Positions 1 to 38,937 of a stretch of 38,937 nt of DNA are shown here, piece by piece; within the stretch, counting starts at the first letter, position 1; each line of letters opens with the position of its first letter. The notes below the pieces were generated by a model. It searched no databases, was not told the DNA's origin, and saw only the letters and a list, made by a program, of their open reading frames with translations. The DNA is from a virus, in the IMG/VR virus record IMGVR_UViG_3300008050_009071, positions 1-38,937 of that record. One strand, given 5' to 3'. The translations under genes and the position numbers were made by a program.

Positions 1-117
1 CAAATCCGTGAATGTAGCATACTTGAACTTGAGTTCACCGATGCCAGCCTGCCGTTTTCCCTCTTGGGTAACGACAAAGTCCATGATTCGTTCTTTGCTG
101 TTGAGTATTCCTGCCAT
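1..117 (-). CDS. Probable virion structural protein, N-terminal fragment
   Basis: Only the first 39 codons lie in the window; the frame stays open to the left edge. The ATG at 117 is preceded by AGGATAGTT, a good ribosome binding site, and follows the stop of the LamG gene by about 30 bases. The visible N-terminus begins MAGILNSKERIMDFVVTQEG and continues with a Lys/Gly-rich stretch ending in TFTDL. From memory, this kind of start (short, with a KER..DF..T.EG pattern) occurs in structural proteins of large T4-like environmental phages, but I cannot name a family. It is the last gene of the baseplate/tail-periphery run and is probably co-transcribed with it. The product function is unknown. 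Confidence 0.7.
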   Translation of the reverse strand, partial: MAGILNSKERIMDFVVTQEGKRQAGIGELKFKYATFTDL

Positions 118-148
118 AACTATCCTAAGTATCCATTCTGCAAAGTCG

Positions 149-976
149 TTAGATAGCCCACTTGTCGTCAAAATAATCTGCCAGCGTCGCAATATTTGCG
201 GCCGTGATTTCTCCAGAATACAACACCAGCTCACATAACTCGAACAGCGAAGGATTTCCGCTTGATGGAAAGATTTCATTTCCAACCCTGACGCTATTTA
301 GCCCCACGGTTGGATCTGACGGCCTAGTTGTGCTTCCTACAAATGTTCCATTGATGTACATGTTATAGGTTTTTGACCCATACGTGATAATCATGGACAT
401 TGTTGAACCGCTTACTACTTGAGACACCTTGGATGTAACATAGTCAGCTGCGTCAGCAGATCCAAAATCATGCCAAAGTCGGCTTGTTAGGCCTTGTGAT
501 GTGCCAACACTGACGGTCCAGCCAGAGCTGGCCATTCCGGTTATGATATCAAGCGCATATGGATTTGAATTAGACGTTGTTACACGATTGGGTTTCATGA
601 CAATTCCGTATGTGTATGTCGTAGGAGTTGATGAGCCAAAGAGGGAGTCGGCGCCGGCTGAACTTGCCAAGATATCGTCGACACCATCAAAGCTAATGAC
701 ATCACGACCGTTGACCAGAGATGCTGATAAGAAAGGGCGAGCGGCAGCAAGATTAGCCTGCCATGTGCACGAAACAGATCCTTTGTTTGAAACTGACTCT
801 ACCAGACTTCCAGCCAGTGTAATTGAAGTGCTATCATTTGCATCGATCCAACCCGTGAGTCCTGCGATATCATCGGGCTCAAACTCGCTAAATGCACGAT
901 TGTTCGGCCCGTAGTCTGACACCTGATACGAATTATCTGTACTCATCTGCCTAAATACGCTTCGGAAAAAAGACAT
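149..976 (-). CDS. LamG/concanavalin A-like lectin-domain virion protein
   Basis: A 275-residue protein. Residues about 38-60 (GLTGWIDANDSTSIT) and 90-101 (GRDVISFDGVDD) match the usual opening and middle of LamG-like jelly-roll domains, and the rest is beta-rich up to the C-terminus. Such domains typically bind glycans or other surface ligands, and in phages they sit on tail or baseplate appendages. The start overlaps the stop of the preceding gene as TAATG, with AGGATAAC upstream. A second Met at residue 11 is possible but its ribosome site is poorer. The position at the end of the baseplate gene run suggests an exposed virion adhesin or decoration protein; that role is inferred from context. 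Confidence 0.8.
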   Translation of the reverse strand: MSFFRSVFRQMSTDNSYQVSDYGPNNRAFSEFEPDDIAGLTGWIDANDSTSITLAGSLVESVSNKGSVSCTWQANLAAARPFLSASLVNGRDVISFDGVDDILASSAGADSLFGSSTPTTYTYGIVMKPNRVTTSNSNPYALDIITGMASSGWTVSVGTSQGLTSRLWHDFGSADAADYVTSKVSQVVSGSTMSMIITYGSKTYNMYINGTFVGSTTRPSDPTVGLNSVRVGNEIFPSSGNPSLFELCELVLYSGEITAANIATLADYFDDKWAI

Positions 977-1323
977 TATGTTATCCTGTTGACGTAACCT
1001 GATAGCGATATTTTTGATGCAACAGATGCAAACGCCTTAATGACAAGTGCTTCGTCAAGCGGAAGTCCAGGAACCACTAACGTCAATCCTGACTTTGCGG
1101 GCACGCCTAGCTGGATATAGTCATCTGGGTTTGTCGTTCCGCCAAGCAAGATAGTCAAATTGACACTTGACGCATCATTGTTTGTTGCATATAGCCATAC
1201 TTCGTCGATAACTGACGCGGGCACGGTGTGAACTGTCTCAGCTGATCCTGCTACTGTTTGTGCAAGAACCATCTGCGTTCCGTCACCTGTCCCTGTTAAA
1301 AACTCTTTACTAAAAACTGCCAT
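976..1323 (-). CDS. Small hypothetical virion-associated protein
   Basis: A 115-residue protein that I do not recognise. It has no signal peptide or membrane segment and looks like a compact beta-sandwich: alternating hydrophobic strands with Gly/Thr-rich turns (TVPASVIDEVWLYATNN, LTILLGGTTNPDDYIQL). The start at 1323 has AAGGAACACAATT upstream, and its stop overlaps the next gene as TAATG, so the two are translationally coupled. Small beta proteins of this kind in phage structural operons are often fibre caps, decoration proteins or fibre connectors. The sequence itself does not decide between these. Confidence 0.7.
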   Translation of the reverse strand: MAVFSKEFLTGTGDGTQMVLAQTVAGSAETVHTVPASVIDEVWLYATNNDASSVNLTILLGGTTNPDDYIQLGVPAKSGLTLVVPGLPLDEALVIKAFASVASKISLSGYVNRIT

Positions 1324-1334
1324 AATTGTGTTCC

Positions 1335-2033
1335 TTACCCAAATACCTGTATTGATAGAACCAGGCTTTCATGAGACTTCAAGCTGTACATCGATCCGTC
1401 TACAACCAAGTCATTGTTGATTGACGTTGTTCCGGTTGCTGCACCAATGTCGACAGAGGTTGCTGCCCCACCAATGTTCACAGTTGTGGGAGTTGCATTT
1501 ACCACGTTGACAGTGGCGGCAGAAGACGTGATATCTCCACCATTGACGGCAACATCTCCCACAACTGTTAGGGAGTCGGTTGTTTTGTTGTAAGTCATGC
1601 CGGCGTCGCCACCAAAAGATCCAGCATCGTTGAACTGAACCTGTGTATCTGCTCCACCGGGAGATGAGGGAATCGTCACTGTCACGTCATTGCCAGAAGC
1701 TGTTGCCGTAACTCCGGCGCCGACAAAATCAATCGATGCAGCCGTTGTTGTTAGTGCAGTTCCCTCATCATCAATGGTTAAGTTTGATCCGGCGGACGGT
1801 GCAACTAAAACACCATTGAAATAAATGTCGCCATCAAGTGCATACAAAGTGTTGGTTGTTGTTGATGGCTGGGAGCTTAGGTTGGGCAGAACCACACCGT
1901 AGTTGAAATTGAGTACTTCAAGCCCAACCTGGATGCCGTTGGGAAAAATGACATTCACGACCTCGTTGTTTTTTTGATCGCGCAGAACCATTTTTTCGGT
2001 TTGTCTAAGTTTTGATTGTTCAACTTTCGGCAT
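1335..2033 (-). CDS. Short tail-fibre-like protein with a DTQVQFN module
   Basis: A 232-residue protein. The N-terminus (residues 1-60) is non-repetitive, charged at first and then aliphatic, and could be a virion attachment domain. From about residue 75 it becomes a low-complexity Thr/Ala/Gly/Val beta-repeat fibre. Residues about 127-160 contain SPGGADTQVQFNDAGSFGG followed by a TYNKTTDSLTV strand. The same module occurs twice in the large fibre at 36063-38937 (SPGGSDTQVQYNSGSAFGG and SPGGSNTQVQYNNSSAFGG). It lacks the S74 C-terminal chaperone. The start has TAGGAAACGGC upstream. It is probably a fibre or fibre-connector subunit belonging to the baseplate operon. Confidence 0.75.
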   Translation of the reverse strand: MPKVEQSKLRQTEKMVLRDQKNNEVVNVIFPNGIQVGLEVLNFNYGVVLPNLSSQPSTTTNTLYALDGDIYFNGVLVAPSAGSNLTIDDEGTALTTTAASIDFVGAGVTATASGNDVTVTIPSSPGGADTQVQFNDAGSFGGDAGMTYNKTTDSLTVVGDVAVNGGDITSSAATVNVVNATPTTVNIGGAATSVDIGAATGTTSINNDLVVDGSMYSLKSHESLVLSIQVFG

Positions 2034-2046
2034 GCCGTTTCCTAGT

Positions 2047-4791
2047 CTAAGTCGCTTTTACACTAACTGGGGTCAATACAATGTCCGGATTATCAGATCT
2101 GTCTTTCGTCAAGCCATCATAATACGGAAATGATGACGTAGCGTGAGGGGAAAGATTCTGGGAGTGCGTGTTGGATGGTGTGGTGAGCTCTCCTTCTCGG
2201 CTAACAAAAACCACAAATACAGGATAATCAACTGTTTGTCCTCGACCGAGAACTGCTGGTTGTTTACGCTGCTCTAACATGTCACGAAACTGCCCGAATT
2301 TGTCGCGGCGGAACCGGGCATCTAGACTTGAGCCAAATAGACCCGCAAGGCCATACTTGTAGCCTCGAATGATAGGCGTGACATATAAACCGCCTGGAGA
2401 AACTTTTGCTAGGGCAGATGAGGGCGCTCCATATTGCTCCATTCCAAAACCAAACAAAGTCTTTACTTGATTTTTGCGAGCTTCTGATCCGCTGAGAATA
2501 CCTTCAACATCAGTAACAATTCCGAAGGGCGCTCCGGAATCTGACACGACGAACAGGCTGTCTGGGTATGTCAGAAATACAGGCTTTGCTGTGGCCACAT
2601 CTGACGAGTTGTATGCTAAAGACAAGAAAGACCCATAGTTTTGCTTTACAAATCGACTCGATGAAATCTCGTATGCCGGGCGCATATACCAATCATTGTC
2701 TGATCCTCGGATGGATGACTGATCAGGAGTTCCAACGCTTAGAAAGTATGAGTTAGAAAGGTCGTAAAATCCGCTTCCCACAGATGTAATCACATCGATC
2801 GCATTGGGTGGGTAGCTGTCGTATATTTTTCCACCTGAATCTGACAATCTTACAAATCTCTGTAATGATCCCGTTGTTCCTGCCTGGCCTCCTGCTACTG
2901 ATCCCTGCACTCTTCTAACGTTGAAAGCATCTGGATCACCTAACGGAGATACCAACATAGAGCCTGTGATGATTAGGTCGACATATGATCCGGTCAAGGC
3001 GATGGTCGGCTCTACATCCCATTGATCATAAATGGGATTATCATAATGAAGGTCCTCATGAATAGCATCAGAGGTCAAGGGCTGATTCATCGTGGGCTCG
3101 ACAGGCAAGTTGTTTCGAAGCATTGAGCCATACAACATCAGCTTGCCCTTTCCTGGCGACAAAACAACGTTTGATTGTGCCAAGCCGGCCTCATATCGTG
3201 TGGTTATTGGATTAACTACAGAATGAGCAAATGCGTAGTTTGGCCAATAGTTGGGAGTGTTTGAAAATCCCAAAACTAGTTTGTCTGTTGGCAATAAAAT
3301 AACCGGAGATGTGGGAGCAATAGTTCCGCTGTCAGATACTGTAACGACTAAATTGTCTCCTGATCCGGCCGGATGAAGCTGGGCGAATGAAAAAGAGCCT
3401 GTTGGTTTGAGTCCACCGGCGCCAGCTATAAAAGACCTTCCATCTGACAGACCGAACCCATGACGAGATCCCTCAATTTTCAAAACAGCCCGATCAGGAG
3501 TAGCCTCTCTGTCGGTCTTCGAAAACGAAGTCAACCCGCCAAAGTCATTTTTCTGTGCTACTCTTGATTCAAATTCCACACGATAGCTTCCTGTTGTATC
3601 GGTCCGTCGAATGCCGGTTCCCGGGACCACTAGGTCAAGATCTCTCGAGAATGCCGATGGGAGCCCGTCATACGTTAGACTAACCATTCCGAAAGAAATT
3701 AAAGACTTGGCAAAACCATGTGAATATGTTCTGCTGATTAGGGCACCGGGGTTACTACTAGAAAGAATCGCAGTGGAAAACGTGTCAATTGATCCGGACA
3801 TGTTCTTCTGCGTCATTAAGAAGAATGACTTTACAGCCGGACCGAAACGATCGTCCGCAATAATATGAGGCCCGATTGCACCGCTAAACTCTATTACAAT
3901 CTTTTCTAGCAAAAAAGGAGCGGTCAAGTAGTCGGACATATCAAGCATCTGACTTCCCGTTGCATCATATTTGGAAGCAAAAGGAAACCCATACTCAGAC
4001 ATAGGAAACCCAATGGTTTCCAAAATAGCTTGTCCACTGGATCCCGTCAAGGCCTCCATGTTTTCTGACGGGATGTTTCGCAAATTTGCTGGAACAAAAC
4101 CCAAAAGGCCTTCCTGCCGAACAGCTGGATCCGAGTTCAATATGTCAATATTGCTACCGCTCGATAAGTCACCAATGATTTCCCATCGTTTTTCAGGCCA
4201 GTTATAATATCCCAGACCTGTATTTACTCCGCCGGCCGAGCCTGACGCGCTTGGCAAGGTTCCAGTTGAAAAGAAAAAATCTGTTGCTACACTCGGGTTT
4301 GTGGAGATTACAATAGATGTTTTTGATGAGAGGCGCTGGTTAAATCCAGGAAGAGTTCCGGATGATGTTCCGGTTGCATAAAATGTAGAGTTGTTATCAA
4401 GGTAAGTACGAGACTCATCAAAGGGTGTTATGTTTTGTCCGGACACGAATAGTACATGTGCATCAGCGATTCCGGCACTGGACGTTCCGGCGGCCACCAA
4501 TCCATTCAAAAAGTTTGGTGTAACAATATTTCCCGATATGAAATTGCTTGATGTCGGCAATCCCAGCGGATAGGTTATCTGTCCAGACTCAAAAAGAATT
4601 GTGTTGGTATCATCAAATGTTGAGTCATATACTCCGGTGAAGTCGGGATCACCGGTCCGAGCCATTGTCGGATATGTGCCAGTGTGATGATCCTTGTCAC
4701 GAAGTTGCAACTTTGGAGGAAACGACAAGATGCCGCTGCCAGTATGGTAGCCTCGATTGGGTCCTGATCCTGTTAGGTATATTCTTCCCAT
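2047..4791 (-). CDS. Large structural protein of unknown family
   Basis: A 914-residue protein rich in Ser, Gly and Thr with many TGS/SGS turns, as in the neighbouring 1156-residue protein. I see no enzymatic motif, signal peptide or transmembrane segment. The N-terminus (MGRIYLTGSGPNRGYHTGSG) and a GYYNWPEKRWEIIGD segment near residue 200 look like beta-sheet virion protein. The C-terminal part (from about 760) carries a more conserved-looking block, VTPIIRGYKYGLAGLFGS, followed by a charged helical stretch and FVVFVSREGEL. The start is one base after the stop of the gene at 4793-5731. Size and position fit a baseplate-peripheral or fibre-network protein. The specific role is unknown. Confidence 0.75.
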   Translation of the reverse strand: MGRIYLTGSGPNRGYHTGSGILSFPPKLQLRDKDHHTGTYPTMARTGDPDFTGVYDSTFDDTNTILFESGQITYPLGLPTSSNFISGNIVTPNFLNGLVAAGTSSAGIADAHVLFVSGQNITPFDESRTYLDNNSTFYATGTSSGTLPGFNQRLSSKTSIVISTNPSVATDFFFSTGTLPSASGSAGGVNTGLGYYNWPEKRWEIIGDLSSGSNIDILNSDPAVRQEGLLGFVPANLRNIPSENMEALTGSSGQAILETIGFPMSEYGFPFASKYDATGSQMLDMSDYLTAPFLLEKIVIEFSGAIGPHIIADDRFGPAVKSFFLMTQKNMSGSIDTFSTAILSSSNPGALISRTYSHGFAKSLISFGMVSLTYDGLPSAFSRDLDLVVPGTGIRRTDTTGSYRVEFESRVAQKNDFGGLTSFSKTDREATPDRAVLKIEGSRHGFGLSDGRSFIAGAGGLKPTGSFSFAQLHPAGSGDNLVVTVSDSGTIAPTSPVILLPTDKLVLGFSNTPNYWPNYAFAHSVVNPITTRYEAGLAQSNVVLSPGKGKLMLYGSMLRNNLPVEPTMNQPLTSDAIHEDLHYDNPIYDQWDVEPTIALTGSYVDLIITGSMLVSPLGDPDAFNVRRVQGSVAGGQAGTTGSLQRFVRLSDSGGKIYDSYPPNAIDVITSVGSGFYDLSNSYFLSVGTPDQSSIRGSDNDWYMRPAYEISSSRFVKQNYGSFLSLAYNSSDVATAKPVFLTYPDSLFVVSDSGAPFGIVTDVEGILSGSEARKNQVKTLFGFGMEQYGAPSSALAKVSPGGLYVTPIIRGYKYGLAGLFGSSLDARFRRDKFGQFRDMLEQRKQPAVLGRGQTVDYPVFVVFVSREGELTTPSNTHSQNLSPHATSSFPYYDGLTKDRSDNPDIVLTPVSVKAT

Positions 4792-4792
4792 C

Positions 4793-5731
4793 TTATTTCA
4801 GTAAGCCCCCAAATGCAATCGAATCATATCTGTAATTGTCATTTTGTGAAAAGTCAAATCCCCGAGAGGAAAAAATCTCCTCTACTTTGATCCCAGTTGT
4901 TCGAGGAGCTGTATATGTGACAGAACCACTGCTAAACCCATCCATAAGAGTGCCTCTAATGTTTGCATCCAGGCTTCCCGACGCATAGAAAGTCTCAATA
5001 TCGCTGGAGTCAGAGAAAGAAGACAGTCGCTGGTCGGCATCTGAGAATGCTCCGGGCTGATCATAGCTGCCAAAAGTCTCCACACTATCCAGAAAAGGAG
5101 TTGTGCTGGAATTTCGAAGGTCCCGGGAGTCACCCAGAATCAAGCTCTCCCGCTTGGTGTTTACGATGGACAGGCTTCCTTTGACACTATGAGAAACGTA
5201 CGGTAGCTCCATGGAAGATCGATCAACTACTCGGCGGATCTCAAAAGGCTCAATGACTCCATCAAACGAACTGGGAGATGAACAGATTTGAACCAGACTT
5301 GTTGGAATGACCAGATCTTCTGGCGGCGTCGAAACAACAACCCGGGGATCCCAAAATGAATCACTGTCCTCAAACGGATCATTGTTGTTGAAAAGGGTTG
5401 CCATTCCCACATCTCGTGATTCAATCTGATGAACCACCTGCTGGCCCAACGTGCCTGGTGTGTCCATCGAAACAGCAGAGCCGGTTGAAGCAGTTCCCAA
5501 ATGCTCAGATGAGTGAAGATCATTGTAGAAGTTTTGGTCCTGCAGCTTTTTGTCAAGGGTTGTCACTAGGGCTACGTTTCCACGAATCTTCAGATTGGTG
5601 AAAGTCGTTAGTTGCCATGGTTGTGTAATCTCGACACCTTGCAAAAATGGCGACATCGAAGCGGTGTAATAAGCCACTGTCGTGTAGATCGTGTTCACAT
5701 AGTTTTTTAGGTCGTCTGGACTAGTTGCCAT
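4793..5731 (-). CDS. Hypothetical baseplate/tail-periphery protein
   Basis: A 312-residue soluble protein without a recognised domain. The N-terminal 60 residues (MATSPDDLKNYVNTIYTTVA onward) look helical; the remainder is polar with many Ser/Asp pairs and predicted beta strands. It shares the TGS/SGS style of both neighbours. Its ATG overlaps the stop of the 1156-residue gene by one base (TAATG) with GAGGAAAATG upstream, and its own stop lies one base before the next start, so the three large genes are tightly coupled. This suggests a stoichiometric partner of the flanking large proteins in one virion substructure. That is inference from context only. Confidence 0.7.
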   Translation of the reverse strand: MATSPDDLKNYVNTIYTTVAYYTASMSPFLQGVEITQPWQLTTFTNLKIRGNVALVTTLDKKLQDQNFYNDLHSSEHLGTASTGSAVSMDTPGTLGQQVVHQIESRDVGMATLFNNNDPFEDSDSFWDPRVVVSTPPEDLVIPTSLVQICSSPSSFDGVIEPFEIRRVVDRSSMELPYVSHSVKGSLSIVNTKRESLILGDSRDLRNSSTTPFLDSVETFGSYDQPGAFSDADQRLSSFSDSSDIETFYASGSLDANIRGTLMDGFSSGSVTYTAPRTTGIKVEEIFSSRGFDFSQNDNYRYDSIAFGGLLK

Positions 5732-8700
5732 TACATTTTCCTCAATGTTGCCACAAATTGTTGCAGAAGTATGACGTCTTTTCCACCGCGGTTATTCTCA
5801 CCCAAATAGATGTCGTAGTAGTTGTAAGAGAACTTTGGGCGTTCCAGGGCGTGAGACTCGATGACATAGCTGGTTCCCAAAAACCTAGAATCGCTAGGCA
5901 ACATCTGCTCTAAGAGCATCCCAACAGTGTCATCAAACCACTTGAAAAACTCAAAGAAAGACTGGAAGTTGATCTTATCAGTCAACCGATTGAAGTAGAC
6001 ACGCCTCAAATTTCGAAGGTTGGGATATTCTTGAGAGAAAACCAGCTCAGGGCTTCCTATGATGTTATCCAAAGCGTTCAATGAAGAGAATATGTTCATG
6101 ATGTCTTCATTTAGAGCTTGCACCAGGGAAATCTCAACTGACACTCTCTTATCATCCTGCGGTTGCTCGGACTGATTGATCTCATAGAGAGGGGCCAGAG
6201 CAGCCTCAAACTTATCGGCTGTTTCATCATTTATGAAACTCCGGATTCGAACCTTGTTTGGGTTCTCTCCTGACTGGAAGTTTGATGACAACACCTCAAA
6301 ATCAAATCGCTCAGGCTTAATGACCTGTGTGCTTGCCTCGAAACCAGAGCCAGTAAGTGTCAGCTTGTTTTGAGAGAAGTCAAACAGGGAAATATCTCCT
6401 GATGCATCAGATTTTGTTACCGGTTGATCCACCGATATGTCCTGCCTCAGTCGCTCAAAGGATCCAGTTGCAGCAGTTACAAAATTGAAGTTGGTCTGGG
6501 GATCCCATACACCCAAAGACTTGAAGTTTCGTACGTGTGTCTTGGTCTCGTCTTTTGTTAGCCCTTTACTCCAGAATCGAAGTGCAGCCATGCGGCCTGA
6601 GAACTTTGTTGATCGTGCTGACGAATCAACGCTAGTTGCATTTAGAAAGTTGTTAGTTGATGTGTCAAGACTCTGACTTCCCAGAACCATAAAGGCACCA
6701 CTCGTATTGTAAGCTGCGACATTCTGGAGTGCAGATGTGGCGGTATCATCAAAATAGCTTGATGTCGTTATGAACTCCTCCAAACCTCCTGGCGAAAACT
6801 TTCCGGCTCGAAGGAAGTAAGATGATGTCACGTAGCTATCAATCAGATCATTTCTGTTTCTACCAAACGATACTTGCCATTTTTGACCATCGAAAATGTT
6901 AACTCCGGTGAGGTTGAGCTGGAGTGTCGAAGCTGCCGAGCCACTGGATGGCCGGCCGTAAAGTCTTAGGGTTCCCGTGATTGAGCTATCGACGTCAGGC
7001 TTGTAGGCCACCATGTTGAACAGAACACCATGCTTTGATGCTGATGCTTCTGTTCCGGTTACATAGAGGCGAGCCAGACTTTGTGTAACAAAATGAGTTC
7101 GCTTGTTGTCGAACTTGTAGACCCCCTCAATTGTCCATGATCCGGATGTATACAGACCGTCGGATGTATCATCAGATCCGGTGCCAACCAAAGATCCTGC
7201 CATCAATGGAATGCCGGGTTCAACTCGAGTTCCTGACAGGAATGAGCCCTGTAGGTAAGGACGATTGTCATCAATTCCTTGATAGTTCAGAGTTCCGGAT
7301 GTGTTGTAAGTTCCACTCATGTCCAGCATTGCTGCTGTCTCATGTCTTCGGATGTATGAATCTCCCAAGTTTCGCTGCTTAGAGCCGCCAAACTCCCTAA
7401 TCCTAATGGGCCCGTCCGGACTGATTCCCATATTTGAAAGTAGAGATCTGATGCTGGAATGTGTTCCGCGAGTGGAGAAAAGGAAAGGGAGATCAGAAAA
7501 AACTCGTCTCCACAACGTATTCTGGACCAGCTGGAGTGATGTTGTATTTGCTCGGTCTCGACGAACATTCGATCCGTCCATCAATTGAGGCATTGATGCG
7601 TTTGAGTAGAAGTTTGGAAGGGAGATTCCGTAGTATCGAGACAGCCATGGGAGAAGCTGATCTGATATCACTTCCTGCGACAGAACATCCACCTTGAGGA
7701 GACGCTTGAATTCATCTACGAACATTTTCATTTCGTCAAATGTCTCAGCAAATGTGAAAAGAAGGCCTGCGATAATCTGCGGCTGTCCGACAAGAGCGCC
7801 ACCAGGTTGATCATAAGCTCTCGACAGGTCGTTTTCGATGTTGGCATCTTGTCCAACAAATCCCTCGTTTGCAGATGCGTCAAGAAAATAGTGAGGAGGA
7901 ATTAGACGAGTAACGATATTGGGATTGCTGGTATCATAATCACTAGCCGAAGACATCAAATCCACGTTGAGATCTATAACTGACTCAAACGACGGGAAAA
8001 GAACAACCGATGTCAAGTCTGTTTCTCCTGTTACGGGAGATGACCCAAATGTTCCGGTGTTTCGAAGTCCGATATCGAAGTTCTGGACTGTTGCGTGAAG
8101 ACCATTTCCGCTATGATCTAGCGCCAGACTGCCCACAGATCCGCTGTAGGTTCCTGATGGTTCGTTGAACCTGTACAGCAATTTCAGGTCTTTCTGGGAG
8201 AATACATCCTGGAATCGTTGTGTCTGGACCTCCTTCTGTGTTCGGGCTGTGTGCCAAACCCGAAGCTCATCCATCGCGCCGGACAGGGTTTCGACAGGAA
8301 CAAAGTCATAGTGATCTAGATCATGAGATGATCCACTCCCGATCGTCAGAGGGGATGTCTTGAAATCGATCGCTCCAAGCATCGATTCGGAACTCGAAGA
8401 AATCAAAATACCGTTTCGGTAAATCTTGATCCTTCCCGGGCCGGCTGATTTATCAAAAACCGATGCACAGTGGACGAACTCTCCCTTGTTTATCTCCACC
8501 GAAGCCGACATTGTTGTTGACCCGGATCGGATCAAGGTTAGAAAATCGACTGTTCCAGACGTGCTACTTTTATCCGCCGATGAAGAAAGAAGAAGTGTAA
8601 CTCCGTTTGATCCACTTAGCTTTTGGGCTACAATCTGATTGTCGTTTATCGTTCCGCTTGGAACGTTGATGTAGAACTCAAATGAAAACGGCTTTGTTCC

Positions 8701-9201
8701 CGGATCCAAAACTGGCTGCCCAGTTGAGTCTCTCAGGAGGGTTGATATGTTCGAACCTTCGAAGTCAACAACGCTGATGTAAGTTCCTGGAGACGATGTA
8801 GAAGAAGAACCGCTAAACGCCAGATATCCTGAGTGTTTTGGAAACTGGTCCAGAACGTATTTCTCAAAGCCTGTCAGGCTATCAACAAAATTGTACACCT
8901 CAGTTTGGGTGCCATCGAATGGATATCTGTTGATGATCTTATCAAATGCTTTCTGAACCTTTGCTCGCGCTGAGTTGAAAAATGTGTGGTTGGAGAACTG
9001 TGCCCAGTCGACCAACAATTGTTGTGTACTTTTTAGTGCTGCGCCCGGTGAGTCATATCGAAACGACCCGGTCAGATTGATTCCGGTGCTATTGACCGAA
9101 CCAAGAGTCATGCTTCTAACAGGAGAAGACGGATTCTTGTTTCGGATGATTCCCGGCTTGAACAGAAGGTTATCGCCGGCAGTATTTGTCGCTCTTGACA
9201 T
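5731..9201 (-). CDS. Giant baseplate protein: two LamG-like domains around a tail-protein-I-like segment
   Basis: A 1156-residue protein. Residues about 125-375 form a LamG-like domain (PFSFEFYINV, GEFVHCASVFD, IKIYRNGILI, GAMDELRVWHTARTQKEV, LDHSGNGLHATV). Residues about 640-900 form a second one (SWTIEGVYKFD, RMAALRFWSKGLTKDE). Between them, about 470-610, is a helical region with SDQLLPWLSRYYGISLP and LFSTRGTHSSIRSLLSNMG, resembling the LPWLA and K-G-T-x-x-x-I signatures of phage tail protein I (P2 gpI family). The genes upstream are gp25/W-like and gp6/J-like, so the order W-J-(DNRLRE)-I supports a baseplate wedge role. The C-terminus (about 1040-1130) is helical and ends in an aromatic-rich segment. 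It is much longer than ordinary gpI (about 200 residues). A T4 gp7-like role is an alternative. Confidence 0.75.
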   Translation of the reverse strand: MSRATNTAGDNLLFKPGIIRNKNPSSPVRSMTLGSVNSTGINLTGSFRYDSPGAALKSTQQLLVDWAQFSNHTFFNSARAKVQKAFDKIINRYPFDGTQTEVYNFVDSLTGFEKYVLDQFPKHSGYLAFSGSSSTSSPGTYISVVDFEGSNISTLLRDSTGQPVLDPGTKPFSFEFYINVPSGTINDNQIVAQKLSGSNGVTLLLSSSADKSSTSGTVDFLTLIRSGSTTMSASVEINKGEFVHCASVFDKSAGPGRIKIYRNGILISSSSESMLGAIDFKTSPLTIGSGSSHDLDHYDFVPVETLSGAMDELRVWHTARTQKEVQTQRFQDVFSQKDLKLLYRFNEPSGTYSGSVGSLALDHSGNGLHATVQNFDIGLRNTGTFGSSPVTGETDLTSVVLFPSFESVIDLNVDLMSSASDYDTSNPNIVTRLIPPHYFLDASANEGFVGQDANIENDLSRAYDQPGGALVGQPQIIAGLLFTFAETFDEMKMFVDEFKRLLKVDVLSQEVISDQLLPWLSRYYGISLPNFYSNASMPQLMDGSNVRRDRANTTSLQLVQNTLWRRVFSDLPFLFSTRGTHSSIRSLLSNMGISPDGPIRIREFGGSKQRNLGDSYIRRHETAAMLDMSGTYNTSGTLNYQGIDDNRPYLQGSFLSGTRVEPGIPLMAGSLVGTGSDDTSDGLYTSGSWTIEGVYKFDNKRTHFVTQSLARLYVTGTEASASKHGVLFNMVAYKPDVDSSITGTLRLYGRPSSGSAASTLQLNLTGVNIFDGQKWQVSFGRNRNDLIDSYVTSSYFLRAGKFSPGGLEEFITTSSYFDDTATSALQNVAAYNTSGAFMVLGSQSLDTSTNNFLNATSVDSSARSTKFSGRMAALRFWSKGLTKDETKTHVRNFKSLGVWDPQTNFNFVTAATGSFERLRQDISVDQPVTKSDASGDISLFDFSQNKLTLTGSGFEASTQVIKPERFDFEVLSSNFQSGENPNKVRIRSFINDETADKFEAALAPLYEINQSEQPQDDKRVSVEISLVQALNEDIMNIFSSLNALDNIIGSPELVFSQEYPNLRNLRRVYFNRLTDKINFQSFFEFFKWFDDTVGMLLEQMLPSDSRFLGTSYVIESHALERPKFSYNYYDIYLGENNRGGKDVILLQQFVATLRKM

Positions 9202-9204
9202 TGT

Positions 9205-10749
9205 TTAGTCCCGTACCGTAAAGATGGCGTCTCGATTTCGAACGAGGTAGCTGCTTCCCCTCTCAACAACATAGAAGTCAAACGCATACGACCTTCCCGG
9301 AATCAGCGCCTGCATCTTGAAATCAAAGAACATGCCATCAGCATCTGTTGAAACTCGTGTTGTGTCGTTTGTGGTGTCATAAGGAAGAATCACTTTTTCG
9401 GTCACCCTGTCAACAACCTGGTAGTAGACCTTGTCAAAGATCACAGGCTTTCTTTTCCACGCGATCTTCACCGGGGCTTCGTTCTCAGCAGTCAGATCTC
9501 GCCCAAATAAACGTATCTTGACGGTGTCACTCTTGTTGTATGAGGGTTGGGCATTGGTTATAACCAGCTGGGGATCTCGCGAGATAAACTCTCCGGAATC
9601 TCGGGCTGCTCGCCTGATAGTGAGGCTTCCCGTGTGGTACGCCACTGAGTAGTCGAGGGATTTCCAATATGTAACAAACTCAACCTCCCCTTTATCAGAA
9701 ATCAATTTTGCCAAAGTCTGGGACCCTTTGTGAAATGTTGTAACATCTGACGGGATGGCAAAGGATGCTGAGTAAACACCTGTCGCGGCTCCGGCGTCCG
9801 TTCCTTGTGTATGCTGGCTTCCTGTCACAGAGAACGTGTAGTCCCCTTTCTTGAGATCTAAAATCAAGCTGTTGGCGCCGGTGATTGATGTCAAAGCAGA
9901 CCCGCTAACAAGATTTGAAAGTGATGATCGATCGTAACTTCTCAAAAACAGCGTTCCGCTGGAGTCAAAACAGAAGTTTTGATGATTGTCCTGGATCGTG
10001 TCATCGAACCTTACCACAATTCGCGGACGAAGGAAAGGATTACCTACATGCCTAGATGCAAACCTCTTTACGAATCGCGACTTCGTGTCAGTCTCTTGCG
10101 ACCCAGTGAACGATAACCTAAGCCCCTTGTCAAGAATCTGTGATGCAACTGTGGCAGATACTAGAGTTGTGATGTCTATTGCAAGATCCTCTGTGCCCTC
10201 TGTGAATGTTTGAGTCTTTTCAAATGATACGACTCCGTCTCCATCATTCAGGTTTCCAGACGTGATGTAGTCAAGGTTGGTGGATGCAAGCAGGCCGCCT
10301 GCGTTGGCGCCAGTGGCAAACCAAATATTGTTCTGTGTGGTGTATGAAGCTGTTACGAAGTTGGCGACATCAACGTCGTTGAACTTGCCTGTATCAATTC
10401 CGACACCTTCATCAAACGACTGCGACAACGGAAACACCGACAATGTGAAACCCTTGGGAACAGCATGTCCTGTCATGATGTCTTTCATTTCTAACGTGGC
10501 AGAAAATCGGGAGCTATTGATGTCCAAAATGGTGGCTGTTAGAGCAGTGATGGGAGAAAAATCGAATTTTATCAGGCCGCGGGACAGCTCCGTCTGGCTT
10601 CCTGTGCCACTTAGTTTCGTTTCGTCATAAAGCTTGAAAAGATCGATCGTCGACGCATTGCCCACGTTAGCATCAGTTACCTTTATGCCACTATCGATGA
10701 TCTTGTCAGTTATGTATGTATCAGCACTCGCTGTGCAAATAATGATCAT
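9205..10749 (-). CDS. DNRLRE-like domain structural protein
   Basis: A 514-residue protein. The N-terminus has the pattern of DNRLRE/CBM96-like beta domains: ADTYITD at residues 9-15, a Leu/Asp strand (TIDLFKLYD), then GLIKFDFS at 58-65. These domains are usually in surface or secreted carbohydrate-associated proteins. The region continues to about residue 260 with matching strands (TEDLAIDITTLVSA, RPRIVVRFDD). The C-terminal half looks like one or two Ig-like sandwich domains (SDTVKIRLFGRDL, GMFFDFKMQALIPGRSYAFDFYVV). The start has AGGACAAACACC upstream, and the upstream stop codon (TAG) overlaps that site. It sits between J-like and I-like genes, so it is presumably a baseplate-exposed protein. 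The precise role is unknown. Confidence 0.75.
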   Translation of the reverse strand: MIIICTASADTYITDKIIDSGIKVTDANVGNASTIDLFKLYDETKLSGTGSQTELSRGLIKFDFSPITALTATILDINSSRFSATLEMKDIMTGHAVPKGFTLSVFPLSQSFDEGVGIDTGKFNDVDVANFVTASYTTQNNIWFATGANAGGLLASTNLDYITSGNLNDGDGVVSFEKTQTFTEGTEDLAIDITTLVSATVASQILDKGLRLSFTGSQETDTKSRFVKRFASRHVGNPFLRPRIVVRFDDTIQDNHQNFCFDSSGTLFLRSYDRSSLSNLVSGSALTSITGANSLILDLKKGDYTFSVTGSQHTQGTDAGAATGVYSASFAIPSDVTTFHKGSQTLAKLISDKGEVEFVTYWKSLDYSVAYHTGSLTIRRAARDSGEFISRDPQLVITNAQPSYNKSDTVKIRLFGRDLTAENEAPVKIAWKRKPVIFDKVYYQVVDRVTEKVILPYDTTNDTTRVSTDADGMFFDFKMQALIPGRSYAFDFYVVERGSSYLVRNRDAIFTVRD

Positions 10750-10759
10750 GGTGTTTGTC

Positions 10760-12604
10760 CTAGAATGCTGTTCCTATGATATCAAATTCAGGATATCGGA
10801 GCTCAAAAATTGAGCCTCGATTGGGCTGAATCAGTCCTTTTGTCTGGCTTTGTTTGAAATCAAACGTTGTTGAGTTGTATTTTCGCCCTTCGAGAGTCGA
10901 GGATCTTGGAAACACCTGCAGATCGATTAGCGAAATCACGAAATCCGTGTTGATAATAATGTTGACAATGTCATCTACAATGATGGGCTGATCTACATTG
11001 AAGAACTTTCGATCCATTGCATTGGCTATTCGAGAATTGATGTTCTGAATTACCTGTGACTTGTTGGCGTTTTCCGAGACATACACGCTGTACTTGATTC
11101 CGAAATTAACAACGCGCACATCAAGAACATCGATAGCATCTCCTACAAGTCGCAATTCATTCAAGTATGTTCGGATATTCTTTTTGAGGGAGTCTGGCGA
11201 CATTACCAGATTTCCTAAGCTGTCCAGCGATATCACATAGAGAACAACAGACATTGGATTTACCGGATTGTCCGAGATGGCTGCCCGATAAACCCTTCCA
11301 AACTCATTTGGCATCGTGTATATTCTTGCCAAAAGATCTTCACGAGAAACCACCCTGCGCTGGGCTTTTCGGGCCGATGTTATCAAAGTCTTCAGTTCGT
11401 CCAGTGAAGGTGCTGACGATCCACCTGCAGCTGATTCGGGATTTGTTACCTGCATTGATTGACGAACCAAAAGGCTGTCAGCTGCTGTTGGACTTCTCCT
11501 AAATGATAACGACAGTATATCAAGCTGCTGAATCTGATCGGATGACACATTATGATCCTGGCCGCCGCCGTATCGATATCGAATTGTCAATGTTGTTCCG
11601 GTGGGAGAGATTCCAAGGGTTTGTGTTTGCAGTAATGACTGTGGGTCGATACTGAATTTCGTTACAACTGTCTTTCCAAACAAGCTCAGCGATAGATCAC
11701 TCGGGTCTGGAACAATGTCATCATCCAGCGTGCTGGCATTTCCGGATCCAAAACGGAGAGTTGTAAGCTGAGATGTTGGGTCATATCTCCTGATGTATCG
11801 ATATGGGGCTGCAATCACACTCATGTGGCTTGGAACGTCAATATAGTCAGAATCAGGATTTTTGATCTTCAAGAATATTGTGTCTTCACTAAGTGATGTG
11901 ACCTCATAGTATGTGTTGAGCTCTGTGTCGGCTACAGACAGAATAGCAGAAATATGCTTTTCAGCCAATTCAATCTCTCGGAATGCCTCGAATATGCTAG
12001 ACGCCTCAATGTTTTGTGTTTTTTCCTCGCCGCTGATGGCAACAACAAAACGAGAAGCATAGAATGTCGCGGGGCTTCCGTCGGAGTTGCTTGAAGCTAC
12101 AATAAAACTGGCAAGGAAGTTACCATCAATGTCCTGCTCAGAAAAATCCATATCCTCAATTGTAGTGAAGGTGATCCCGGAGAATGAAGAAACTTGGGTT
12201 CCAGCCAGAATGACAGGCATCGCTGATCTCTTCGGGAGATACACACCCGAGATGCTCTCAGACGGAATTGTGATCTGGAATTTAAGAGTCACTGTTGCTG
12301 GTGATCTTCCTCTTATCTCTACACCTGCATTTCTGAGGTGTGTGATGATGTTTTCTGGTTCAACGGCCCGTGATGGATCCAACTCTCGAAAAGCATGATC
12401 CAGATAGTAGCTTAGCGAATCTCCAGCCGTAGCTACGAAGTCGAGGAACATGCCTCCAACAGATGGCTCAGAGAAATCCTGGATCTTGTCCGGAAAGTAT
12501 GTTCGTGCTGTATCTAGAAGCTGTGATCTGATTGACTCAAAATCCCGAGCGGTGAAAGACCGGTTCATCTCCTTCTTGATTTTTTTCTTGATGTGATTTG
12601 TCAT
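10760..12604 (-). CDS. Baseplate wedge protein, gp6/J-like
   Basis: A 614-residue protein of the T4 gp6 / P2 gpJ-like baseplate family. Gp6 forms the ring of the baseplate wedge that ties neighbouring wedges together and rearranges on sheath contraction. The N-terminus shows the diagnostic pattern: SFTARDFESIRSQLLDTART, then YFPDKIQDFSEPSVGGMFLD and LSYYLDHAFRELDPSRA (residues 15-80). A central REDLLARIYTMPNEFGRVYR block near 415-440 resembles the conserved middle region of J-like proteins. Family sizes fit (T4 gp6 is about 660 residues). The gene directly abuts the gp25-like stop (TAAATG), which matches the common gp25-then-gp6/J order. A downstream Met at residue 13 is preceded by AAGGAG with no spacer, so I kept the first start. 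Confidence 0.93.
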   Translation of the reverse strand: MTNHIKKKIKKEMNRSFTARDFESIRSQLLDTARTYFPDKIQDFSEPSVGGMFLDFVATAGDSLSYYLDHAFRELDPSRAVEPENIITHLRNAGVEIRGRSPATVTLKFQITIPSESISGVYLPKRSAMPVILAGTQVSSFSGITFTTIEDMDFSEQDIDGNFLASFIVASSNSDGSPATFYASRFVVAISGEEKTQNIEASSIFEAFREIELAEKHISAILSVADTELNTYYEVTSLSEDTIFLKIKNPDSDYIDVPSHMSVIAAPYRYIRRYDPTSQLTTLRFGSGNASTLDDDIVPDPSDLSLSLFGKTVVTKFSIDPQSLLQTQTLGISPTGTTLTIRYRYGGGQDHNVSSDQIQQLDILSLSFRRSPTAADSLLVRQSMQVTNPESAAGGSSAPSLDELKTLITSARKAQRRVVSREDLLARIYTMPNEFGRVYRAAISDNPVNPMSVVLYVISLDSLGNLVMSPDSLKKNIRTYLNELRLVGDAIDVLDVRVVNFGIKYSVYVSENANKSQVIQNINSRIANAMDRKFFNVDQPIIVDDIVNIIINTDFVISLIDLQVFPRSSTLEGRKYNSTTFDFKQSQTKGLIQPNRGSIFELRYPEFDIIGTAF

Positions 12605-13090
12605 TTATCCCGCCGTGAAAATTATGACCGCCATGGACTGATTTGTCAGACCAAGTGACGGAACTGAGTATGTAATCTTAATTTGACTTTGAATTACATT
12701 ATCATCGTCTGACCTCTCGATGCTGGGTTCGAAATCCTCCAAACTAACGTATGGCATGTACTTCTCCACAGCCAGCAAGATCCTTCTTGCAGCCTCAGCG
12801 TCAGTATCCTCAGCCGTCATTTCAAGGGCCAAGGGCTTGAGGTTTGCGCCGAAGTCTCCCAACATCAGCCTTTCGCCATGGTTGGTCACAAGCAAGTTTC
12901 GGAGGTTGTCCCTAATCTGATTGCCTAGCTTGTAAGACATGTCAAACATTGAGTTTTTACTGTCAGCAAACGAAATGGGAGTTTTGATCCCGATCGGACT
13001 GACGACAACCACGTCATCAACATTCTCATCATAGGCTGCTTGTGATTGGCCCACTGACTTAAAATCGTATGTTTTTTTGACTTGTGACAC
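12605..13090 (-). CDS. Baseplate wedge protein, gp25/W-like
   Basis: A 161-residue member of the gp25/GpW baseplate family (structurally lysozyme-related, T4 gp25 about 130 residues). Gp25 links the central hub to the wedge and helps trigger sheath polymerisation. The signature is at residues 65-84, NLLVTNHGERLMLGDFGANL, preceded by an amphipathic helix (LGNQIRDNLR). The C-terminal half has the expected strand-helix arrangement ending in hydrophobic strands (MAVIIFTAG). The start is a GTG at 13090 with GAGGT correctly spaced upstream; a 41-base gap separates it from the previous gene. It is followed immediately by the gp6-like gene, its usual partner. Confidence 0.95.
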   Translation of the reverse strand: MSQVKKTYDFKSVGQSQAAYDENVDDVVVVSPIGIKTPISFADSKNSMFDMSYKLGNQIRDNLRNLLVTNHGERLMLGDFGANLKPLALEMTAEDTDAEAARRILLAVEKYMPYVSLEDFEPSIERSDDDNVIQSQIKITYSVPSLGLTNQSMAVIIFTAG

Positions 13091-13131
13091 GTTCTACCTC
13101 GCACTTAAATATCGACGAATCAAAGTCAGGG

Positions 13132-13692
13132 CTAAGATAGAAATCCTGATCCCTTTCCTGTTCCCGGTGAACTGAATGAGGGCAAAGGAACGGGAGGTGC
13201 AGTTAGGGTCATATATCCAATAATAGGAACACCACCAACAAGGACAAGGTCTGTTTTGACTTCTGCTGTTAACATGAACTTGTGTATTCCCGACTTGATA
13301 TCTCCAGCCAGCGTCGAGACAATAGTGTTGAAATCCGCCCCGTCTTGCAATCCATTGTCGCGGGCTTTTTTTAGAGCAGTTTCAATATCGGACCGAAGAG
13401 CGTCAACATCCCCTGCCTTGAACGATATGCTGCCCAGTCCTGTTGCAATCCCGGGTGCTGTGTAGCTTCCAACGCCAAACGGTCCGGATGCTGTTTGGCC
13501 GGGTAAGATGCTATCATTTGTTATGACCTGCGCTGTCTCCGCATACCCATGAATAGCTTTGCTCATGTCATCGGAGAGGGATGCTATTATCTGGTCGCTA
13601 TTTGCACCCTTTTCAATTCCGTCATTACGGGCCTTGATGTAGGCTTTTTTGAGATCACTTATGAGGATTGGAAATCCAGCTACTAGTGGCAT
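13132..13692 (-). CDS. Small structural protein with two copies of a repeated domain
   Basis: A 186-residue protein built from two copies of a roughly 48-residue helical unit, residues 12-59 and 101-148. Shared positions include (D)(L/I)..A..KAR(N/D)(D/N)G, (I)(I/V)(A/S)(S/T)L, D(M/I)...IH and A.V.TD. A third copy is in the neighbouring gene at 13698-13964. The linker is Gly/Pro-rich (GQTASGPFGVGSYTAPG) and the C-terminus ends SSPGTGKGSGFLS, close to the GKGTGTGNLL end of the neighbour. No membrane segment or enzyme motif is visible. It sits between the gp5-like spike and the gp25-like gene, so a hub or spike accessory role is plausible. The family is not recognised. Confidence 0.75.
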   Translation of the reverse strand: MPLVAGFPILISDLKKAYIKARNDGIEKGANSDQIIASLSDDMSKAIHGYAETAQVITNDSILPGQTASGPFGVGSYTAPGIATGLGSISFKAGDVDALRSDIETALKKARDNGLQDGADFNTIVSTLAGDIKSGIHKFMLTAEVKTDLVLVGGVPIIGYMTLTAPPVPLPSFSSPGTGKGSGFLS

Positions 13693-13697
13693 TGTTC

Positions 13698-13964
13698 TTA
13701 AAGAAGGTTACCTGTTCCGGTTCCCTTCCCCTCCACACTAGTCACTCCGGTTCCCGGTATATCAGTCTGTCCTGCATCCGAAGTGTCCTGTGTTGTTACA
13801 AGTGCTTGCAACGAATATGAATGAATGGCTGTTGCAATCCCCAGAGCCAACTCTGTGATTATGATGTCTGACGTTTTGTTGCCGCTCGAGCCATCTCCTT
13901 GAGCAGTCTGGTACGCTGATCGAATATCTGTTTCAAGTGATGGTGCAGCTGACGACAAGGGCAT
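13698..13964 (-). CDS. Small structural protein with one copy of the repeated domain
   Basis: An 88-residue protein from an ATG at 13964, two bases after the stop of the gp5-like gene, with CGGAGAATAAT upstream. A longer reading from 14003 would overlap the spike gene and has no better ribosome site, so I chose the shorter form. Residues about 11-58 are a third copy of the helical unit found twice in the 186-residue neighbour (DIRSAYQTAQGDG, then DIIITELALGIATAIHSYS). Both proteins begin MPL and end in a Gly/Thr tail. The pair probably arose by duplication. Function unknown; likely virion-associated by position. Confidence 0.7.
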   Translation of the reverse strand: MPLSSAAPSLETDIRSAYQTAQGDGSSGNKTSDIIITELALGIATAIHSYSLQALVTTQDTSDAGQTDIPGTGVTSVEGKGTGTGNLL

Positions 13965-13965
13965 A

Positions 13966-15567
13966 TTATTCTCCGAAGATCCTCTCTGACTTGACTGTCT
14001 CAATGTTCTTTTTGAGCTTGCTGGCTATTTTTGTCTTCATATCTACCGCAGCTTTGTTTAGCTGGGGCGAAGGAGCTCCAAATCCAGGTGTTACGTGTGT
14101 CAAAACAGTGTCACAAAATGCTGACAATGTATCCATCGTTTCTTTCCATAAGTCTTCCATCTCTTTGTACTTGATGTATGGTTGAGAATTTCCCGGGCCT
14201 TGTCCTCCACCTGCACCTCCATCATCAGCAGTTCGACCAAGAAAAATCTTGGTTCCGCTAATCTGTATTGTTCCATCCGACTCTATTGTGATCGTTGCCA
14301 AGTCTTCGCTTGTATTTCCCTCTTTGACAATACGAATAGTCCCAGCAGCAGTTTCAAAATTTTCAGGCAGGTTACCATCAGTTGCCTGTAGCGGCAGCTT
14401 CCTAGCTACAATTCTGATGTGGTCTGACTTTATCGCGATGGCCGGTCCGATCTTCGGTTCGCTTTGGGTCTCAAACCCAGTTGCAACAATCCTGTCTAGA
14501 CCCAATCGCTTATCAACGTGGGTGTTTGATGAAACGTAGATCCGAGATGCATCGACCAGAAAGTCCGGATCGCCCTCAGCAGGATTTGTTTTTGGGTTGC
14601 CAGGTTTTGGCGGAGCCTCTCCATCGATCACTAGATCATTGTTCAAGTCTTGTGTCGATCCTGGATCCTTATCTGTCTCAAACTTTCCAAATGAATTGGC
14701 TGCGACAAATGGCTGCGTACTATTCACTACTCCGGAAAAAGCCCTGGATCTGTCTCTATTAGTTTCCTCGTCCGGAGGATTGAAATAGCGGCCGCGGCCC
14801 GTTACAACATCAATGCTTCCAGCCGATGTTTCCAAAGGAGATTCCGTCGATGCGTTTGACTTCTCTGGATTTGCCGGTCTATCAGAAACATCCCATCCTC
14901 TATCTGTTCCCAATATGATGGCCGAGTTATTGGACCCCTGGATGACCATATCGCCAGGTCTTTTTGTGAATCTAGGGACAGGTTCTAGGGCAAAACTCTT
15001 TGCTTCGACAGATCCATTGATCAAATTCTGGAGTGCATCACTTTCTCCCAGTATCAATTGTTGATCCTCAGAACCGTTCGGGAATCCCAAAACTCTGTCA
15101 GGCGGGAGTGATCCTGATTGGGTTATCCAGTACACCCGAGAGAAAGGAGAAAAATTAACATCCTCTACGGGAAGAACGTCCGACACCCTTGAGATCCAGT
15201 ACATTTGATCCCGATCAGATTCAGACAAAGCCTTTTGCCTAAAGATCCACACTTGCTCGCCTGGCTTTACCGGAAGAACAAAGTGAGAAGAGAAAAACGG
15301 AAAGCAAACAATGTCGGAAGTCTCAGATAAACGATTGCCAGTAGTTAACAAGCGACACACAAGAGAGTTTCGGGGTGCCAAGACAAATGCGGGCTTTTGA
15401 GACTCCAGTAGTGTCTCCGGTGGATCGCTTCGAATCGACACATCACAAATTGTGTCAATCACCACAGCCTTTTCGAAAAGGTTGGTAGACCTCAGGGCAA
15501 CAACATCAGGATCTTTTTCCGAACCTTCGCTGCTTCCCTGTGACCCAAATATTCCTGCCTTCGTCAT
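13966..15567 (-). CDS. Baseplate hub/spike protein, gp5-like OB-fold, no lysozyme domain
   Basis: A 533-residue protein. Residues about 85-110 (CFPFFSSHFVLPVKPGEQVW) match the OB-fold entry of gp5/VgrG-like spike proteins, and residues 198-226 (RFTKRPGDMVIQGSNNSAII followed by LGTDRGW) match the conserved segment after it in gp5-like proteins. A hydrophilic linker follows (about 227-340). Residues about 340-445 are a beta-strand-rich zone with alternating hydrophobics (AIKSDHIRIVAR, TITIESDGTIQISGTKIFL), consistent with a beta-prism spike. The C-terminus (about 460-533) is helical and lysine-rich. Unlike T4 gp5, no lysozyme domain is visible. The start overlaps the previous stop as TAATG with GAGGAACAAGAC upstream. 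In T4 the trimer forms the membrane-piercing needle under the hub. Confidence 0.85.
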   Translation of the reverse strand: MTKAGIFGSQGSSEGSEKDPDVVALRSTNLFEKAVVIDTICDVSIRSDPPETLLESQKPAFVLAPRNSLVCRLLTTGNRLSETSDIVCFPFFSSHFVLPVKPGEQVWIFRQKALSESDRDQMYWISRVSDVLPVEDVNFSPFSRVYWITQSGSLPPDRVLGFPNGSEDQQLILGESDALQNLINGSVEAKSFALEPVPRFTKRPGDMVIQGSNNSAIILGTDRGWDVSDRPANPEKSNASTESPLETSAGSIDVVTGRGRYFNPPDEETNRDRSRAFSGVVNSTQPFVAANSFGKFETDKDPGSTQDLNNDLVIDGEAPPKPGNPKTNPAEGDPDFLVDASRIYVSSNTHVDKRLGLDRIVATGFETQSEPKIGPAIAIKSDHIRIVARKLPLQATDGNLPENFETAAGTIRIVKEGNTSEDLATITIESDGTIQISGTKIFLGRTADDGGAGGGQGPGNSQPYIKYKEMEDLWKETMDTLSAFCDTVLTHVTPGFGAPSPQLNKAAVDMKTKIASKLKKNIETVKSERIFGE

Positions 15568-15950
15568 TAGTCTTGTTCCTCAATCTTCGAGAAGATGTCG
15601 TCTGAGTCTATTGTCAATTTTCTTTCAACTTCTTTTGCAACAATTTGTGCTAAAGTCAAGAGTTGTTCATTTGACTTAGACATCCTTTCCAGGTACTTCA
15701 CCAAAATGGGTCCCATTGACGCGTGATCTGAACTGGATGACCCCAGCAAAGTAAATGCTTGGGTGAAAAGAGCAGAAGCAATTGTTCGATCACCTGAAGC
15801 GTTATCATAGATCTCGACCCACAATGACATCTTTTGTGGATCAGCGCCACTTAGTTCCTGCATGACCTCTTTGAATGATTCGATTCTTTTTTTGGAGCGC
15901 TTGTTTTTCTCTAGCAGTTTTTCAATCTTCTTGGCGTCAGTTGCTTTCAT
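15567..15950 (-). CDS. Conserved-looking small helical protein next to the late sigma gene
   Basis: A 127-residue protein from the ATG at 15950, which has AGGAGG and AAGGA upstream; a longer frame from 15986 lies inside the sigma gene and lacks support. The N-terminus is strongly basic (KATDAKKIEKLLEKNKRSKK), followed by predicted helices. The central LWVEIYDNASGDRTIASALF and ILVKYLERMSKSNEQLLTLA, ending in an acidic DSDDIFSKIEEQD tail, recall a conserved small protein of T4-like environmental phages. I cannot assign a name or function. Its start overlaps the end of the gp55-like sigma gene by 14 bases, suggesting coupling and perhaps a partner in late transcription or tail assembly. A UvsY-like role is possible but unsupported by a motif. 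Confidence 0.75.
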   Translation of the reverse strand: MKATDAKKIEKLLEKNKRSKKRIESFKEVMQELSGADPQKMSLWVEIYDNASGDRTIASALFTQAFTLLGSSSSDHASMGPILVKYLERMSKSNEQLLTLAQIVAKEVERKLTIDSDDIFSKIEEQD

Positions 15951-16680
15951 TTTCGATCCTTGCCTCCTCTGCCAAGATCTGGGCATATGCCTTTCGGATC
16001 TTGCTCATCGACTTCGTCACAATCTTCTTTTCCATGCCGGAGATCTCAACTAAGTAGACATAGATCGATTGTTTGTTAATGAAATCTAGCTCTTCTACAG
16101 AATCAAACAGCTTTTCGACGGCATCCATTACGCGCAGGTCCTTCGCATCAGACAAAAACGTTCGTATTCTCTTGACCCGAGCGACTTGTTCAGCCCTCTT
16201 CTCTCGGTCGAGCATCATTTCTTCGGTCGATGGAAGCTCAATGTATGAAGAGAGTTGCTTTTGTGTATCTCGACTGAGGTTTTCTGCATCACTCAGATAC
16301 ACATGCTTGTAGTACTTCTTTCGATGGCTGTTGGTTGCATTAATCAAGAAGTTCTTTGCAACAACATTGAAGTACGAAAAAGCCTTCGACCCCTTGTTTG
16401 GGTCCCACTTATGAAGGGAGTTGTAGAGAGAGAAATTGCACTCCTCAATTAACTCTGCTGTTGACATCAAAGGAGACTTGAACCCATAGACGTAAATCAG
16501 GCTTTCAGATAGCTTCGACACCGCCGGCAAAATACTTTTCCCGTAAATGAGTTCTCGCTGTCGGGTGTCTTCAGCGCCCAAAAATGCCAAAATAGCAACT
16601 TCGGTGTTCTTGTCAAAATACAAAACACTCTTTTGCCCGGGCTTTCGCTTAATTCTCTTTCTCTTTTTCTTTACTGTCAT
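15937..16680 (-). CDS. Late transcription sigma factor, gp55-like
   Basis: A 247-residue protein resembling the T4 gp55 family of small sigma-70-related factors, which direct host RNA polymerase to late promoters together with the sliding clamp. Residues about 75-125 carry the region-2-like core: ELIEECNFSLYNSLHKWDPN, then KGSKAFSYFNVVAKNFLINA and an arginine/lysine/aromatic stretch (HRKKYYKHVYLSD). A helical segment at about 200-232 (KQSIYVYLVEIS...SKIRKAYAQIL) could be a region-4-like or clamp-contact end. The N-terminus is very basic (KKKRKRIKRKPGQKS). It is longer than T4 gp55 (185 residues). The start overlaps the membrane protein stop by four bases, with GGGGAACAAGA upstream. It would control the structural genes that follow it. 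Confidence 0.85.
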   Translation of the reverse strand: MTVKKKRKRIKRKPGQKSVLYFDKNTEVAILAFLGAEDTRQRELIYGKSILPAVSKLSESLIYVYGFKSPLMSTAELIEECNFSLYNSLHKWDPNKGSKAFSYFNVVAKNFLINATNSHRKKYYKHVYLSDAENLSRDTQKQLSSYIELPSTEEMMLDREKRAEQVARVKRIRTFLSDAKDLRVMDAVEKLFDSVEELDFINKQSIYVYLVEISGMEKKIVTKSMSKIRKAYAQILAEEARIENESN

Positions 16681-16979
16681 TCTTGTTCCCCGCTCATCTC
16701 TTCCACGTCCACAATATTCTGAGTGAGCGAGAGAGCAACAGAGTGAAGAGAATCCCTAACTGCCTTGATATCTTTGACGACTTGCCTCACTTCTGGGCTG
16801 TCAAAAAAGAGAGGCCGACTCAGAACCTCTGCCATTTTTTCATACTTGTCATCAATAACGTCTAGACATTCTTCTATCGTGTCTTCCATCCGCAGGATGA
16901 TTACTCCAAGCTTGAAGTTTTTGTACAGCGAAAACCCGAGGGCTGCTGTCAGGCAAACTATGATGATCGATGATGCCAT
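16677..16979 (-). CDS. Small single-pass membrane protein with a helical tail
   Basis: A 100-residue protein from the ATG at 16979, with GGAGAAATAGC upstream. A GTG at 17000 could add seven residues but lies inside the previous gene. Residues 1-20 (ASSIIIVCLTAALGFSLYKN) form one hydrophobic segment, followed by a helical, acidic region (RMEDTIEECLDVIDDKYEKM) that could be a coiled coil, then SPEVRQVVKDIKAVRDSL. The arrangement of one N-terminal membrane helix, a coiled coil and a FFDSPEV.. motif resembles a conserved small protein of T4-like environmental phages, of unknown function. It is coupled to the sigma factor gene by a four-base overlap (ATGA). Confidence 0.75.
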   Translation of the reverse strand: MASSIIIVCLTAALGFSLYKNFKLGVIILRMEDTIEECLDVIDDKYEKMAEVLSRPLFFDSPEVRQVVKDIKAVRDSLHSVALSLTQNIVDVEEMSGEQE

Positions 16980-16980
16980 G

Positions 16981-18153
16981 CTATTTCTCCATTGACCCAC
17001 GAATAACGCTTTCGTACTTTCCGAATATGGTTTCTAGACTGTGGGTTTTCCTGATTTTCTTTGCCAGGGTTTTTGCGGACTCTCGATAAATGTCTCGATC
17101 GCGGAGCACCTTGGCCATCTTCTTTTTGAAGTTTCCTTCTCTCGCTTCAGCCCACTTAGCACGGGTAGTAAATATGTTCTTGTCAACTCGAGATGCAGGA
17201 ATTTGGTACAGATCATACTTGACCCTCAGGAAACTATCTCCCTCTAAATATTCAGTGTATGCAGACCAGTCTGTTGCCACAATGGGAAGGCCGGCTACGG
17301 CAGCCTCGACCATTGGGAGTCCAAATCCTTCTCCGCGAGTAGCAGATAACAGAGCAGTTAGTTTTGGGCTCTTGTAGAGATTCGTCATCTCTTGACGTGT
17401 CATCGATCCATGCAGCATATAGATCTTGGGAGGATTCTTTACCTTGACACCTTTCACAACTTGCGTGAGAGTTTTTCTGACCAGCTCTCTGTCAATACTA
17501 GTTTCTCGGCCCTTGGTTGTCTTGACAACCAGTCCAACGTCGTCTGACTCATGAAACGTCTCTAGGAACCACCTGATGCTGGCAACCAGATTTTTTCTGT
17601 CTGCTGCTGGGTCATCGCTGACCATCGTTCCGATTATGAGGAAATTGTTAGATGTGGGAAGTGATTGCAATGGATCATCAGTTGGATCTTCTAAGATTTC
17701 TTCAAAATAGCCTTCCGGAACAACAACGATGGGTGTCTTTTCTCTTCCGGTCGACGAAGCCTGGAGTCCCATTTTTGCATGGGTGCTAGGCACTATTACC
17801 AAATCCATCTTTTCTCGATGAGTGGTTGCCCACTCAATGGAACATCTATCTGTCTCAACGCCGGCTGTTACTCCAATGTTGAAATGTCCCAAGCCCGGGT
17901 CCCATTCATTGGGAAGCTGGACCTGGATTGTAATGTCGAACTTCTCTTTTCCGGGAACTGACTTTTCCATTATTCGGCCATAGATACCGTTCTCGAAGTC
18001 GCTATTGACACACCACGGAGTAATTCCCCAGCCAAGAACTTGTGTTGACAGGTTCCAGTCTTTCTGGGATTCACAGAATTGAAATATCTGCCTCGAATGA
18101 ACTCCATACCCAGACATACTCAGTAGGGGCGCTCGCAATAGCACTGTTTTCAT
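16981..18153 (-). CDS. Glycosyltransferase, GT4-type (GT-B fold)
   Basis: A 390-residue glycosyltransferase of the retaining GT4 type. The E-x7-E signature is at residues 275-283 (GEGFGLPMVEAAVAGLPIVA), where the glutamates contact the nucleotide-sugar donor. The N-terminal Rossmann half opens with a Gly-rich acceptor-side loop (LLSMSGYGVHSRQIF), and residues about 100-150 contain VPSTHAK and VVVPEGY, typical of the inter-domain region. Donor and acceptor cannot be read from the sequence. The start overlaps the stop of the other GT4 gene (TAATG) with GGAGATCGGATA upstream. It is the last gene of the sugar cluster, immediately before the membrane-protein/sigma/baseplate genes. Confidence 0.9.
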   Translation of the reverse strand: MKTVLLRAPLLSMSGYGVHSRQIFQFCESQKDWNLSTQVLGWGITPWCVNSDFENGIYGRIMEKSVPGKEKFDITIQVQLPNEWDPGLGHFNIGVTAGVETDRCSIEWATTHREKMDLVIVPSTHAKMGLQASSTGREKTPIVVVPEGYFEEILEDPTDDPLQSLPTSNNFLIIGTMVSDDPAADRKNLVASIRWFLETFHESDDVGLVVKTTKGRETSIDRELVRKTLTQVVKGVKVKNPPKIYMLHGSMTRQEMTNLYKSPKLTALLSATRGEGFGLPMVEAAVAGLPIVATDWSAYTEYLEGDSFLRVKYDLYQIPASRVDKNIFTTRAKWAEAREGNFKKKMAKVLRDRDIYRESAKTLAKKIRKTHSLETIFGKYESVIRGSMEK

Positions 18154-19400
18154 TATCCGATCTCCTCAATCACAAACTTTCCATCTGTCTTCCAGTTTTC
18201 ACACAGGTCCCAAAGGGTGTCATGCCACAAGTTCACTGTTGTATCCAGGTTGAACTCTGAGAGCACGTAATTTCTAGCCTTAGTACCCAATTCCTTTCGC
18301 TTTTCAGGGCCACACGCATACATCTGGTGTAATGCACGGGCGGTTGTAGCGTTACTAACGTAGTCCTCGTAAATGTATGGAACTAATTGCGAGCCAACCA
18401 TCGATTGCATCTCAACAGGAAGAGCAATTCCGTTCTCAGACCCGTCTCTGTGATCTACAACTTGACGTGTTAAACCTCCGGTTTTGATTGCAATGACCGG
18501 TTTCCCAACCTGCATCGCCTCTAGCGTGGCCAGACCAAAGCCTTCTGCATATGCTATGTTGATGCAGCAATCTGATATGTTGTGTAAGATGTTCATCTTC
18601 TCAAACTCTACTCTCTGATTTGAGAAAACAACGCTGTCAATGATTCCCAGTCGTTCAACGATAGCCAGGAGATTGGGCCCCTCTTGGTCAACTGGATCGG
18701 TATGCATCAGAAGGGTCGCATCAGATTTTCCTTCCGATTCGAGCTTTTTCATGAAGAGTGACCATGACTCTAAAACATCGGCCGGCCTTTTCCTTCGGGC
18801 ATTTCGGTTGACCCAAAAAACAACAAAGTGATCCTTTCTTTCCGGACCCAAAATTTGAATCTTAGAGTCTCGAATGGCTGTTGGTGTCATTGGAAAGAAA
18901 AGCTCGGCTGGCAGAGCATGAGGAACGAAGTTGGCCTTTCCCGGAACTATCTCGTTGACCATCTCATACGTGAGATGACTATGGCAGTTGACCAGATCAG
19001 TGGCTTCGTAGAGAACTCGGTTGTATTCCGGCGCGGGTCTGTTGTCCCAGACGTGCCAGTATGCAATCGGGCAAATCTTGTTGATCTCGTCATGCATCTC
19101 CCAGATATAGATGAAAAACCTGGGATCTGTGAAGAGGAACAGGACATCTGGCTTTTCAGCCGCCAGCGTCTGAAGCAGCATTTCTCTGTTTCCAAACCCG
19201 TCAATTGGCTTGATAACAAAGTCCTCGTTGACCACGATCGGATCGTAATTGTCGTGCTTCATAGCCGCGCCAAACTGGCGAATTGACCAGCACCCCTTCT
19301 TCAAAAGACCGTTGATGAGAAATCGACTCTGACACCCAACCCCGCTCGTAGAAAGAGCGTGATCCGATAACATGAGGATCTTCTTTTTGTTAGTATTCAT
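18153..19400 (-). CDS. Glycosyltransferase, GT4-type (GT-B fold)
   Basis: A 415-residue GT4-type glycosyltransferase. The N-terminal domain starts with KILMLSDHALSTSGVGCQSR (a donor/acceptor Gly loop after the first strand). The C-terminal donor domain holds the E-x7-E motif at 286-294 (AEGFGLATLEAMQVGKPVIA) followed by KTGGLTRQVVDH. The middle has NRNARRKRPADVLESW, the usual conserved strand after the linker. The start at 19400 has no clear Shine-Dalgarno, unlike nearly all other genes here. The 47-base gap upstream carries a possible promoter placed so that the transcript could begin at or near the ATG. Substrates unknown; it is adjacent and overlapping with another GT4, suggesting successive transfer steps. 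Confidence 0.9.
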   Translation of the reverse strand: MNTNKKKILMLSDHALSTSGVGCQSRFLINGLLKKGCWSIRQFGAAMKHDNYDPIVVNEDFVIKPIDGFGNREMLLQTLAAEKPDVLFLFTDPRFFIYIWEMHDEINKICPIAYWHVWDNRPAPEYNRVLYEATDLVNCHSHLTYEMVNEIVPGKANFVPHALPAELFFPMTPTAIRDSKIQILGPERKDHFVVFWVNRNARRKRPADVLESWSLFMKKLESEGKSDATLLMHTDPVDQEGPNLLAIVERLGIIDSVVFSNQRVEFEKMNILHNISDCCINIAYAEGFGLATLEAMQVGKPVIAIKTGGLTRQVVDHRDGSENGIALPVEMQSMVGSQLVPYIYEDYVSNATTARALHQMYACGPEKRKELGTKARNYVLSEFNLDTTVNLWHDTLWDLCENWKTDGKFVIEEIG

Positions 19401-19447
19401 TGAAACTATACTATTACGGGCGAGCGCAACAGTAAACGTCTAAATGA
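19401..19447 (-). promoter_or_regulatory. Possible sigma-70-like promoter giving a near-leaderless transcript
   Basis: In this gap, on the minus strand, TTTACT (four of six matches to TTGACA) is followed after 17 bases by TAGTAT (four of six matches to TATAAT), and then seven bases to the ATG of the downstream GT4 gene. That would place initiation at or next to the start codon. No GGAG-type ribosome site precedes this ATG. Each box is a weak match and the gap is AT-mixed, so this may be chance. Confidence 0.25.
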
Positions 19448-20359
19448 TTAGATCTTGCAGTTGTCGGTGCCAGCAAACTCACAAAATCTGCAGCTATATC
19501 GATTCTTGAGTGCCATTCCGCGATCCATCAACCGGATCATGCTGGACACCTTCTTCTTAGCTCTTTCCATCATCTTTGGTCCAGATGATACCTCAACAAT
19601 GTCCACCGATTTTCTGGGTTTTCCGGACTTCATGGGCTGAACATCTCGCTTCAGGAGAACGAAAGCGGCCTGGACTTTTGATGATGGCAGGCCTGTCTTT
19701 TTCATCCAGTAGATCTTGTAGAGGATGATCTGGAATTGTGTTAGCTCATCCTTCTTTTTGTCTGATCTCCAACCGGCTGGACCAGATGTTTTCCAATCGA
19801 TGACAACATTCTTTCCGCTCGGGAGTTCAAGAACGCAGTCGATGAATCCCTTGAAGTGGCCAACCTCTCCTTCAATCGGGCTGTAGATTCGATACTCTGC
19901 AGACAAAGGCTTCCAGCCCGGCCAGGTCTCATCAAGAAACTCCGGAAGCCCGGTCAAGGCATTCTTCGCCGAATCCAGCCAACCTTGCAAATGAACATGC
20001 TTGTACTTCCAGTCTTGACTCAGTGCACGGGCTGTCTGGGCTTTGATGAATTCGGGTGTATCAAACCCATTCTTTTTCCACGCAGCTCGTATCTTTTTGT
20101 ACACTGCCTCCAGATCGATTGTTCTGGTTTTCAAAAATCCTTCGGCAGCTTCATGAACAATGGTTCCGTAATCAAGATAGGGACTGATGTCGTTTTCTTT
20201 CTTCTTCTCGATGTACAACAACTTGTGTCGCCACGGGCAAGAAGCCCAGGTGCTAACCTCTGAATATGAAACGTGCGGCTTTCCATTTTTCAGAAGGGGT
20301 AGGGACTTGTCTATTGCTGGTTCTTTTCTCATCAAGCTTATTGTATCAGGTTTAGACAC
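19448..20359 (-). CDS. PD-(D/E)XK nuclease with Fe-S cysteines, Cas4/AddB/RecB-like
   Basis: A 303-residue nuclease of the PD-(D/E)XK superfamily. Motifs in order: SYSEVSTWASCPWRHKLLY with Cys41, GTIVHEAAEGFL (His motif), GFIDCVLEL (Asp), VIDWKTS (D-x-K catalytic motif) and QFQIILYKIYW (Q-x-x-x-Y). The C-terminus has Cys290, Cys293 and Cys301 (CRFCEFAGTDNC). One N-terminal plus three C-terminal cysteines is the arrangement that binds a 4Fe-4S cluster in Cas4 and AddB nucleases. Such enzymes process DNA ends in recombination or replication. The start is a GTG at 20359 (an in-frame stop lies just upstream) without a clear ribosome site; an ATG at 20332 is possible. It is the one non-carbohydrate gene within the sugar cluster. 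Confidence 0.9.
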   Translation of the reverse strand: MSKPDTISLMRKEPAIDKSLPLLKNGKPHVSYSEVSTWASCPWRHKLLYIEKKKENDISPYLDYGTIVHEAAEGFLKTRTIDLEAVYKKIRAAWKKNGFDTPEFIKAQTARALSQDWKYKHVHLQGWLDSAKNALTGLPEFLDETWPGWKPLSAEYRIYSPIEGEVGHFKGFIDCVLELPSGKNVVIDWKTSGPAGWRSDKKKDELTQFQIILYKIYWMKKTGLPSSKVQAAFVLLKRDVQPMKSGKPRKSVDIVEVSSGPKMMERAKKKVSSMIRLMDRGMALKNRYSCRFCEFAGTDNCKI

Positions 20360-20369
20360 AATTTACACG

Positions 20370-21326
20370 TCAGATCTCTGACACCGCTCGACCGGTCAAT
20401 TTTTCCCAATCCTTTTGAGGGCGGACCTCGAGATTCTTCTCCCAGACAGCCGACATCACTTTCGGATCGATGCCCAATTGACGGGCAACAAAGATGAGTG
20501 CATTGAGATCTTTCACAAAACAGCTTCCGCCAAATCCAAAAACAGCTTCGCCAGTATCATCTGACGGCATTGGTCCCGGGACCTTCCAGTGGGACTTTCC
20601 GAGGCGCTCGTCTCGAGTTGCAACCTCAATGACTTCATCGTAGTCGATGCCGAAACCCTTTTCATCAAGGGCAGTGCAGACCTGATACAACTCATTTGCC
20701 AGGGAAACCTTGGCAGCAAGATGTATGTTTGTCACATACTTGACCATCTCAGCAGTGGTTGAAGTTGTTTTGACAATGGGAACATTTGGGAAGTATCGCT
20801 GGTACAGATTTCGGACCTTGTTGATCTGCGGCCGGTCGCCACCCAGAACAATTCGGTCTTGATCTCTCATATCTTCCAGAGCTGTTGCTTCGCGAAGAAA
20901 CTCCGGGTTGAAAATCACTGACAGGGACTTACCGTATTTGATATTCCACAGACGAGTATAGCCGGGCGGAACTGTTGATTTGATGACAGCAATTCTTTCC
21001 GAGTCCTCTGTCGCCAATTCGCTCAAAACGGAGTCCAAAATTGAAAGATCAGCAAACCCATCGGGCTTCATCGGAGTGGGCAGACACAAAAAGAAGATGC
21101 CTGAGAATGACGGATTCAGTTCACAAGACTTGGCAAACTCCTTTGTGGAGTATTGTGGCTGCGACTTGATGTAGCTTTTGTACAGCTGTTGGGATCTTGG
21201 GTCCACGCCGCCTGGAGAAACCTTGTCGGACTTATCATACACAAGTACCCTGGCGCCCTTCTCGGAAAAGACTGTCGTGAGCGATCCGCCCACAAATCCT
21301 TGTCCAATTACTGCTATAGATTTCAT
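20370..21326 (-). CDS. UDP-glucose/nucleotide-sugar 6-dehydrogenase-like, lacking the C-terminal domain
   Basis: A 318-residue member of the UDP-glucose/GDP-mannose dehydrogenase family, which oxidises a nucleotide hexose to the uronate in two NAD-dependent steps. Visible elements: GQGFVGGSL (NAD loop, residues 8-16), FLCLPTPMKPDG, KSTVPPGYT, FNPEFLREA with Glu145, VKYVTNIHLAAKVSLANE with Lys206, and FGGSCFVKDLNAL with the catalytic Cys269 and Lys273. The catalytic set appears complete. The protein stops just after the central helical linker, so the C-terminal UDP-binding Rossmann domain found in the usual 390-450-residue enzymes is missing. It directly follows the epimerase gene with AAAGGAGGAGTAA as a strong ribosome site, consistent with UDP-Glc to UDP-GlcA and on to UDP-GalA. 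Confidence 0.88.
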   Translation of the reverse strand: MKSIAVIGQGFVGGSLTTVFSEKGARVLVYDKSDKVSPGGVDPRSQQLYKSYIKSQPQYSTKEFAKSCELNPSFSGIFFLCLPTPMKPDGFADLSILDSVLSELATEDSERIAVIKSTVPPGYTRLWNIKYGKSLSVIFNPEFLREATALEDMRDQDRIVLGGDRPQINKVRNLYQRYFPNVPIVKTTSTTAEMVKYVTNIHLAAKVSLANELYQVCTALDEKGFGIDYDEVIEVATRDERLGKSHWKVPGPMPSDDTGEAVFGFGGSCFVKDLNALIFVARQLGIDPKVMSAVWEKNLEVRPQKDWEKLTGRAVSEI

Positions 21327-22199
21327 TTACTCCTCCTTTAGATTCTTGCAAAACTCTGCAACGTATTCTGGCAAGCTTCTTTCCGGTTGCCAGGATGTAT
21401 GATCAGCTATCAAGGATGCGTCAGCAAGTGTATTACGAGCTTCGCCTGGCCTCTTTGGCAAATATATCTTGGTGCCGCCGAACATATCGGCGAGCTGGTT
21501 GATGGAGTAGTTAACTCCGGTTCCGATATTGAAAATCCAAGTGCTGTCGTTTTCACTCCAATCCTTTTCTCCAAGTGCAGCAAATCCCTTGACAATGTCG
21601 TACACATGAGTGAAGTCGCGGCGTTGCTCTCCGTCATCAGTTACAGTCAAAGGCTCACCCCGGGTCGTCTGGCCTTCAAATATCGCTACGATTGTAGCCC
21701 ATTTTCCAGTTGTTGGCTGGCGGGCTCCATACACATTGAAGAATCTGGCGGCCACAGTACTGACCCCGAAAACCTCATGATAAAGTTGACACACTTGTTC
21801 GCCTGTGTATTTTGCAAAAGCGTACGGATTCAAAAACGGGCCCGCGTATGCAGACGATGATCCGGCATAGACAATCCGGCATTTCAGTTTTCGGGCCAGT
21901 TCACACACTGCGGCCGTTCCCATGATGTCATTTGACAAATACTCCAGCGGAATCTCAAATGAGGGCTGGATTCGAGCAAATGCTGCCAAGTGATAGATGA
22001 CATCATAGTCTGGATGATCGTGATCACAGATTTGTCGAACATCATTTTTCGTATAGCACACGTCGCTTCTCATGTATTTTTCTGATGATGACTCAGTGCT
22101 AAGATTGTCCCACACATATACTGCGTGTCCCAAATCCCTCAGATGATCAACCAGATGGGATCCAATGAATCCCAGACCTCCTGTAACTAACACTTTCAT
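21327..22199 (-). CDS. NAD-dependent sugar epimerase/dehydratase (UDP-hexose 4-epimerase-like)
   Basis: A 290-residue extended short-chain dehydrogenase. TGGLGFIGSH at residues 6-15 is the NAD-binding loop, DNLSTE at 31-36 follows strand 2, and IYHLAAFARI at 68-77 is the typical strand-4 motif. The active site is SSSAYAG (114-120) with Tyr126 and Lys130 in NPYAFAKYTGE, and RFFNVYGARQ (152-161) and RDFTHVYDIV (195-204) are the substrate-side motifs of UDP-Glc/GlcNAc/GlcA 4-epimerases. Exact substrate specificity is not readable. A UDP-xylose synthase is less likely because its usual CYDEGKR-type active site is absent. With the dehydrogenase next door, UDP-glucuronate 4-epimerisation is a reasonable guess. 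The ribosome site is ACGGAGGATTC. Confidence 0.9.
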   Translation of the reverse strand: MKVLVTGGLGFIGSHLVDHLRDLGHAVYVWDNLSTESSSEKYMRSDVCYTKNDVRQICDHDHPDYDVIYHLAAFARIQPSFEIPLEYLSNDIMGTAAVCELARKLKCRIVYAGSSSAYAGPFLNPYAFAKYTGEQVCQLYHEVFGVSTVAARFFNVYGARQPTTGKWATIVAIFEGQTTRGEPLTVTDDGEQRRDFTHVYDIVKGFAALGEKDWSENDSTWIFNIGTGVNYSINQLADMFGGTKIYLPKRPGEARNTLADASLIADHTSWQPERSLPEYVAEFCKNLKEE

Positions 22200-22210
22200 G
22201 AATCCTCCGT

Positions 22211-23107
22211 CTACAGCTGTTGAATCAGCTCCCTGTACTTTTCATATCCCGCCGGAAGAACCAGATCTTCAACCACTGGAACTGATGGCGTAGCAAGGGT
22301 TACATCCTCGTTGATTGATGCCGGCGGCAATACTTGCTCGGCGATGCCAACAGATCGTGACACCATCGGAATGTTCAGTAAGCCACACTCCACAAAAGAC
22401 TGTGGGCCGCCTTCGAACCTAGCAGTAACTGGATACAAGTCAAGAGTCTGATACAGTTCGTTTAGAGTTGGCTGTTCTGCCATTTCGAAATAGGTGTAAA
22501 GAATCCCAGCGCTTTCGAGTCTTGAAATGATGTATTGGCGGCGCCAGCCACCCAAAACAACATGAAGATCCTTATCTTTCTGCCAGACTTCCAGAGCATC
22601 GGCCAAAATGTCCGGACCCTTTTCCAACTTGGGTGATACAAGATCATGCCCCTCTGTGTCTCTTTGAAACGATCCGACTAAAAAGGCGTTTGCCGGAAGT
22701 CCATGCTTTTTCCTGAGGTTTTGTTTGCTATCTGTTTGTTTCCAGATTTTTTGATTGGCCCAGAACGGGAACATAACGATGGGTTTGTTCGTTAGCTGGG
22801 CCACATGAATACGCGTATGTGAATTCGGAACATGATAGACGTCAGTAAACCTATCACGATCGTTAAACTCGGCGACCTCGTGAGGCCCAAACTTTTCTGG
22901 AACTAAGTGATGGATGGTTGTTATAACACGTTTGGAAGCAAGAATGCTCGGATCAATTTTTCGATAACACCAGTCTGCAAGAAGCCATACAACGTCGGAT
23001 TCATGTGGATTGAGTACACTGATATCTTCATTGTCTTGATTCCACTCAGCGACAAACCGATCTACGATCCAGTTTTCCCCGGGAGCCAAGACGAAAACTT
23101 TTCTCAT
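22211..23107 (-). CDS. Glycosyltransferase, GT-B/GT4-like
   Basis: A 298-residue GT-B-like glycosyltransferase, shorter than the typical 350-400. The N-terminal half is compact (RKVFVLAPGENWIVDRFVAE, ITTIHHLVPEKFG, VYHVPNSHTR). The C-terminal half shows VGSFQRDTEG, EKGPDILADAL, the donor-site E-x7-E at 232-240 (EGGPQSFVECGLLNIPMVS) and a following Gly/Glu turn (SVGIAEQVL). This matches the GT4 pattern. It overlaps the carbamoyltransferase stop by four bases, suggesting coupled expression. Donor and acceptor are unknown. Confidence 0.85.
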   Translation of the reverse strand: MRKVFVLAPGENWIVDRFVAEWNQDNEDISVLNPHESDVVWLLADWCYRKIDPSILASKRVITTIHHLVPEKFGPHEVAEFNDRDRFTDVYHVPNSHTRIHVAQLTNKPIVMFPFWANQKIWKQTDSKQNLRKKHGLPANAFLVGSFQRDTEGHDLVSPKLEKGPDILADALEVWQKDKDLHVVLGGWRRQYIISRLESAGILYTYFEMAEQPTLNELYQTLDLYPVTARFEGGPQSFVECGLLNIPMVSRSVGIAEQVLPPASINEDVTLATPSVPVVEDLVLPAGYEKYRELIQQL

Positions 23108-24759
23108 TGGGTCACCTCTTTCTTTTTCGAGATCAAGATTTTCTCAGAGCTGATGTACAAATCGTCGATATCTGTTCCCAGGAAGCAGTTCAATGCATGC
23201 CCTGGCGTTTCACAAATTGGTTCTCGGTCATTAAAGCTGGTGTTCAACAGTATGGGAACTCCGGTCTTTTCTTCCCACTTTTTCAGCAAGCTATAGTACC
23301 ACGGATTGTCCTTCTCGGATACTGTTTGTAGCCGGGCAGATCCATCATGGTGACAGATTGCTGGAACTTGATCCTGCTTATCATCACGAATAGGCATCAC
23401 ATACTGCATGTATGGGCTGTTAACATCGTGGGTGAACCAATCAGTCACCTTTTCTCGCAAAATTGATGGTGCAAAGGGCCGGAACCACTGGCGATGCTTG
23501 ACCTTCAAGTTGACAATATTTTTCATCTCAGGATTTCGTGGGTCTGCTAGAATACTTCGATTGCCAAGGGCGCGGCGGCCAGACTCAGATCCCTCGTTGA
23601 AAACAGAAACGATGTGTCCCTTCTCCAGGAGGTTACAGACGTCATCAATCTCAACATTGAACTTTGTGTGCATCCCGCTGGTCATAACGCAATCTAAGAA
23701 TCCCTCATCAATCGGCCAGGTTTCCCCAAGATAGGGAGAGCAATTGTCTTCCCATGCAATTCTTGGGTTCCTTAGCACTGAATGATACACATACTGTGCT
23801 GCACCAATACTGAGGCCTCCATCGTACGGGACGGGTGGGATGTATACATTCCATCCCATGTCAGTATACTTTCGGTAGAGTTGACCCATTGCAACTGAGT
23901 TTAGGGCAACCCCTCCTGATGTGCAGATGTTCTTCTGTCCGGTCCAGGAGCTGGTGGCGAGTGTTACAAACTCATCTAAGAGTCGCTCTGTTGCGGCTTG
24001 AAGGCCTGCTGCCAAGTCAAAGAGATTCTTTTCGTTTTCGTCTGCCAGCTTTGCCCATCGATCAAGATACGGATGGGTTGGATCTTTTCCGGCGACGTAT
24101 GCTCCGATGGGCTGTGTGGGCGGCTTCATTCCGGCGGGTATCACATCAGCTGTTAGCATTTTGTAGAAGTCATCGGAAAATCGGGTCGGGTCTCCGAAAG
24201 CAGCCATTGCCATGATGGTCCCTTCTTGACCCCCAAGTGGCCAGCCATTCTGGAGCTTGAAAACGTAACGAGTCACTCTTGACCAAACACCGCCAATGTT
24301 GATGGCACGTGGGCTGAAGTAACATCGATTTTGTACGTCTAGTCCTTCACCGCTCCAAACTGCCATGGCGGACTCGACTCCCTCCTTGTTCTCAACACCG
24401 CCGCCGTCAATTGTAAAAATAAGAGCTTCTTCAAAATCAGAGGAAAAGAAGGCGTTGCATGCATGAGCAGCATGGTGAGGAACCACTGTTATGTTTCCGC
24501 CGTTCTTAGATACAGCTTGCCGAACAGACTCTAGGCTTTCCTGGAATTTTTCATACTTTTGCACCGGATACACGATTGCAAGCTCAGAGATGCTTTCATA
24601 ATCCGGATATCGCTCCATCAGAAACTTTAGTGAATCACTTGGTGCACACTTTTCCCGAGAGTACCTTTCAAACTCCGCGTGAATAACGGGCTTTCCGTCA
24701 TGGAGAACCACAAACGAAGAATCGTGACCTGACCAGCATCCTGCTATTTTCTGAACCAT
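23104..24759 (-). CDS. O-carbamoyltransferase, NodU/CmcH (TobZ) family
   Basis: A 551-residue carbamoyltransferase from the ATG at 24759, which lies two bases after the previous stop with AGAGAGTAAC upstream. An in-frame ATG at 24780 would overlap the methyltransferase gene and its AGGAA is too far away. The N-terminal Kae1-like domain has GCWSGHDSSFVVLHDG and the metal/ATP signature VVPHHAAHACNAFF, plus FTIDGGGVENKEG. The central NICTSGGVALNSVAMGQLYR is the second nucleotide-binding signature. The C-terminal YrdC-like part shows NEGSESGRRALGNRSILADP and HRQWFRPFAPSIL. The family transfers carbamoyl from carbamoyl phosphate via carbamoyl-AMP to a hydroxyl of a sugar or nodulation factor. Here it presumably decorates the sugar made or transferred by its neighbours. 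Length fits the family. Confidence 0.93.
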   Translation of the reverse strand: MVQKIAGCWSGHDSSFVVLHDGKPVIHAEFERYSREKCAPSDSLKFLMERYPDYESISELAIVYPVQKYEKFQESLESVRQAVSKNGGNITVVPHHAAHACNAFFSSDFEEALIFTIDGGGVENKEGVESAMAVWSGEGLDVQNRCYFSPRAINIGGVWSRVTRYVFKLQNGWPLGGQEGTIMAMAAFGDPTRFSDDFYKMLTADVIPAGMKPPTQPIGAYVAGKDPTHPYLDRWAKLADENEKNLFDLAAGLQAATERLLDEFVTLATSSWTGQKNICTSGGVALNSVAMGQLYRKYTDMGWNVYIPPVPYDGGLSIGAAQYVYHSVLRNPRIAWEDNCSPYLGETWPIDEGFLDCVMTSGMHTKFNVEIDDVCNLLEKGHIVSVFNEGSESGRRALGNRSILADPRNPEMKNIVNLKVKHRQWFRPFAPSILREKVTDWFTHDVNSPYMQYVMPIRDDKQDQVPAICHHDGSARLQTVSEKDNPWYYSLLKKWEEKTGVPILLNTSFNDREPICETPGHALNCFLGTDIDDLYISSEKILISKKKEVTQ

Positions 24760-24760
24760 G

Positions 24761-25390
24761 TTACTCTCTTGTGTTGACATCTAGATCAACGATAATTCCT
24801 TCCCAATCCAGCAAAGCCTCGAAGCTTGTGTTTCCAAACTGTGTTCCTGGCGGTAGCCCAATGTAGTGAATCGAAAACGGCGTTGCAGTTTTTGACAGAG
24901 AAGCCATCCACTTTTTGACGGCAGCTCTAACCTCTTCGAAAGCTCCAAAATCATCAAACACAAATGTCTTGACCCCACACTGTAAGGCAGATTCAATGTC
25001 GTAGCTGACACAATCTTCAGTATGAACTGCATCAATTATTGCCAGATCAAACTCTCGGGTTGACATAGCTTCTCGAAACTCCGGATCATACAGATCGTGA
25101 TTCAATGCCTCAACGTTGTCGAACCCAAGATTTTCAATTGCCTCACAGTTTTCTGGCCTAAAATCGATTGAAACAAGCTTTGAAACAAGAGGGGCAATCA
25201 CACATGTTGTATGACCCTGGGCACCACCAATCTCGAGAAGATGCTTCTTAGGTTTGCCTGTCAAATATTGCATCAGCCCTATTTTCCACATTCGAGACGT
25301 TGTGGTTTTCCACTCAAACTTATCAGGAACAGTGATCAGCTTCTGGCATGCAGCGTTGATATCAGATGGTGTTACGTCGTGTGTCATCAT
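24761..25390 (-). CDS. Class I SAM-dependent methyltransferase-like protein
   Basis: A 209-residue Rossmann-like protein. LLEIGGAQGHTT at residues 51-62 is motif I of class I methyltransferases, LVSIDFRPENCEAIENLG is motif II, and FDLAIIDAVHTEDCVSYDIE followed by VKTFVFDDFG is the motif IV/V region seen in the Methyltransf_24-type group, which often modifies small molecules or sugars. The acceptor is unknown. The start is an ATGATG pair at 25390 with AGGATAATGTC upstream, after a 35-base gap. It is closely spaced with the carbamoyltransferase that follows, so O-methylation and O-carbamoylation may act on the same glycan. Confidence 0.85.
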   Translation of the reverse strand: MMTHDVTPSDINAACQKLITVPDKFEWKTTTSRMWKIGLMQYLTGKPKKHLLEIGGAQGHTTCVIAPLVSKLVSIDFRPENCEAIENLGFDNVEALNHDLYDPEFREAMSTREFDLAIIDAVHTEDCVSYDIESALQCGVKTFVFDDFGAFEEVRAAVKKWMASLSKTATPFSIHYIGLPPGTQFGNTSFEALLDWEGIIVDLDVNTRE

Positions 25391-25425
25391 GACATTATCC
25401 TATGAAAGAATGTGAAAATGTAACC

Positions 25426-26337
25426 CTACTTTCTCCCAAAGGCATCAATGTATAGATCTGCTATCAAATCAATTTCAAGGAAGTCGTTCTCAACTCGAAT
25501 CTCGGGAAGCTCGAATCCTGATAGCTCCAGTTTGTATGGGTTGTCGTAATCTGTTAGTTCGAACCGATATGGAGTTGTTTCCGGCAAGACAACACCGTTT
25601 CCCTTTACAATCTCCTGGGTCCCGCCGGAGTCGGTGCAAATGACCGGACAGTTCTGTGAAATAGCTTCCACAACTGTATTTGGGCAATGATCCAACCATG
25701 CAAGATGAATCATCCAGTCGGCGGCTGAGTATATCTGCATCATGATATCCCATGGAAGATTTCCTGTGTAGAAAACTCCGGGAGTTGGTTTTGTGTAATC
25801 TGGACTGCCTCCCATTACAAGCAAACAAGAAGACGGATATGTCTGCTTGAGCAGTGAGAAAAGCTCGATGTTCTCTTGAAGCCTTTTCTGTCGGTGCCAA
25901 TTAGCAGCACAAACAAACACTTTTTCGTATTTTTGTCGTAGGCCTAGAATGTCTGGGTTTGTTACTTCGACCCGCGCAAGATCAATTCCGTTTCGAATGA
26001 TTGATCCTTTTTTGGGTCCCCAGTGATGACAGATCATTCCTTTGTCAAACTCCGACTGCCAGATCACGTGGTCAGCCAGATCGTATGTTCTTTTGATGCC
26101 TGAGTTATGAGACAAAAACTCCTCAGGCTTGAACCAAATCCCGTCTAGACGAGTAAAGAGTTTCGATTTTGGGGACTTTTGGTTGATTTGCTCAATAAAA
26201 GCAAGATGAATGTCGGCCTCAGCTGGGTCTGGAACGATCACACATCCTTTCTGCTTCAAAACGGGAGCCACCCGAGAAGCAAACGAATTAGGCCCAGATC
26301 TGCTATTGAAGTTCACATTATCGAAAAAGATGTTCAT
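25426..26337 (-). CDS. Glycosyltransferase, GT4-like
   Basis: A 303-residue GT-B-like protein with a short N-terminal domain (NIFFDNVNFNSRSGPNSFAS, with the Gly/Ser loop after strand 1). The donor domain has VFVCAANWHRQKRLQENIEL, then MQIYSAADWMIHLAWLDHCP and the glutamate motif NTVVEAISQNCPVICTDSGG with Glu224, which is the GT4 donor site. Its first glutamate is replaced by Asp/His (LDHCPN), as in some family members. The start overlaps the upstream aldolase-like stop by four bases (ATGA). Substrates unknown. Confidence 0.88.
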   Translation of the reverse strand: MNIFFDNVNFNSRSGPNSFASRVAPVLKQKGCVIVPDPAEADIHLAFIEQINQKSPKSKLFTRLDGIWFKPEEFLSHNSGIKRTYDLADHVIWQSEFDKGMICHHWGPKKGSIIRNGIDLARVEVTNPDILGLRQKYEKVFVCAANWHRQKRLQENIELFSLLKQTYPSSCLLVMGGSPDYTKPTPGVFYTGNLPWDIMMQIYSAADWMIHLAWLDHCPNTVVEAISQNCPVICTDSGGTQEIVKGNGVVLPETTPYRFELTDYDNPYKLELSGFELPEIRVENDFLEIDLIADLYIDAFGRK

Positions 26338-27314
26338 GTCAGTACCGCGTAAATGTAATTGAGCTTCCTCAGAATTGCTAGACGAATCTCATCATCAAAT
26401 TTGTCATTACCCAGGCGGGCCACAATGCTCTTGAATTCCGGGGTCGAAAAAACGTAGTGGCCACAAACAGAAGTAATCCTTTCTCTCTCAGCCTCCGGCT
26501 CAATCCATTTCGTCCATGTCCCAGACCTTATGCACAATTCGATAAACTCTTCACGAAGATCGGGCTTGGCAGTGAGAAGCTCCAAAACCCGCTTTGTCTC
26601 CGTCAAGCCCAGTTCCGGAGCAATATTGAAAGAGTCGACGCCAGCTTTCCTTCTCTGCACAAACTCCTCAACACTCAAATAATCAGAGTTGTGCTCCTTC
26701 GTTTTGAGCCCAAATGAATGACAAATCGTTGCCATCTCCCTAGACCTTACAGCATCAAATTCTCCGTCATTTCCATCTGCTCGAACTCGAGTTCCCGACT
26801 GAATCACACAGTAAACGATCTTTTTGAAATCAGCAGGCGACAAATCTCTAGTCAGAATATCCAAAAATCGACGCAAATCAGATGCTGTGTATGGAAAAAT
26901 TGCCTCCTCAGTTCCTACCTCGAAGTGACATTCATTATCATCTAGCAGACACCTTTCCACAAGCTTAATGGTCATAGCGGCTGCATCTTCAATATTTGAA
27001 GCGATCTTCCATGGATCGACATGAATAAACTTCACCCCTGCTTTGATGTCGGACAGAATGCTTTCTACTCCGTCATCTCCTGTCTTTCCCTGTGCCGGGC
27101 CGGCATGATCCCTTAGAACAAGAGTTTCTCCGACGTACTTCTGAAAATCCTGGGTTGACCAATTGTTGACATACCCGCACCCCAGAGACTTCGCCTCAAT
27201 CTGGCGGCGGGATGGTATGAATCCAAAATAGTCCCCATGAGATCTGTTGAACTCGAGAACAGTGTCGACGACGTTTTTTGTCATCGGTCCCAGAAAAAAT
27301 TGTCGATGAAACAT
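26334..27314 (-). CDS. TIM-barrel aldolase-like protein (GatZ/KbaZ-related)
   Basis: A 326-residue protein with the alternating strand/helix pattern of a TIM barrel. Conserved-looking strand ends in order: FGFIPSRRQIE, GYVNNWSTQDF, LRDHAGPAQG (68-77), FIHVDPWK (96-103), FEVGTEEA (131-138), VIQSGTRV (171-178), TKEHNSDYLS (205-214) and FNIAPELG (229-236). The layout of an N..T-x-x-F, D-H-x-GP, H-x-DP, GTE, QSGT and E-H-x-x-DY series resembles GatZ/KbaZ, the non-catalytic partner of class II tagatose-bisphosphate aldolases, and related proteins in capsule clusters. Whether it is catalytic is unknown; His70 and the acidic residues could bind a metal. It sits between a GT and the nucleotidyltransferase-kinase gene with near-zero spacing. 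GAGGTAAC precedes its ATG. Confidence 0.65.
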   Translation of the reverse strand: MFHRQFFLGPMTKNVVDTVLEFNRSHGDYFGFIPSRRQIEAKSLGCGYVNNWSTQDFQKYVGETLVLRDHAGPAQGKTGDDGVESILSDIKAGVKFIHVDPWKIASNIEDAAAMTIKLVERCLLDDNECHFEVGTEEAIFPYTASDLRRFLDILTRDLSPADFKKIVYCVIQSGTRVRADGNDGEFDAVRSREMATICHSFGLKTKEHNSDYLSVEEFVQRRKAGVDSFNIAPELGLTETKRVLELLTAKPDLREEFIELCIRSGTWTKWIEPEAERERITSVCGHYVFSTPEFKSIVARLGNDKFDDEIRLAILRKLNYIYAVLT

Positions 27315-27315
27315 G

Positions 27316-28881
27316 TTACCTCATTTGCATGGCAAGGTGGAGATTGTATTTTCCAAATGAAAAGAGAAACTTGTCAAGTGGGTGTTCATGGAGTGGCGAC
27401 ATGTTGAGCCAGATGATTGCTGTCAAAACATCAACCTTTGCCTGATCGAAGAAGTTTTGGTTGATGAATTGTCGCAAAATGTCCTTGCACTCCAGAAGAC
27501 GACTGTTGCAAGCCAGATCACAAATGAAATCATCTCCGTGGGTCTCTGCCCTAAACATTCCTGTATTGACCAGATCGTGATTGAATGTAAGATTGTGATT
27601 AAGCTTGGCCAGATCGTAATAGACATCACCAACATCCAAACTACCAGCAAAATCCTGTCGCCAGTCAATCAAAGAAAACGATCCGGGTGTCTTTATCACG
27701 TTGTCAAGAATCAAGTCTCCGTGAAATCCGCCGGGAGATCCATCGCTCAACCACTCCACATCCAACCTATCAATCATTGTCATAGCCGATGGAACTGTTT
27801 CGCCATTTATGACAGTCGGTGTGTCTTTGTAAGATGTTTTGGCGAGATATTCTTTGATCCGCTTCTTTGTCTTGGTCACATAGAACTCATAACAAAGACG
27901 ACGGAAAACCTCTGGCTCCACCTCTGCGTCTTTCCACAGTTCGGCGGAGCACCACTCAAGAAACTCTCGAAACATGCTTCTGTTGGCCACCCTCGAAAAG
28001 AGATCGCCGCTCTCGAACGAATATGAGTAAAAATTGTCTGTTGATGCCAAGATGACCGGAACTGTGTTTCCCAAGATTTTAGCTCGAGCAACGCGCTTCT
28101 TGTTCATCTCTTCATCAGCGAAGAACTTTATGACAGTATCGTTGACGAAATAGATTGACTCGGTGCTCTTGTCCAGGACTTCATGTTCACACTTGAAAAA
28201 TGATCGGGCTTTTCTGAGGGCGCCCACGTTTCCGACGTCAAACCACTTGTTGAACTCAACAAATGAGAATGATCCCGGGCTTTGTAAGATCATTGCATTC
28301 AGAACATGGCAGTCAGAAAGATGGCTATTTTCAAAATCGCAGCTCGCGAGAACATGCCAAAATGCCTTGAAGTCTGCAACTTTGCAAATTCCGACATACG
28401 AAAAGTCAAATGCCAGAGATCCTTTTTCATTGATGTTGAGGATTTCTCTATTTTCTACGTTGAGTGTTCTGTATTGCGATGAATCAGGCACGTTGCATCC
28501 AGCAATCCAGCTGTCGGATGAATCATGTGGGATCTTGTCCAGGACGATTGTATCACATGCGTGAAAAATGAACGGGCATTGTAGCTTCTCTTGGGCTTGC
28601 AGCATCGAATAGCCCAGACTGCTGCCGGGTCCGTCGTATTTGTCGACAACAACGAACTCAAACGTTCGATCAGGATGAGCCAACAATAAGAAGTCTCTAA
28701 CATTTTTCCCGAAATGGCCAAGAGTTACCACAAACGAAACATCAGGTGGGTATGAATCAACGACATGAGAAATCACTGCCTTGTCTCCGACCCGAACCAG
28801 GCTTTTGTTGGTGTGGTTGGTGACATCTCCCAGTCGAGATCCCAGACCGCTGGTTGTAAGAAGAACTTTAAACTCGGCCAT
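27316..28881 (-). CDS. Bifunctional nucleotidyltransferase - aminoglycoside/choline-kinase-like protein
   Basis: A 521-residue fusion. Residues 1-230 are a sugar/alcohol-phosphate nucleotidyltransferase: KVLLTTSGLGSRLGDVTN with Lys26 in NKSLVRVGDKAVI, the acid at Asp110 in FHACDTIV, and WFDVGNVGAL at 213-222. Residues about 235-521 are a kinase of the APH/choline-kinase fold: FHGDLILDNVI with His387, Asp389 and Asn394 as the catalytic loop, and SLIDWRQD with Asp406 as the metal-binding aspartate. Together they would phosphorylate a substrate and activate a phosphate to an NDP derivative, as in LicC/LicA-type or heptose-type pathways. The actual substrate is not readable. It overlaps the HAD-cupin gene by 14 bases and abuts the aldolase-like gene, forming a three-gene set. 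The ribosome site is GAGGACAAAT. Confidence 0.88.
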   Translation of the reverse strand: MAEFKVLLTTSGLGSRLGDVTNHTNKSLVRVGDKAVISHVVDSYPPDVSFVVTLGHFGKNVRDFLLLAHPDRTFEFVVVDKYDGPGSSLGYSMLQAQEKLQCPFIFHACDTIVLDKIPHDSSDSWIAGCNVPDSSQYRTLNVENREILNINEKGSLAFDFSYVGICKVADFKAFWHVLASCDFENSHLSDCHVLNAMILQSPGSFSFVEFNKWFDVGNVGALRKARSFFKCEHEVLDKSTESIYFVNDTVIKFFADEEMNKKRVARAKILGNTVPVILASTDNFYSYSFESGDLFSRVANRSMFREFLEWCSAELWKDAEVEPEVFRRLCYEFYVTKTKKRIKEYLAKTSYKDTPTVINGETVPSAMTMIDRLDVEWLSDGSPGGFHGDLILDNVIKTPGSFSLIDWRQDFAGSLDVGDVYYDLAKLNHNLTFNHDLVNTGMFRAETHGDDFICDLACNSRLLECKDILRQFINQNFFDQAKVDVLTAIIWLNMSPLHEHPLDKFLFSFGKYNLHLAMQMR

Positions 28882-29590
28882 ATTTGTCCTCTAGTCTTGT
28901 GATGTCATCTTCTCCGAAGTATGATCCGGTTTGAACCTCTATGAAAACCAGTGGCTCTCCTGACGTGCATGAAATCGTATGAGGTTGTCCTGCCTTGATA
29001 TTGACATGATCCTCGGGGTCCACTTCGATTTCTTTGTCATCCAGCCTAACCGTTCCGGTTCCTGACACGACAATCCAGTGCTCATCTCGTTTTGCATGAA
29101 CTTGATAGCTTGGGCACTGTCCTGGATCAACTTCGATTCTTTTGATCTTGTATTTCTCATCATCATGAAGATTCCAGAACTTTCCCCAGGGCCGAGACTC
29201 AGTTGGAAGATCCGGATCGATATCAATCCTTGCAAGTCCTGAGTTTCTTGCAACACAAATGGCTCGAGCTGTCATATCGGACTCGGATGCATTTTCAGGT
29301 GTTTTTCCTGGCTTGAGATCGTTGATTACAACTCTCTGCCCCCGGGGTAATCCCATTACCAAATGATCCCAAAACAATCCGGCGTGCTGTAGTTGCTTCT
29401 CAGTTTCCTTTCTCTGACTTTCTTTTCGGCCTGTCGTCAAAACTATGAAATGTCCTTTTGACTGCCATCTATTGATTTTTTCCCGAGTTTGTGGCAAAAC
29501 ATGGGCCGGCTTGATTGTCTGGCCACTCAGGCCTTGGCCATGATGCCAGAATAGAACTCCATCAATATCACAAAAAATTGTCTTACTCAT
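28868..29590 (-). CDS. HAD phosphatase - cupin (type II mannose-6-phosphate-isomerase-like) fusion
   Basis: A 240-residue two-domain protein. Residues 1-120 are a small HAD phosphatase: FCDIDGVLF with Asp8 and Asp10 as nucleophile and acid, LTTGR at 51-55 (motif II) and VVINDLKPG with Asp91 (motif IV). Residues about 128-240 are a cupin matching the isomerase domain of bifunctional GDP-mannose pyrophosphorylase/phosphomannose isomerases: SRPWGKFWNL, YKIKRIEVDPGQCPSYQVHA, HWIVVSGTGTVRLDD, HVNIKAGQPHTIS and FIEVQTGSYFGEDDITRLED. Metal-ligand histidines and a glutamate/glutamine are present. The fusion suggests dephosphorylation and isomerisation (or epimerisation) of a sugar phosphate in one pathway. 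It overlaps the next gene and is overlapped by the previous one by four bases. Confidence 0.9.
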   Translation of the reverse strand: MSKTIFCDIDGVLFWHHGQGLSGQTIKPAHVLPQTREKINRWQSKGHFIVLTTGRKESQRKETEKQLQHAGLFWDHLVMGLPRGQRVVINDLKPGKTPENASESDMTARAICVARNSGLARIDIDPDLPTESRPWGKFWNLHDDEKYKIKRIEVDPGQCPSYQVHAKRDEHWIVVSGTGTVRLDDKEIEVDPEDHVNIKAGQPHTISCTSGEPLVFIEVQTGSYFGEDDITRLEDKYGRV

Positions 29591-30444
29591 TTCTTCTCCA
29601 TCTCAGAATACTTCGGACTGCTTTCCAAAACCCCTGTCTTGACTTCGTTGACCCATCCATGCGAATTCTGAGAGTTTTTTTCAACCTCATGAACATCGTA
29701 TAGATCCCTGACTAAAGGTGCCGGCCCCATCTTCGCACCTATTGCCCCTTGATCCCATGGCCTTTCCGGTCCGATAAACTGAATGTTGTCTTCGCCGATT
29801 GTGTTTGCAACCAAAGCTCTAGCAAGGAAATGACTATGAACACCCCATCGAGGAAAAACGTCAATGTCTTTTACATGGTCAAACATAGAGCAGATGGTAT
29901 CAACATGGGCAGGCCCAGATATGAAAAACAGATCTTGAATCCCATGGTGACTGAGCGGTGGAATCACATACAGTTTGTCGGCGGCCAGTTGAGAAAAATC
30001 GATAGGAACCACATAAGCCAAGTCAAAACGCGTCAGCATAACCATGTCGTAATCCACGTCGGCACTTTTTCGAAGGGTATTAACGATCTTGGCACTATAC
30101 CAGCGGCTGAACAGTGAATGAAATCTGATGTTCTCTATTCCGTGGAACACGCCATTCTCAGTTTTCCCATCGTTCATCGGCAGGTTTGGGTTTCCAACAA
30201 TGTATCGAAAATCAAAATGAATCTGCTTTTCAAACAGAGCACCTTTGGGATCATACAATCCTCTCAGTATTTCTTCGCTCTCAGTTGACCATGAGTGCAT
30301 GAAAACGTCAACCTGATCATTTGGGTTTGCATTCACGATGTTTTTGACAAAGTGATCATGAGACAAGCTTAGGTCAATATTTTGTCCGGTCCCGTATTTG
30401 TTGACTGTTCCTGCCAGTCCATGCATCAATATTGCGATTTTCAA
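29587..30444 (-). CDS. Putative glycosyltransferase-like protein, family uncertain
   Basis: A 285-residue protein with a Rossmann-like start (MKIAILMHGLAGTVNKYG) and no membrane segment. The central DYDMVMLTRFDLAYVVPIDF (131-150) looks like the acidic donor motif of a GT-A fold protein, with RFDL in the usual D-x-D position. VFMHSWSTESEEIL earlier and a HSHFLARALVAN helix later are also glycosyltransferase-like. I do not recognise a named family. All flanking genes are carbohydrate enzymes and it overlaps both neighbours by four bases, so a transferase or acceptor-binding role is likely. A polysaccharide-related protein of unknown chemistry is the alternative. Confidence 0.7.
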   Translation of the reverse strand: MKIAILMHGLAGTVNKYGTGQNIDLSLSHDHFVKNIVNANPNDQVDVFMHSWSTESEEILRGLYDPKGALFEKQIHFDFRYIVGNPNLPMNDGKTENGVFHGIENIRFHSLFSRWYSAKIVNTLRKSADVDYDMVMLTRFDLAYVVPIDFSQLAADKLYVIPPLSHHGIQDLFFISGPAHVDTICSMFDHVKDIDVFPRWGVHSHFLARALVANTIGEDNIQFIGPERPWDQGAIGAKMGPAPLVRDLYDVHEVEKNSQNSHGWVNEVKTGVLESSPKYSEMEKK

Positions 30445-31502
30445 ACCACCACCTCACTCAAAATCCTCGCCACAGCTTTGGACGACTCTACACATGTGTC
30501 TATTTTTCCAGAGAACACGTTAATCATTTTATCACCGTCAAACTCAACCAGGGTTGGTCGCTTATCAGTTGCATCCACGTCCGGAAGAACCGTTCGGACA
30601 GTAAACATCGATGCGACATACTCGGCTTTGCTGAGCGCCGGAATGTAGCACTCTCCCGATTCCTTGATTTTCTGGAAGTTAGACCTTTGTGGGTTTTTAA
30701 CAAACCCAACATTGAGATCCTTGACCATATCGGGCGGAACTTCGGCACTGTGGCCGACATTGGTGTGATGAATTGCATGTACAACATTTCCCAGCAATGA
30801 AAGCCCGGTTGTTCCGTAAGGATCCACGCACATAAATGGCCCATCCATTACCACGATACTTTTCTTTGAGATCGACTCCGGCATCTTGACAATGATTTTT
30901 TCGCAGACCTCAAACTGATAGTTCTGCTTTTTATCATCATCGACAATGTCATTTAGTCTTGCATACGTGCAGTTGATAACAATGTCAAACTCACTGGCAT
31001 CAGCTTTGGTGAAGTCGGTTCCAAAAGACGTGTGAATTCTTGATTGTCGGATGCGCTGCCAGCAAAGATCATACAGTTTTTTGTAGTCAAGTAAGTTTTC
31101 CTTGACCTGAAGTGTCAAAGCAATTCGGTCGTTTGCCACATGCTGAAAGTTTGTGACCGGTAGATATTCCAGCCCGAATTCGTCACAGAATTTTGTATAC
31201 TCCTCTGCACTGACGAAACTCTGCTCATTGGCAATGCAGTAAAAGTGATCGAAATTACTCAAAATGGCTGGCTGATATTCACTGGCAAACGAAGCAAGAG
31301 AAGACAGCAATGATGAAACTGTGTCGGGGGCTCGAGGGTAGTGGTACCCACGATGCAACCGCAACTGATTTGTTCGGCTGGCCGCTGTCAAAATATCGTA
31401 TGCTGTATCACACAGAGTCACATAGTACTCTGGGTTCTCACTAGATAGCCGAGCCGCTATTGTTGTTCCAAAAATTCCTGCGCCTACTACTGCTATTTTC
31501 AT
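30441..31502 (-). CDS. FAD-dependent oxidoreductase, DAO-like
   Basis: A 353-residue flavoprotein-like enzyme. The N-terminus KIAVVGAGIFGTTIAARLSS is the Gly-rich dinucleotide fold binding FAD, and the D-amino-acid-oxidase-type signature continues with an acid at the end of strand 2 (CDTA) and NQLRLHRGYHYPRAPDTVSS. The C-terminal half has RTVLPDVDATDKRPTLVEFD and a final FSGKIDTCVESSKAVARIL, where the second FAD-contacting Gly region usually lies. The substrate is unknown; within a sugar cluster it may oxidise a hydroxyl or amino group of an activated sugar. Both ends overlap neighbours by four bases. The first ATG is the only one consistent with the dinucleotide motif at the very N-terminus. 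Confidence 0.85.
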   Translation of the reverse strand: MKIAVVGAGIFGTTIAARLSSENPEYYVTLCDTAYDILTAASRTNQLRLHRGYHYPRAPDTVSSLLSSLASFASEYQPAILSNFDHFYCIANEQSFVSAEEYTKFCDEFGLEYLPVTNFQHVANDRIALTLQVKENLLDYKKLYDLCWQRIRQSRIHTSFGTDFTKADASEFDIVINCTYARLNDIVDDDKKQNYQFEVCEKIIVKMPESISKKSIVVMDGPFMCVDPYGTTGLSLLGNVVHAIHHTNVGHSAEVPPDMVKDLNVGFVKNPQRSNFQKIKESGECYIPALSKAEYVASMFTVRTVLPDVDATDKRPTLVEFDGDKMINVFSGKIDTCVESSKAVARILSEVVV

Positions 31503-32299
31503 TGTCTAATCCCTTCAATGATGCTGAGAACTTCTTTTGCAAGATCCAGGTTCGAAAATCCTGTGTTTTGTTGTACGTTCCTTAGGAATAGATCCCTTTG
31601 GAAGTCCAGGGCTTTGGGATTGGGAGACCATGTCAACTCAACAGCTGGACCTTTGAAAAGGACTCTTTTTGCACCGATTGGACTACATCGGTCGATGTCA
31701 ACTGTTATCGGGTGTCCACCATAATCGTAGTGCAGCTTGCAAAAGTCCTTCTCGAGTGATTCGATGTCGAGATTCTTGATTTCGTTGTTACCAAACATAT
31801 CGATCACCATGGCAATATCGTGGGAAACCAAGTTCAACAAAATGTCATTGTTGAATGACCCGAGCTTTCTCCACACGAAGCTGATTTTGCAGGCCTGGTT
31901 GGCAACCCGTAGTTTCGTGTCATGATACTTCGGGTCAGCGAGATGCAGATAATCAATCATGCATACCAGGCTTGACCTGACTTCCTGAAGGGATGAAATC
32001 TCTTCTGGTCTTTGTGCTCCGGGCTTTTCTAAAAAGACGTGTTTTCCGGCCGTCAGGCATTCACATCCAAGTCGTGCCAGCGATTCAATGGGTGCAGCTA
32101 TGACCACGCTTTCAATATCATTGTCTTCCAGAACAGTTTTCAGATCGGTTATTCTGGCGTCCGGAATGATCGACTTCATTGCTAACAAATTGCCAGTGTT
32201 TCCGGTTGTTACAACATGAGAAATGTTGCATTTCTGTGAAAAGGACTTGGCGAGAATCCTTGCCCATGGTCCACCACCGATTATTGCAACACTTTTCAT
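31499..32299 (-). CDS. Gfo/Idh/MocA-family sugar oxidoreductase
   Basis: A 266-residue NAD(P)-dependent oxidoreductase. SVAIIGGGPWARILAKSFSQ is the dinucleotide loop, SVVIAAPIESLARLG the middle of the Rossmann fold, and HVFLEKPGAQRPEEI (87-101) carries the family EKP motif with the catalytic lysine at 92. The C-terminal alpha/beta domain is short (VDIDRCSPIGAKRVLFKGPA), so the protein is smaller than the usual 320-380 residues. Members reduce or oxidise sugars and sugar nucleotides. It overlaps the FAD enzyme by four bases, so the two redox genes may act in sequence on one sugar. Its ATG overlaps the preceding stop by one base (TAATG). Confidence 0.85.
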   Translation of the reverse strand: MKSVAIIGGGPWARILAKSFSQKCNISHVVTTGNTGNLLAMKSIIPDARITDLKTVLEDNDIESVVIAAPIESLARLGCECLTAGKHVFLEKPGAQRPEEISSLQEVRSSLVCMIDYLHLADPKYHDTKLRVANQACKISFVWRKLGSFNNDILLNLVSHDIAMVIDMFGNNEIKNLDIESLEKDFCKLHYDYGGHPITVDIDRCSPIGAKRVLFKGPAVELTWSPNPKALDFQRDLFLRNVQQNTGFSNLDLAKEVLSIIEGIRQ

Positions 32300-33204
32300 T
32301 AGAACAATTGTAGAACTTTTGCGAAGTATTTATCAATACATTTTTCCCAGCAGACAGGAACTATCCCATTATTTTGCTGGGGATTTGCTATCAGGCCTAA
32401 CAGATGTTCGAAATCTCGGTAAACATGAGACGAGCCGGCCTGTTCGGCGGCGCCGCCAGAATCCTCATGTGTGTATGTTGGAATGCCACAAGCCAAGCTC
32501 TCAATGATATGATTTGGGCCGGGGTCAAACCGAGAGGCTGATATGTACACGTCGTATTTTGATAGCTCTTTACCTAATTCCATTCCAAACATTGGAGCTA
32601 TAACTCTTGAATTCTGGAACTTAGATTTAGTACGTCCGATGTATGTGAATGTGAATCCCGGATTTTCTGGTAGCCATTGGTCGATCATCTCATACACATC
32701 TTGGCCTTTCAAGGGATTGTCTGACCAGTGATGAGTTACCAAGTTGATTTTTCCATTGTCCCATCTTGGCCGCGGGCAAAAATGCTCTGTGTTGGTTCCG
32801 GAATATACGACAGGATTGAGCCGACACCCCCACTGATCACTGATGTGGTAGTTGGCGATCCAGCTCGAGATGAAAAAGCAAATGTCGGTTATTTGACCGG
32901 CAGCCTGAACTAGCGGATCAATCTCTTGGTTGGTTCCTTTTCTCTGGTCACACTCATTGATCCGGTAGATCACACGCGTGTCAGGCTTGAACTGTTTGTA
33001 AGCTGCTATCTCTCGAATTGAAATTCCCAAATCATCATATCGTGGGTCGATCATGAAGATCAAGTCGATATCATCAGAAAACTCATGAACAGGCTGGAAT
33101 CCATACTTGGGGGCGAATTTGTGTAGAGCTCTTACAAAATTGTTTCCGCCGCCCCATGGGCCCTCGATTGGTTTTCTGTTAATCAGAATCTTTCTGTTAC
33201 TCAT
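32299..33204 (-). CDS. Glycosyltransferase, GT4-like
   Basis: A 301-residue GT-B-like glycosyltransferase. The N-terminus KILINRKPIEGPWGGGNNFV has the Gly-rich acceptor loop, with VIYRINECDQRKG and YSGTNTEHFCPRPRW in the inter-domain region. The C-terminal donor site is DPGPNHIIESLACGIPTYTH with Glu235, followed by EDSGGAAEQAG, matching the GT4 pattern. It overlaps the GT2 gene by four bases and its stop overlaps the Gfo/Idh start. It is probably one step in sequential assembly of an oligosaccharide. Donor and acceptor are unknown. Confidence 0.88.
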   Translation of the reverse strand: MSNRKILINRKPIEGPWGGGNNFVRALHKFAPKYGFQPVHEFSDDIDLIFMIDPRYDDLGISIREIAAYKQFKPDTRVIYRINECDQRKGTNQEIDPLVQAAGQITDICFFISSWIANYHISDQWGCRLNPVVYSGTNTEHFCPRPRWDNGKINLVTHHWSDNPLKGQDVYEMIDQWLPENPGFTFTYIGRTKSKFQNSRVIAPMFGMELGKELSKYDVYISASRFDPGPNHIIESLACGIPTYTHEDSGGAAEQAGSSHVYRDFEHLLGLIANPQQNNGIVPVCWEKCIDKYFAKVLQLF

Positions 33205-33929
33205 GCTTTCAAAAATCCTCGGGAGCGAAGGAATTCAGCCTCTTCCTTCTGAAACACTGCATCAGATGATTGGAATGTGCTGGGCTGCATGTCGATCGTG
33301 TAGTGATATGCAACAATGGGCTCAAAATGCCAATTGCCAGCAGACTGGTGCAAGACAGGTAAATAGACAGCTTGATCACCAATTCTCTGGAAATAGCGTC
33401 CATCAGAGCCCCTGAAGTTTGAATTCGGCACACCTTCAATTAGCTTCTTCTTGAATGTCTTGAGATGTGAGCTGACCCACGAATACGCGTACGGATCTGC
33501 TGTTTTGGGCAAAGGTCCGGATATATTTTGATTTGTGAAACTCCAGCGATGAGCAGTCCACAATACGTCACAGCCCAGTTCTTGGTACCGCTGGTTGATG
33601 ATTGATAACGCATCGGAGTCACACAACCAGTCATCGCCATCAAGTCGACAGATGATATCCTCTGATTCACAATCGTGAAGGCTTTCAAGAATATTGCGGA
33701 CCTCCCACTTCTTCTCAGTGTTGACCCTCAATTCCAGCTGATCAGTGGTCAGGTTCAGCATTTTTCGAATCTGCTCAACCATCCCTATGGTGTCATCCAT
33801 GGACATGTCGTCAGTAACGATGATTTTCCAGTTGGGATATGTCTGAAACCAAACTGACATAATGCATCGCTGGATTGTTTCGATGGCATTGAAAGCCGGA
33901 GTGATGAAAACGAATCGATTATTTGCCAT
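33201..33929 (-). CDS. Glycosyltransferase family 2 (GT-A fold)
   Basis: A 242-residue GT2 enzyme. VFITPAFNAIETIQRCIMSV is the classical N-terminal strand-turn-helix, IIVTDDMSMDDT (36-47) the nucleotide-binding acids, and IICRLDGDDWL (92-102) the D-x-D metal/donor motif. The C-terminal part (residues about 150-242) contains the acceptor region and ends KEEAEFLRSRGFLKA. The inverting transfer substrate is unknown. GATAGGCAAAC precedes the ATG, and the gene follows the GT4-GT2 fusion gene after six bases. Confidence 0.92.
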   Translation of the reverse strand: MANNRFVFITPAFNAIETIQRCIMSVWFQTYPNWKIIVTDDMSMDDTIGMVEQIRKMLNLTTDQLELRVNTEKKWEVRNILESLHDCESEDIICRLDGDDWLCDSDALSIINQRYQELGCDVLWTAHRWSFTNQNISGPLPKTADPYAYSWVSSHLKTFKKKLIEGVPNSNFRGSDGRYFQRIGDQAVYLPVLHQSAGNWHFEPIVAYHYTIDMQPSTFQSSDAVFQKEEAEFLRSRGFLKA

Positions 33930-33935
33930 GTTTGC

Positions 33936-35831
33936 CTATCTACTGATCATGATCCACGGGGTTTTTTCTCCATTCCACTTGCTATGGAAAATGTGCCCAC
34001 CCGTTTCTGTTGCAAGTTGATTTGCCCTTGCTTCTATCTCGTCGTCGGTTACCTCAGACCAGGACTTGTCGAAGAACATGTTGTTTTCGGCGGTGTCTTC
34101 CTGCCTGATGTCATACAGGCTCTCCCAGTGAGTTTGCCAGTAATTTTTGTAAGTGTTGATCTTGCGTGTGATGTCTGCCCAGGAATAATGCAAGACGCTT
34201 GGCAGCAGATGGACACAGTTTTGCATCCATGCCTGATATGCTGACAAAGCACTCTCGTTTCCTTGAAGCGCTTGAATTCGAACTTGGTGGGCTTGCTCGT
34301 TGTAGAAGCTTCCGTGTGGGATATGCTCGCCTGTTTCGGCATGAATGTAGTCACACCCATCAGTTCCGGGTAATGCGTAAAGGTTTCCATCATCATCATG
34401 TTGTCTCAGCTGGGCTGGAATGCCATGGGTGATGTGAGGAAGATTCCGACTAAGTCGCCATTTCCAAGGATTGACGTCAACCCGAACTTTGTCTTCGCTG
34501 CCCCAGAATTCAACCACAGGAAGGGAAATGAGATCGATCATTTGCGGCCAGCTGCGACATAATCTGACGACTTTGTCTCCATCCCCTTCCGGCACCACTT
34601 CATCAGCATCTATTTGCCAGCAGTATTCTCCGGTGCAGAGCTTTCTGGCTTCAGCTTTCTGGGCTCCATCAAATACTGCGAATCGTTTGTGATCCCAGTC
34701 ACGTAGTATCTGAGTGGGACGTATCTTCTCTTCCTTCTCAGACCATGACAGAAGCTCTTCCCAGGTTCCATCGGTGGATCCCCCATCGACAACAATGACC
34801 TCACTACAGAAAGCCAGAAGGGACCCAATACTGTCTTTCCACGGGTAGCCCTGATCGATACAGTTTCGAGTTGTAGTATAGCCGCTGATCGTAACACTAT
34901 GATTTGCATCATCTAAAATGTGACGCCAGAATAAATCTCGAGATCCATAGAGATACTCTTCGATCTCCTGAGGTGTACCGGTTTCAAACCACTCTTCTTC
35001 TGCATGCTGAACATCGTCGTTAAGATGAAGCTTGCATCCCAATAGCTTGGCTTCAATCACCATTCGTGGGCAGGTGTCCTTACCCAAAGGAAGATACACA
35101 AATCCCTCAGCTGAGGCTAGCTTTTCCAAAACCTCTCTATGTGGGTCCCCCCAGACTGTTTCATAATCCAGCTTGTTTTCTTTGCACCAATCTTCTGCTT
35201 TTGCTGCACCTTTGATCCAGCTGGTTGATCCTAGAACGATCCAGCCTTTCCTGTCTGTTTCAGCATACTCAGATCGAAGCTGCTTGATCGATACAAAAAA
35301 CTCATCATCAAAAACTGAGCTTAGAACAGTGTTCTTTTTCTCTGACAGGAACGGAAAGAGATCTGTGTAGAAGTTTAGCTGGTCCTCACTCATCCACCAC
35401 AGGCTTTTTGCGCCGTAGAAAAATGCTGATATTAGCTTCCCGTGTTGGGAGTTTTCACAATCACACTCTTTCTGCTCAATGAAAAGATGTTTCTCAGGAG
35501 ATCTATGCTTGCAGTATTTGTAGTCATATTCCAGAACACTATAGTTGATGTTCGCTACGATTGAAGGGATCAGTTCGAAATTCAAAGAAGCAAAGTTTCC
35601 AAAAATCCAGTATTTCTGAGCTCCTTGTTGCAAAAGGTCAAGAGTTACATTTTGAGACAAAACTTTTTGAACCCTGGCAGGAGACTTCTTAATGAGTGCT
35701 TCCGTAGTTAGCTCAGCTCCTCCTGGGTACTGTTCAACAAACACGTCAGAAATGAAGATGATGTCAGCTGATTGATCAATACTGACTACTGGTCGTTTGG
35801 GTGATGCACTGAAGGGGCTACTAAATGTCAT
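33936..35831 (-). CDS. Two-domain glycosyltransferase: GT4-like N-terminus fused to GT2 C-terminus
   Basis: A 631-residue fusion. Residues about 22-300 look GT-B-like: DIIFISDVFVEQYPGGAELT, VLGSTSWIKGAAKAEDWCKE, and a donor-site glutamate at 260 in CPRMVIEAKLLGCKLHLND. The second half, from about 310, is GT2: SGYTTTRNCIDQGYPWKDSI, VIVVDGGSTDGTWEELLSW (345-363) and the D-x-D in YCWQIDADEVVPEG (403-416). The C-terminal tail is long (to 631) and aromatic-rich, possibly for acceptor or partner binding. Two activities in one chain would allow consecutive sugar additions. It is the first gene of the sugar cluster after the fibre, with AAGAGGACATC upstream. The cysteine-rich ECDCEN and YKYCKH stretch near 105-126 is unusual. 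Confidence 0.88.
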   Translation of the reverse strand: MTFSSPFSASPKRPVVSIDQSADIIFISDVFVEQYPGGAELTTEALIKKSPARVQKVLSQNVTLDLLQQGAQKYWIFGNFASLNFELIPSIVANINYSVLEYDYKYCKHRSPEKHLFIEQKECDCENSQHGKLISAFFYGAKSLWWMSEDQLNFYTDLFPFLSEKKNTVLSSVFDDEFFVSIKQLRSEYAETDRKGWIVLGSTSWIKGAAKAEDWCKENKLDYETVWGDPHREVLEKLASAEGFVYLPLGKDTCPRMVIEAKLLGCKLHLNDDVQHAEEEWFETGTPQEIEEYLYGSRDLFWRHILDDANHSVTISGYTTTRNCIDQGYPWKDSIGSLLAFCSEVIVVDGGSTDGTWEELLSWSEKEEKIRPTQILRDWDHKRFAVFDGAQKAEARKLCTGEYCWQIDADEVVPEGDGDKVVRLCRSWPQMIDLISLPVVEFWGSEDKVRVDVNPWKWRLSRNLPHITHGIPAQLRQHDDDGNLYALPGTDGCDYIHAETGEHIPHGSFYNEQAHQVRIQALQGNESALSAYQAWMQNCVHLLPSVLHYSWADITRKINTYKNYWQTHWESLYDIRQEDTAENNMFFDKSWSEVTDDEIEARANQLATETGGHIFHSKWNGEKTPWIMISR

Positions 35832-36062
35832 GATGTCCTCTTAATTAAGATAGAGAATGCACAGTGACTTTACACTATTCAGATGCAGCTTCTCTAGCTT
35901 CTTAAAAGCATCCTATCAGCTTCTCTTCTAAAGTTAAAGAAATAGTCATCTCAGAGACAGACAGTGTTAAGCCCTCTCGTTTTTGTTCCCCAAAATTATA
36001 ATAGCTGCAGTTAGGAGGATGTTCAAAAACTTTTTTAAATTGTTCGAAAATTTACCAGTTTA
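35832..36062 (-). promoter_or_regulatory. Main intergenic gap: possible promoter, no gene assigned
   Basis: The gap separates the tail-fibre stop (tandem in-frame TGA TAA) from the first glycosyltransferase. It is AT-rich. On the minus strand, a TATTATAAT at 36003-35995 contains a perfect TATAAT, but no good -35 box lies 16-18 bases upstream, so a promoter is only possible. No clear stem-loop plus T-run terminator is visible for the fibre gene. A 15-codon ORF (35949-35902) is present but not convincing. No tRNA or other RNA structure was recognised. Confidence 0.35.
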
Positions 36063-38937
36063 TCAGGCACTCTCTAGAGAGAGTATGCGCGCCTCGAGTT
36101 CCTCGATCTTCATCTGCTGGTCCTTGACGGCTTCGATCAGAACTGCGGTGAGCTGTCCGTACTCGACCGAAAGAAGACCGGTTATGTTCCTCGACACGAC
36201 CTCCGGCACATGCTGCTGAATGTCCTGTGCGATCACACCCACATGTGCCACCCCATCGTTCCTCTTCGAACTCTCGAAGGTCACACCCTGACACCCAAGC
36301 ACACGCTCAAGACCGTTAGTTATCGGTCGAATGTTCTTTTTGATGCTTCTATCAGATGACGCGATAAAAACGAACCCCTCGCCGCCGTCGATCTGAAGAG
36401 AGCTGCCGCCAGAGTCAGATTGCAGGCCGGACATTACAACATCGCTGCCGGTGATAACCATGCCTTCTTCGACGTGCAGAACCCCAGAGACCACAACGTC
36501 ACCACCGAGTGCCGAGACACCGGACGAGTATTTTGCTTCCGCCGAACCGATCGACCCAGACACAAAGAAGAAGGTATCAGATCCTGGCATGGGAGGAACC
36601 TGATCGTTGAACTCCGCAGAACCTGCACCGATCTTCACGGCATTTGTGCCGCTCAACACAATGTCGTGGGAAGAGGAGAGAATAAGAGCGGCGTCGCCGG
36701 AACCATGGCCGTTCGACACACCCAGAAATGCCTGCGCGGTGTCGGCAAAATTCGCGGCAGCGGTCAACTCCACGTAGCTTAAGCTTTCCGCAACAAAGCC
36801 GCCGGTTCCAGCCAACAGTGCCAGCTCGGTGGCCCCAGTTTGATTTCCAACTGTTATGACTCTAGCAGTTTCATTAGTGCCGATGGTGATGTCTCCAGCA
36901 GCCGCGGCTCCGCCAATGGCAATTGTGGAAGTTCCGTCGATCGTGATCGCACCGGATGCATCAATATCAATTTCTCCGTCGTCAGACTTCAGATTCAGAC
37001 CCGAGGAACCTGACACTGTCAGCGCACCGATTGTGGTGACGTTGGAGGCACCAACACCGTCGATGGAGATTACGCCCGCGGCATCGAGTGCGATACCGCC
37101 CGCCGCGGCGTTGATATCAATTGCTGCAGCGTTACTACCTAGGGTGTTGGTAATTGTAATTTGCTCTGAGGTGCCCGCGTTGGTCAACAACTTAATCGCG
37201 TCGGCATTATTATACGATGATTCAAGCAAAATAGCAGCTGTAGCATCAGTCGTCAGTTTGGTGAAGACTGTGGCGTTCATCAGGTTGCCTGAGTTTCCGC
37301 CGAAGGCACTAGAGTTATTGTACTGGACTTGGGTGTTGGATCCTCCCGGGCTGGCACTTAGGCCTGATCCATCTGCTGTAATATTTCCAGATATGTGTAG
37401 ATCACCACCGAAGACTGCAGAGCCGGTCACCGCTGTATTCGCTGATCCAATGGCACCGGAGACAAAGAAGAAAACATCAGTTCCGATTGAAGTCGCGACA
37501 TAAGCATCCCCTAATTCTCCTCCCGCAAGAACGACTGATCCTGTCGCGTTGAGCCTACCTGCTGCAGGACTAGTCCATCCAACTGCATCACCGCTGCCGC
37601 CGCCGCCGGTTGATGCAATGGTGACGGCACCGTTGGATGCCGAAGTAATTGTGATGTTAGCACCGGCTTCAAAGGCGGACTTTCCACTGACCAGACGAGT
37701 AAGAGATCCGCTAAGGCCCAGCGAACCTGACACTATTCCGTTGACACCCAAGTTCCCCAACACAGTTGCGTTGTCCTTGATGGTTGTTTCTGATGTGGTG
37801 TGACCAATGGAAACTGCAATTCCGCTATTGGCGGCGCCAAAAGCAATGCTAGTTGCTGAATCAATTGTCAGCGCACCTGCTGCATCAATATCAATTTCTC
37901 CGCCGCCTGAGGCAAGATTTAGACCCGTGGAACCCGACACTGTCAGAGCACCGTTTGTGGTGACGTTGGAGGCACCGACACCGTCAATAGAAAATGTACT
38001 GGTACCATCGATCGTAATTGCACCAGAAGCATCGATGTCTAGCGCGGCTGTATCAATATCGAAAGCGACGTCAGCGGCAGTACCAATGTTGATGCCTCCT
38101 GCTCCGTCTAGTGAAAGAGCACCATCAGCATCAATGTCGACTGCATCATCAGAGTTTATGTCAACATCACCGGTACCTGCATCAATTTTTACGCCGCCCG
38201 CAGCGTGCGATGCAGTCAGGAGAAGAACCCCGGCGCCAGTTTTACCGGCATCTATTACGACGCCGCCAGCGGCGCAATCAATCTTAAGCGAATCGCCTGC
38301 TGTACCATCTACATTGATAATGTCAAAATCACCGTCCGCATTAGAGTAGATGTAGTTTCCGGCATCGCGGAAGAACAATTTAGCATCGCCTGTGCTAGTG
38401 CCGACAGTGATGTCACCAGTACTGTCGTTGAATGTGAGATCTGCAGCACCGCCAAATGCGCTACCACTATTATATTGGACTTGGGTATCGGATCCGCCCG
38501 GCGAGCCACCGCCACCGACAATTGTTACTGCTCCATTCGAAGCAGAAGTGATCGTAATATTCGCACCAGCAATAAGGTAGTCAGTTCCGTCCGACAATCT
38601 TGTTAGTGAGCCAGAAAGACCAAGCTCATGAATCGTTGCTCCGGTAAATGTGGTGCCAGAAACTGTCGCAACCACATTGTTGTCGATCGCCATGGTGAAA
38701 CCGGCGCCGGCGCCAGCATCTGTTCCGGACAAACCGGAGCCCATCGTCAGAACTCTTTCTGCATCGAGAGAAGCTGTGGCAGCCAGAACCAGATATTGGG
38801 CAGCGTTTTCTCCACCTTGATGCCCACCCACGATTGTTACTGCTCCATTCGAAGCAGAAGTGATCGTAATATTCGCACCAGCAATAAGGTAGTCAGTTCC
38901 GTCCGACAATCTTGTTAGTGAGCCAGAAAGACCAAGC
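36063..38937 (-). CDS. Long tail fibre with C-terminal S74 intramolecular chaperone, 5' end beyond window
   Basis: About 957 residues are present. The frame is open to the right edge with no start codon, so the N-terminus (probably the virion-attachment end) is missing. The shaft consists of Gly/Asp/Ala/Ser repeats: blocks such as GLSGSLTRLSDG...ANITITSASNGAVTI, SPGGSDTQVQYN..SAFGG, strands of IDIDA(S/A)GA(I/L)TID and FFFVSG(A/S)IGSA, typical of triple-stranded beta fibres. The last roughly 105 residues are a peptidase S74/endosialidase-type chaperone (SSDRSIKKNIRPITNGLERV; HVGVIAQDIQQHVPEVV; LSVEYGQLTAVLIEAVKDQQ) ending in a coiled coil. In this family the domain drives trimerisation and then cuts itself off at the conserved Ser (SSDRS). 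It probably determines host range. Its 3' region is noticeably GC-richer than the rest of the window. Confidence 0.93.
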   Translation of the reverse strand, partial: LGLSGSLTRLSDGTDYLIAGANITITSASNGAVTIVGGHQGGENAAQYLVLAATASLDAERVLTMGSGLSGTDAGAGAGFTMAIDNNVVATVSGTTFTGATIHELGLSGSLTRLSDGTDYLIAGANITITSASNGAVTIVGGGGSPGGSDTQVQYNSGSAFGGAADLTFNDSTGDITVGTSTGDAKLFFRDAGNYIYSNADGDFDIINVDGTAGDSLKIDCAAGGVVIDAGKTGAGVLLLTASHAAGGVKIDAGTGDVDINSDDAVDIDADGALSLDGAGGINIGTAADVAFDIDTAALDIDASGAITIDGTSTFSIDGVGASNVTTNGALTVSGSTGLNLASGGGEIDIDAAGALTIDSATSIAFGAANSGIAVSIGHTTSETTIKDNATVLGNLGVNGIVSGSLGLSGSLTRLVSGKSAFEAGANITITSASNGAVTIASTGGGGSGDAVGWTSPAAGRLNATGSVVLAGGELGDAYVATSIGTDVFFFVSGAIGSANTAVTGSAVFGGDLHISGNITADGSGLSASPGGSNTQVQYNNSSAFGGNSGNLMNATVFTKLTTDATAAILLESSYNNADAIKLLTNAGTSEQITITNTLGSNAAAIDINAAAGGIALDAAGVISIDGVGASNVTTIGALTVSGSSGLNLKSDDGEIDIDASGAITIDGTSTIAIGGAAAAGDITIGTNETARVITVGNQTGATELALLAGTGGFVAESLSYVELTAAANFADTAQAFLGVSNGHGSGDAALILSSSHDIVLSGTNAVKIGAGSAEFNDQVPPMPGSDTFFFVSGSIGSAEAKYSSGVSALGGDVVVSGVLHVEEGMVITGSDVVMSGLQSDSGGSSLQIDGGEGFVFIASSDRSIKKNIRPITNGLERVLGCQGVTFESSKRNDGVAHVGVIAQDIQQHVPEVVSRNITGLLSVEYGQLTAVLIEAVKDQQMKIEELEARILSLESA
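38521..38625. repeat. Exact 105-bp direct repeat in the tail-fibre gene, copy 1
   Basis: Identical over 105 bases to 38833-38937, with an offset of 312 bases (104 codons), so the repeat keeps reading frame. It encodes a GLSGSLTRLSDG...ANITITSASNGAVTI block. The second copy ends only at the edge of the window, so the full repeat may be longer. This copy continues past the match into different sequence (HELGLSG side). Confidence 0.9.
38833..38937. repeat. Exact 105-bp direct repeat in the tail-fibre gene, copy 2
   Basis: Second copy of the 105-base repeat at 38521-38625. It reaches exactly to the window end, so its true boundary is unknown. Nucleotide-level identity in a fibre repeat suggests recent duplication or gene conversion. 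It also suggests that the window may end here because an assembly could not cross the repeat. Confidence 0.9.

Follow-up and report, generated by a model that had tools for sequence, protein, structure and literature searches.

The 38,937-nucleotide stretch analysed here (the window; positions 1 to 38,937 of IMG/VR record IMGVR_UViG_3300008050_009071) comes from a large, T4-like environmental phage and carries a sugar-building operon beside its tail genes. Comparison with related viral records revealed that this locus is a hypervariable, capsule-locus-like operon, in which conserved flanks enclose a variable centre. The analysis computed which genes are present, their operon-like arrangement, the conservation of the frame, the turnover of the cassette and the lack of membrane proteins. 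We consider the locus most likely, at a probability of about 45%, to be a phage glycan locus organised along the lines of a bacterial capsule locus, whose oligosaccharide is placed on a virion structural protein. Sugar clusters are already known in cyanophages and pelagimyophages; what appears to be new is the fixed frame around a swapped cassette.

The block occupies positions 16981-35831 on the minus strand, matching the position and single strand given by an earlier sequence-only reading, and all features described below lie on that strand. It comprises 18 tightly packed ORFs rather than the 17 sugar genes first counted; the sugar content was judged correctly apart from g18, a nuclease. Most ends overlap by 4 bp, as had been noticed, and the largest internal gap is at most 47 bp. 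Seven genes encode glycosyltransferases with eight domains together, in line with the predicted minimum of seven, and nine encode sugar-nucleotide or sugar-modifying enzymes; the other two are g28, without an assigned function, and the Cas4-like exonuclease g18, a non-sugar gene. Upstream lies the tail fibre gene g34 (36063-38909), with a C-terminal intramolecular chaperone (Peptidase_S74; Pfam PF13884 and PHROG tail fibre families), which is not conserved as a whole, with segments 57-62% identical in record L029. Downstream are g15 (16677-17000), a small protein with one predicted transmembrane segment that is conserved in 32 loci, g14 (15937-16680), a late-sigma (gp55)-like gene with a weak family match (phrog_234, E 4e-4; 1e-5 in a relative), and the gp6-like baseplate wedge subunit g08 (10760-12604; phrog_6, phrog_219), so that the proposed setting between tail fibre and late sigma/baseplate genes was borne out. 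By layout only, the sigma-like and baseplate genes adjoin the block without a gap in the same run. The sole sizeable intergenic space of the whole window is the 231-bp gap before g33 (35832-36062), presumably a promoter or leader, which contains a candidate TGAACA-N19-TATAAT; because this gap precedes g33, the block forms the start of an operon-like stretch that also takes in the late-sigma-like and baseplate genes. In 32 relatives, sigma-70-like sites ahead of g33 did not exceed those in shuffled sequences (mean of 8.7 versus 8.5 matches), and the T4-type late promoter TATAAAT was absent from the minus strand of the window.

The left flank is g33 (33936-35831), a glycosyltransferase with a GT-B (GT4-like) and a GT-A (GT2-like) domain, as assigned by alignment, AlphaFold model, Foldseek and VIA. 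The variable cassette starts with g32 (33201-33929; GT2, PF00535), followed by g31 (32299-33204; GT4-type, profile matches to PDB GT4 chains at E 0.003-0.02), the Gfo/Idh/MocA oxidoreductase g30 (31499-32299; PF01408), the FAD/NAD Rossmann oxidoreductase g29 (30441-31502; weak, PF01266 below cut-off) and g28 (29587-30444), which is conserved in phages (phrog_13607) and gave no credible solved relative. Next are g27 (28868-29590), a fusion of HAD phosphatase and cupin (mannose-6-P isomerase C-terminal; PF01050 and HAD matches), and g26 (27316-28881), a fusion of sugar-1-P nucleotidyltransferase and APH-type kinase, in which the nucleotidyltransferase match is weak and both active-site motifs are present. 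In relatives, the halves of g27 are separate genes around g26-g25. The g25 protein (26334-27314) is a class II tagatose-bisphosphate aldolase-like TIM barrel by profile matches to 8q57 and 3txv, with a model pLDDT of 91.2 and a Foldseek match to 3txv (TMq 0.78). The cassette continues with g24 (25426-26337; GT4, PF00534), the methyltransferase g23 (24761-25390; PF13578), the NodU/Nol-type carbamoyltransferase g22 (23104-24780; PF16861, PF02543, phrog_1601), g21 (22211-23107; a weak GT1/GT4-like match, PF00534 at 22.4 bits, below the Pfam cut-off) and the NDP-sugar epimerase/dehydratase g20 (21327-22199; PF01370; in 31/38 loci). It ends with the NDP-sugar 6-dehydrogenase g19 (20370-21326), which matches PF03721 and PF00984 only and lacks the C-terminal UDP-binding domain; the protein is short in nearly all relatives too. 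The enzyme classes named in the sequence-only reading were thus all recovered, with weak matches for the FAD enzyme and the nucleotidyltransferase.

The right flank consists of g18 (19448-20359; PF12705, phrog_69, Cas4) and two GT4 glycosyltransferases, g17 (18153-19400; PF00534; in 40/50 related records) and g16 (16981-18153; PF20706/PF00534; in 38/38 loci). In g18, a Cas4/RecB-like exonuclease, the catalytic residues of the PD-(D/E)XK core are invariant, as are the Cas4-type cysteines Cys41, Cys290, Cys293 and Cys301.

The same frame was found in 37 other IMG/VR records, giving 38 loci with the window. A search for further baseplate relatives returned only six. In each of the 38 loci, g33 (split in a few records) is followed by the cassette, then usually by the nuclease-GT4-GT4 trio (g18-g17-g16), then by the late-sigma-like and baseplate genes. 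In the other records, g17 and g16 are adjacent in 36/37, g18 lies directly upstream of g17 in 33/37 and g16-(g15)-g14 is kept in all 37; g14 is thereby kept in 38/38 loci. The cassettes range from 1.0 to 31 kb (median 17 kb) with up to 35 ORFs, and in the minimal form (records G010 and G039) only g33-g18-g17-g16 are present. Among the 728 cassette ORFs there are 306 families, of which 201 occur in one record only. Even the nearest relatives, G001 and G023 (g17 79-80% identical), have just 2 of the window's 14 cassette families in common with it. Pfam content across the cassettes covers deoxysugar, aminotransferase, formyl-, sulfo- and methyltransferase chemistry. The proposal of a dedicated phage glycan system is therefore well supported, and the recurrence in other phage contigs, suggested as a check, holds for the frame, with the cassette content swapped; the swappable cassette, the nuclease g18 and the aldolase g25 had been missed.

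A host capsule locus joined to phage genes by misassembly, which the sequence-only reading had raised, is extremely improbable, and for the architecture this explanation is refuted. The exact 40-bp junction sequences have no second independent assembly in IMG/VR, but the same gene order recurs in the 37 other records and GC content is 45.9% in the cassette versus 46.1% in the flank. Moreover, a search of 84,980 genomes of bacteria and archaea recovered near full-length g33 on two MAG contigs only. Both carry cassette genes and one has g18 too, so these phage-like contigs read as phage contamination rather than as a chromosomal capsule locus. The recurring frame and the restriction of g33 to such contigs argue against both misassembly and a host capsule locus.

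The turnover of the cassette could also mean that sugar genes pile up in a tolerant insertion site as cargo of no fixed function, a space filler for headful packaging, as already suggested in the literature for cyanophage LPS clusters. The 30-fold range of cassette size and the two minimal forms nearly without a cassette fit this idea. However, the cassettes are rich in sugar chemistry, run on one strand between glycosyltransferases and are covered by same-strand ORFs to a median of 98.5%, and g26, g27, g32 and g33 retain their catalytic motifs. We regard cargo as very doubtful.

To assess export, cassette proteins with at least three hydrophobic segments were counted as polytopic. The results showed one such protein among 728, compared with 5/29 in an E. 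coli O-antigen/colanic acid control, in which wbbH, rfbX, wzxC, wcaJ and wcaD were all caught. The 38 loci also showed neither a polymerase nor a flippase nor an initiating polyprenyl-phosphate transferase. Phage-encoded flippase/polymerase export is thus unlikely. Remodelling of the host surface takes another form that survives this comparison: the LPS core (LOS) or another lipid-linked acceptor would be extended or capped in the cytoplasm and exported by a host flippase, excluding rival phages (superinfection exclusion), and addition of sugars to the LPS core needs no phage flippase. Authors have proposed host-surface remodelling for the cyanophage and pelagimyophage clusters, the enzymes resemble those of O-antigen and LOS loci, and hypervariability fits competition between phages. 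The missing polymerase, flippase and initiating transferase nevertheless weigh against it, and the single run with late-sigma-like and baseplate genes suggests late expression, at which point exclusion would be of little benefit to a lytic phage. Overall, we judge host-surface remodelling unlikely.

The same two observations, no sign of lipid-linked export and a block heading the late-sigma-like/baseplate run, make a virion structural protein the most likely acceptor. We infer the enzyme activities, expression timing, acceptor and benefit as follows. Cassette enzymes would make unusual activated sugars out of host metabolites and modify them by oxidation, epimerisation, methylation and carbamoylation, and in relatives probably also by sulfation, formylation and amination. 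Cytoplasmic glycosyltransferases of the cassette and flanks (g33, g17, g16) would then assemble an oligosaccharide on a virion structural protein made alongside them in that cell, which might belong to the tail fibre, the baseplate or the coat, with g33 as the putative priming enzyme. Swapping the cassette would alter the sugar coat of the particle and thereby its adsorption or its recognition by surfaces or receptors. If so, antigenic variation of the capsule kind would exist in these phages and would bear on how particles adsorb, persist and are recognised. It is conceivable, at somewhat less than even odds, that phage 'serotypes' exist, in which a fixed glycosyltransferase frame with swapped 1-31 kb cassettes gives each phage its own complex particle glycan; this would be a capsule-locus-like diversification system working on virions. 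Cassette similarity hardly follows tail fibre similarity (partial rank correlation 0.11), which counts against the virion reading, and given this weak covariation we do not claim a separate cassette for each fibre.

The putative priming enzyme g33 has 63 viral relatives, the DxD motif is invariant in its alignment, and its AlphaFold model has a pLDDT of 91.5. In favour of the virion reading, top Foldseek matches include the peptide S-glycosyltransferases SunS and ThuS, and the flagellin transferase GmaR matched the g33 profile weakly; VIA-align covered the GT-B half only. The match lists also hold the teichoic acid transferase RmlT, chondroitin and heparosan synthases, WaaG and T4 AGT; with teichoic acid, LPS and DNA transferases among them, glycosyltransferase fold similarity does not name the acceptor.

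DNA as the acceptor is likewise improbable. On this account, the core glycosyltransferases would decorate modified bases, the cassette sugars would counter anti-modification defences as well as restriction, and undecorated host DNA would be destroyed by the Cas4-like nuclease. The nuclease does belong to the conserved core, a feature that virion glycosylation leaves unexplained. PF00303 homologues occur in records G006, G025 and G038, all with Asp where thymidylate synthase has Asn, the G006 protein being closest to CMP/dCMP hydroxymethylases, and similar proteins were found in G045 and in the 305-kb phage contig of G052; the window itself is a genome fragment. Flavobacterium phage immuto has a 7-deazaguanine DNA pathway near its trio. 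In contrast, G001 (284 kb, the closest long relative), complete RM378 and complete Mel-JY01 gave no PF00303 or QueD match despite the presence of the glycosyltransferases, so no single base chemistry goes with this core. The window has no Pfam or PHROG match to the AGT/BGT families, the similarity to AGT being generic to the GT-B fold, and cassettes of up to 35 ORFs imply glycans probably too bulky for packed DNA. A TET/JBP search gave no match but carries no weight, since its controls were silent as well.

Long sugar clusters in large phages are documented: P-SSM2 carries 24 LPS genes in two clusters and cyanophage clusters reach 15 genes (PMC2984593, PMC3037559, PMC7824862), so the premise that phages carry one or a few glycosyltransferases or a short operon was too narrow. 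In pelagimyophages, tail fibres and glycosyltransferases, together with UDP-glucose dehydrogenase and further sugar enzymes, sit on a hypervariable island within the structural region (PMC7029224). The window shares with both a long sugar cluster in a T4-like phage and hypervariable content. Cyanophage clusters likewise are long glycosyltransferase and NDP-sugar runs in large T4-like phages, variable among relatives; they lie near tail fibres and phoH and have carbamoyltransferase and epimerase families in common with the window. Unlike here, the P-SSM2 cluster region yielded no g33/g18/g17/g16 core, and a capsule-locus-like frame with fixed glycosyltransferases is undescribed for cyanophage clusters in those three papers. 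HMMs run on P-SSM2 208-252 kb and HTVC008M 100-147 kb matched g22, g20 and g19 only, and tblastn with g17 over all phages gave no match in P-SSM2 or HTVC008M. The pelagimyophage host recognition cluster is set between VrlC and gp14, neither of which was identified in the window, whereas the present site lies between tail fibre and sigma/baseplate genes; with HTVC008M, only carbamoyltransferase and dehydrogenase families are in common in the region compared. Moraphages, a T4-like lineage of large aquatic phages, have a core genome with four glycosyltransferase groups, a sigma factor, gp25 and gp6, and their variable islands were noted but not analysed (PMC12619734). Bacterial Wzx/Wzy capsule and O-antigen loci have similar sugar chemistry and the same conserved flanks and variable centre; the window's clade differs from these, and from ABC-type loci, in lacking a polytopic flippase, polymerase or exporter and an initiating transferase, and in being flanked by phage virion and nuclease genes. 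Phage-encoded glycosyltransferases are described, as cited in PMC12619734, as glycosylating capsid and tail tube subunits of mycobacteriophages (Freeman et al. 2023). Those phages use one or a few glycosyltransferases, whereas the window holds a whole biosynthetic pathway, known here from genes alone, and by layout its glycosyltransferase genes run together with virion genes.

The role of sugar pathways in large aquatic phages has been argued over for about twenty years (host LPS, stuffer, DNA or virion glycosylation), and we found no decisive test in the literature. In other lineages (immuto, Microcystis phage Mel-JY01, RM378), the g18-g17-g16 trio is found close to genes for replication or lysis and not beside virion genes, which weakens the location argument for a virion acceptor. 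The gene beside the RM378 glycosyltransferase pair, annotated as DNA polymerase I-like, had no g18 match at E 1e-3. Immuto and Mel-JY01 carry a homologous nuclease-GT-GT trio followed by sugar genes; in both, the cassette follows the trio on its downstream side, at a distance from the virion genes, and the regions compared gave no g33 match. The conserved frame and small core make the question testable through the four core genes, the cassette-free minimal forms and cultured immuto and Mel-JY01 with their homologous trio.

The 18 genes from g33 to g16 (16981-35831) lie within a linear fragment of 38,937 bp from an IMG/VR virus record, with genes on the minus strand that are numbered upwards from g01 (149-976) and run in the direction from g34 to g01. 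The flanking genes encode a tail fibre carrying a Peptidase_S74 chaperone (g34, 36063-38909), baseplate wedge proteins (g08, g09) and a protein resembling the T4 late sigma factor (g14); this last match was weak for the window's own copy (E 4e-4) but stronger for the counterpart in a close relative (E 1e-5). The sequence-only reading had described a phage sugar cluster of 17 genes here. Glycosyltransferases and sugar-modifying enzymes on one strand confirmed the cluster, while the count rose to 18, including the one non-sugar gene of the block, g18, a PD-(D/E)XK exonuclease of the Cas4/RecB type whose catalytic residues and four cysteines were invariant among 37 homologues. The glycosyltransferases were of GT4 (g16, g17, g24), GT2 (g32) and two-domain (g33) type, with one assigned by profile (g31) and one matching below the cut-off (g21). 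The remaining genes encoded an NDP-sugar dehydrogenase (g19, 20370-21326), an epimerase (g20), a carbamoyltransferase (g22), a methyltransferase (g23), a class II aldolase-like barrel (g25), an NTase-kinase fusion (g26), a HAD-cupin fusion (g27, 28868-29590), FAD-type (g29) and Gfo/Idh (g30) enzymes, and a protein with no function assigned (g28). All gaps from g33 to g01 were at most 47 bp and the sole sizeable gap in the window was 231 bp before g33, so the sugar genes appear to head a run, operon-like by layout, that extends into the sigma-like and baseplate genes.

IMG/VR scans returned 27 loci related by g26, 63 by g33 and 6 by g08. We sought the positions of g17 and g33 in 50 records and retrieved the intervening stretch for 37, calling ORFs on the same strand only. 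Recruitment was mostly via g33, which selected for its presence; how g17, g16 and g14 are arranged played no part in the selection. The results showed that g17 and g16 were adjacent in 36 of the 37 records, the order g16-(g15)-g14 held in all 37, and in 33 g18 stood upstream of g17 at a distance of no more than three genes; g33 was full length in most records and two genes in a few. Same-strand ORFs covered a median of 98.5% of the cassette, the variable genes between g33 and the g18-g17-g16 trio (g32-g19 in the window), a coverage that supports one-strand coding even with ORFs called on one strand. A g17 match was absent in 10 of the 50 records, most of whose contigs stop soon after g33, except G007 and G043. 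The trio, with sugar genes downstream, was also present in viral contigs of the L003 type and in two phages, Microcystis phage Mel-JY01 and Flavobacterium phage immuto, in both of which genes for replication or lysis are close by; LR756508 carried g18 and g17, and RM378 the g17-g16 pair. This core predates the window's clade.

The cassette itself changes fast among relatives. The distance from g33 to g17 ranged from 1.0 to 31 kb (median 17 kb; 37 records), with practically only g18 in between in G010 and G039. The 728 cassette ORFs formed 306 families, 201 of them found in a single record, though a few record pairs had most families in common (G031-G033, Jaccard 0.93). The records nearest by g17 (G001 and G023, 79-80%) had 2 of the 14 window cassette families in common with it. 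Pfam assignment of one representative per family (277 families) revealed epimerases, GDP-mannose dehydratases, RmlD, DegT aminotransferases, formyltransferases, FdtA, many methyltransferases including FkbM, sulfotransferases, radical SAM proteins and GT2/GT4 enzymes. GC content of the window cassette equalled that of the flank. By layout, the locus resembles a bacterial capsule locus, with fixed flanks and a swapped middle.

Two ways in which the block might not be a phage locus had been raised, misassembly and a host capsule locus, and neither was borne out. Because the frame (g33, cassette, trio, g14, baseplate genes) recurs in 37 other records, comparison rules out that misassembly produced the arrangement, which bears on the architecture and not on this contig's own junctions; a search for the exact block junctions in other assemblies found no second assembly. 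Outside the sugar block, from g10 to g02, this virus was also assembled independently as a 12-kb contig (L092, IMGVR_UViG_3300002518_000385) that shares about 100% identity with the window. Among 84,980 genomes, near full-length g33 was found in only two MAG contigs, both with cassette genes and one (L174) with g18 as well; two further MAG contigs had partial g33 matches with the trio alongside, and the remaining matches were to the GT-A domain alone. The locus or parts of it were present in MAGs labelled Halobacteriovorax, Methylococcaceae TMED69 (a contig of 305,838 bp), Pelagibacter and Pacearchaeota (L174, L175, L176, L177), on contigs that are probably phage contamination.

To assess the export route, we counted cassette proteins with at least three strongly hydrophobic segments. 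Only 1 of 728 qualified, an ORF of 138 aa. Applied to the genes for O-antigen and colanic acid in E. coli K-12, the same criterion picked out 5 of 29, namely the initiating transferase, the two flippases and the two polymerases, so a Wzx/Wzy route encoded by the phage is unlikely. The glycan would then be expected to join an acceptor in the cytoplasm, whether protein, DNA or a host lipid (for example LPS core at the inner leaflet). Extension of LPS core requires no flippase, and publications on similar clusters have proposed the host surface, an acceptor we nevertheless consider improbable here. We favour attachment of the glycan to a virion protein (probability about 0.45): the genes are laid out like an operon, export genes are lacking, and the GT-A half of g33 resembles polypeptide-glycosylating enzymes (SunS and ThuS headed its Foldseek list, and its profile matched GmaR weakly). 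The resemblance is a weak argument, because these match lists also contain RmlT, polysaccharide synthases, WaaG and AGT. DNA glycosylation would suit the nuclease in the conserved core and the dCMP-hydroxymethylase-like genes in G006, G025, G038, G045 and G052 (in the last, on a phage contig of 305 kb). However, in G001, RM378 and Mel-JY01 the glycosyltransferases occur with neither such a gene nor QueD, and long glycans would probably be too large for packed DNA. We rate DNA and the host surface as equally unlikely, each less probable than a virion protein. The interpretation was thus supported in part: the recurring frame favours a dedicated glycan system, for which virion, DNA and host surface are all candidate acceptors. 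Cultured relatives make the acceptor question testable. Immuto carries a 7-deazaguanine DNA modification set (QueD, QueE, FolE, QueF, DpdA; L245, 30008-37015) 12-19 kb from its nuclease-GT-GT trio.

Phage sugar clusters as such are already known. Cyanophage P-SSM2 has 24 LPS genes, cyanophages have clusters of up to 15 genes (PMC2984593, PMC3037559, PMC7824862) and pelagimyophages a hypervariable recognition island (PMC7029224), and the core genome of a large aquatic phage lineage includes four groups of glycosyltransferases (PMC12619734). Unlike the window locus, the cluster regions of P-SSM2 and pelagimyophage HTVC008M yielded no g33/g18/g17/g16 core. We found no earlier description, in the open-access literature, of a cassette that is swapped within a fixed frame whose core includes a nuclease.

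The g19 family was consistently short in 22 loci (273-323 aa, one of 404) and lacked the C-terminal UDP-binding domain of cellular homologues. Between g16 and the sigma-like gene, 32 loci have kept g15 (16677-17000), which encodes a small protein predicted to have a single membrane segment. In the related loci L002-L027, the g27 counterpart was two genes, HAD just before g26 and cupin just after g25; with these flanking g26-g25, the HAD, NTase-kinase, aldolase and cupin set appears to form a single conserved pathway to an activated sugar. In G043 (L082/L083), the g33 homologue was split, with one in-frame TGA in its N-terminal half, a codon that this phage possibly translates as an amino acid, and a search for g17 across 91 kb found none. 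By eye, a TGTACA or TGAACA hexamer followed an A/T tract in many gaps upstream of g33 in relatives, and some copies may be part of terminator hairpins. In several relatives, including loci L106 and L119, a few genes separate g33 from a PhoH gene upstream of it, and phoH is also near one LPS cluster in P-SSM2.

Follow-up and report, generated by a model that had tools for sequence, protein, structure and literature searches.

The catabolism of D-allose and of galactitol in E. coli involves AlsE and RpiB/AlsI for the former and GatZ for the latter. GatZ and KbaZ are tagatose 6-phosphate/fructose 6-phosphate 4-epimerases, and E. coli GatZ converts fructose 6-phosphate into tagatose 6-phosphate; modelling has assigned its Asp87 as the base and His88, Glu171 and His257 as metal ligands (PMC11907403). 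In the proven MupP-AmgK-MurU system for MurNAc recycling in Pseudomonas, MurNAc 6-phosphate becomes UDP-MurNAc through a HAD phosphatase, a kinase acting on the anomeric position and a nucleotidyltransferase resembling GlmU (PMC5371407). The GDP-heptose pathway of Campylobacter, which serves capsules, combines an isomerase, a C1 kinase, a phosphatase and a nucleotidyltransferase (GmhA, HddA, GmhB and HddC, respectively; PMC10680097). In phages, type II phosphomannose isomerase (PMI) cupins, known as cyanophage 'MPI' genes, have been reported earlier and read as a sign of mannose metabolism; the functional sites listed for PMI include Ser, Gln, His and Arg residues (PMC9602691).

The locus described here belongs to a 38,937-base IMG/VR virus record (IMGVR_UViG_3300008050_009071), taken over its whole length and hereafter called the window. 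Its carrier is a marine phage, and the same window contains baseplate and tail-fibre genes of T4 type as well as a large glycan island. Three minus-strand ORFs, transcribed in the order HAD-cupin, nucleotidyltransferase-kinase (NTK) and GatZ-like barrel, make up the module, which is probably a complete route from a ketose phosphate of central metabolism to a nucleotide-activated rare aldose, as predicted from sequence and folds.

Gene organization

The original prediction of three adjoining genes, two of them fusions, is borne out by the ORFs, with a 14-nt overlap between the first two and a 1-nt gap between the NTK and GatZ-like genes (Table 1). Alignments show that catalytic-site residues are kept in every domain of the cassette. 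A look-alike of the upstream putative glycosyltransferase, matched by the start of its sequence, is found next to the cassette at some 21 viral loci, which makes this protein a candidate user of the cassette product.

Table 1. Coordinates of the cassette, its domains and its immediate neighbours in the window
Feature	Position	Strand	Basis
HAD phosphatase-cupin isomerase fusion, 240 aa	28868..29590	-	ORF and domain matches
HAD domain (D8xD10, T53, R55, D91), predicted sugar-phosphate phosphatase	29243..29590	-	Motif conservation
Cupin domain, type II phosphomannose-isomerase-like, predicted aldose/ketose phosphate isomerase	28874..29194	-	PF01050, conserved columns
HAD-cupin/NTK gene overlap, 14 nt	28868..28881	-	ORF coordinates
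NTK, 521 aa, nucleotidyltransferase fused to an APH-type kinase; cassette hallmark	27316..28881	-	ORF, domains, model
NTase domain of NTK (G12xGxR16, K26, D110, K153, D215)	28171..28881	-	Fold match and conservation
APH-type kinase domain of NTK (H387-G-D389-xxxx-N394, D406), predicted anomeric sugar kinase	27319..28161	-	PF01636, conservation
GatZ/KbaZ-like TIM barrel, 326 aa, predicted zinc-dependent ketose-phosphate epimerase	26334..27314	-	Model, folds, profile
Putative glycosyltransferase, no family assigned, upstream	29587..30444	-	Overlaps the HAD-cupin gene by 4 nt
GT4-type glycosyltransferase, directly downstream	25426..26337	-	4-nt overlap with the GatZ-like gene

The nucleotidyltransferase-kinase fusion

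The predicted model of NTK has a pLDDT of 92.7. Its C-terminal half matches the APH family (PF01636) with 23.9 bits against a cutoff of 23.2 and presents the HGDxxxxN / D motif of APH-type kinases, in which H387, G388, D389, N394 and D406 are invariant in 68/68 diverse representatives. The NTase domain matches the folds of UDP-glucose pyrophosphorylase (GalU), RmlA, LicC and MurU (Z 23.6-26.5; 24-26.5 for GalU and RmlA and 26.1 for LicC, 1jyk), and RmlA, GalU and LicC lie at nearly the same distance from it. Its residues G12, G14, R16, K26, D110 and D215 correspond to the catalytic GxGxR, the lysine and the two aspartates of nucleotidyltransferases and are invariant or nearly so in the 68 representatives. 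Scores of this domain are below the curated Pfam and NCBIfam cutoffs (20.4 versus 27 for NTP_transf_3 and 33.8 versus 292 for Arch_glmU), and no NTK equivalog was found in NCBIfam. The nearest families, PHROG 4098 (6e-14, nearly full-length match) and PHROG 3980, are annotated in PHROG as "unknown function". A plasmid search with a cellular NTK query gave 0 matches. From these sequence features, NTK most likely unites a predicted nucleotidyltransferase with a predicted anomeric sugar kinase.

The GatZ-like barrel and the HAD-cupin protein

The barrel is recognised as GatZ-like through its relatives, a profile and its fold. The window protein has no Pfam match at E<=0.1, PF08013 included, and phmmer against PDB sequences gave chance matches only, while its homologues L002 (56.9 bits, 2e-15) and L127 (30.8 bits) exceed the PF08013 cutoff of 26.7 and the family profile retrieves E. 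coli GatZ (2fiq) with E=1.4e-12. The predicted model (pLDDT 94.9) has 2fiq as its closest fold (Z 31.2, rmsd 2.4 over 317 residues), followed by 3txv (Z 29.3), the archaeal tagatose 4-epimerase 9kcs (Z 26.9) and UxaE (Z 25.4), so that known C4 epimerases are among the nearest folds. In the profile alignment, D69, H70, E136 and H208 align with D87, H88, E171 and H257 of E. coli GatZ, the position of E136 being occupied by D in one viral subclade. Two substrate residues of GatZ are replaced in the window protein (E44 by I33 and K279 by N230), which indicates a distinct subfamily whose C4 specificity is not assured and whose exact epimerisation is not readable from sequence. The GatZ-like label given to the barrel at the outset stands, as does its presence in the module, and it is most likely a ketose-phosphate epimerase and not an additional aldolase.

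The cupin domain matches PF01050 with 104.6 bits (4.6e-30; cutoff 23.6). Its conserved columns are S161, Q163, H165, E170, H204, E218 and R232, among which S161, Q163, H165 and R232 represent the functional Ser, Gln, His and Arg of PMI; the domain could also be an epimerase or a regulator instead of an isomerase. The HAD part of the fusion gives weak HAD matches in the Pfam scan, and D8, D10, T53 and D91, which represent the DxD, T and acidic motif IV signatures, are kept across 64 viral HADs. The HAD-cupin fusion is found again in three loci (L177, L219 and L221), and in most others the two domains are encoded by separate adjoining genes. A further fusion, between cupin and NTK, occurs in 21 viral ORFs.

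Co-occurrence of the genes in viral loci

A single-sequence scan of IMG/VR with the GatZ-like protein found nothing, and alignment-based scans were required. With NTK, such a scan gave 93 viral contigs, and 54 loci had full flanks, defined as at least 3.5 kb on either side. The counts that follow derive from the best 80 matches per scan, include near-duplicate contigs and rest on patterns derived from this sample for recognition of the GatZ-like and NTK families. At the full-flank NTK loci, a GatZ-like protein, a cupin and a phosphatase are present in 45/54 cases, SIS, RPE (ribulose-phosphate 3-epimerase) and phosphatase in 8/54, and a GatZ-like protein with phosphatase and without cupin in 1/54. 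The reverse scan with the GatZ-like family gave 368 viral contigs; among the best 80 of these, NTK and phosphatase accompany the barrel at 68/68 full-flank loci, and a cupin is also present at 66 of the 68. 'Listeria phage' matches to GatZ are unverified contigs, and the one examined closely (L003) lies in a host-type PTS region.

Partner genes are found on the opposite strand in 0/169 viral and 2/149 cellular cases. The order of the genes varies among viruses, with cupin-NTK-GatZ-HAD in 28 loci, HAD-cupin-NTK-GatZ in 11 and HAD-GatZ-cupin-NTK in 5, and this shuffling points to function, not to common descent of one segment. The 14-nt overlap between cupin and NTK genes recurs in 39 viral loci. 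Chance clustering was rejected on the grounds of the two-way co-occurrence and the one-strand arrangement: the parts recur together well above chance, in dozens of viral and cellular loci that are independent of one another. The check set beforehand, that the families should co-occur elsewhere, thus turned out in favour of the module.

Cellular relatives and exchangeable front ends

The cassette also exists in bacterial and archaeal genomes, many of them metagenome-assembled, and the window is one carrier among many cellular and phage ones. Cultured carriers include Polynucleobacter MWH-Jannik1A5, Marinomonas colpomeniae and Chlorobium ferrooxidans. Among 84,980 GTDB species genomes scanned, 147 loci were detected and the best 80 of them retained. 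The GatZ-type order, seen in Proteobacteria, Chlorobium, Prochlorococcus and Pelagibacter relatives, runs KdsC-like phosphatase, GatZ, a 274-aa glycosyltransferase-like protein with no function assigned, cupin, NTK and a C-methyltransferase-like gene. In many Patescibacteria and some viruses, a SIS isomerase and an epimerase precede NTK instead of GatZ and cupin. This alternative isomerase is HxlB-type, scoring 194.7 bits where the curated cutoff for 6-phospho-3-hexuloisomerase is 160; the alternative epimerase scores 224.3 against the ribulose-phosphate 3-epimerase cutoff of 212.6.

Across 153 NTK loci, the GatZ/cupin front end is present in 117, the SIS/RPE front end in 34, neither in 2 and both in 0, so that GatZ and cupin are always exchanged as a pair for the RPE homologue and the HxlB-type SIS. 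Parsimony on a FastTree tree of NTK implies 11 front-end switches, at least 5 of them forced by supported branches, and on a quick IQ-TREE tree of 68 NTK representatives 9 switches, at least 6 of them forced, the branch supports of both methods being approximate. The phosphatase is swapped as well, either for small HADs (DxDG, or DxDD with weak likeness to EcbF-BcbF) or for KdsC-like proteins. The paired exchange by an RPE-type epimerase and an HxlB-type isomerase implies that the front end must carry out both an epimerisation and an isomerisation. The catalytic residues of NTK are identical in both front-end groups, and no NTK residue tracks the front-end type consistently across independent tree pairs, a scan of little power with only 6 usable pairs; this low-power absence fits with, in that it fails to contradict, one shared product.

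A proposed route to an activated sugar

Computation establishes the parts of the cassette, their conservation, active-site residues and folds, their co-inheritance and fusions, and the exchange of their front ends. Both versions contain one each of a ketose-phosphate epimerase, an aldose/ketose-phosphate isomerase, a phosphatase, an APH-type kinase and an NTase; with this one-of-each set, the most economical path would lead from a ketose phosphate through its epimer, an aldose phosphate, the free aldose and the aldose 1-phosphate to an NDP-aldose. In the route that we infer, as regards its reactions, substrate, order of phosphatase and kinase steps, nucleotide and use of the product alike, the GatZ-like zinc enzyme would first use retro-aldol/aldol chemistry to epimerise a ketose phosphate, for which fructose 6-phosphate is the likeliest candidate, either at C4 to yield tagatose 6-phosphate or at C3 to yield allulose 6-phosphate. 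The cupin would then convert the epimer into an aldose 6-phosphate, the HAD domain would remove the 6-phosphate, the APH-type domain would phosphorylate the anomeric hydroxyl (C1), and the NTase domain would add NMP to give an NDP-sugar for neighbouring glycosyltransferases. By analogy with the GDP-heptose pathway, the kinase may possibly act before the phosphatase.

Starting from fructose 6-phosphate, C4 epimerisation would yield a sugar of galactose/talose type and C3 epimerisation one of allose/altrose type. The latter reaction is that of RPE/AlsE and would be possible for a retro-aldol enzyme, and should each front end be a one-for-one substitute for the other, the C3 route would be attractive. 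The self-contained activated-sugar pathway that was originally envisaged, built from isomerase, kinase, phosphatase and NTase parts plus the barrel, is supported by the co-occurrence and the conserved residues; the polyol suggested as an alternative product is unsupported, because the cassette has no reductase.

Other substrates deserve consideration. A heptose version, in which sedoheptulose 7-phosphate is turned into an NDP-heptose epimer with the kinase ahead of the phosphatase, would use the same four activities as GmhA/HddA/GmhB/HddC (PMC10680097), and among the viral HAD variants one shows a weak match to GmhB. It is nevertheless unlikely: the window cassette has neither a GmhA-type SIS nor a GHMP kinase, the GatZ-like and RPE-like enzymes have their closest characterised relatives among proteins that use hexulose or pentulose phosphates, and the SIS of the alternative front ends belongs above cutoff to the HxlB type, not to the GmhA type. 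More doubtful still is a pentose version leading from ribulose or xylulose 5-phosphate to an NDP-pentose, since the alternative isomerase is of the hexulose-phosphate family and GatZ acts on hexulose 6-phosphate, even though the alternative epimerase scores above the curated ribulose-phosphate 3-epimerase cutoff. The likelihood of the substrates, each of them possible, decreases in the order hexose, heptose, pentose.

Choline kinases belong to the APH-fold kinases, and LicC is nearly as close to the NTase domain as the sugar NTases are, so that NTK might be imagined to activate a phosphorylated amino alcohol or polyol in the manner of LicA/LicC, with GatZ, cupin and HAD performing an unrelated modification. 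This is very improbable, as NTK has sugar-phosphate epimerases and isomerases for strict partners, and these give way only to others of the same kind, and the conserved set lacks a reductase or aminotransferase. That the genes are unlinked and cluster merely because phage glycan islands gather sugar genes, the window being rich in glycosyltransferases and other sugar genes, is scarcely credible given the constant presence of NTK at the full-flank GatZ-like loci (among the best 80 of 368), the conserved 14-nt overlap, the gene fusions and the occurrence of this set on the chromosomes of phyla that are far apart.

The route to a nucleotide-activated rare aldose may extend beyond this phage. It is a tentative proposal, with chances somewhat short of even, that a widespread and undescribed pathway makes a nucleotide-activated rare aldose, such as one of talose, allose or altrose type, with two unrelated front-end pairs, repeatedly swapped as units, and at least three interchangeable phosphatases serving one NTK and yielding the same sugar. 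If the route proposed for the cassette is right, an activated-sugar pathway would be common to Patescibacteria, archaea, Proteobacteria, picocyanobacteria, SAR86/Pelagibacter relatives and marine phages, and would feed surface-glycan building with an activated rare sugar, probably a common and unrecognised monosaccharide of aquatic surface glycans. It would also supply a role for phage proteins that are at present listed without one (PHROG 4098/3980), offer an alternative reading of some phage 'mannose-6-phosphate isomerases' and provide an example of pathway modules with front ends exchanged as pairs.

Comparison with described systems

The individual chemistries of the cassette are already known. 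The open-access literature searched yielded no description of these proteins as a pathway, nor did the sources consulted propose one for PHROG 4098 / 3980 or the cyanophage 'MPI' cupins; as originally suspected, the system appears undescribed there, namely its assembly, the NTase-kinase fusion, the biosynthetic role of GatZ and the paired exchange of front ends.

The GDP-heptose pathway resembles the cassette in uniting the same four activities, and this analogy, already drawn in the original prediction, holds at the level of activities. The families differ: the pathway uses a SIS isomerase and a GHMP kinase, whereas the window cassette uses a cupin and an APH kinase, has no SIS domain and includes an epimerase step before activation that the pathway lacks. 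No SIS or GHMP kinase (HddA) match was found among the window sugar genes scanned, and membership of the GDP-heptose pathway was rejected because its kinase and isomerase families are not those of the cassette.

The window barrel has its fold, metal ligands and catalytic Asp in common with GatZ/KbaZ of E. coli and Agrobacterium, but at 14-17% identity, with a shorter chain and in a biosynthetic instead of a catabolic context. More generally, the front ends of the cassette (GatZ, or RPE/AlsE-like epimerase plus isomerase) resemble D-allose/galactitol catabolism reversed; those routes serve catabolism, whereas the front ends are coupled to a phosphatase and NTK, that is, to activation. The window cupin lacks the fused GDP-mannose pyrophosphorylase domain looked for in type II phosphomannose isomerases and is fused to a HAD instead.

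The back end of the cassette follows the same logic as MupP-AmgK-MurU, with removal of a 6-phosphate, a separate C1 kinase step, an NTase and no mutase. A HAD, an APH-type kinase (the type to which AmgK belongs) and a GlmU-like NTase are common to both at the superfamily level only, and whereas the kinase and NTase of the cassette are fused in NTK, those of the Pseudomonas system, AmgK and MurU, are two proteins. The sugar of the Pseudomonas system is MurNAc salvaged from the wall; MurNAc is an unlikely substrate for the cassette in view of its epimerase/isomerase front end, with which it would make its sugar de novo.

Genes accompanying the cassette

Relatives of a 377-aa methyltransferase with a C-terminal C-methyltransferase domain occur in 44 of the 80 genome loci (the best 80 of 147 NTase-kinase loci) and accompany cassettes with either front end, GatZ plus cupin or RPE-type epimerase plus HxlB-type isomerase; the product sugar of the cassette may be their substrate. 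In many bacteria (∼23 genome loci), GatZ is separated from the cupin by a 274-aa protein that has no Pfam match, looks glycosyltransferase-like by eye and is a candidate dedicated transferase. In the window, the two oxidoreductases preceding the module lie outside the conserved cassette and could serve in sugar oxidation.

The glycan island and related phages

The UDP-glucose/GDP-mannose dehydrogenase and NAD-dependent epimerase genes of the window glycan island constitute a second NDP-sugar branch, and the presence of a carbamoyltransferase in this island suggests that the glycan is carbamoylated. In related phages, the NTase-HAD fusion, preceded in L001 by an APH kinase gene, is a further compact sugar-activation set following the same logic as the cassette.

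Features of the window and of related loci
Feature	Location	Remarks
Possible T4-type late sigma factor	window 15937-16680	weak match (phrog_234, 4e-4); Sigma70_r2 below cutoff
PD-(D/E)XK exonuclease	window 19448-20359	surrounded by glycosyltransferases
UDP-glucose/GDP-mannose dehydrogenase, NAD-dependent epimerase	window 20370-22199	glycan island
NodU/NolO-type carbamoyltransferase	window 23104-24780	phrog_1601, 4e-107; glycan island
DAO-like FAD/NAD-dependent oxidoreductase, GFO/IDH/MocA-family dehydrogenase	window 30441-32299	immediately upstream of module
Tail fibre, C-terminal S74 endosialidase-type chaperone	window 36063-38909	adjoins glycan genes
NTase-HAD fusion	L001 10719-12576; L017 2817-3890; L032 12044-13099; L033 4002-5060	related phages
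274-aa protein	L127 (GatZ-like locus) 7800-8624	between GatZ and cupin
377-aa methyltransferase	L127 10564-11697	PF08484; adjoins cassette

Phage type II ‘mannose-6-phosphate isomerase’ cupins have been reported from marine metagenomes (PMC9602691), some of which may be members of the cassette rather than enzymes of mannose metabolism.
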